Shown here piece after piece: positions 1 to 32,926 of a stretch of DNA of 32,926 bases. Made by a program: the position numbers and the translations under genes. Numbering within the stretch: the first letter of the stretch is position 1; every line of letters starts with the position of its first letter. The notes under the pieces were generated by a model. That model was given only the letters and a program-made list of their open reading frames with translations. It had not been told where the DNA came from and ran no database searches. Where the stretch lies: positions 1 through 32,926 of the forward strand of contig JAUNGZ010000015.1 of the NCBI GenBank assembly GCA_030524205.1. The letters run 5' to 3'. Source of the DNA: Eubacteriales bacterium (lineage in GTDB: Bacteria; Bacillota; Clostridia; Oscillospirales; Butyricicoccaceae).

Positions 1-52
1 ATACCCAAACGCCAGAAAAATCGGCGAGATTGGTGTTGTTAAATTCAGCCAT
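1..52 (-). CDS. etfA: Electron transfer flavoprotein alpha subunit, N-terminal fragment (runs off the window)
   Basis: Only the first 17 codons are visible; they read MAEFNNTNLADFSGVWV. The ATG is at 52 and a purine-rich AAAGGAGAAACGACA ribosome binding region precedes it. The gene lies 18 bp after etfB on the same strand. That position and the start are typical of clostridial EtfA, which with EtfB carries electrons from butyryl-CoA dehydrogenase. The FAD-binding C-terminal domain lies outside the window, so the assignment rests on the order bcd-etfB-etfA and this short N-terminus. Confidence 0.8.
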   Translation of the reverse strand, partial: MAEFNNTNLADFSGVWV

Positions 53-70
53 TGTCGTTTCTCCTTTCGA

Positions 71-871
71 TTAGATAATATGCTTCTTCAGAAGCTCAGC
101 CGCGAGGGCTTCGGCAGTCGCCTTGTCAGCGCCCTCGAGCATCTTGCCCTTGCCCTTCTGCGGGGGGGTGAAGGACTTGAAGATATTGGTGGGAGAACCC
201 TTCAGGCCGATGGTGTCCAGCTCGATCAGCGGGTCGTCCTTCAGCGTGTTGAAATCATAAACCGAAACCGGCTTCTGGTAGCAGTCCATGATGCCGCCGA
301 GCGACATGTAGCGGGGCGCGTTAAGCTCCTTGATGCAGGTCAGCAGGCAGGGGGTCTGCGCCTCGATGGTCATGTAGCCGTCCTCGAGCATACGCTTAAC
401 GGTAACGGTAGAGCCGTTCTTTTTCACGTCCGCCGCGTAGGAAATCTGCGGGATATGCAGCTTTTCAGCGATCTGCGAACCGACCTGAGCGGTATCGCCG
501 TCGATCGCCTGACGGCCGCAGAATACGACGTCGTCGTCCTCAAGGCCGATCTTGTTGATCGCGGCCGCGAGGATCTGGGAGGTGGCGAAGGTATCCGAGC
601 CGCCGAACTCGCGGGCGGAAACCAGCACGCCTTCGTCGGCGCCCATCGCGATCAGCTCGCGGAGCATGCCTTCCGCCGGCGGGGGACCCATGGTCACGAC
701 GACGACCTTGCAGCCGGTCGCGTCCTTGAGCTGGAGAGCGGCCTCAACGGCGTTCAAATCGTCCGGATTGATGATCGTTGCCATAGAGGCACGGTTCAGG
801 GTGCCGTCCGGGTTGACCGCGACCTTACCGGAGGTATCCGGAACCTGCTTTACACAAACAATTGCTTTCAT
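71..871 (-). CDS. etfB: Electron transfer flavoprotein beta subunit
   Basis: The 266-residue product begins MKAIVCVKQVPDTSGKV, the classic EtfB start, and keeps the adenine-nucleotide-binding features of the family: VVVVTMGPP near residue 57, and DGDTAQVG followed by EKLHIPQISY in the middle third. EtfB pairs with EtfA in the cytoplasm. In butyrate-forming clostridia the EtfAB-Bcd complex couples crotonyl-CoA reduction to ferredoxin reduction by flavin-based electron bifurcation. Whether this copy bifurcates cannot be read from the sequence. The start is set by AAAAGGAGGAG about 8 bases upstream. The gene lies 21 bp downstream of bcd and is probably cotranscribed with it. Confidence 0.95.
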   Translation of the reverse strand: MKAIVCVKQVPDTSGKVAVNPDGTLNRASMATIINPDDLNAVEAALQLKDATGCKVVVVTMGPPPAEGMLRELIAMGADEGVLVSAREFGGSDTFATSQILAAAINKIGLEDDDVVFCGRQAIDGDTAQVGSQIAEKLHIPQISYAADVKKNGSTVTVKRMLEDGYMTIEAQTPCLLTCIKELNAPRYMSLGGIMDCYQKPVSVYDFNTLKDDPLIELDTIGLKGSPTNIFKSFTPPQKGKGKMLEGADKATAEALAAELLKKHII

Positions 872-892
872 AGTTCAGTTCTCCTCCTTTTC

Positions 893-2044
893 TTATCGCA
901 GTACCTGACCGGCGATGACCATTCTCTGAACCTGAGAAGTGCCTTCGTAGATCTCGGTGATCTTAGCGTCGCGCATCATGCGCTCCATCGGGTACTCGCG
1001 GATGTAGCCGTAGCCGCCGTAAATCTGCACGCACTTGGTGGTAACGTCCATTGCGACCTCGGAAGCGTACAGCTTAGCCATCGCGGCTTCCTTGGTGAAC
1101 GGCAGGCCGACGTCGTGGTTGAACGCCGCGCGGCGAACCAGCAGGCGAGCCGCGTCGATCTGGGTGTGCATATCGGCTACCATCCACTGCAGGCCCTGGA
1201 ACTTGTCGAGGGTCTTGCCGAACTGAACGCGCTCCTTCATGTACTGAACAGCCTTGTCCAGCGCGCCCTGCGCGATGCCGAGCGCCTGAGAGGCGATGCC
1301 GATACGGCCGCCGTCGAGCGTCATCATCGCGATCTTGAAGCCGCCGTTTTCCTTGCCCAGCAGGCGGTCCGCGGGAAGCTTAACGTCCTCAAAAATCAGC
1401 TCCGAGGTCTGGGAACCGCGGATGCCCATCTTGTGCTCGATCTTGCCGATCGAGAAGCCCGGGTCGTCCTTATCTACGATAAAGGCGGAAATGCCCTTGT
1501 TGCCCTTGGACTTATCCGTCATGGCGAAAACAACGTATGTATCCGCGCGGCCGCCGCCGGTGATGAACACCTTGGTGCCGTTGAGGATATAGGAACCGTC
1601 GGCCTGCTTCTCCGCAACAGTCTGCTGCGCGGCGGAATCGGTGCCGGCGTTAGGCTCCGTCAGGCCGAACGCGCCGACCTTTGCGCCTTCCTTAGGCTCG
1701 ATCAGCGGGCGAAGCCACTTTTCCTTCTGCTCGGGGGTGCCGAAATGATAGATCGGCCAAGCGCCCAGCGTGCCATGCGCGGACATGATGCCGCCCGTGG
1801 TGCCGCACACCTTGCTCATTTCTTCGATCGCGATCGAGTAGCAAACGTAGTTGCCGCCGGAACCGCCGACCTCCTTGGGGAACTGAATGCCCATCAGGCC
1901 GTACTTCATCAGCTTCTGAACGGTCTCTTCCGGATAGCGCTCCTGCTCGTCGATCTCAGCGGCGATCGGCTCTACTTCGTTGAGCGCGAACTCGCGGCAC
2001 ATCTTCTGGAACAGTGCTTCTTCTTTTGTAAGCCTAAAATCCAT
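893..2044 (-). CDS. bcd: Acyl-CoA dehydrogenase, probably butyryl-CoA dehydrogenase
   Basis: This is a 383-residue flavoprotein of the acyl-CoA dehydrogenase family. Visible family signatures are [13 protein letters not shown] (flavin and substrate binding, about residue 128), [32 protein letters not shown], and the C-terminal IYEGTSQVQRMVIAG, whose Glu is the expected catalytic base. It should interconvert butyryl-CoA and crotonyl-CoA with EtfAB as redox partner. A longer frame exists upstream, but the ATG at 2044 with GGGAGG ten bases ahead, and the MDFRLTKEE start typical of Bcd, fix the start. It is the first gene of the bcd-etfB-etfA operon. Short-chain specificity is inferred from the operon; crt, hbd and thl are not in view. 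Confidence 0.93.
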   Translation of the reverse strand: MDFRLTKEEALFQKMCREFALNEVEPIAAEIDEQERYPEETVQKLMKYGLMGIQFPKEVGGSGGNYVCYSIAIEEMSKVCGTTGGIMSAHGTLGAWPIYHFGTPEQKEKWLRPLIEPKEGAKVGAFGLTEPNAGTDSAAQQTVAEKQADGSYILNGTKVFITGGGRADTYVVFAMTDKSKGNKGISAFIVDKDDPGFSIGKIEHKMGIRGSQTSELIFEDVKLPADRLLGKENGGFKIAMMTLDGGRIGIASQALGIAQGALDKAVQYMKERVQFGKTLDKFQGLQWMVADMHTQIDAARLLVRRAAFNHDVGLPFTKEAAMAKLYASEVAMDVTTKCVQIYGGYGYIREYPMERMMRDAKITEIYEGTSQVQRMVIAGQVLR

Positions 2045-2160
2045 GCCATATACCTCCCAAAAAATTTTCGCGGGTGAACAGAAAAACACAGCGCAGGGAC
2101 GCCTTAAGGCGCCGAGCGCCGCCCTTTACCGACACCCAACTTTGGAGCATGTCTATTTCT

Positions 2161-2188
2161 ATTATATCGTCTGCCGGGGATATGTCAA
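2161..2188 (-). promoter_or_regulatory. Sigma-A-type promoter of the bcd-etfBA operon
   Basis: On the minus strand a perfect TTGACA (2183-2188) and a perfect TATAAT (2161-2166) are separated by 16 bp. This is a textbook vegetative promoter, about 115 bp upstream of the bcd start. It predicts a long leader of about 110 nt and strong constitutive expression. Confidence 0.85.
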
Positions 2189-2377
2189 GGATTTAACAGA
2201 CTTTTGCCCGAGAAATTCCGAAGGGTTTTTTGTGCAGGATTGAAAATTTTTACATGATGTGAATTTCCCCTCAAACTCTCCGTTTTGTAATCATTTCGGT
2301 GCGGCGCAGGGCGCATATCCGCCTTGTCCCGGACATACAAAGGATGGAAGGCCAAAGTATAAAGGAGGAAAAAGCCT
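2189..2377. other. Intergenic stretch between the bcd promoter and asnB
   Basis: Together with the bcd leader, the gap between bcd and asnB is 333 bp. I find no convincing plus-strand -35/-10 pair for asnB, no T-box core and no hairpin of note. The only clear element is the asnB ribosome binding site AAAGGAGGAAAAAG just before 2378. The asnB promoter must lie here but is not recognisable by eye. Confidence 0.4.
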
Positions 2378-3835
2378 ATGTGTGGAATCGGCGGCTTTGT
2401 CGATTATGAACGCGACGCGCGGCAGTATGGGCCGGTCGCGCAGCGCATGAAACGCACGCTCACGCCGCGCGGCCCGGACGCCGAAGGCGAATTCTGTGAT
2501 CTCGACGCGATGCTCGTCCACCGCCGCCTGATCGTCATCGACCCGGACGGCGGCAAGCAGCCCATGTATTCGCCTGATGGTAATACAGTTCTTATTTATA
2601 ATGGAGAGTTGTATAACACCGAGGATATTCGGAGCGACCTGCTCGCGCGCGGGCATCATTTTGAAGGACATTCGGACACCGAGGTGCTGCTGCACGCCTT
2701 TCTGGAATGGGGAACGGACGCGTTCCCCCGGCTCAACGGTATTTTCGCGTTTGCCATTTGGCAGAAGGCCGAGCGGCGGCTCATCCTGTGCCGCGACCGG
2801 CTGGGCGTAAAGCCGCTGTTCGTCTCGCAGACGGGCGGCGGACTGGTGTTCGGTTCGACCATCGGCACAGTGCTGTGCCATCCGGACGTCGAACCGGTCG
2901 TCGACGCGGACGGTCTGCGTTCGCTGCTGCTGCTGGGGCCGGCGCGTCCGCCCGCGTCGGGCGTGTTCAAGCGGATCGACGCGCTGCTGCCCGGCCATTA
3001 CGCCATCCTCACCCCCGACCGCTATATAGACCGCACCTATTGGAAGCTCGAAGCGCACGAACACGGGGACGATCTCCAAGCGACCATTGCGCGCACGCAC
3101 GAGCTGATCTGCGACGCGGCGCGGCGGCAGCTGGTTTCCGACGTGCCGCTTTCGTGCTTCCTGTCCGGCGGTCTGGATTCGTCCATCCTGTCCATGCTCG
3201 CGGCAAAGGACTACGCCGCGCGCGGCGAAACGCTGCACACCTGGTCGGTCGACTACCGCGACAACGACAAATATTTTACTAAAAGTAATTTCCAGCCAAA
3301 TAGCGACAATGAGTATATTAAAATGATGTCCGATGCGCTGGGCACCGCGCACCACAACGTGCTGATTGAGCCGGAGGCGCTGTGCGCGGCCCTGCTGCCC
3401 GCGACCGACGCGCGCAACCTGCCCGGCATGGCCGACGTCGACTCCTCGCTGCTGCTGTTCTGCGCCGAGGTCAAAAAGGGCGCGACCGTCTGCCTGTCGG
3501 GCGAGTGCGCGGACGAGATCTTCGGCGGCTATCCATGGTACCACCGCGAGGAGATCCTGTTCGAGGACACCTTCCCCTGGTCGCGGTCGGTCGATCTGCG
3601 GCTCGGGCTTTTAGCCCCCGGCGTGGTGGAAAACGGCGCGGAATTTGTGCGCGAGCACTATCTCGCCACCTGCCGCCGCGCGGAAAAGCTGCCCTCGGAC
3701 AGCAAAAAGGACGCGCGGATGCGCGAAATGTTCGTGCTCAACCTCGACTGGTTTATGGCGACGCTTCTCGAACGAAGGGCCGCAAAAGCATATGGAGAAA
3801 GGAGATCGGCATGCGCGCAGACGAACAGCCGCTGA
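2378..3835 (+). CDS. asnB: Asparagine synthetase (glutamine-hydrolysing), 5' part; gene interrupted by an inserted element
   Basis: Residues 1-464 are a normal class-II asparagine synthetase. Cys2 in MCGIGGF is the glutaminase nucleophile, RGPDAEG follows near residue 32, and YNGELYN and GHSDTEVLLHAF complete the amidotransferase domain. The synthetase domain has the ATP-binding SGGLDSS loop at residue 263 and SGECADEIFGGYPWY near residue 375. After MATLL (to residue 464) the reading frame enters foreign sequence and adds 21 unrelated residues before a stop at 3833-3835. The last 144 codons of a normal AsnB (about 610 residues) are missing here. They are found in frame at 21069-21503. The truncated protein lacks the C-terminal end of the synthetase domain and is probably inactive for synthesis. 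Start: ATG with AAAGGAGG upstream. Confidence 0.93.
   Translation: MCGIGGFVDYERDARQYGPVAQRMKRTLTPRGPDAEGEFCDLDAMLVHRRLIVIDPDGGKQPMYSPDGNTVLIYNGELYNTEDIRSDLLARGHHFEGHSDTEVLLHAFLEWGTDAFPRLNGIFAFAIWQKAERRLILCRDRLGVKPLFVSQTGGGLVFGSTIGTVLCHPDVEPVVDADGLRSLLLLGPARPPASGVFKRIDALLPGHYAILTPDRYIDRTYWKLEAHEHGDDLQATIARTHELICDAARRQLVSDVPLSCFLSGGLDSSILSMLAAKDYAARGETLHTWSVDYRDNDKYFTKSNFQPNSDNEYIKMMSDALGTAHHNVLIEPEALCAALLPATDARNLPGMADVDSSLLLFCAEVKKGATVCLSGECADEIFGGYPWYHREEILFEDTFPWSRSVDLRLGLLAPGVVENGAEFVREHYLATCRRAEKLPSDSKKDARMREMFVLNLDWFMATLLERRAAKAYGERRSACAQTNSR
3753..3788. other. attL: left junction of the element inside asnB, GA core at 3770-3771
   Basis: To the left of 3770 is asnB coding sequence; to the right the AsnB frame loses all family similarity. 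The junction ACGCTTCTCGAACGAAGGG (3761-3779) matches the right junction (21060-21078) at 14 of 19 positions. The shared trinucleotide CGA contains the proposed GA crossover core. The element-side arm (3772-3788) ends in GCAAAAG, the complement of CTTTTGC at the other element end. Confidence 0.8.
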
Positions 3836-3930
3836 CCGTCCTTGTGCGGTACGTCGCGGACGGCTCGCCCGCGCAGGTCAAGGCCGATATCCTCGCGGCC
3901 TGTCCGCCAAATACGCGGGAACAGCCCTGA
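3811..3930 (+). CDS. 39-residue conserved-looking small ORF between attL and the recombinase; possible directionality factor
   Basis: An ATG preceded by GAAAGGAGATCGGC opens a 39-codon frame ending at the TGA at 3928-3930. The product starts MRADEQPLTVLVRYVADG and is hydrophilic, with no membrane segment. It lies 23 bp upstream of the recombinase GTG and in the same transcriptional direction, so the two are probably translated from one message. Recombination directionality factors of large serine recombinases are often small proteins encoded near the recombinase, and this is a reasonable candidate on position alone. I recognise no domain. It could also be a leader peptide that tunes recombinase translation. 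Confidence 0.55.
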   Translation: MRADEQPLTVLVRYVADGSPAQVKADILAACPPNTREQP

Positions 3931-3953
3931 GCCGTTGAAAGGAGGCGCTTGCC

Positions 3954-5495
3954 GTGACCGCGATTTACGCGCGGCAGTCGGTCGACCGGCCGGACAGCAT
4001 TTCCATCGAAACGCAGCTCGAGCGCTGCCGCGAGAGCCTGACCGCCAAGGAGCTTGCGGACTGCCGCGCCTACATCGACCGCGGCTTTTCGGGCAAAAAC
4101 ACCGACCGGCCCGCCTTCCAGCGCCTGCTGGCCGACCTGCGCGCGGGCGGGATCGACCGGATCGCGGTCTACAAGCTCGACCGCGTCAGCCGCAGCGTGC
4201 ACGATTTCGCCGGGCTGTGCGATCTGCTGCGCGAGCGGCGCGTCGCCTTCCGCTCGTGCGAGGACGGGCTGACGCTCGACGACACCCCGGCCGGCACGGC
4301 GATGGCGCAGATCATGATGGTGTTCGCCCAGTTCGAGCGCGAAACCATCCAGCGCCGCGTGACCGACAACTACTATGAGCGCGCCAAGACGGGCATGTAT
4401 CTGGGCGGGCGGCCGCCCTTCGGCTTTTCCAAGGGACAGACGCTGGTCGGCGGGCGCAAAACCGCGTGCTACGTGCCCGACGAAGCGCAGGCCGCCGTCG
4501 TCCGCGCGCTGTACGACCGCTATCTGGAAGCGGACGTCTCGCTCGGCACGCTGATGCGCTGGCTCAACGATGAAATGCGCCTGCCGACCGGCCGCGGCGG
4601 CACATGGAGCACCGTGCAGCTCGGGCGGCTGCTGCACAGCCCCGCCTATGTGCGCGCGGACGCGGCGGTTTACCGCTATCTGCGCGGCAAGGGCGCGATA
4701 CCGACCGACCCCGCCGAGGCCTACGCCGGCACGCACGGCTGCTACCTCTACGCCGGCCGCGCCGGACGCACGCGGAGCAAGTTCGCCGCGCCGGCGGGCG
4801 CGTTCCTGTCCCTCGCCCCGCACGAGGGGCTGGTCGGGGCTGAAATTTGGCTGCGCGCCCAGCACAAGCTGGACGCGGGCAAGGCGCTCAAAAACAGCGG
4901 GCGCGGCTCGCACAGCTGGCTGTCCGGGCTGATGAAGTGCGCCCACTGCGGCTACGCGGTCACGGTCGTCGCCGCGCCGGGGGGCGCGGGGCATTACATC
5001 AACTGCGGCGGCCGCAAAAAGGGGCGGGCGATCTGCCCCGGCCGCACGCGCGTGACCACGCTTGAAGAGATCGAGGCCGCCGCCGCGCCCGCCCTGCTCG
5101 CGTACCTCGAAGGGCTGTCCGGCGTGGCGCTTCCCGCGCCCGCGCGCGACCGCGCCGCGCACAACCGGCTCGAAGCGCAAATCGCCGCCGCCGAGCAGGA
5201 GCTGGACCGGCTGACCCGCAACCTGTCGCTCGTCGAGCAGGCGGACGTGGTGCGCCTGCTCGCGGAGAAAGCGCACGAAACGCAGGCCGCGCTGGATCGT
5301 CTGCGGGACGAACAGCGCGCGCTGGATGCGGCGGCTGCGGCCAAGGCCGCGCCGCCGCTCGACGATGTGGCGCGGCGCTGGCCGCGTTTTTCCCTTGAGG
5401 AGAAAAAGCATATCGCCCGCGCCGCGCTCAGCCGCGTCGTCGTCGGGGACGGCACGGTCGAGCTGGTATTCCGCGCGCCGCCCGGCGGGCAATGA
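3954..5495 (+). CDS. Large serine recombinase (TnpX/TndX-like site-specific integrase)
   Basis: This 513-residue protein has the resolvase/invertase catalytic domain first: YARQS with the nucleophilic serine at residue 9, then DRGFSGKNTDRPAFQRLL, YKLDRVSRS near residue 75, and FERETIQRRV near residue 132. Next is the recombinase DNA-binding domain (RPPFGF onward, about residues 157-300). A zinc ribbon follows with CAHCG at 329-333 and two more cysteines near 350 and 359, then a coiled coil at about 400-465. This order is diagnostic of large serine integrases, although the protein is shorter than TnpX (about 700 residues). The start is a GTG with AAAGGAGG ten bases upstream. It is expected to recombine attL and attR at the asnB junctions. 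No promoter is visible between attL and this gene, so transcription may come from asnB. Confidence 0.95.
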   Translation: MTAIYARQSVDRPDSISIETQLERCRESLTAKELADCRAYIDRGFSGKNTDRPAFQRLLADLRAGGIDRIAVYKLDRVSRSVHDFAGLCDLLRERRVAFRSCEDGLTLDDTPAGTAMAQIMMVFAQFERETIQRRVTDNYYERAKTGMYLGGRPPFGFSKGQTLVGGRKTACYVPDEAQAAVVRALYDRYLEADVSLGTLMRWLNDEMRLPTGRGGTWSTVQLGRLLHSPAYVRADAAVYRYLRGKGAIPTDPAEAYAGTHGCYLYAGRAGRTRSKFAAPAGAFLSLAPHEGLVGAEIWLRAQHKLDAGKALKNSGRGSHSWLSGLMKCAHCGYAVTVVAAPGGAGHYINCGGRKKGRAICPGRTRVTTLEEIEAAAAPALLAYLEGLSGVALPAPARDRAAHNRLEAQIAAAEQELDRLTRNLSLVEQADVVRLLAEKAHETQAALDRLRDEQRALDAAAAAKAAPPLDDVARRWPRFSLEEKKHIARAALSRVVVGDGTVELVFRAPPGGQ

Positions 5496-5524
5496 AAAAA
5501 GACGGCTGAAAAGCCGTCTTTTTT
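5495..5524. terminator. Bidirectional terminator between the recombinase and the xdh operon
   Basis: A perfect 13-bp inverted repeat, AAAAAAGACGGCT (5495-5507) and its complement (5512-5524), surrounds a GAAA loop. Runs of A on one side and T on the other serve both converging genes. Confidence 0.9.
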
Positions 5525-6096
5525 CATCGTTCCATGTCCTCGGGCGCGTCCACGTCGTCCAGCTCTCTCGCGCTCGTCGCGGGCACCGCCAGCGGGCGGT
5601 GCCGCGCGGCGACCTCCCGGCCGCCGTGGTCGCTCTCCAGCGCCCGCAGCTCGGGCGCGAGCGCCGCCGCGAACGCCATCGGATTGCCGGCGCGCTCGCC
5701 GAACACCGCGCACGCCGCCGGCACGCCGGGCCGCGCCGCGTCCAGCAGGCGGGAGACGGTCGCCGCCGTCAGCCACGGCTGATCTGCCACGACGAAAACA
5801 AGGAAATCGCCTTCCTCCAGCGCTCCCGCCGCGTCCATACCGGCGCGGATGGTGTAGGACAGGCCCTTTTCGCTCTCCGGGCTGTCCGCCGCCCGCGCGC
5901 CCAAGGCGCGCGCCGCCTCCAAAACCGCCGGATAGCGCGAAACGACGGTCAAATCGCAGTCGTCCCGCGCTTTTACGAGCGCGGCAAGCATGTCCAGCCC
6001 GTGCCGGTACAGCGGCTTGCCGTCCAGCGCGAAGAACAGCTTATTCTCCCCGAAGCGGCGGCTGCTGCCCGCCGCGAGATAAATGATGCGCTTCAT
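5524..6096 (-). CDS. mocA: Molybdenum cofactor cytidylyl/guanylyltransferase (MobA/MocA-like NTP transferase)
   Basis: The product has the NTP-transferase signature at its start, IIYLAAGSSRRFGENKL, where the AAGxSxRxG loop binds the nucleotide. It also has VVADQPWL near residue 90 (metal-binding Asp) and NPMAF further on, as in MocA/MobA-like proteins. It would attach CMP or GMP to molybdopterin to form the dinucleotide cofactor of xanthine dehydrogenase. Clostridial and other xanthine-dehydrogenase-family enzymes usually take the cytosine form, but the nucleotide cannot be read here. The ATG at 6096 sits 7 bases after GGGGAG; a second ATG at 6102 and a TTG at 6111 are alternatives. The gene overlaps the 3' end of xdhA by about 56 bp in another frame, which implies tight coupling. 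Confidence 0.86.
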   Translation of the reverse strand: MKRIIYLAAGSSRRFGENKLFFALDGKPLYRHGLDMLAALVKARDDCDLTVVSRYPAVLEAARALGARAADSPESEKGLSYTIRAGMDAAGALEEGDFLVFVVADQPWLTAATVSRLLDAARPGVPAACAVFGERAGNPMAFAAALAPELRALESDHGGREVAARHRPLAVPATSARELDDVDAPEDMER

Positions 6097-8383
6097 GTTC
6101 ATGCTCCCCAAAGAGGATTTTTTCCGGTGTGATCGGCAGCGTCCGGTGCCACACGCCGGTCGCGTTGTAAATCGCGTGCGCGATGGCGGGCGCGGGCGTG
6201 TTGATCACGATTTCCCCGATGCTTTTCGCGCCGAACGGCCCGGTCGGCTCGTAGCTTGATTCGAACGCGACGCGCAGGCATCCCACGTCCAGCCGCGTCG
6301 GGATCTTATATTCCATCAGCGAGCTTTCCGCGATGCGGCCGTTTTGGTCGTAGGTGACGTCCTCGTACAGCGCCATGCCGATGCCCTGCGCCAGCCCGCC
6401 CTCGATCTGCACGCGGGCAAGGCCCGGGTTGACCGGCGTGCCGCAGTCGACCACGGCGACGTAGTCGAGCAGCTCGACCGAGCCGGTCTCCTTGTCCACC
6501 TCCAGCTCGCACATGCCGACCATAAACGGCGGCGGCGAAATGGGCGAGGTGTGGGACGCGGTCGTCTGCGCCGCGACCTGATTGCCGCACATCGACTTGG
6601 CCGCCAGCTCCATGCGCGTGACCGCCGCGCTGCCGTCGAGCCTGCGCACGCCCGCGCCCGTGTACTCCACCTCGTCCGCGCCGCAGCCGAGCAGGCCCGC
6701 GCCGATCTCGCACAGCTTGTCCCGCAGCTCTCCGCAGGCTTTTTCGACCGCCTTGCCGGTCACATAGGTCGTCGAGGAGGCGTAGGAGCCGGAATCGTAG
6801 GGCGACGCGTCCGAATCCGCGCCGAACACCGCGATTTCGTCCACCGAACAGTCGAGGCATTCGGCGGCCATCTGCGCCAGGATCGTGTCGCAGCCCGTGC
6901 CCATGTCGGCCGCGCCGATCGTAAGATTAAAGAAGCCCTCGTCGCTCAGCTTGATCGTGGCCGAGCCAACGTCGACCCCGGAGATGCCCGAGCCCTGCAT
7001 GGCCATCGCCACGCCGACCGCGCGCACCCTGCCGCCCCCCATATCGCGGCAGGGGTATTTTTCGTCCCAGCCGATCATCTCCTTGGCGCGCGCCATGCAG
7101 CGGTCGAGCGCGCAGGCGTTTGCCGGCTCGTTATAGTAGGCGGGCATGGTCTGCCCCTCGCGCACCATGTTCTTTTCGCGCACGGCCACCGGGTCGAGCC
7201 CCAGACGCGCCGCCAGCTCGTTCACCGCGGACTCGACCGCGAAGATGCCCTGCGTCGCGCCGTAGCCGCGGTACGCGCCCGCCGCCTGCAGGTTCGTGTA
7301 CACCACGTCGTAGGAAAAGCGGAACGCCTCGAGATTAGTATTATACAAGGGGATGGATTTATGCCCCGACAGGCCGACGGTCGTCGGCCCGTGCTCGCCG
7401 AACGCACCCGTGTTCGACAGCGTGTACACGTCGATCGCGCGGATCGTGCCGTCCTTCATCGCGCCCAGCCGGACGGACACCTTCATTTCGTGCCGCGGCG
7501 AGCCGGCGGTCTGGCATTCCTCCCGCGAATAGACCATTTTGGCGGGTTTTCCCGTTTTCCACGTGACGAGCGCCGGGTACACCTCGGCCACGACCGTCTG
7601 CTTGGCGCCGAAGCCGCCGCCAATGCGCGGCTTTTCCACGTGGATCTTCGACTTCGGGATATCGAGCGCGTTGGCCAGAATGCGCCGCACATGGAACACG
7701 ATCTGGGTGGAGGAAACCACGTGCAGGCGGCCGTACGCGTCGATCTCGGTGTAGGTGCGGAAGGTCTCCATCATGGCCTGCTGGCAGGCCTTGGTGTGGT
7801 AGGTGTGCGCGACCACCTCGTCGCACGAGGCGAGCACCGCGTCCACGTCGCCGTCCGCGCAGGCATCCGACGCGCACAGGTTGCGCTTATTGTCCGCGCC
7901 GACCGGGCAGAGCGCGCGCCAGTCGTCCTCCGGATGCACGAGCACCGGATTGTCCTTGGCCGTGTCCATGTCGAGCACGGGCGCGAGCACCCGGTACCGC
8001 ACCTTGATAAGCTTCATCGCCCGGTCGACCGCCTGTTCGGTTTCGCCCGCGACGACGGCGACCGCGTCGCCCACAAAGCGCACGCGCCGATCCAAAATCA
8101 GCCGGTCGTAGGGCGAGGGCTCGGGAAAGGTCTGCCCGGCCATGGTGAAGCGCTTTTGCGGCACGTCCGCATAGGTGTACACGCATTCGATGCCGGGCAC
8201 TTTTTTTGCGGTTTCGGTTTGGATGTCCTCAATCAGCGCATGCGCATGCGGCGAGCGCAGCACCTTGACGACGAGCGCGTCCCTCGGCGTTACGTCGTCC
8301 GTATAGGCGGGCTTGCCGAGCAGAAGCTGCATCGCGTCCTTCTTGCGCACGGGCTTGCCGACCGTTTTAAAATTCCGTTCCAT
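6041..8383 (-). CDS. xdhA: Xanthine dehydrogenase, molybdopterin-binding large subunit
   Basis: This 780-residue protein matches the molybdenum-binding subunit of the xanthine oxidase family. It opens with the a/b hammerhead domain (GKPAYTDDV, LRSPHAHA, then RFVGDAVAVVAGET). The molybdopterin-binding region follows: KPRIGGGFGAKQ near residue 252, AAGAYRGYGATQ near 370, and a C-terminal GPFGAKSIGEIVINTP, whose Glu in the GE pair is the expected catalytic base. It should hydroxylate hypoxanthine and/or xanthine towards uric acid. Some clostridial homologues carry a labile selenium at the active site; none of the selenium genes is in the window. Start: ATG with AGGAGG nine bases upstream and 4 bp after xdhC. 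Related purine or nicotinate hydroxylases are possible, but the purine permease and xpt nearby favour xanthine. Confidence 0.93.
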   Translation of the reverse strand: MERNFKTVGKPVRKKDAMQLLLGKPAYTDDVTPRDALVVKVLRSPHAHALIEDIQTETAKKVPGIECVYTYADVPQKRFTMAGQTFPEPSPYDRLILDRRVRFVGDAVAVVAGETEQAVDRAMKLIKVRYRVLAPVLDMDTAKDNPVLVHPEDDWRALCPVGADNKRNLCASDACADGDVDAVLASCDEVVAHTYHTKACQQAMMETFRTYTEIDAYGRLHVVSSTQIVFHVRRILANALDIPKSKIHVEKPRIGGGFGAKQTVVAEVYPALVTWKTGKPAKMVYSREECQTAGSPRHEMKVSVRLGAMKDGTIRAIDVYTLSNTGAFGEHGPTTVGLSGHKSIPLYNTNLEAFRFSYDVVYTNLQAAGAYRGYGATQGIFAVESAVNELAARLGLDPVAVREKNMVREGQTMPAYYNEPANACALDRCMARAKEMIGWDEKYPCRDMGGGRVRAVGVAMAMQGSGISGVDVGSATIKLSDEGFFNLTIGAADMGTGCDTILAQMAAECLDCSVDEIAVFGADSDASPYDSGSYASSTTYVTGKAVEKACGELRDKLCEIGAGLLGCGADEVEYTGAGVRRLDGSAAVTRMELAAKSMCGNQVAAQTTASHTSPISPPPFMVGMCELEVDKETGSVELLDYVAVVDCGTPVNPGLARVQIEGGLAQGIGMALYEDVTYDQNGRIAESSLMEYKIPTRLDVGCLRVAFESSYEPTGPFGAKSIGEIVINTPAPAIAHAIYNATGVWHRTLPITPEKILFGEHEHEAHHLSRGGQQPPLRGE

Positions 8384-8387
8384 GCCG

Positions 8388-8846
8388 TCAGCCCTCCTTT
8401 TTGCGGTCCAGATAGGCGCGGATGCCGCGAAGCTGTCCCTCGTAGCCCGAGCAGCGGCACAGATTGCCCGCGAGATAGGCGCGGATCTCGTCGTCCGTCG
8501 GGTCGGGGTTCTCGCGCAGCAGCGCGATGGTGTTCATCACAAAGCCGGGATTGCAGAAGCCGCACTGCTCCGCGCCCTGATCGGCGATAAAGCCGACAAA
8601 ATCCGCGGCCTCGTCCTGTAACCCCTCGAGCGTCTGCACCGCACGCCCGTCCGCCCGCGCGGCGAGCACCGAGCAGGACAGCACGGGCGTGCCGTCGAGC
8701 AGCACGGTACACAGGCCGCAGTTTGCGGTCTCGCACCCGCGCTTGACCGAGCGGCAGCCGTGCTCGCGCACAAAATCGAGCAGCAGCGTGTCCGCACGGA
8801 CGGACGCGGCAAGCGGCTTTCCGTTGAGCGTCAGCTTGATTTCCAT
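8388..8846 (-). CDS. xdhC: Xanthine dehydrogenase, [2Fe-2S] small subunit
   Basis: The 152-residue product is the two-cluster ferredoxin-like subunit. The N-terminal plant-type cluster is bound by cysteines in GCETANCGLC and a downstream LSCSV. The C-terminal cluster uses QCGFCNPGF and NLCRCSGY. These clusters pass electrons from the molybdenum centre to FAD in XdhB. The ATG at 8846, starting MEIKLTLNGKP, lies 2 bp after the xdhB stop. A GGAGG motif inside the end of xdhB serves as its ribosome binding site. A longer upstream frame exists but adds 17 residues foreign to the family. Confidence 0.95.
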   Translation of the reverse strand: MEIKLTLNGKPLAASVRADTLLLDFVREHGCRSVKRGCETANCGLCTVLLDGTPVLSCSVLAARADGRAVQTLEGLQDEAADFVGFIADQGAEQCGFCNPGFVMNTIALLRENPDPTDDEIRAYLAGNLCRCSGYEGQLRGIRAYLDRKKEG

Positions 8847-8848
8847 AT

Positions 8849-9640
8849 TCAGCCCTCCTCCAGCGCGAGCGCCGCGCGGCGCACCAATACCTTGCAAATT
8901 TCGCGGCGGTAGTCCGCCCCCGCGCGGCGGTTGCCGCCGAACGCGCAGCGGGACGCGATATCGTCCGCGAACGCGCGGGCGCTCTCCTCGGTAATCCCGT
9001 TTGCCAGCAGACCCTTTTCATCCCCGAACGCCGCGGCCGGCATCGGCCGCGCGCCGACCGCGCAGGTGTAAGCGCCCTCCCGCGCGCACAGCGCGCAGGT
9101 CAGCACGGGAAAATCGGTCGAAGCGTTGCGCTGCGACAGGTAAACGGCCTTGACCGGCGCTTTCGGCACAGTCACCCGCACCAGAATGTCGCGCGTCGTG
9201 CGCGGCAGCGCGAGAAAGTCCGCAAGCGCCAGCTCGCCCGCGCGGTGCAGCTCGACCGTCGCGCCGAGGGCGAGGAACAGCGTCAGCACGTCGGAAAAGC
9301 CGAAGCGCCCGTACAGGCTGCCGCCGACGGTGGCGCAGTTGCGAAACTGCACGCCGACGATATGGCGGACGCTGTCCGCCGCCGCGCCCCGCGTCAGCGC
9401 GTTCAGCCCCTCGTGCGTTTCCAGCGCGCGCAGCGGGACCATCGCGCCGATGCGGTACGCCGTTTCCGTCTCCTCGATGCGGTCCAGTCCCAAATCGCAC
9501 AAATCCACCGCCGTGCCGACAGTTCTGCGCTGCATTTTCAGCCACAGCATGCCGCCCAGCACAGCGGTGCTTTTCTTTTGGCACAGTTCGTATGCCTCGT
9601 CCAGACTTTTCGCTCGGATATATTGATTGATCGAAAGCAT
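8849..9640 (-). CDS. xdhB: Xanthine dehydrogenase, FAD-binding subunit
   Basis: This 263-residue protein belongs to the CO dehydrogenase flavoprotein family. It shows the AVLGGMLWL flavin loop near residue 30, IGAMVPLRALE, and the strong HIVGVQFRNCATVGGSLYGR motif near residue 110 that contacts FAD. The C-terminal third carries the CO_deh_flav_C-like region ending CKVLVRRA. It takes electrons from the iron-sulfur subunit and passes them to an acceptor such as NAD+. The second ATG (9640) is chosen because it lies nine bases after GGAGG, while the first (9649) touches it. It is the first gene of the xdhB-xdhC-xdhA-mocA operon. Confidence 0.92.
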   Translation of the reverse strand: MLSINQYIRAKSLDEAYELCQKKSTAVLGGMLWLKMQRRTVGTAVDLCDLGLDRIEETETAYRIGAMVPLRALETHEGLNALTRGAAADSVRHIVGVQFRNCATVGGSLYGRFGFSDVLTLFLALGATVELHRAGELALADFLALPRTTRDILVRVTVPKAPVKAVYLSQRNASTDFPVLTCALCAREGAYTCAVGARPMPAAAFGDEKGLLANGITEESARAFADDIASRCAFGGNRRAGADYRREICKVLVRRAALALEEG

Positions 9641-9663
9641 TTTTGCCATCCTCCGGTCCGTTG

Positions 9664-9677
9664 ATACTTAAAGTATA
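9664..9677 (-). promoter_or_regulatory. xdh operon promoter with overlapping palindrome
   Basis: On the minus strand an extended -10, TGATATACT (TATACT at 9672-9677), lies about 30 bp upstream of xdhB, with no good -35. A perfect palindrome, ATACTT-A-AAGTAT (9664-9676), overlaps the -10. A weak -35 and a palindrome on the -10 suggest regulated transcription, but the regulator is not identified. Confidence 0.55.
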
Positions 9678-9746
9678 TCATATCCGCCTATCTTTTGAAA
9701 ACCGTGGTTTTTCGTTTGCGGCCGTCAAAATTTCTGCCAATTCCGC

Positions 9747-9797
9747 TTGACTTTAGTCCGAACCCGTACTATAATGCCCATTAGTCCGAAATCGTAC
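9747..9797 (+). promoter_or_regulatory. marR-MATE promoter with two repeat operators
   Basis: TTGACT (9747-9752) and TATAAT (9770-9775) are 17 bp apart. The spacer is TTAGTCCGAACCCGTAC (9753-9769), and an almost identical copy, TTAGTCCGAAATCGTAC, follows the -10 (9781-9797). The two copies are 28 bp apart, differ at two positions, and the first plus its flank (TAGT...ACTA) is an imperfect palindrome. This fits an autorepressing MarR-family regulator covering its own promoter. Confidence 0.75.
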
Positions 9798-9813
9798 CAA
9801 AGGAGGCGGTCCC

Positions 9814-10248
9814 ATGGAGATCCGCGCGCAGATGGAGCTGTTCAACACCTGCTTCTGCAAGGTGAACGAATTATACCGCGAATGGGCCAAGCGCAACGGC
9901 ATGAGCTACAACACGATGATGACGCTTTACGCGCTGGGCGAGTCGCGCGGCGCTACGCAGAAGCAGATTGCGGACGACTGGCTGATCCCCAAGCAGACGG
10001 TCAACACCGTGGTAAAGGATTTGGAAAAGCGCGGGCTGGTCCGGTTCGAGCCGTTACCCGGCGGCAGACAGAAGGCCGTGTGCCTTACCGAAGCGGGCCG
10101 GGCGTTTGCCGACGCCTGCCTGAAAACCCTGTATGAGAGCGAAGAGCGCGCCATGCGCTCGCTCGGCGGCGAGCTGTCCGAGGCGTTCCTGCGCGGCAAC
10201 CTCGCCTATACCGAAGCCTTTGAAAAGGAGGTGCGAAGCCGTGGATAA
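9814..10248 (+). CDS. MarR-family transcriptional regulator
   Basis: The 144-residue protein has the MarR winged-helix fold. A dimerisation helix comes first, then MSYNTMMTLYAL, the recognition helix region ATQKQIADDWLIPKQTVNTV (about residues 47-66) and the wing RGLVRFEPLPGGRQKAVCLT. It very probably represses its own operon by binding the paired TTAGTCCGAA repeats in its promoter, released by a small ligand. The ligand is unknown; a purine or a drug is possible given the neighbouring MATE exporter. The ATG has AAAGGAGG upstream. Its last 8 bp overlap the exporter start, so the two are translationally coupled. Confidence 0.9.
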   Translation: MEIRAQMELFNTCFCKVNELYREWAKRNGMSYNTMMTLYALGESRGATQKQIADDWLIPKQTVNTVVKDLEKRGLVRFEPLPGGRQKAVCLTEAGRAFADACLKTLYESEERAMRSLGGELSEAFLRGNLAYTEAFEKEVRSRG

Positions 10249-11569
10249 CGCACTGGGCAGACGGTTCACCGCCCGCTCGCTTTTGCTGTTCGCGCTGCCC
10301 AATATCATTATGATGGTCTTTCTGTCCATGTACACCATTGTGGACGGTATTTTTATTTCGCGCTTCGCGGGCACGCTGGCGCTGTCGGCGGTCAACATGT
10401 CCTATCCGCTCAACTGTCTGGAAATGGCGGTCGGCATCATGCTGGCCTCGGGCGGCAGCGCGGTCATCGCACGCAAGCTCGGCGAGGGCGACGCGGACGC
10501 GGCGCGGCGGGATTTCAGCTTTCTCGTGCTGGTTTCGCTTACGCTGGGCGTGCTGTTTATGGCGCTCGGCAACCTGTTCCTCGATCCTATCATCCGTCTG
10601 CTGGGCGCGAGCGAAGCGCAGTTCGAGCTGTGCAAAATATACACCCGCATCCTGCTTTTCTTCGCGCCCGCCTTCTTTTTGCAGACGGCGTTCCAAACGC
10701 TGTTCATCACCGCGGGCAAGCCCGGGCTGGGGCTGTTCGCCACGGTCTGCGGCGGCCTTGCCAACATGGTGCTGGACTATGTGTTCGTGGGCGTGTGCGG
10801 CTGGGGCATCGCGGGCGCGGCCGTCGCCACCGGGCTGGGCTATCTGGTGCCCGCGGCCGCGGGGCTTATCTACTTTGCCCGCAAGCGGGACAGCGCGCTC
10901 TACTTCGTGCGCGCGAAGCCCGACTGGCGCATGCTCGGGCAGGCCTGCTTCAACGGCTCGTCCGAAATGGTGACGAATATCGCCAACGCAATCACCACCT
11001 TTCTCTTCAACGCGCTCTTTCTGCGCTATTGGGGCGAGGACGGCGTGGCGGCGATCACCATTGTGCTGTATTTCCAATTTGTGTGCACCGCCGTGTTTTT
11101 CGGCTTTTCGATGGGCGTCGCGCCCGTCATCAGCTATAAATACGGCGCGCAGGACCACAAGCAGCTGAAGCACATTTTCAGAATCTGCATGGGCTTTGTT
11201 CTGCTGTGCTCGGTGGGCAGCTTTGTGCTTTCGCGCGTCGCCATCGGCCCGTGCCTGCGCGTGTTTACCGAGGCGGGCGGCAATGTGTTCCAAATCACCA
11301 TGAACGGCTTCCCCATTTACGCGGTCTGCTTTTTGTTTATGGGGCTGTCCATTTTCGCCTCCGCCATGTTCACCGCGTTTTCGGACGGTAAGGTCTCCGC
11401 GATCATTTCGTTCGCGCGCACGCTGGTGTTTTTGGTCGGCATGCTGCTCCTGCTGCCCGCGCTGCTTGGCGAGACGGGCATCTGGCTGTCCGTCCCGGCG
11501 GCCGAGGGGCTGGGCGTGGTCGTGTCGGTGTGGTACCTGATCCGCAAGCGAAAAATATATCAATATTAA
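10241..11569 (+). CDS. MATE-family multidrug/metabolite efflux transporter
   Basis: The product is a 442-residue, roughly 12-helix membrane protein with MATE features in both halves: NIIMMVFLSMYTIVDGIFIS at the first helix, LGEGDADAA in the first cytoplasmic loop, and a second half from about residue 230 that repeats the pattern (ISYKYGAQDHKQLK). MATE pumps export cationic or amphipathic compounds using a Na+ or H+ gradient. The start is a GTG at 10241 with AAAAGGAGG upstream, inside the 3' end of marR. The marR-MATE pairing is a common drug-efflux layout. Its presence between xdh and the purine permease leaves open export of a purine-related compound. Confidence 0.92.
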   Translation: MDNALGRRFTARSLLLFALPNIIMMVFLSMYTIVDGIFISRFAGTLALSAVNMSYPLNCLEMAVGIMLASGGSAVIARKLGEGDADAARRDFSFLVLVSLTLGVLFMALGNLFLDPIIRLLGASEAQFELCKIYTRILLFFAPAFFLQTAFQTLFITAGKPGLGLFATVCGGLANMVLDYVFVGVCGWGIAGAAVATGLGYLVPAAAGLIYFARKRDSALYFVRAKPDWRMLGQACFNGSSEMVTNIANAITTFLFNALFLRYWGEDGVAAITIVLYFQFVCTAVFFGFSMGVAPVISYKYGAQDHKQLKHIFRICMGFVLLCSVGSFVLSRVAIGPCLRVFTEAGGNVFQITMNGFPIYAVCFLFMGLSIFASAMFTAFSDGKVSAIISFARTLVFLVGMLLLLPALLGETGIWLSVPAAEGLGVVVSVWYLIRKRKIYQY

Positions 11570-11606
11570 AGAAGAGGCGCTCCTTTTAGAGCGCCTCTTC
11601 TTTAAT
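11565..11606. terminator. Bidirectional terminator between MATE gene and purine permease
   Basis: An 18-bp perfect inverted repeat (11565-11582 and 11589-11606, arms beginning ATTAAAGAAGAGG) with a 6-base loop lies between two converging genes. Confidence 0.92.
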
Positions 11607-11619
11607 GTGATTATACAGC

Positions 11620-13044
11620 TTACGCCTGCTCTGTTTTCTCCTTGGGGAGAACCACGTTCAGGATGATCGCGACAAACGCCGCCGGAACGATGCCCGAGCC
11701 GCCGAAAATAAGCTGCACGGTCTGCGGCAGGCCCTGAAGCGCCGCGCCGTTCGCGCCGAGGCCGTAGCCCAGACCGAGCGCAACCGAAACGATCGAGATG
11801 CTGCGCATGGTCAGCGGCTCCTTGGTGATCAGCTGGATACCGCTCATCACGATGGAGGCGAACATGATGACCGCCGCGCCGCCCAAAACGCTCTGCGGCA
11901 TGATCGAAATAACCGCCGCAAGCTTGGGGAACAGGCCGCACAGCACGAGGAAGACCGCGCCGCACGCGAGCGCGAAGCGGTTGACGATTTTGGTCATCGT
12001 GACCAGACCGACGTTCTGGCTGAACGAGGTGTTCGGCAGCACGCCGAACAGCGCCGCGAAGGACGAGCCGAGGCCGTCGCACATCACGCCGCCCGCAAGC
12101 TCCTTATCGGTCGCCTCGCGGCCCATGCCGCCCTCGGTCACGCCGGAGATATCGCCCACGGTCTCAACCGCGGTAACGACAAACATGATCAGCACCGGAA
12201 TGATCGCCCGCAGGTCGAACACGGGCTTGACCGGCAGAAGCTGCGGGATGGAGAACCAGCTCGCCGCGCCGACCTTGTCCCAGTTGAGCACCCAAGCCTT
12301 GGTGTATTCCGTGCCGTCCGCCGCAATGCCGGTGGTGGACAGGAACAGCGGCAGGATCGCGCAGATGATGTAGCCGGCGATGATGCCGAGCAGAATGCAG
12401 GACGAGCTCGCCATGCCCTTCGTCCCGTGCTTGAGCGCCAAAATGACGATCATGACGGCCAGACCGACCAGCAGGTTTTCAACCGAGCCGTAATCCGGCG
12501 CCGCCGTGCCGCCGCCGAACGAGCCGACGCCGACCGAGATCAGCGAAAGGCCGATGGACAGCACGACCGTGCCCGTGACGACCGCCGGGAAAAACCGGCG
12601 CAGGGGTTTCAAAAACGCGCCCAAAACGGTTTCAAACAGACCGCCGATGATCGACGCGCCCATAATGGCCGCATAGGATAAAATGCCGCCGCCCATGACC
12701 TCCGCCACGCTTTTGAACACGCCGATGAAGCCCGAGCTGGTGCCCATGATGATCGGCACCTTGCCGCCGACCGGGCCGATGGCGAACAGCTGCACGAGCG
12801 TGACCAGACCGGCCACCAGCATCGCGTTTTGCAGAAGCGCGACCTGAATGGCCGCGAATTCCTCCGCGCCGCCCCCCGCGGCGCACACGCTGGTGATGAT
12901 GAGGATGGGCGTCAGGTTGCCGACGAACATCGCCAGCACATGCTGCAAGCCGAGCGGGATCGCCTGTCCGAGCGGCAGCTTACCCGTAAAATTATACGGG
13001 CCGAAAAAGGATTTTTCGCTTTTTTCGTTTTTCTCGTTTTCCAT
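11620..13044 (-). CDS. NCS2-family xanthine/uracil permease
   Basis: This 474-residue integral membrane protein belongs to the nucleobase-ascorbate transporter family. The N-terminal IPLGLQHVLAMFVGNLTP is characteristic. The family signature QNVGLVTMTK matches QNxGxxxxTK. A conserved acidic segment, ETVGDISGVTEGG, precedes it; its first Glu is the usual substrate-binding residue. It should import xanthine, uric acid or uracil by proton symport. Context (xanthine dehydrogenase, Xpt) favours xanthine or urate. The ATG at 13044 has AGGGAGGACAAA upstream. It stands as its own transcription unit between two terminator-separated blocks. Confidence 0.92.
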   Translation of the reverse strand: MENEKNEKSEKSFFGPYNFTGKLPLGQAIPLGLQHVLAMFVGNLTPILIITSVCAAGGGAEEFAAIQVALLQNAMLVAGLVTLVQLFAIGPVGGKVPIIMGTSSGFIGVFKSVAEVMGGGILSYAAIMGASIIGGLFETVLGAFLKPLRRFFPAVVTGTVVLSIGLSLISVGVGSFGGGTAAPDYGSVENLLVGLAVMIVILALKHGTKGMASSSCILLGIIAGYIICAILPLFLSTTGIAADGTEYTKAWVLNWDKVGAASWFSIPQLLPVKPVFDLRAIIPVLIMFVVTAVETVGDISGVTEGGMGREATDKELAGGVMCDGLGSSFAALFGVLPNTSFSQNVGLVTMTKIVNRFALACGAVFLVLCGLFPKLAAVISIMPQSVLGGAAVIMFASIVMSGIQLITKEPLTMRSISIVSVALGLGYGLGANGAALQGLPQTVQLIFGGSGIVPAAFVAIILNVVLPKEKTEQA

Positions 13045-13085
13045 TTTGTCCTCCCTGTTTTTATTTTGTGAAGTGAAGATAATTT

Positions 13086-13091
13086 ATTATA
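13086..13091 (-). promoter_or_regulatory. Extended -10 of the permease promoter
   Basis: The minus strand reads TGCTATAAT, an extended -10 with a perfect TATAAT, 41 bp before the permease ATG. The -35 is poor. No purine riboswitch can fit: the permease leader is short and lacks the purine aptamer core. Confidence 0.5.
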
Positions 13092-13134
13092 GCAAAAAAT
13101 TCTCTTTACTCCTACCGGATCGGACAAATTTCTG

Positions 13135-13938
13135 TCAAAAAAACGAATTTTCTACATTTGGTTCAAGGACGCAGTGAAAAACCCCAGTCTCCTTGTCCTG
13201 TTTGACGCAAATCTCCGGGTACAGCCGCCGCAGCGCGGCCTGCGCGTCCGCCGCGCACGCGCCGCGCGCGGCAAAGCAGCCGGCGGCGCGCCCGTCCTTC
13301 AGCAGCAGCAGCCGGTCGCACCAGCGCAGCGCGAGCGCGGGATCGTGCAGCACGACAGCCGCCGCCTTGCCCTGCCGCGCGAGCCATCCGCGCACCGTGC
13401 GGAACAGCAGGTGCGTGTTGTAAAAATCGAGCGCGGCGTCCGGTTCGTCGAGCAGCAGCACGGGCGCGTCCTGCACGGCGACCCGCGCGAGCTGCACAAG
13501 CTGCCGCTGTCCCTCGCTGAGCCGCGCACAGTCGGTATCCAGCCGGTCCGCGATGCCGAACCCCTCGGCCGCACGCCGCACCCGCGCGCGCCCCGCCTCG
13601 TCCGGCGCGCCGAACAGGCCGCCGCGCGCGTATAGCCCCATCTCGATCACCTCGCCCGCGCACAAGCCGGGCAGCACCTCGGTGCGCTGGGGCAGCAGCG
13701 CCAGCCGCTTCGCCCGCGTGCGCGGGCGAAGGGCAAGGCAGTCCTCCCCGTTTACGCGCACCGCGCCGCCGAACACGCGCGCGCCGCCCGTCATGCCGCG
13801 CAGAAGCGTGGTCTTGCCGCAGCCGTTGCGGCCCAGAATACCGACCAGCTCGCCCGCCTCGGCGGAAAAGGAAAGCTCCCGCACGACCGGCGCCGCGTAG
13901 CCCACGGTCAGGTTTTGGATTTCAAGCGTCGTCCCCAT
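13135..13938 (-). CDS. ABC transporter ATP-binding protein (iron-siderophore/B12/molybdate type)
   Basis: The 267-residue ATPase shows Walker A GRNGCGKTT near residue 36, the ABC signature LSEGQRQL near 141, Walker B VLLLDEPDAALD near 160, and the switch His in VVLHDP. It belongs with the FecCD-type permease next to it, whose 3' end it overlaps by 17 bp. Together with the lipoprotein upstream it forms a type-II (BtuCD-like) importer. A ModE-type operator in the shared promoter and the molybdoenzyme on the same island favour molybdate or tungstate, as in the MolBCA system of Haemophilus. Iron-siderophore, heme or cobalamin remain possible. Confidence 0.9.
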   Translation of the reverse strand: MGTTLEIQNLTVGYAAPVVRELSFSAEAGELVGILGRNGCGKTTLLRGMTGGARVFGGAVRVNGEDCLALRPRTRAKRLALLPQRTEVLPGLCAGEVIEMGLYARGGLFGAPDEAGRARVRRAAEGFGIADRLDTDCARLSEGQRQLVQLARVAVQDAPVLLLDEPDAALDFYNTHLLFRTVRGWLARQGKAAAVVLHDPALALRWCDRLLLLKDGRAAGCFAARGACAADAQAALRRLYPEICVKQDKETGVFHCVLEPNVENSFF

Positions 13939-14938
13939 AGCGCCCTCCCTTCCCCCGGCACAGCAGCAGCGCCAGCACGGGCACGGCGAACAGGATGGTC
14001 AGGATACTGAGCGGCAGCTCAGCGCCCTTCGACAGGCTGCGCGCCAGCATGTCCGCCGCGAGCAGGATATCCGCGCCGACCAGCGCGCACAGCGCGAGAT
14101 ACGGCCCGCCGCGCCGCCGCGCCAGCAAAAACGCGATATGCGGGGCGATCAGCCCCGCGAACGCGATCACGCCGGTCACGGACACGACCGCCGCGACCAT
14201 CAGCGTAGTCAGCACGAGCAGCAGCGTGCGCCAGAACGCGGGGTCGAGCCCCATGCCGCGCGCGGCCTCCTCGCCGAGCGACAGCATGGCGGTCTGCCGC
14301 CGGAACAGCAGCAGAAGAAGGAGCGGCGCGAGCACGCACAGCGCGGTCAGGCGCGCCTTGTCCGCTGTCACCGACGCGAGGCTGCCCATCGTCCAAAACT
14401 CGATGGCGGCCAGCTCGCGCTCGGGATCGGCCATGGTTTTCAGCACCATCAGCCCCGCCTCGGCCGCCGACGAGACGATGATACCCGCGAGGATGTACGT
14501 GCCCGTCCGCTCGATGCGCGCCGCGCGCACCAGCAGCAGCACAAGGGCGAGCGACAGCAGCCCCATCGCAAACGCGCCGCCCATGATCTGCGCCGCGCCG
14601 CCCGCGCCCAGCACAATGGCGCACGCCGCGCCGAACGACGCGCCCGCGGCCACGCCCGTCAAATCGGGTGAGGCGAGCGGATTGCGGAACACGGTCTGGT
14701 ACACGCCGCCCGCAAGGCCGAGCGCCAAACCGGCGAGCAGGCCCATGCACACGCGCGGCACGCGCAGCGTCCAAAATACGCGCGCGTCCATCGTATCCCG
14801 CGCGCCGCCGGCGAGGATTTCCCCGATCCGGGCAAGCGAAAGGGGAAAGCTGCCGACGCACAGCGACACCGCCGCGAGCGCCGCCAGCAGGACGGCGGCC
14901 GCCGGAACGGCGGCGCGGGAACGGTTCGTCTGTCTCAT
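13922..14938 (-). CDS. FecCD/BtuC-family ABC transporter permease
   Basis: This 338-residue protein has about ten hydrophobic segments and the diagnostic family stretch GLAGGVYQTVFRNPLASP near residue 80, followed by LTGVAAGASFG. The cytoplasmic ATPase-contact loop (MGLDPAFWRTL) lies near residue 229. It forms the membrane channel of the importer with the ATPase just downstream. The ATG has a G-rich ribosome binding site (AAGGGGGGAAAG), and the gene starts 19 bp after the binding protein ends. Confidence 0.9.
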   Translation of the reverse strand: MRQTNRSRAAVPAAAVLLAALAAVSLCVGSFPLSLARIGEILAGGARDTMDARVFWTLRVPRVCMGLLAGLALGLAGGVYQTVFRNPLASPDLTGVAAGASFGAACAIVLGAGGAAQIMGGAFAMGLLSLALVLLLVRAARIERTGTYILAGIIVSSAAEAGLMVLKTMADPERELAAIEFWTMGSLASVTADKARLTALCVLAPLLLLLLFRRQTAMLSLGEEAARGMGLDPAFWRTLLLVLTTLMVAAVVSVTGVIAFAGLIAPHIAFLLARRRGGPYLALCALVGADILLAADMLARSLSKGAELPLSILTILFAVPVLALLLCRGKGGRYGDDA

Positions 14939-14957
14939 CGGGCTTTCCCCCCTTCCG

Positions 14958-16016
14958 TTACTTTGTGATCAGCGCGCGGTCGATGTCAAAGCCGTAAAAC
15001 GTCTGATAAAACGCTTGAGCGTCGGCTGTGAACTCGTCAAAGCTGTACTGCCCCGGGTGGAGCACGCTCGTCAGCCACATCACGCCCAAAACACCGGACG
15101 GGATGGGCGAATCCCATTCCTCGATGCCACGCGGCATCTCATAGATGTTTCCATGCACGACCGCGCCCACCCCGGCAAGCTGCGGGTCGTTGCGCACATC
15201 GTTTGCCGTATAGGAAGCACCGGGCGGCACGATGATATATTCCGGGTCCATCGCGAGGACGGATTCGTAGGACACCTCGGTCCAGTAATCGCCCTCGATC
15301 GCGTTTGCCGCGTTCTCGCCGCCTGCCAGCCCGATCAGCCCCGCCTGATACATGCCCGCGGGCGCGGTTTCCAAGTAGGACGAGTTGCCCGCCATATAAA
15401 CGGCGGGCTTTTCCAGCCCCTCGGTCAGCTCCGCCATGCGGGCGAGCTGCGCGGCGTAATAGTCGGACAGCTCCCGCGCGCGCGGCTCCACGCCGCAGGC
15501 CTTGCCGATCAGCGCGAGCATCTGCTCCAGCCCCTGCTGCGTTTCCGGATCGACGACCAGCGCCTTGAGGCCGAGTCCGGTCAACGTGTCGGCATGCTCT
15601 GCGAGCTTTTTGGGCAGCAGCACCAAATCGGGCGCGAGCGCGGCCACGGCCTCGACGTTGAATTCCTTAAGCGTGCCGACCTGCTCCCGTTCGAGCAGGC
15701 CGGGCGCGGCCATTTGATAAATCGGGCGCGTTTCCGCCTTCTTTTCCAGCCCGATCACACGGTCGGCCACGCCGAGCGCGATCGCCGCGTAGGTGGTGAT
15801 ATAATAGCAGCTCACCAGCGTTTCAGCGGGCTTATCCAGCACGACCTCGCGCCCCGCCTGATCGGTCAGCGTGATTTCTTCGGCCTGCGCGGCCGTATTT
15901 TGGCCGTCCTCCGCCCCGTTCTCCCCGGCTTGGGGCTGCCCGCAGGCGCCCAGCCCCAGCGCCATCGACGCCGCCAGCAGCAGCGCGAGCAGACGTTTCA
16001 CTCCGTTTTTTCTCAT
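14958..16016 (-). CDS. Substrate-binding lipoprotein of a BtuCD-type ABC importer, probably for molybdate
   Basis: The 352-residue product has a lipoprotein signal (MRKNGVKRLLALLLAASM then the lipobox LGAC, with Cys at about residue 25). A Ser/Gly/Glu-rich linker follows, then a periplasmic-binding-protein fold of the TroA/BtuF type: ITLTDQAGREVVLDKPAETL, VAALAPDLVLLP, and a C-terminal lobe with DPEYIIVPPG. It would be anchored outside the membrane and deliver substrate to the FecCD permease. The ATG at 16016 is preferred over the one 8 codons upstream because of GGAAAGAGGGAG before it and the signal peptide. Molybdate is inferred from the ModE-like operator and cargo, not from binding residues. 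Confidence 0.88.
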   Translation of the reverse strand: MRKNGVKRLLALLLAASMALGLGACGQPQAGENGAEDGQNTAAQAEEITLTDQAGREVVLDKPAETLVSCYYITTYAAIALGVADRVIGLEKKAETRPIYQMAAPGLLEREQVGTLKEFNVEAVAALAPDLVLLPKKLAEHADTLTGLGLKALVVDPETQQGLEQMLALIGKACGVEPRARELSDYYAAQLARMAELTEGLEKPAVYMAGNSSYLETAPAGMYQAGLIGLAGGENAANAIEGDYWTEVSYESVLAMDPEYIIVPPGASYTANDVRNDPQLAGVGAVVHGNIYEMPRGIEEWDSPIPSGVLGVMWLTSVLHPGQYSFDEFTADAQAFYQTFYGFDIDRALITK

Positions 16017-16051
16017 GTTGCTCCCTCTTTCCAGTTGCATTGGTAACCGGT

Positions 16052-16084
16052 CGATATTCTAGCATGAGAATATCGCTTTGTCAA
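16052..16084 (-). promoter_or_regulatory. Promoter of the ABC operon with a ModE-like operator
   Basis: The minus strand has TTGACA (16079-16084) and TAGAAT (16056-16061) with a 17-bp spacer. Overlapping the spacer and -10 is a perfect palindrome, CGATATTCT-N6-AGAATATCG (16052-16075). Its size and layout resemble the E. coli ModE operator (CGnTATATA-N6-TATATAnCG). Repression of the transporter when molybdate is plentiful is the natural inference. Confidence 0.8.
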
Positions 16085-16115
16085 AAAAATATTCCCGTTT
16101 TCACGGGAAATATTT
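16085..16115 (-). terminator. Terminator at the end of the ModE-like gene
   Basis: The minus strand forms a hairpin AATATTTCCCGT / ACGGGAATATT with a GAAA-containing loop and one bulge, followed by seven T. The stem includes the last codons and the stop of the gene. Confidence 0.8.
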
Positions 16116-16436
16116 GTGGAACGCCCCTTCCGCCGCCTGTTCGACCTCGGCCAGCAGGCTCTCGTACCGTTCGAGCAGAGCGAGGCCCTCCTCCGTCAGC
16201 GTCGAGCCGCCGCCCTTCGCCCCGCCGGGACGGCGCACGAGCAGTTGAAAGCCCCACGCCTGCTCCAAGCCGCGAATCAGCTTCCACGCCTTGGAATAGG
16301 CCATGCCCATGCTCCCGGCGGCTTTTTGCAGCGAGCCGGTCTCGCGCACGCCCTCGAGCAGGCGCATCGGCCCGGGGCCGAAGCATTTGTCCGCCGCAAG
16401 CAGCCGCAGCGTCAAATGATACCGCAGCCCGTCCAT
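16101..16436 (-). CDS. ModE-like winged-helix regulator, DNA-binding domain only
   Basis: This 111-residue protein corresponds to the N-terminal LysR-type helix-turn-helix domain of ModE. GPGPMRLLEGVRETGSLQ runs into KAAGSMGMAYSKAWKLIRGL (the recognition region, about residues 37-56), followed by PGGAKGGGSTLTEEG, the wing with the G-rich turn typical of ModE. The molybdate-binding Mop domains of full-length ModE (about 260 residues) are absent. It may therefore sense molybdate through a partner or bind it by other means. The ATG at 16436 overlaps the xpt stop by one base (TGATG), so the two genes are translationally coupled. Its probable target is the CGATATTCT palindrome just downstream of the gene. 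Confidence 0.85.
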   Translation of the reverse strand: MDGLRYHLTLRLLAADKCFGPGPMRLLEGVRETGSLQKAAGSMGMAYSKAWKLIRGLEQAWGFQLLVRRPGGAKGGGSTLTEEGLALLERYESLLAEVEQAAEGAFHKYFP

Positions 16437-17014
16437 CAGTCTCGGAACGTGACGGTCTGCGTCTCCGCGTCCATCCCGTCCACGATGGCGAGCGATTCGA
16501 CGCGCAGCCCCTTTTCGCGCAGCATTTTGCCGCCGCACTGGAAGCCCTTTTCGATCACGATGCCGATGCCTGCGACGGACGCGTGCGCGGCCTCGACAAT
16601 CTGGCACAGTCCCATCGCCGCGCAGCCGTTGGCCATAAAATCGTCGATGATCAGCACGTTTTCGTCCGGCTGGACAAAGCGGCTGGCCACGATAACCTCG
16701 TACTTGCGCTTGTGCGTGAAGGATTCCACCGGCGCGGACAGCATCGTGCCGTCCAAATTGATCGACTGCGCCTTTTTGGCGAATACGACCGGCACGCCGA
16801 AATACTGCGCCGCGATGGCCGCGATGCCGATACCCGAAGCCTCGATGGTCAGGATTTTGTCTACCCGCACGTCGGCAAAGCGGCGCTTGAACTCCCTGCC
16901 GATTTCGTTGAACAGGGCGATGTCCATCTGGTGGTTGAGGAAATTGTCCACCTTCAGGACGTTGCCCTCCTTGATGACGCCGTCCTTGCGAATGCGTTCT
17001 TTAAGCAGTTCCAT
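16436..17014 (-). CDS. xpt: Xanthine phosphoribosyltransferase
   Basis: The 192-residue protein matches Xpt in length and sequence. [20 protein letters not shown] opens it, [10 protein letters not shown] follows, and the PRPP-binding loop is [17 protein letters not shown] (about residues 115-131). It converts xanthine and PRPP to XMP and so competes with xanthine dehydrogenase for the same base: salvage against breakdown. The ATG at 17014 (after AGAAGGATC) is preferred over the one 8 codons upstream. The leader is short (about 86 bp to the next gene) and has no purine riboswitch, unlike Bacillus xpt. Coupling with the ModE-like gene links purine salvage to molybdenum control. Confidence 0.94.
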
Positions 17015-17100
17015 GATCCTTCTCTTCCTTGTCCCCATAATATCTTATTTAAAAGCATACCATTTTTCGGGCGCGGTGTACACCTTTTTTCGACGTTTTT

Positions 17101-17607
17101 TCACGTCCCGTCCAAGAATTCCCGCAATTTTTCGCGCGCGGCCGCACGCGGGATTTCGTCCAGATCGAGCAGCAGTCCGTCCCGTCGGGCGCGAAAGCGC
17201 GCGATGTGAGGCATTTCCTCCTTTTTGAGCACGGCGATCACGGTCTTTTCGCTGTCGAGCGCGGCCGTCACCGCCTCGAGAAACGCCGGGCTGCTTTGCT
17301 CGAAGCGGCCGATCTCGTCGAACAGCAGCACGGGCGCGTCCGACCCGAGCGCCGCGCGCACGCACGCCGCGCCGAAGCCGTCGAACGTCTCCGGAACGCC
17401 GCGTATGCCGCCGCCGGCAAGGCGGGAAATCGGCGCGCTCTCTCCGGTCAGCAGGTCGGTCATGCGGTAAAGGGGACCGGCGGGCGTTATTTCGTCCCGC
17501 ACGGTGCGGTAACCCGCGCACGGCCGGCCGAGCCGGCCGATCAGCCAATCGGCAAGCGTCGATTTGCCCGCGCCCCGCGCGCCGGTGATCAAAATATTGC
17601 GCTTCAT
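17101..17607 (-). CDS. Small P-loop NTPase (THEP1/NTPase_1-like)
   Basis: The 168-residue product has Walker A GARGAGKST at residues 8-16 and Walker B VLLFDEIGRFE near residue 92. This arrangement and size match the nucleoside-triphosphatase THEP1 family. THEP1-like NTPases of this kind turn up beside molybdenum hydroxylase genes in clostridia, where their role is not settled. It may serve cofactor insertion or nucleotide clean-up. The ATG at 17607, starting MKRNILITG, follows GGAGGAATGAACGG. A longer frame upstream adds 24 unrelated residues. Directly upstream is a TATACT at 17641-17646 without a good -35 and two GTATAC hexamers 24 bp apart. Confidence 0.78.
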   Translation of the reverse strand: MKRNILITGARGAGKSTLADWLIGRLGRPCAGYRTVRDEITPAGPLYRMTDLLTGESAPISRLAGGGIRGVPETFDGFGAACVRAALGSDAPVLLFDEIGRFEQSSPAFLEAVTAALDSEKTVIAVLKKEEMPHIARFRARRDGLLLDLDEIPRAAAREKLREFLDGT

Positions 17608-17721
17608 CCGTTCATTCCTCCCGCTCCTCCGCGTATGCTTAGTATACCATTCCATATGCCTCTTTGTATACCTGCACAAAATTGGGTATGTTATTTTCTA
17701 ATATAGTTTTTCAATAAGGAA

Positions 17722-17750
17722 TTGACTACCTTTTCCAGAAGTGTTATTGT
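17722..17750 (+). promoter_or_regulatory. Possible promoter of the acyl-CoA dehydrogenase/fprA pair
   Basis: TTGACT (17722-17727) and a weaker TATTGT (17745-17750) are 17 bp apart, about 125 bp before the gene. The leader contains a CCCGC...GCGGG hairpin with a short T tail (17785-17808), which could act as an attenuator. Confidence 0.45.
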
Positions 17751-17875
17751 GAAGAAAAGAGATTGATTCCGTATATTTTATATTCCCGCCCGGACAAAAG
17801 CGGGTTTCCTTCCGCTTCAAAAGTACACTTTATCAATCCAGTATCGGTCATACCGACAAGAAGGAGGCACACCGT

Positions 17876-19771
17876 ATGTATTACCAAACCACCGACCAGC
17901 ACGAAAAGCTGCGCGCCGACATCCGCGCCTTCGCGGAAGCCGAAGTAAAGCCGATCGCCTTCCTGCTGGACAAGGAAAACCGGTTCCCGCGCGAAATCGT
18001 GCAGAAAATGGCTGAAAACGGCTGGATGGGCCTGCCCTTCCCGACGGAATACGGCGGCGCGGGCGCGGATATCACCAGCTACGCGATCGCGGTCGAGGAG
18101 CTGTCCCGCGTCGACGGCGGCGTGGGCGTTATCCTGTCCGCGCACGTTTCGCTCGGCTCGTGGCCGATTTTCGCCTTCGGCAGCGAGGAGCAGAAGCAGA
18201 AATACCTGCCGTCGCTCGCCCGCGGCGAAAAGCTCGCGGCCTTCGGCCTGACCGAGCCGAACGCCGGCTCGGACGCGGGCGGCACCGAGACGACCGCCGA
18301 GGACAAGGGCGACTATTATCTGCTCAACGGCAATAAAATTTTCATCACCAACGGCGGCGAGGCCGACACCTACGTCGTGTTCGCAGTCACCACGCCCGGC
18401 GTCGGCACGCGCGGCATCTCGGCCTTTATCGTCGAAAAGGGCTGGGAGGGCTTCACCTTCGGCGACCATTACGACAAGCTGGGCATCCGCTCGTCGGCAA
18501 CCGCCGAGCTGCTGTTCAACGACGTCAAGGTTCCCAAGGAAAACCTGCTCGGCAAGCTGGGCGAGGGCTTCAAGATCGCCATGGCCACGCTCGACGGCGG
18601 CCGTATCGGCATCGCCTCTCAGGCGCTCGGCATCGCGCAGGGCGCGTTTGAATCCGCGCTCGAATACGCCAAGGAGCGCGAGCAGTTCGGCAAGCCGATC
18701 GCGTTCCAGCAGGCGATCTCCTTTAAATTCGCCGATATGGCGACCAAGCTGCGCGCCTCGCGCCTGCTGATCTACTCGGCGGCCGAGCTCAAGGAGCACC
18801 ACGGGCCCTACTCGATGGAGGCCGCGATGGCCAAGCAGTACGCTTCGGACTGCTGCCTCGAGATCGTAAACGACGCCTTGCAGATTTACGGCGGCAACGG
18901 CTACCTCAAGGGCATGGACGTCGAGCGCTTCTACCGCGACGCCAAGATCACCACGATCTACGAGGGCACGAACGAGATCCAGCGCGTCGTCATCGCCGCG
19001 CACATCATCGGCAAGCCGCCCCGCGAAAACGCCCCCGCGGCCAAGCGCGGCCCGATCACCGGCCACCGCAAAAAGCAGGTGCTGAAGGACGGCAGCGCGC
19101 AGGAGCGCGTCGCCGCGCTGGTCGAGGCGCTTAAGAACGACGGGTACGACTTCACTGTCGGCATCCCGCTCGACACGCCGATCACGCAGGCCGAGCGCGT
19201 TGTTTCCGCCGGCAAGGGCATCGGCGAAAAGGAAAACATGAAGCTGATCGAGGCCCTCGCCGTGCAGGCGGGCGCGGCTATCGGCTCGTCCCGCCCGGTG
19301 GCGGAAACCTTGCAGTACGTGCCGCTCAACCGCTATGTCGGCATGTCCGGCCAGAAGTTCTCGGGCAACCTGTACATCGCCTGCGGCATTTCGGGCGCGG
19401 GCCAGCACCTCAAGGGCATCCGCGAGGCCACGACCATCGTCGCCATCAACAACAACCCGAACGCCCCCATTTTCAAGAACTGCGACTACGGCATCGTCGG
19501 CGACCTGATGGAGATCCTGCCGCTGCTGACCGCCGCGCTCGACAACGGCGAGGCCAAGCTGCCCGCGCCGCCGATGAAGAAGATGCCGCGTCCCAAGCCG
19601 CAGAAGCCCCATTATCCGATCCATGTCTGCGGCGGCTGCGGTTACGAATACAACCCCGCCGTCGGCGACCCCGAGGGCGATATCGCGCCCGGCACCTCGT
19701 TCGACAAGCTGCCCGAGGAGTGGATCTGCCCCGAGTGCGGCGAGGGAAAAGACCAATTCATTCAGGCCTAA
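17876..19771 (+). CDS. Acyl-CoA dehydrogenase / EtfA C-terminal domain / rubredoxin fusion protein
   Basis: This 631-residue protein joins three redox modules. Residues 1-385 are an acyl-CoA dehydrogenase ([16 protein letters not shown]; catalytic Glu in [12 protein letters not shown]). Residues about 415-555 are the FAD-binding C-terminal domain of EtfA ([47 protein letters not shown]). Residues about 580-631 are a rubredoxin (CGGCGYEYN and CPECG, four iron-binding Cys). Electrons from acyl-CoA oxidation could pass through the two flavins to rubredoxin. The next gene encodes FprA, a known rubredoxin partner that reduces O2. No EtfB-like or EtfA N-terminal part is present, so it cannot bifurcate like normal EtfAB. 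Start: ATG after AAGGAGGCACACCGT. The encoded substrate is unknown; butyryl-CoA is likely. Confidence 0.93.
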
Positions 19772-19789
19772 GATAAAGGAGGAACTACC

Positions 19790-20998
19790 ATGTACTCTGT
19801 CCGCAAGGTGACGAAAGACCTGTACTGGGTCGGCGCGAACGACCGCAGGCTCACCCTTTTTGAAAATATCCATCCCATCCCGCGCGGCGTTTCCTACAAC
19901 TCCTACCTGCTGACCGACGAAAAAACCGCGCTGTTCGACACGGTCGACTGGTCGGCCTGCCGCCAGTTTCTCGAAAACGTCGAGCATGTGCTGGACGGCC
20001 GCCCGCTCGATTACCTTGTCATCAACCACATGGAGCCCGACCACGGCGCATCCATCGAGGAGGTGCTGCTGCGCCACCCCGAAACCATGGTCATCTCGAC
20101 CGAAAAGGCCTTCATGCTCATGCGCCAGTTCGGCTTCGACGTTTCCGGCCGCATGATCGAGGTTAAGGAGGGCGACACGTATTCCTTCGGCAAGCACGTG
20201 GTCACCTTCGTGGCCGCGCCCATGGTGCACTGGCCCGAGGCCATGGTCACGTTTGACACGACAAACGGCGTTTTGTTCTCGGCGGACGCTTTCGGCTCGT
20301 TCGGCGCGCTCGACGGCCAGCTTTTCGCGGACGAGGTCAACTTCGACCGCGACTGGCTGGACGACGCCCGCCGCTACCTGACCAACATCGTCGGCAAATA
20401 CGGCCCGCACATCCAGCTTCTGCTGAAAAAGGCGGGCGGCATCCTCGACCAGATCAAGTTCATCTGCCCGCTGCACGGGCCGGTCTGGCGCAAGGATCTG
20501 ATGTATTTCATCGACAAGTACGACAAGTGGAGCCGCTACGAGCCGGAGGAGCAGGGCGTGATGATCGTCTACGCCTCGATGTACGGCAACACCGAGGCCG
20601 CCGCGAACGCGCTCGCCGCGAGGCTGTGCGAAAAGGGCATGACCAACGTGCGCCTGTACGACGTTTCAAACACCCACGTGTCCTACCTGATCTCCGAAAC
20701 CTTCCGGCTGAGCCATGTGGTGCTCGCCTCGGTCACCTATAACTTGGGCATTTACCCGGTGATGCACAATTACCTGATGGATATGAAGGCGCTCAATTTG
20801 CAGAAGCGCACCTTCGGCATCGTCGAGAATGGCTCGTGGGCGTGCAAATCGGGCACGCTGATGCGCGAGTTCCTTGAAAACGAGCTCAAGGACATGACCG
20901 TTCTGGACGCCCAGCTTTCGCTGCAAAGCGCGCTGCACAGCGACGCCGCGCCCGACCTCGACGCGATGGCCGACGCAATCCTCGCCTCCATGCACTGA
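19790..20998 (+). CDS. fprA: Flavodiiron protein (FprA-type oxygen reductase)
   Basis: The 402-residue protein has the metallo-beta-lactamase-like diiron domain first (to about residue 245) and then a flavodoxin domain (MIVYASMYGNTEAA near residue 258 binds FMN). The diiron ligand motif HMEPDH is at residues 80-85, with further ligands expected at APMVH, FSADAF and PLHGP. It reduces O2 to water, or NO to N2O, with electrons from rubredoxin. The upstream gene encodes a rubredoxin domain, is 18 bp away, and is probably cotranscribed. Ribosome binding site: AAAGGAGGAACTACC. This protein is soluble and cytoplasmic and protects anaerobes from oxygen. Confidence 0.95.
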   Translation: MYSVRKVTKDLYWVGANDRRLTLFENIHPIPRGVSYNSYLLTDEKTALFDTVDWSACRQFLENVEHVLDGRPLDYLVINHMEPDHGASIEEVLLRHPETMVISTEKAFMLMRQFGFDVSGRMIEVKEGDTYSFGKHVVTFVAAPMVHWPEAMVTFDTTNGVLFSADAFGSFGALDGQLFADEVNFDRDWLDDARRYLTNIVGKYGPHIQLLLKKAGGILDQIKFICPLHGPVWRKDLMYFIDKYDKWSRYEPEEQGVMIVYASMYGNTEAAANALAARLCEKGMTNVRLYDVSNTHVSYLISETFRLSHVVLASVTYNLGIYPVMHNYLMDMKALNLQKRTFGIVENGSWACKSGTLMREFLENELKDMTVLDAQLSLQSALHSDAAPDLDAMADAILASMH

Positions 20999-21020
20999 CC
21001 TCACACAGTGCACCGGACCG

Positions 21021-21051
21021 CCCCCGGAGCTTTGGCTCCGGGGGCTTTTTT
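21021..21051 (+). terminator. Strong terminator at the right end of the element
   Basis: CCCCCGGAGC (21021-21030) pairs with GCTCCGGGGG (21035-21044) around a TTTG loop and is followed by C and six T. It stops fprA transcription only 18 bp before the attR core, so it would insulate attP and the recombinase in an excised circle. Confidence 0.93.
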
Positions 21052-21087
21052 CTTTTGCAACGCTGCGCGACCGCAAGGACCGTATGA
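21052..21087. other. attR: right junction of the element, GA core at 21069-21070
   Basis: The element side ends in CTTTTGC (21052-21058), the complement of GCAAAAG at the left end (3782-3788). From 21069 on the sequence resumes AsnB coding (GAC CGC AAG GAC CGT ATG). Joined to the left arm it forms attP with 12 of 17 arm positions complementary around GA. Confidence 0.8.
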
Positions 21088-21503
21088 GCATGTATTCCGG
21101 TCTTGAGGTGCGCGTGCCGTTCTGCGACCACCGCATCGTGGAATATGCCTACAATATGCCGTGGGCGTTCAAGGCGCTGGGCGGACGGGAAAAGGGCGTC
21201 GTGCGGGAGGCCTTTGCGCACGAGCTGCCCGAGGAGATCGTGCTGCGCAAGAAAAGCCCTTACCCCAAGACCTTCCACCCGGTTTACACCAAGCTGTGCG
21301 CGGATTATGTCCGCCGCATCTTTGCGGACAGCGAATCGGTCGCGGCCTCGCTGTTCGACCACGCGGCCGTCGAGGCGCTGATGGAAAAGCCGGAAAGCCT
21401 GCAGGAACCGTGGTACGGCCAGCTGATGCGCACCCCGCAGATTTTCGCCTATATCGTCCAGCTCGACCGCTGGTTCAAGCAGTACAAGGTGCGGTTGGAA
21501 TAA
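21069..21503 (+). CDS. asnB: Asparagine synthetase, 3' part (separated from its 5' part by the element)
   Basis: These 144 codons encode DRKDRMSMYSGLEVRVPF onward, the highly conserved end of the class-II asparagine synthetase domain, including FCDHRIVEYAYNMPW and RKKSPYPKTFHP. There is no ribosome binding site; the internal ATG at 21084 would give at most a 139-residue fragment without the active sites. The frame at the GA core (codon GAC at 21069) matches the interrupted codon GAA at 3770. Excision of the element therefore restores a 608-codon gene exactly in frame. This is the same gene as that at 2378, not a second copy. Confidence 0.93.
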   Translation, partial: DRKDRMSMYSGLEVRVPFCDHRIVEYAYNMPWAFKALGGREKGVVREAFAHELPEEIVLRKKSPYPKTFHPVYTKLCADYVRRIFADSESVAASLFDHAAVEALMEKPESLQEPWYGQLMRTPQIFAYIVQLDRWFKQYKVRLE

Positions 21504-21509
21504 AAAAAG

Positions 21510-21531
21510 CGCCCCCTCCGGAGAGGGGGCG
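21510..21531 (-). terminator. Terminator between asnB 3' end and the UPF0303 gene
   Basis: CGCCCCCTC and GAGGGGGCG form a perfect 9-bp stem with a 4-base loop. On the minus strand it is followed by seven T, so it mainly ends the UPF0303 transcript. Confidence 0.85.
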
Positions 21532-21545
21532 GCAAAGCCGGCGTT

Positions 21546-22019
21546 TTACCGCGCCAGCCATTCGGCCAGGGTGTTGATCACAAGCTGGTGGTCGTCCATA
21601 TGGTCGGGCCGTCCGGACACGCAGATTGAGCCGATCACGCCCGTGCCGCGCAGAATGACCGGGAAACCGCCGCCGCCCGCGGCGTACTCGTCCGCCGGGA
21701 GCTTACGGTCCGCCATGGTTTCGCCGTTTTCGGTCAGCCATGCGAGAAAGTGCAGCGAGGACATATGCATCAGTTCAACGGAATTGCGCTTGCGCTTGAG
21801 CCACTTTTCGCTGTCCGGCATCGCGCCGTCCGGGAAATAGCGGAACACCACAAGCCCGTTCACCGTGATTTCAATGGCGACCGGCGCGCCGCCGTCCTCC
21901 GATGCGTTTTTGTGCAGCAGCAAACCAAAGCCAAGCGCTTCCTCGCGCGAAAAATGGTCGAATTGAAACCGCTGTTCCTGCTCCTCGCACGCGGCGAGCA
22001 GCGTCCTGTTATCCTGCAT
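21546..22019 (-). CDS. UPF0303/HbpS-like (heme-binding/GlcG-fold) protein
   Basis: The 157-residue protein matches the UPF0303 family (YBR137W-like, GlcG/HbpS fold). A helical N-terminus EEQEQRFQFDHFSREEALGF is followed by a beta-rich core with AAGGGGFPVILRGTGVIGSI near residue 113, the glycine-rich stretch typical of the fold, and a final GRPDHMDDHQLVINTLAEWL. Some members bind heme or other small molecules; the role here is unknown. The ATG at 22019 has GGGAGG eight bases upstream. It is a single gene with its own promoter and terminator. Confidence 0.8.
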   Translation of the reverse strand: MQDNRTLLAACEEQEQRFQFDHFSREEALGFGLLLHKNASEDGGAPVAIEITVNGLVVFRYFPDGAMPDSEKWLKRKRNSVELMHMSSLHFLAWLTENGETMADRKLPADEYAAGGGGFPVILRGTGVIGSICVSGRPDHMDDHQLVINTLAEWLAR

Positions 22020-22048
22020 TCATCGTCCCTCCCTTTGTTGCTGCCCCT

Positions 22049-22077
22049 ATCATATCACATTCACCGCCCCGTCACAA
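22049..22077 (-). promoter_or_regulatory. Promoter of the UPF0303 gene
   Basis: Minus strand TTGTGA (22072-22077) and TATGAT (22049-22054) with a 17-bp spacer and a TG upstream of the -10, 30 bp before the start codon. Confidence 0.6.
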
Positions 22078-22089
22078 GGAGGTTTTCCC

Positions 22090-22518
22090 ATGCCCGATCC
22101 TTCCGGCTCGGCCCCGCTGCGCGTCGTAGTCACGACCGCGCTGGGCGCGCAGCCGCTCGAGGGCGCGTCCGTCAGCGTTTCGACCGCGCCCGATGAAACC
22201 GGCGCGCGCACGCTGCTGTACGCCGTCACCACCGATCAGGGCGGCATGACGCCGCCCATGGAGCTGTCCACCCCGCCGCGCGCGAATTCCTTGACGCCCG
22301 ACGGCGGCACGCCCTATGCGCTTTACACCGTTGAAATCGAACGTCCGGGCTATACGCCGCTTGCCGCGCTGCATATCGCAATGTTCGACGGCGTGCCGTC
22401 GGTGCTGCCCGTGGCGCTGACGCCCCTGCCCGAAAACGCCCCGACGGACGAGGCCGACCTGACTGCCACCGGCAACCCGCAGGTGCTGTATCAGGCCGCG
22501 CCAATTGAAGAGGAGTGA
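22090..22518 (+). CDS. Small protein with a CnaB/carboxypeptidase-regulatory-like beta domain
   Basis: The 142-residue product is mostly one beta-sandwich-like domain: LRVVVTTALGAQPLEGASV, then the TTDQGGMTPPMEL turn, then YTVEIERPGYTPLAALHIAM. This pattern (intra-chain variable loop, GYT near the end) is that of CnaB or carboxypeptidase regulatory-like domains. No signal peptide or sorting motif is seen. It lies 6 bp before a SpoIID-like peptidoglycan-binding protein gene and is probably cotranscribed with it. Ribosome binding site ACAAGGAGG. Its exact role is unknown; a structural part in a spore or cell-wall assembly is inferred from the operon. Confidence 0.7.
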   Translation: MPDPSGSAPLRVVVTTALGAQPLEGASVSVSTAPDETGARTLLYAVTTDQGGMTPPMELSTPPRANSLTPDGGTPYALYTVEIERPGYTPLAALHIAMFDGVPSVLPVALTPLPENAPTDEADLTATGNPQVLYQAAPIEEE

Positions 22519-22524
22519 GCAAGC

Positions 22525-23955
22525 TTGCCTGAACAATCCCCTGTCGTCATCCCCGAAACCATCACGGTGCATTTGGGCGCGCCGTCGGAAAACGCCCGGA
22601 ACATCACAGTTCCGTTCGACGAGTACATCAAAAACGTGGCTTCGTCGGAAATTTACCCCACATGGCCGGAGGAGGCCATCCGCGCCAACATCTACGCGCA
22701 GGTGTCCTACGCGCTCAACCGCGTTTTCACCGAATGGTACCGCGCGCAGGGCTACGATTTCGACATCACCAACTCGACCCGCTACGACCAGTCCTTCGTG
22801 CCCGGCCGCGATATTTTTGAAAACATTTCGACGATCGTCGACGAGATGTTCAACAATTATTTGACGCGCGGCGACGCGATCGAACCGCTGTTTGCCCAAT
22901 ACTGCAACGGCACGACGGTCACCTGTCCGGGCGGCCTGTCCCAATGGGGCACGGTGCCGCTGGCCGAGCAGGGCCTGAGCGCGGAGGAGATCGTCCGCAC
23001 CTTTTACGGCGACGATATCAACTTTATCCGCAACGCCCCGGTTTCGCCCAATTTGGGCGGCTCTTGGCCGGGCTTTACGCTGCGTCTTGGCGATACCAAC
23101 GAGGAGGTGCGCACGATTCAGAACCGGCTCAACCGCATTTCCACCAATTATCCGAACATCCCCAAAATCTATCCGGTCGACGGTATTTTCGACGCCGACA
23201 CCGAGCGCGCGGTGCGCGCCTTCCAGCGCCAATTCAATTTAACGGCGGACGGTCTGGTCGGCAAAGCGACCTGGTACCGCATCGCGTTTATTTACAACAA
23301 TGTCAAGCGGCTGTCCGAGCTGAACAGCGAAGGGCTGCTGCTTAACGACGTATCGCGCCAATTCCCGGCCGACCTGCGGGAGGGCGCGACCGGCCCGGGC
23401 GTGCAGCTGCTCCAATATTTTCTCGCGGTCGTCGGCGAATATTACGACCAGCTCCCGCGCTGGCGGCCCGAGCAGGTCGACGGTGTGTTCGGTCCCCAGA
23501 CCCGCGAAGCGGTCGCGGCCTATCAGCGCATGATGGGCCTGCCCGAAACCGGCGTGGTCGACCGGCCGACATGGAACGCGCTTCTTTCCACCTACCAATC
23601 CGTTCTGGCGGCGCAGCCGGTCGAGGAATGGCTGGATGAGATCGTCGGCTTCCCCAATATCTTTTTGGTAACGGGCATGAGCGGCGACGAAGTGCGTCTG
23701 GCGCAGGAATGGATCAACATTATCGCGCGCGCCTATCCCGAAGTGCCCGCGGTGACGGTCGACGGCGCGTTCGGCCCAGCCACGCGGGACTCGATTTCGG
23801 TCATCCAAATGCTGCTTGGGCTGCCCGCGTCCGGCGCGATCGGCCCGCTTACCTGGGAAGCCATGTCCCGGCTTGTGGGCGATGTCCTTGCGGGCAGCCA
23901 AACCGCCGAGGGGCAGTTTCCCGGTTACGCAGTCGGAGAGGAGGCGGGCGCCTGA
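22525..23955 (+). CDS. SpoIID-like protein with three peptidoglycan-binding domains
   Basis: The 476-residue protein starts at a TTG (GAAGAGGAG upstream). The N-terminal part is SpoIID/LytB-like: [20 protein letters not shown] and, near residue 140, [19 protein letters not shown]. Three peptidoglycan-binding repeats follow at about residues 185-250, 290-360 and 385-455, each with a DGIFD/DGVFG/DGAFG motif and an AF/AYQR or equivalent helix. SpoIID-type enzymes cut peptidoglycan during sporulation, but the catalytic residues are not certain here. There is no obvious signal peptide. The family is common in spore-forming clostridia. It overlaps the next gene by TGATG. Confidence 0.83.
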
Positions 23956-24509
23956 TGTACACCGAAGCCCAGCGCAGAGCGCATATCTATGATTTGCAGC
24001 GTTTCCTGCGCCGTATCCAGCGGGAGCACGACCATCCGCAGCCGCTTGTCCCGGACGGCATTTACGGCCCGGAAACCGCGGCCGCCGTGCGCGATTTTCA
24101 GCGCCACAACGGCCTGCCCGTCACCGGCACAGTGGATTTTGCGACTTGGACCCTGCTTTTCAAGGAGTACAGCGCGCTGACCCGCGGCGATACGCTGCCC
24201 AGCGCCGTCTCCTTTTTCCCCGCCGGCGCGCACGCCAAGCTGTCTCTTGGAGATAAAGGGCCGTCGGTATGCGCGCTTCAGCTCATGCTGAATACCGCCA
24301 TACCGCACTTTTCCAACCTGTCTCCCCTATCGCTCACCGGCGAGTACGACCACGACACCGCCGAAGCCGTGCGCCGCGCGCAGCAGGCTTTCCAGCTTCC
24401 CACCACCGGCGAAGCCGACCGCGCGACATGGGACGCGCTCGCCCGTTTCCACAACCACTATTTCGACCACACGCCGCTCGCATGGCGGCTTGCAGAGGCC
24501 GAACAATAA
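23955..24509 (+). CDS. Protein with two peptidoglycan-binding domains
   Basis: The 184-residue product ([20 protein letters not shown] at the start) has two peptidoglycan-binding repeats: [20 protein letters not shown] then [13 protein letters not shown], and [20 protein letters not shown] then [13 protein letters not shown]. The ATG overlaps the upstream stop (TGATG), so translation is coupled. It has no signal peptide. It is the third gene of the 22090-24509 operon. The three proteins probably act together on spore or cell-wall peptidoglycan; this is inferred from the repeats alone. Confidence 0.82.
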
Positions 24510-24512
24510 AGC

Positions 24513-24543
24513 ATGCCCGCCGCATGGATCATGCGGCGGGCAT
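24513..24543. terminator. Bidirectional terminator
   Basis: ATGCCCGCCGCATG (24513-24526) and its complement (24530-24543) form a perfect 14-bp stem with a GAT loop between the convergent peptidoglycan-binding and diguanylate cyclase genes; a short T run follows. Confidence 0.88.
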
Positions 24544-24551
24544 TTTCTGTC

Positions 24552-27038
24552 TTATCCGGCAAATTCAAAGCGGTCCCTGCCGTTCTTCTTGGCGCGGTAC
24601 AGCGCCTCGTCCGCGGCGCGGAATACGTCGGCGTAAACGCCGCCCTTTTCCGCCCATGCCACGCCGATGCTGACGGTAAGCGGCGTGCCGTCCCTCATTT
24701 TTACCTGACGCGCCCCCGCGCACAGCGCGTTGCAGCGGTTCCGCACAACGGCCGGCGCATCCGCCCGCTTCATGTAGATCATAAATTCGTCGCCGCCCGG
24801 CCGGCCGACCAGATCCGCCTCACGGAAGCTGCGCCGGATCACCGCCGCGACCTCAATCAGCGCGCGGTCGCCCTCCATATGGCCGTAGGTGTCGTTTATC
24901 GTCTTGAAGCGGTCGATATCGAGCAGCAGCAGCGCGTCCCGGCGGCCCTCCGGTATGTCCGCCATGGCGCGCTGCGCGCTGCGGCGCACCGTTTCGGCAT
25001 TGAGCACATGGGTCAGGCTGTCCAGCTCGGCGCGCCGGCGCAGCCGCTCCTTTTCCTGCCTCTGCTCGTCGATATTCGCAATCTTACCGACCGCGTAAAC
25101 CGCCGCCCCCACGCTGTCGCACACAGTGTCAAACAGGACGCTTACCCAGTGCAGCGCGCGGTCATCCTCATGATAAATCTGTATCTCGTGCGGCGTGCGT
25201 CCGCCAGACTGGATCAGCGCAAGGAACTGCCGCCTCGCCTGCTCGATTTCCGGGTCCTCAACTCCCTCGAGCAGGTCGTACTCCAGCATGCCCTGCGCCT
25301 TCGTCTCCGAATCCGGAATCGAGAGCACCAGATGTCCGGAAGCAAAGTCGTATTCAAAAAAGTAATCCTGAAACAGCCGGTAAACGCGGCGGCGCTTTTC
25401 CAGCTCGCCCGCGATCTCGCGCGTGCGTCTGGCGCGCTGGCGCAGATTGAAGCCCAGCAGCAGAATAATGACGGTCAATACCGCGCCGACCACGCCGATG
25501 GCGTAAAACGGATACTCCCGCACCCAAGCGCTGAGCGTAAAATCCTGCTTATAAAACGTATTGCTATAAATAATGGCCTGCAGTTCCTCTGCCGGTATCG
25601 TCAAAACCGCCTTATTCAGAATGTTCAGCAGTTCAGGGGAAACCGGCTTAGGCATGGCAAAACATACCCGCCGCGGTTCGTAGGTCTGCGGGATGAGCTT
25701 TAAATTGCGGTACTCGGGACGGTTGGCGTAATACTGCGCGCTGTATCCGTCCATATACGTATAATCCGCCTCGCCTGTATGCACCGCGTCCACGCAGGCT
25801 TGCAGCGTGTCGTAATAGACCACCGTGCCAAGCGTTTCTCCTTCATACGTGCTTGTCGTCGTCATCGCAAGTTTTTTTCCGCTCAGGCTGTCCTCGCTCA
25901 CGTCCTGATTCATCAGCAGGATGTACTGCGCCGAAACATACGGACGGCTCATCACCACGCTGTATTCGCGGGCAAGGGCGTAATCGTACGTCATGCCGGA
26001 AAGCAGGTCGATTTCTCCGTCTTCCGCCATCTGGAATTCCTGCTCGGGCGTTTCCGCAGCGACCAGTTCAAACTTCAGCCCTGTTTTTTCAGAGATATAT
26101 TGCAGCAGGTCGGGCGCTATCCCGCGCTTTTCGCCGGTTTTTTCATCAATATACTGGAACGGCGGCCGGCCGGACAGCATGCCTACCCGCAGCGTGCCCG
26201 CGCGCGCGATATACGCAAGCTCCTCCCCGCTCAAGCGGAGCGCGTCATTGTCAAACGTAAAATACTTATCGTACAGCGAGCTGGAAAGCTGCGGGTCGGT
26301 CTGCTCAATGCTGCTGACCGCCGCGTTCAGCTCGGCCATCAGGGCCGCGTCGCCGTTTTTCTGCGTCACAAAATAAAAGGGCTTAGGGGAAAAGGCCGCA
26401 ATCGTCCGAACCCCTTCGATCAGGTTCACGCTCGAATTGAGCAGCACCTCCGCGCGGCCGTCCCGCAGCGCCCGTAGCATCTCCTCCTCCGAATCGCATT
26501 CAACATAGAGGGGGGTGACGCGGTTTGCCCTGCAGTATTCCTCGAGCTCTTCCCGCAGGCGTTTGGACGATTTGTGCACCGCGACATGCAGCTCCTGTTC
26601 GACGCTCGCGTTGATTACGATATCCCGCGGCTCGTCATACAGGGCCTGCAATACGGTTTCCGCCGTGCCATAGCTGCGGCTGGCATAATCGTACCGCTCG
26701 CTCAGCTCGGCGCTGTACAGCATGCCGCCGATCAGGTCGATTTCACCTCTGCCCACCATTTCCAACAGCGTGCTGAGGCTTTGGTCGATATCGCCCGGCG
26801 CTTGTACAAATTCGTAATCCCAGCCGGTATACTGCGCGATTTCCTCCAGATATTCATAGGTATAGCCGCTGAATTCGCCGTATTCGTCCACCTCGGTCAA
26901 GCCTGCCTGAATCGGGTAGGCAACGCGCACCGTGCGATCCTGCACCCTATTTGCGGCGCCCGCCGTTCCCGGCATGAAAAGCGCCAGCGCGGCCAGCAGC
27001 AGCGCAGCCTGCCGCCGCAGCCGGTTCCGTATCCGCAT
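24552..27038 (-). CDS. Membrane diguanylate cyclase with two extracellular solute-binding domains
   Basis: The 828-residue protein has a signal peptide (RRQAALLLAALALFMPGTAG). It has two consecutive bacterial solute-binding family 3 domains (about residues 35-255 and 275-495; RVAYPIQAGLTEVD, LRVGMLSGRPPFQY), a transmembrane helix near 505-525 (AIGVVGAVLTVIILLLGF), a PAS-like segment and a C-terminal GGDEF domain. The active-site GGDEF is intact (about residue 762) and an RxxD inhibitory site (READ) lies five residues before it. It is thus expected to make c-di-GMP in response to small molecules sensed outside, perhaps amino acids. No EAL domain is present. The ATG has AAAGGGGGGAAAC upstream. 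Confidence 0.93.
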   Translation of the reverse strand: MRIRNRLRRQAALLLAALALFMPGTAGAANRVQDRTVRVAYPIQAGLTEVDEYGEFSGYTYEYLEEIAQYTGWDYEFVQAPGDIDQSLSTLLEMVGRGEIDLIGGMLYSAELSERYDYASRSYGTAETVLQALYDEPRDIVINASVEQELHVAVHKSSKRLREELEEYCRANRVTPLYVECDSEEEMLRALRDGRAEVLLNSSVNLIEGVRTIAAFSPKPFYFVTQKNGDAALMAELNAAVSSIEQTDPQLSSSLYDKYFTFDNDALRLSGEELAYIARAGTLRVGMLSGRPPFQYIDEKTGEKRGIAPDLLQYISEKTGLKFELVAAETPEQEFQMAEDGEIDLLSGMTYDYALAREYSVVMSRPYVSAQYILLMNQDVSEDSLSGKKLAMTTTSTYEGETLGTVVYYDTLQACVDAVHTGEADYTYMDGYSAQYYANRPEYRNLKLIPQTYEPRRVCFAMPKPVSPELLNILNKAVLTIPAEELQAIIYSNTFYKQDFTLSAWVREYPFYAIGVVGAVLTVIILLLGFNLRQRARRTREIAGELEKRRRVYRLFQDYFFEYDFASGHLVLSIPDSETKAQGMLEYDLLEGVEDPEIEQARRQFLALIQSGGRTPHEIQIYHEDDRALHWVSVLFDTVCDSVGAAVYAVGKIANIDEQRQEKERLRRRAELDSLTHVLNAETVRRSAQRAMADIPEGRRDALLLLDIDRFKTINDTYGHMEGDRALIEVAAVIRRSFREADLVGRPGGDEFMIYMKRADAPAVVRNRCNALCAGARQVKMRDGTPLTVSIGVAWAEKGGVYADVFRAADEALYRAKKNGRDRFEFAG

Positions 27039-27104
27039 GGCGTTTCCCCCCTTTATTCTGCGGCCGCTCCCATCCTGCTTCCATATGCCCGTATAATGAT
27101 ATCT

Positions 27105-27133
27105 ATTATACAGAACCCCCCTCTGATTTACAA
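27105..27133 (-). promoter_or_regulatory. Promoter of the diguanylate cyclase gene
   Basis: Minus strand TTGTAA (27128-27133) and a perfect TATAAT (27105-27110) with a 17-bp spacer, about 70 bp before the start codon. Confidence 0.7.
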
Positions 27134-27155
27134 GCGCTGCGGCAAAACAAAGTAA

Positions 27156-27189
27156 AAAAAGGAGCGCCCCGCCGGGAGCGCTCCTTTTT
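27156..27189 (-). terminator. Terminator of the foldase gene
   Basis: AAAAAGGAGCGC (27156-27167) pairs with GCGCTCCTTTTT (27178-27189) around a 10-base loop; on the minus strand a T run follows, 12 bp after the foldase stop codon. Confidence 0.88.
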
Positions 27190-27200
27190 GTTCCTGCGTG

Positions 27201-28331
27201 TCAGTCAGCGGCGTCCGCGTTTCCGTCCGCCGCGTCTCCCTGCCCGTCCGCAGCGTCGCTGTTCGGATTGGGCACGGATGCATAATCGTATACGTTCTTA
27301 TAGGTAATCTCATCGAACACGTCGGTCGTCTGCACATCGGCGTTCGTAATCCACTCCGTCAGCAGATTATCCATGGTCTTGCCCATCTTATTGGCCAGAT
27401 CAGCCTGATAATTGGTGAACTGCCCTTCATAGTCGAGCGGCTCGCGCTTGATGATATGATAGCCGAAATCGCTCTTGACCAGACCGGAAACCTTGCCGTC
27501 GTCCAGCGCCTTTGCGCCGTCGTAGAACGGGGCAACCATTTCGCCTTCCGTGAAGATGTAGCCGTCGGGGTTGCCCTCAAGGCCGCTGTCCTCGCTGTAT
27601 TCCTGCATCAGCTTATCAAAGTCCTCGCCGTTGTTGATGCGGTCGAGGATCGACTGCGCCAGCGCCTTGGCCTCCTCGTCGGTGCGCTTCTGCTCGCCGG
27701 TCGCGGGGTCGGTCGTCATGATCAGGATATGCTTGGCGGACATGTAATTATCGCGGAAGTACTGCATCAGCTCTTCTTCGCTCGCCTTATTGACGCCGTT
27801 TTCACCGAAATAGTACTCGTTAAGCGCCGAATAGCACTGGCTGATATACATAAAGTTGGTATAGCTTTCGTCGGTAAAGCCGAACTGGGCGATCTTCTGC
27901 AGGTAATTGTCGTAGCTCTGCGCCTGATCAATCGTATCCTTGCGCAGCTTGCTGAGCTCCTTCTCCTGCTTGTAGGACAGCTTCAGGCCGGCTTCCTTCA
28001 TCTTCTGGAGCACGACGCGCGAATAAACGGCCTGCTCTCTCGCCGCGCCGGGCATCTGCGCGCCCATCATCGCGGCGGCCTCTTCATCCTCCCACATGCC
28101 CATCACGCCGTACTGGGCGTACATGTTTTCGTAGTACTTCATGTTGTAGATCATATAGGTGGCGTATTCGTCCGCGCGGACCTCGTCTCCGTTAACGGTC
28201 AGTACGACGGGGGCGTCGCTCTGGGGCTGCTGATATGTGATGGTCGTGCTTGCCGTGCGCCACACCGTGAAGCCCAGCACGACGCCCAGCATCACAACGA
28301 GCGCGGCAACGCGCTTTACAATTTTGCTCAT
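27201..28331 (-). CDS. Parvulin-type peptidylprolyl isomerase (PrsA-like foldase)
   Basis: The 376-residue protein has a single N-terminal membrane anchor (VAALVVMLGVVLGFTVW) without a lipobox Cys. A SurA/PrsA-like helical region follows, then a parvulin rotamase domain at about residues 198-295: SAKHILIMT, FDKLMQEYSEDSG, LVKSDFGYHIIKRE. It should fold secreted proteins at the outer face of the membrane. The C-terminus is a short acidic run of repeated DAADG-type residues. It stands alone with its own promoter and terminator. Confidence 0.9.
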   Translation of the reverse strand: MSKIVKRVAALVVMLGVVLGFTVWRTASTTITYQQPQSDAPVVLTVNGDEVRADEYATYMIYNMKYYENMYAQYGVMGMWEDEEAAAMMGAQMPGAAREQAVYSRVVLQKMKEAGLKLSYKQEKELSKLRKDTIDQAQSYDNYLQKIAQFGFTDESYTNFMYISQCYSALNEYYFGENGVNKASEEELMQYFRDNYMSAKHILIMTTDPATGEQKRTDEEAKALAQSILDRINNGEDFDKLMQEYSEDSGLEGNPDGYIFTEGEMVAPFYDGAKALDDGKVSGLVKSDFGYHIIKREPLDYEGQFTNYQADLANKMGKTMDNLLTEWITNADVQTTDVFDEITYKNVYDYASVPNPNSDAADGQGDAADGNADAAD

Positions 28332-28378
28332 GTTTCCGACTCTCCTTGCATTTCAAAAAAACTCAACAGACTTTTGTT

Positions 28379-28407
28379 ATTATAGCACCTTTGTCTTCAA
28401 AACACAA
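28379..28407 (-). promoter_or_regulatory. Promoter of the foldase gene
   Basis: Minus strand TTGTGT (28402-28407) and TATAAT (28379-28384) with a 17-bp spacer; TGC directly before the -10 makes it an extended -10 promoter. Confidence 0.65.
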
Positions 28408-28453
28408 GCAAAGACACAGAATCGTCACAAACCGCCAGCCGTACTCCGCCTTT

Positions 28454-29890
28454 TTACTGTACCTCCATTTCTCTGTTCCTAAAATGCTCCGTTTCATAGT
28501 TTCGATAGAACTGCTGAAGCGTTTGATCGGTCCAGCCCTGCGTCAGCTCCGAAGGTGTGCGGTACGGCAGGGCAAACGGCGTGTTCCGGTGGCGGTAAAC
28601 CATCACGGTTCCGCCCGCGCCGCGATCCGCCTCCAGCCCAAGCACATACAGCACGTAGCCCCGCGGCCGTTCCGCGCCAAACGGGTAGCTTGCTGTGCCC
28701 GCAATCCCTTGTATGGTGCGCTCTCCGAAAAACCAATCATCACTCGTAACGGCTTCGGCTTTTAATCGGGGAATAGCCGCCGCATAGGCCTGCCCGCCCT
28801 TTTCATACAGCAGCGCGCCGCCAACCAGCTCGCAGGGTTCATCTTCCCACGACAGGCGGAATGCATCCCCCCAATACGCGCTTCCGTTCAGCCACGCAAA
28901 GTAATTCAGCACCGCCATGCGGTATCCGGGCAGTTCAATATAGACGGAATTTACGCGCAGCGTGTGGCTGTCGGGATTTGTAAGAGCCGCTGTTTCTGTT
29001 GTATTTGAACCGGTAAACACCAACGTATCCGCTTCTGTTTCCACATGCTTCGCGCCCTCCAGCGCTTTCACGTCCTCGTCCGACAGGTCTTGCAGGATGT
29101 CCGCCGGGAAGCCGAGGTCCGCGAGCGTTTGCCGCTCGGCCGCCAGCCCGTTTTCCGCGCGGACCTCCGCGTCCAGCCGGGGGTGGTTCGCCGCCGCGCC
29201 GCACAAAAGCACCAGCGCAAGGCAGGCCAGCACATAGCCCCAGCCCAGCGCGCCGCCGCTCACCTTGACGGGCGCTGAGACAAAGCAGTAGCCCGCCCCG
29301 GCCAGCTCGTCGCCCACGCGGAACAGCGCGCGCACGATGACGACAAACGCGATCAGCACAATGATCATCGCGACCCAGCTCTGCGCCATCGGCGACAGCG
29401 CCAGCGCCACCACGATAAGCTGCCAGATCACCGCCGCCCGCAGCGGATCGCCCTCCGGCTCGAGCTCCGCCTTGCGGAACACATCCCGCAGGCCTCGGCG
29501 CAGCGCGAGCAGCAGAACGAGATGCGCCGCCGTTCCCGCAAGCGCGACGCCCGTGAGCAGCTCGCCGGACGGCGCAAACGGCGTTGCCTCGCTGACCAGC
29601 GCCGCGCCGTGCCAGATCAGCTCCGCCAGCGACAGCGCCCACGCCAGACGGAACGCGCCGCCGTTCCGCCGCAGCGAACGGAAGCCCAGATATTGCAGCA
29701 CAATACCGACCGTCGGCAGCAGATACTGCAAATAGGCAAATTGCAGCGTGATGCTGGTCAGTATCATGCCCCAAACGATGTAATGGAGCGGGGTGTACCA
29801 CGGATTGACCGATTCGACCATACCGTCCCCGGGCAGAGTTTCGCGCAGTTCTTCCTCCAGATATTGCTCCAGCTTCTCCTGCTCGTTCAT
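28454..29890 (-). CDS. Membrane protein of unknown function, cotranscribed with an ECF sigma factor (anti-sigma-like)
   Basis: This 478-residue protein begins with an acidic cytoplasmic segment (MNEQEKLEQYLEEELRETLP), then about seven membrane helices (about residues 35-250). A large external domain follows, with ELPGYRMAVLNYFAWLNG near residue 315 and HRNTPFALPYRTPSEL near 435. I do not recognise the external domain. Its ATG overlaps the sigma-factor stop (ATGA), so translation is coupled. Such pairs are usually sigma factor and anti-sigma factor, but no zinc-binding anti-sigma motif is visible. It may instead be the sensor or a target. Confidence 0.75.
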   Translation of the reverse strand: MNEQEKLEQYLEEELRETLPGDGMVESVNPWYTPLHYIVWGMILTSITLQFAYLQYLLPTVGIVLQYLGFRSLRRNGGAFRLAWALSLAELIWHGAALVSEATPFAPSGELLTGVALAGTAAHLVLLLALRRGLRDVFRKAELEPEGDPLRAAVIWQLIVVALALSPMAQSWVAMIIVLIAFVVIVRALFRVGDELAGAGYCFVSAPVKVSGGALGWGYVLACLALVLLCGAAANHPRLDAEVRAENGLAAERQTLADLGFPADILQDLSDEDVKALEGAKHVETEADTLVFTGSNTTETAALTNPDSHTLRVNSVYIELPGYRMAVLNYFAWLNGSAYWGDAFRLSWEDEPCELVGGALLYEKGGQAYAAAIPRLKAEAVTSDDWFFGERTIQGIAGTASYPFGAERPRGYVLYVLGLEADRGAGGTVMVYRHRNTPFALPYRTPSELTQGWTDQTLQQFYRNYETEHFRNREMEVQ

Positions 29891-30414
29891 GCCCCGTCAC
29901 CTCCCATCAGCTTGCGCAGACGGCGGCGCAGTCGGTGCAGCCGTCCCTCGACCGCCCGTTCGGACAGGCTCAGCTCAGCGGCCATCTGCGCGGTGGACTG
30001 CAAATAATAATATTTGCGGTAAAACAGCTGCCGCTCGGCGCCGCTCAGCCGCTCGAGCGCGTCCCGAAGCTGCCGGGAGCGCTCGCGGCGCAGCACCTCG
30101 TCCTCAGGCGAGGGGGCGGAAACGGCGTTTTCGTCCCACTCCCCCGCGGGCGCGGCCGCGCGCCGCCGGTAATCGACCGCCGTGTTGCGCGCGACGGCGG
30201 TCAGCCATGCGGCCAAGCTGCCCCGCGCCGCGTCAAAGGTGGCAAACCGCTGCCAAACGCGCAGGTACACGTCGCTGACGCACTCCTCCGCGTCCTGCGC
30301 GTCGGGCAGGATGCCGCGCACGATGTAGCGCACCATGCCGCCGTACCGCTGCTGCAGCAGGGCAAGCCCTTCCTGCTTTTCCTCGGCCAGCAGCGCGATG
30401 ATCCGCTCGTCCAT
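29887..30414 (-). CDS. RNA polymerase ECF-type sigma factor
   Basis: The 175-residue protein has sigma-70 region 2 (IVRGILPDAQDAEECVSDVY then LRVWQRFATFDAARG and WLTAVARNTAVDYRRR, about residues 29-88). Region 4 is ALERLSGAERQLFYRKYYY then QSTAQMAAELSLSERAVEGR near the C-terminus, with the helix-turn-helix for the -35 element. The ATG at 30414 follows AAAGGAGGCGGAG; a second ATG six codons upstream lies inside that ribosome binding site. It directs a stress or envelope regulon, probably controlled by the membrane protein encoded next. A perfect 12-bp palindrome lies 42 bp upstream. Confidence 0.93.
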   Translation of the reverse strand: MDERIIALLAEEKQEGLALLQQRYGGMVRYIVRGILPDAQDAEECVSDVYLRVWQRFATFDAARGSLAAWLTAVARNTAVDYRRRAAAPAGEWDENAVSAPSPEDEVLRRERSRQLRDALERLSGAERQLFYRKYYYLQSTAQMAAELSLSERAVEGRLHRLRRRLRKLMGGDGA

Positions 30415-30455
30415 CTCTCCGCCTCCTTTCATACCCTTTACTGATACATACGCGG

Positions 30456-30488
30456 TTTGGCGGCAAATCCCACGCCTTTGCCGCCAAA
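30456..30488. repeat. Perfect 12-bp inverted repeat upstream of the sigma factor gene
   Basis: TTTGGCGGCAAA (30456-30467) and TTTGCCGCCAAA (30477-30488) are exact complements around a 9-base loop. No T run follows, so it is not a terminator. It lies in the sigma gene's promoter or leader and may be an operator or an RNA hairpin. A good vegetative promoter was not seen here, which fits autoregulation. Confidence 0.7.
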
Positions 30489-30545
30489 TTGTAAACTTTC
30501 CCCGCGCGCGGCGGCTTGCGCCTGCCCGCGGGCAGCGGTTTCATA

Positions 30546-30583
30546 AAAATAAAAAGCACAGCTTGCGCTGTGCTTTTTATTTT
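30546..30583 (-). terminator. Terminator of the UDP-ManNAc dehydrogenase gene
   Basis: A perfect 17-bp stem (30546-30562 and 30567-30583) with a TTGC loop and T-rich tail on the minus strand, directly after the stop codon. Confidence 0.92.
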
Positions 30584-30587
30584 CCCT

Positions 30588-31790
30588 TTATTCCAGCAGG
30601 CCGACGCAGTCGTAATACGGCTTGCTCTTAATCAACTCTTTGTTATCTTTAAACAAAGTATGGCCGAGCGTAATCACCAGGTAATCCGCCTTGGACAGGA
30701 TTTCGTCGAAGGAGACATTGGGGATGCCCTGCACCTCGGCCGCATCCGCGAAGGGCTCGCAGGCAATCACGTTCACGCCCTTGCCCTGCAAAATGTGGCA
30801 CAGCTCGATGGAGGGCGATTCGCGCATGTCGTCCACGTCCGGCTTGTAGGACAGGCCCAAAACGCCGACCGTGTCGGTCACCCTGCCCAGCTCGGACACG
30901 ATCTTGCCCGCGACGAAGTGCGGCTTGTTCTCGTTGCGCTCGCGCGCGGCGAGGATGACCTTGGCCTCCGCCGGGAACTGCTCATAGATGAACCACGGGT
31001 CGACCGCGATGCAGTGGCCGCCCACGCCGACACCCGGCGTCAGGATGTTGACGCGCGGATGGCAGTTGGCGAGCTTGATCAGCTCGAACACGTCGATGCC
31101 CATTTTGTCGCAGATGACCGACAGCTCGTTGGCGTAGGCGATGTTGACGTCGCGGAAGGTGTTCTCGGTCAGCTTGCACATTTCGGCGGTCAAGTCGTCG
31201 GTCTTGTGGACCACGCCCTTTTCGAGCACCTTTTCATAAATGGCCGCGGCCATCTCCGCGGCCTCGGGCGTGCGCGCGCCGACGATGCGGTCGTTGTTCT
31301 TCAGCTCGTACATCATGTTGCCCGGAATGACGCGCTCGGGACAGTGAGCGACATGGATTTCGTCCATCGGAATGCCCGACTCCTCGGACAATACGCGGGC
31401 GAGCATCTCGGTCGTGTGCGGCGGCACGGTCGATTCCAAAATGACGAGGTTGGGCGCTTCGAGCACCTTGCCTGCCATGCGCCCGGCGGACTCGACGTAC
31501 TTCAGATCGGCCTTGTGCGTGCCGGTCTCGTCCTGATAAAACGGCGTGGGCACGGCGATATAGAACACGTCCGACCGCGACAGCTCGCTCGAAAAGTGCA
31601 GGTGCCCGTGCGCGACGGCCTTCTCAAACGCCTGCTGCAAGCCCGGTTCGACGATATGGATATGGCCGCCCTGCAGCGTTTCGATCGTTTTCTCGTTCAC
31701 GTCGAAGCCGCAGACCTCGTTTCCGGCCTCCGCGAGGGTGATCGCGGTCGGCAGACCGATATAGCCCAGCCCCATGACGGTAATTTTCAT
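30588..31790 (-). CDS. wecC: UDP-N-acetyl-D-mannosamine dehydrogenase (nucleotide-sugar dehydrogenase)
   Basis: The 400-residue protein starts MKITVMGLGYIGLPTAITLA (NAD-binding Rossmann loop). It has ILESTVPPHTTEMLA, an AHCPERVIPGN substrate-binding segment near residue 148, and the catalytic Cys in GVGVGGHCIAVDPWF near residue 257. The HCIAVDPWF form is typical of UDP-ManNAc dehydrogenases rather than UDP-glucose dehydrogenases. It would oxidise UDP-ManNAc to the uronic acid for cell-surface polysaccharide. UDP-GlcNAc 6-dehydrogenase is the main alternative. No glycan cluster is in view. It is transcribed from its own promoter away from cysE. Confidence 0.9.
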   Translation of the reverse strand: MKITVMGLGYIGLPTAITLAEAGNEVCGFDVNEKTIETLQGGHIHIVEPGLQQAFEKAVAHGHLHFSSELSRSDVFYIAVPTPFYQDETGTHKADLKYVESAGRMAGKVLEAPNLVILESTVPPHTTEMLARVLSEESGIPMDEIHVAHCPERVIPGNMMYELKNNDRIVGARTPEAAEMAAAIYEKVLEKGVVHKTDDLTAEMCKLTENTFRDVNIAYANELSVICDKMGIDVFELIKLANCHPRVNILTPGVGVGGHCIAVDPWFIYEQFPAEAKVILAARERNENKPHFVAGKIVSELGRVTDTVGVLGLSYKPDVDDMRESPSIELCHILQGKGVNVIACEPFADAAEVQGIPNVSFDEILSKADYLVITLGHTLFKDNKELIKSKPYYDCVGLLE

Positions 31791-31824
31791 AATTTTCGTA
31801 CCTCGTTCTACAAAATCTTTTTAC

Positions 31825-31852
31825 ATTATACCACTTTTTACGCAAAATTCAA
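31825..31852 (-). promoter_or_regulatory. Promoter of wecC
   Basis: Minus strand TTGAAT (31847-31852) and TATAAT (31825-31830) with a 16-bp spacer. It is back-to-back with the cysE promoter; the -35 boxes are 8 bp apart. Confidence 0.75.
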
Positions 31853-31860
31853 TGCAGGGT

Positions 31861-31889
31861 TTGAATTTTTCCGTGCGAACGTATATAAT
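31861..31889 (+). promoter_or_regulatory. Promoter of cysE
   Basis: TTGAAT (31861-31866) and a perfect TATAAT (31884-31889) with a 17-bp spacer, about 45 bp before the cysE ATG. Confidence 0.8.
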
Positions 31890-31907
31890 GTAGTACATGT
31901 TAAAAAT

Positions 31908-31922
31908 CTATCAAGCAGATAG
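31908..31922 (+). promoter_or_regulatory. Short inverted repeat in the cysE leader
   Basis: CTATC-AAGCA-GATAG lies between the start of transcription and the cysE ribosome binding site. It could be an operator or a small hairpin affecting translation. The arms are only 5 bp, so chance is possible. Confidence 0.3.
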
Positions 31923-31934
31923 GACGCATGACTT

Positions 31935-32603
31935 ATGATATTTAAGGGTTTGCTCGACGACGCGCGCTCGATCCGCGACCGCGATCCCGCCGCGCGCACC
32001 ACGCTCGAGGTCTTTTTGCTCTATCAGGGCTTCCACGCCCTCATCTACCATCGGCAGGCGCATTGGCTTTACAAGCACGGGCGCTTGTTCCTCGCCCGCG
32101 CGCTCTCGCAGTTTGCGCGGCACATGACCGGCATCGAGATCCACCCGGGCGCCAAGATCGGCCGCCGCCTGTTCATCGACCACGGCATGGGCATCGTCAT
32201 CGGCGAGACCGCCGAAATCGGCGACGACTGCACCATCTACCACGGCGTGACGCTGGGCGGCACAGGGCATGACACCGGCAAGCGCCATCCGACCATCGGC
32301 AACAATGTGCTGATCGCAACGGGCGCCAAGGTGCTCGGCCCGTTCACCGTGGGCGACAACAGCCGCATCGGCGCGAATGCGGTCGTTTTGCAGGAGGTGC
32401 CGCCGGATTCGACGGTCGTCGGCGTCAAGGCGCGCGTGGTCAAGATTGCGGGACAGCGCGTCGGCTCGCCGTCGTACGATCTCGATCAGGTCAACCTGCC
32501 CGATCCCGTCGCGCAGGAGCTGTGCCGCCTGCAAAGCCGCGTATACGCGAACGAGCAGAAGCTGCGCCGCGAGGCCGAGAAGGAACACGAGGCGGACGAA
32601 TAA
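31935..32603 (+). CDS. cysE: Serine O-acetyltransferase
   Basis: The 222-residue enzyme makes O-acetylserine, the precursor of cysteine. The N-terminal helical part ([20 protein letters not shown]) is followed by the left-handed beta-helix of hexapeptide repeats: [20 protein letters not shown], then [40 protein letters not shown] and [15 protein letters not shown]. The conserved His in YHGVTLGG and HDTGKRHP are the expected catalytic and binding residues. The ribosome binding site (AGGA about ten bases upstream) is modest. It is monocistronic as far as the window shows. It closely matches the family and length. Confidence 0.95.
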
Positions 32604-32604
32604 T

Positions 32605-32706
32605 TCGATTGCGGCCACGGCCGCAATCGAGGGACGCCTTTCCGGCTTTGCCGGAAAAGGCGATTGCGCCGAAGGAGCCGCGGAATTTCGATTCCGCGGC
32701 TCCTTC
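32605..32706. repeat. Three consecutive hairpins after cysE
   Basis: TCGATTGCGGCC / GGCCGCAATCGA (32605-32630, 12-bp arms), CGCCTTTCCGGC / GCCGGAAAAGGCG (32635-32662, one bulge) and GAAGGAGCCGCGGAAT / ATTCCGCGGCTCCTTC (32671-32706, 16-bp arms, TTCG loop). None has a long T run. The region 32604-32799 shows no gene. Confidence 0.75.
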
Positions 32707-32799
32707 GCCTTTGTATAGCCCGTAGACCTCTACCATCATTCCGCCGCCGTGCGGCGACATAATGAGAGCAAAGCGCGGGCAAAGCTCGCACTTTTTATG

Positions 32800-32824
32800 A
32801 AAACGGCGGCTTTGCCGCCGTTTT
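32800..32824 (+). terminator. Terminator-like hairpin near the window end
   Basis: AAAACGGCGGC (32800-32810) and GCCGCCGTTTT (32814-32824) with a TTT loop. A and T runs on both sides allow either direction. The rest of the window to 32926 holds no recognisable gene. Confidence 0.7.
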
Positions 32825-32926
32825 CTATCGCATGGCGCGCCGAAGCGCGCAAGGACGGCGAGTGGAGCGAAAAGAAGGGGGGGCGGCGCGTAGCAGCGCC
32901 CCCGCCTGTGAATAATGAGTTGGGGA

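Follow-up and report, generated by a model that had tools for sequence, protein, structure and literature searches.

Is an asparagine synthetase gene that is cut in two by a recombinase-bearing element simply broken, or is it put back together, and if so, in which cell? The locus lies in the window, the whole stretch of 32,926 nucleotides analysed here, where the window sequence and a genus alignment (Agathobaculum, 25 genomes) place a 17,299-bp element inside asnB. An earlier note on this DNA had claimed a split asnB with both parts on one strand and in one phase, and the coordinates bear this out exactly: residues 1-464 of AsnB are encoded by 2378-3769 and the remainder by 21069-21503 including the stop, with identical strand and phase, and when joined they give 608 residues with zero internal stops, the joint reading MATLLDRKDRMSM. 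The dinucleotide GA is common to both ends (3770-3771 and 21069-21070), a repetition that fits a crossover core, and the reading frame of the 5' part continues to a stop at 3835. The two parts of the gene are:

2378..3769, forward strand: asnB 5' part, residues 1-464 (TIGR01536 asparagine synthase above cut-off on a 485-aa ORF; genus alignment)
21069..21503, forward strand: asnB 3' part, 144 codons plus stop (PF00733 on 21084-21503; genus alignment)

Neither a second full-length AsnB in the window's genome (82% complete) nor AsnA in any of the 25 genus genomes was found, leaving AsnB as the only asparagine synthetase found. Comparison with relatives, which the earlier note had proposed, revealed asnB junctions in 16 of the 25 genomes and an uninterrupted gene in nine. 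The split is not due to chance, because in all 16 a junction of one kind falls in one and the same codon (three of the 16 show only some of the junctions). A recombinase orthologue is present in 14 of the 16 split genomes, the window's included (in G007 and G024 the contigs end within the element), and the nine genomes in which no recombinase exceeds 49% identity have asnB intact in every case, the best match among them being partial. In all 13 split genes that could be joined, the product is 608-609 residues long, which upholds the predicted in-frame restoration at a site-specific element. Median pN/pS was 0.19 in these joinable split genes (n=13) versus 0.217 between intact genes, and over nine split-split pairs dN/dS ranged from 0.037 to 0.106 for the 5' part and from 0.014 to 0.134 for the 3' part. 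Both asnB halves thus remain under purifying selection.

The ends of the element and the genes beside them are arranged as follows:

3770..3797, forward strand: attL, GA core (3770-3771) plus element arm, forming a dyad with the attR arm (15/26 positions, null mean 6.6, p=0.001)
3811..3930, forward strand: 39-aa micro-ORF, a small ORF before the recombinase and candidate recombination directionality factor
3954..5495, forward strand: large serine recombinase, 513 aa (PF00239, PF07508 and PF13408: Resolvase, Recombinase, Zn-ribbon)
21020..21045, forward strand: terminator-like hairpin, an 11-nt perfect stem then a T run, extending into the attR arm
21043..21070, forward strand: attR, element arm (21043-21068) plus GA core (21069-21070), forming a dyad with the attL arm

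The large serine recombinase is where it had been reported, just inside the left end. A GA core with a dyad attP (15-22 of 26 positions) recurs in 13/13 elements, with att features clear in the relatives, and judged by this geometry the element ends are serine-recombinase att sites. In 14/14 loci a small ORF that has a ribosome-binding-like site could be selected ahead of the recombinase, and ten of these ORFs encode a RIRQGF core; in the window the asnB 5' reading frame ends within the micro-ORF. The element was not observed in excised form, and the attP pattern was unmatched in viral contigs.

The window's own copy raises the narrower possibility that relatives excise the element and this one species no longer does. 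In att arms and micro-ORF it ranks with the more diverged copies: the dyad match is the lowest (tied with G001), the outer GGATAC has diverged at attL, the terminator-like hairpin overlaps the attR arm, and the micro-ORF is one of the four in 14 loci without the RIRQGF core. However, the recombinase is full length (that of G010 is frameshifted), both asnB parts are constrained relative to G013 (0.093 and 0.068), and G013, which shares the recombinase clade and has a diverged micro-ORF, possesses good att arms. We consider such local decay rather unlikely, and it would be compatible with the explanation favoured below for the element family.

The same features bear on whether the two asnB pieces act as separate polypeptides without excision. 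A native AAGGA just ahead of an internal ATG in the 3' part could serve such a product, but the terminator-like hairpin lies just upstream of that part, no promoter for it was noticed in passing, and the att geometry is exactly in frame in 13/13. This reading is scarcely credible.

When asnB would be needed whole may be indicated by its upstream region, which carries the following site:

2313..2341, forward strand: sigma-E-like promoter of asnB, GCATATC-N14-CATACAAA, whose -10 begins 44 nt before the ATG

This sigma-E-like layout precedes 23 of 23 genus asnB starts, and its N14-spaced form occurs in 0 of 408 other upstream regions. A strict genome-wide version of the pattern found three sites in the 3.2-Mb genome of G012, asnB among them. 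When sites were scored, those of asnB ranged from 13.1 to 26.1 and the highest among 391 background regions reached 16.5, which leaves the weakest asnB site indistinct from background. At spoIIIAA, scanning whole loci on both strands recovered the same architecture in 17/25 at 14 nt and 22/25 at 13-16 nt, and a scan anchored at guessed start codons found the motif in 13/24 loci. This gene took the place of spoIVA as positive control after the stretch scanned at spoIVA, where another coding sequence seems to precede the gene, proved to contain no sigma-E-like motif. A SpoIIIAA-like protein, below the model's cut-off, is encoded in 25/25 genomes and SpoIVA in 20/25, SpoIVA being unmatched in the window's own assembly. 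In B. subtilis, asnO is described as controlled by sigma-E, SpoIIID and sigma-K, and its loss is called asporogenous (PMC517825, PMC12575378). By its sigma-E-like promoter, asnB looks more like a sporulation gene of the mother cell than like a switch for vegetative asparagine prototrophy. Of the genetic switch that the earlier note had suggested, the site-specific element, the in-frame restoration and the likeness to skin and SPbeta stand, and none of the testable observations named there as fatal to the idea turned up; its purpose, however, is probably not a vegetative prototrophy switch.

A phase switch, in which excision and re-integration in growing cells toggle asparagine synthesis, is hard to sustain. 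It could draw on AsnB being the only such enzyme found and on the capacity of a serine recombinase with a directionality factor to run both ways, as described for CD1231/CD1234 (PMC5025042), but under a sigma-E-like promoter asnB would be expected to be little expressed in vegetative cells, whether split or rejoined, and metabolic cargo would presumably be put at risk by vegetative excision. We regard it as highly unlikely.

The cargo comprises:

5524..6111, reverse strand: MocA/PucB-like molybdenum cofactor NTP transferase (PF12804; below NCBIfam cut-offs)
6041..8383, reverse strand: xanthine dehydrogenase molybdenum subunit, XdhA-like (best NF043082, below its cut-off)
8388..8846, reverse strand: [2Fe-2S] subunit (PF01799, PF00111)
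8849..9640, reverse strand: FAD-binding subunit (PF00941 on 8849-9649)
9814..10248, forward strand: MarR-family regulator (PF12802)
10241..11569, forward strand: MATE exporter (PF01554 on 10133-11569)
11620..13044, reverse strand: xanthine/nucleobase permease (PF00860; TIGR03173 below cut-off)
13135..16001, reverse strand: ABC importer, comprising ATPase, FecCD permease and periplasmic binding protein (domain matches)
16101..16436, reverse strand: LysR-type HTH protein (PF00126 on 16101-16607)
16436..17014, reverse strand: xanthine phosphoribosyltransferase (TIGR01744 and NF006671 above cut-off)
17101..17607, reverse strand: NTPase (PF03266 on 17101-17679)
17876..19771, forward strand: acyl-CoA dehydrogenase / ETF-alpha / rubredoxin fusion (domain matches)
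19790..20998, forward strand: A-type flavoprotein, ODP beta-lactamase fold plus flavodoxin (domain matches)

Ten window proteins compared with PHROGs matched integrase/invertase families (the recombinase) or families of unknown function (five), or were unmatched (four); neither this comparison nor Pfam on the window cargo revealed phage structural or replication genes. No relaxase or type IV secretion gene was found in the window cargo or among 30 sampled cargo proteins from six relatives, and Rfam returned nothing in the window at gathering scores. The cargo is best read, from its domain content, as catabolic rather than phage. An XdhA-like homologue lies on the element in 11 genomes, including a fragment in G016, but xanthine dehydrogenase is not a carrier-only trait: the molybdenum subunit is found at 66% identity or more in 21/25 genomes (G024 has only a 32% match), and in 11 of those 21, intact-asnB genomes included, it lies away from asnB. 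The cargo order in G006 is circularly permuted.

Elements differ in cargo and, where contiguous, range in size from 10,756 to 43,555 bp, as would be expected of a genomic island of the ordinary serine-recombinase type: asnB would be its integration site, excision would occur only rarely, when the island moves, and the gene would simply be off in carriers. Recombinase and asnB trees and distances agree only partly, which rejects strict vertical inheritance of the element, suggests transfer between species and means that some insertions may be recent. Against such an island stand the lack of decay in 13/13 joinable split genes, both parts of which are constrained like intact genes, and the lack of any gene for conjugation or phage structure in the part of the cargo that was scanned, so that we judge it unlikely.

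Promoter and preservation together suggest instead an island that is cut out in the dying mother cell as it builds the spore, and the element family is probably a skin-like sporulation gene-intervening element whose excision in the mother cell rejoins asnB; this estimate is for the family and overlaps with the possibility of decay in this one species. Sigma-E would activate the asnB promoter in the mother cell, the recombinase, probably with the micro-ORF product as directionality factor, would join attL and attR at the GA core, and release of the circle would restore asnB, allowing the mother cell to make AsnB for spore formation, while the forespore would retain the element and its vegetative catabolic genes. 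The asnB promoter may also transcribe the recombinase that repairs asnB in window-like arrangements. In three relatives, as in the window, the recombinase operon begins 28-129 nt past the crossover, on the same strand and with no promoter match of its own, and because it lies directly behind the asnB 5' part, the asnB promoter may drive it by read-through. Across the genus, 12 of 14 recombinase operons lack any sigma-E-like site of their own that is clear; four of these lie directly behind the asnB 5' part, an arrangement that does not account for the other eight. We tentatively extend this to a self-triggering developmental excision, possible though somewhat doubtful, in which the island has put its recombinase operon under the sigma-E promoter of the interrupted gene, so that switching on asnB in the mother cell yields the enzyme that repairs asnB. 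The locus would then be a place where the genus keeps catabolic modules for vegetative life (xanthine, ethanolamine, sugar), lost only in the dying cell.

If true, the short list of sporulation genes known to be reassembled by excision of DNA would gain an enzyme gene and a genus of butyrate-producing gut bacteria, and asparagine supply would be tied to spore building outside Bacillus. Intervening elements here would carry ordinary metabolism instead of phage genes, genus-wide, and species with naturally intact or split genes are available for comparison. Genome surveys could score carriers as asparagine auxotrophs with a broken asnB.

In the literature searched, we found no intervening element in asnB. 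Among named NCBIfam models the recombinase comes nearest to XisF of the Anabaena fdxN element, though far below cut-off; the comparison covered recombinase homology only. That element is excised by a serine recombinase in a terminal cell type, the heterocyst rather than a sporulating cell. SPbeta in spsM, vfbin in spoVFB, vrin in spoVR and yin in yabG are intervening elements in mother-cell or sporulation genes that excision restores, as proposed for asnB, but they are described as prophages or as carrying phage-related genes, and the available parts of these sources do not name asnB as a target (PMC4191935, PMC6957869, PMC10747680). The gin element in gerE of B. cereus is described as non-phage, with a serine recombinase and an additional factor (girC, girX) and an att site in which an inverted repeat flanks a dinucleotide (PMC5595907); gin, however, interrupts a regulator gene of a Bacillus, whereas here asnB is interrupted across a Clostridia genus by elements with catabolic cargo. 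The skin element of sigK (C. difficile; B. subtilis spoIVCA) contains a large serine recombinase, as here, and splits a mother-cell gene, as asnB probably is; in C. difficile the recombinase CD1231 is reported to act with a small directionality factor, CD1234, which is itself under sigma-E and SpoIIID (PMC5025042) and for which the micro-ORF is the candidate counterpart. Unlike skin, the element described here targets a metabolic enzyme gene and carries metabolic rather than prophage-like cargo, and, whereas the C. difficile recombinase is described as constitutive (PMC5025042), its recombinase operon may rely on the promoter of the interrupted gene.

The earlier note had proposed that one asparagine synthetase gene (asnB) in the window is cut by a recombinase element and would be restored in frame by excision, and both the coordinates of the two parts and the GA dinucleotide common to the two junctions bear out an exact split with a same-phase joint:

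2378-3769: asnB 5' part, residues 1-464; its reading frame overlaps a small ORF ahead of the recombinase
21069-21503: asnB 3' part, the remaining 144 codons

Codon phase is identical at both junctions, and joining the halves yields 608 codons without internal stops. The 17,299-bp insert carries a 513-aa large serine recombinase just within its left end. No second full AsnB was found in the window's genome assembly (47 contigs, 82% complete). Across the 25 genomes of the genus (Agathobaculum/Butyricicoccus; G000-G024, with G000 being the window's own) AsnA was found in none and a second AsnB was not found either, the remaining Asn_synthase matches reaching at most 26.3 bits.

We searched these 25 genomes, which include isolates such as A. 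massiliense Marseille-P4005 (G012), with each asnB half separately and recovered the 5' part in 24 and the 3' part in 24. The gene is uninterrupted in nine genomes (G004, G006, G008, G009, G017 and G020-G023); that of A. butyriciproducens DSM 100391 is intact. Element junctions were detected in 16 genomes: 13 with both halves (on separate contigs in G013 and G024) and three with partial junctions, namely the left element end (attL) in G007, the right end (attR) in G011, and attL plus two 3' halves in G016, which is perhaps a mixed assembly. Insert size ranges from 10,756 to 43,555 bp in the 11 genomes with both junctions on one contig. In the genome contig collection, 17 stretches match the exact attR pattern, two of which are intact asnB genes whose empty host site (attB) fits the pattern (L219, probably contig 26 of G008, and L207); across the order, the pattern occurs in 8 of 394 genomes, all of this genus and the intact G008 among them. 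Sites that have diverged, as in G013, escape the exact pattern. Two further fetched stretches, L210 and L214, are probable additional split cases. In L214, from an uncultured Clostridia bacterium, the AsnB 3' part is just 70% identical and the 5' part is absent from the 8-kb stretch examined, and L210 is hardly an independent case, because its attR flank is nearly identical to that of G011. L210 (UBA1448, a metagenome assembly near G011) also carries a stop codon in frame near the beginning of its asnB 3' part, through error or decay.

In all 15 genomes listed, attL leads from host sequence through GA into an element arm, and attR (16 sequences from 15 genomes) leads from the matching inverted arm through GA back into host sequence. 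In 13 of 13 reconstructed circle junctions (attP), 15-22 of the 26 arm positions pair, where the null means are 6.3-7.1 (p <= 0.001; the null for G013 was drawn from a short stretch), and the common arm sequence is GTATCC..GCAACGCTGCGC-GA-..GCGTTGC..GGATAC. The window and G001 share the lowest dyad score; the window's att copy has lost the outer hexamers, and a terminator-like hairpin extends into its attR arm. Recombinase orthologues with at least 54% identity (over the first 362 residues in G010) are present in 14 of the 16 split genomes, the window's included, and in split G007 and G024 the contigs end inside the element; the best match among the nine intact genomes is partial and 49% identical (G020). 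In the one-contig assembly of G010 (C1, near 3720000), the recombinase gene is frameshifted, through mutation or assembly error, although both parts of asnB and the att sites seem undamaged.

Each of the 13 split genes that can be joined gives a product of 608 or 609 residues. Taken over all pairs, the median pN/pS is 0.19 for split (78 pairs), 0.217 for intact (36) and 0.212 for mixed pairs (117). Among 14 pairs chosen for dN/dS (9 split-split, 3 intact-intact, 2 mixed), the split-split values are 0.037-0.106 for the 5' part and 0.014-0.134 for the 3' part, and the intact-intact values 0.096-0.231 and 0.031-0.212, respectively. Such low ratios in split asnB are not expected of a gene that is never rejoined. 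Part of the divergence may predate the split state, since elements may have moved between species; the asnB tree requires four changes between split and intact, and recombinase and asnB distances correlate only with r = 0.52.

The intact genes of G006 and G023 are nested among split species in the asnB tree. In G006, asnB is scarless, and the cargo lies at another place in the genome (L241, contig 11, 8397-17791) in an order circularly permuted relative to the G005 element, right end joined to left, with the recombinase operon missing and the att core gone. G023 likewise keeps cargo elsewhere, its left part inverted. Judged from these arrangements, the displaced cargo suggests precise excision during evolution, which is not proof of regulated excision.

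Upstream of asnB, all 23 genomes with a visible asnB start have a CATA-type -35 box separated by exactly 14 nt from a CATA -10 box; the distance from the first base of the -10 box to the ATG is 42-50 nt, and the layout is the same whether the gene is split or intact. We take these boxes to be the sigma-E consensus (KMATATT, CATACAMT), letters for which a literature text search gave no match. The more distant intact asnB of L207 (69% identical) has GCATAGT-N14-CATATAGA upstream. NNATANN-N14-CATA occurs in none of 408 other upstream regions from the fetched loci, and in two with 13-15 nt spacing. In a score-based scan, most asnB sites (13.1-26.1) stand out and some do not, because the lowest score below the top background region (16.5, of 391 scanned). 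The same layout was found at spoIIIAA, a sigma-E target in C. difficile according to passages of PMC5025042, in 17 of 25 loci at 14 nt and in 22 of 25 at 13-16 nt (whole loci, both strands), or in 13 of 24 when the scan was anchored on guessed start codons; the scan gave no match at the spoIVA control. A block like TTTTGTAATCA lies upstream of the -35 box at about 2283-2293 of the window, and variants recur across the asnB alignment; by analogy with SpoIIID on B. subtilis asnO, it is possibly an activator site.

That sporulation can depend on an asparagine synthetase of the mother cell is known, since B. subtilis asnO is under sigma-E, SpoIIID and sigma-K control (excerpts of PMC517825) and its inactivation is asporogenous, as a passage of PMC12575378 reports from other work. 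SpoIVA is present in 20 of the 25 genomes, with no match in the window's own assembly (82% complete), and a SpoIIIAA-like protein and a sigma-K/E-like factor are present in all 25, both under model cut-offs. Just downstream of asnB, window 22525-23955 encodes a protein with SpoIID-like and peptidoglycan-binding domains, homologues of which follow asnB in the relatives listed, a further hint of a sporulation neighbourhood. While the site-specific split, which excision would restore in frame, stands as the earlier note had described it, a sporulation role for the element is better supported than a vegetative switch of asparagine prototrophy.

At 14 of 14 loci, loose picking rules select a small ORF ahead of the recombinase that has a ribosome-binding-like site, with an RIRQGF core in ten (absent from the window, G013, G010 and G002). 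Its position and size make the small ORF a candidate recombination directionality factor; CD1234, the C. difficile factor, has 72 aa (from part of PMC5025042). Of 13 elements with asnB 5' sequence and recombinase on a single contig, four have the small ORF starting 28-129 nt past the crossover (G013 28, G000 41, G019 54, G001 129), on the asnB strand and without a promoter-like match. Ahead of the small ORF, a sigma-E-like site lies at 29 nt in G010, with a score higher than that of any of the 391 background regions, and a weaker match (top 5%) in G018; eight further loci of the 14 fall into neither group. No terminator-like site was found on the + strand of window 3769-3954; two weak stems lie within the window's asnB coding sequence, and the region scanned holds six terminator-like sites versus 3.7 expected.

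The window's cargo comprises a xanthine module (XdhA-like, [2Fe-2S] and FAD subunits, a MocA-like protein, a permease and xanthine phosphoribosyltransferase), an importer, a MATE exporter and, at 17876-20998, an acyl-CoA dehydrogenase/ETF/rubredoxin fusion adjoining an A-type flavoprotein; these two resemble a pair that reduces oxygen or NO. The elements of G010 and G024 carry homologues of this pair. In 11 genomes (counting a G016 fragment) the element bears the xanthine dehydrogenase molybdenum subunit, which lies elsewhere in 11 others. Other elements carry an additional ethanolamine microcompartment operon and TRAP transporter (G012), a sugar importer and GH4 hydrolase (G018), cyclic-di-GMP enzymes (G015), EutH among others (G010), or a subtilase with S-layer domains and regulators (G002). 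Phage structural or conjugation genes were not found among the cargo proteins scanned, which are part of the total cargo.

The comparison drawn earlier with skin (sigK) and SPbeta (spsM), known gene-intervening elements excised during sporulation, is apt. New aspects of the asnB element are its target gene, its metabolic non-phage cargo and its genus-wide occurrence and, in part, the location of the recombinase behind the interrupted gene.
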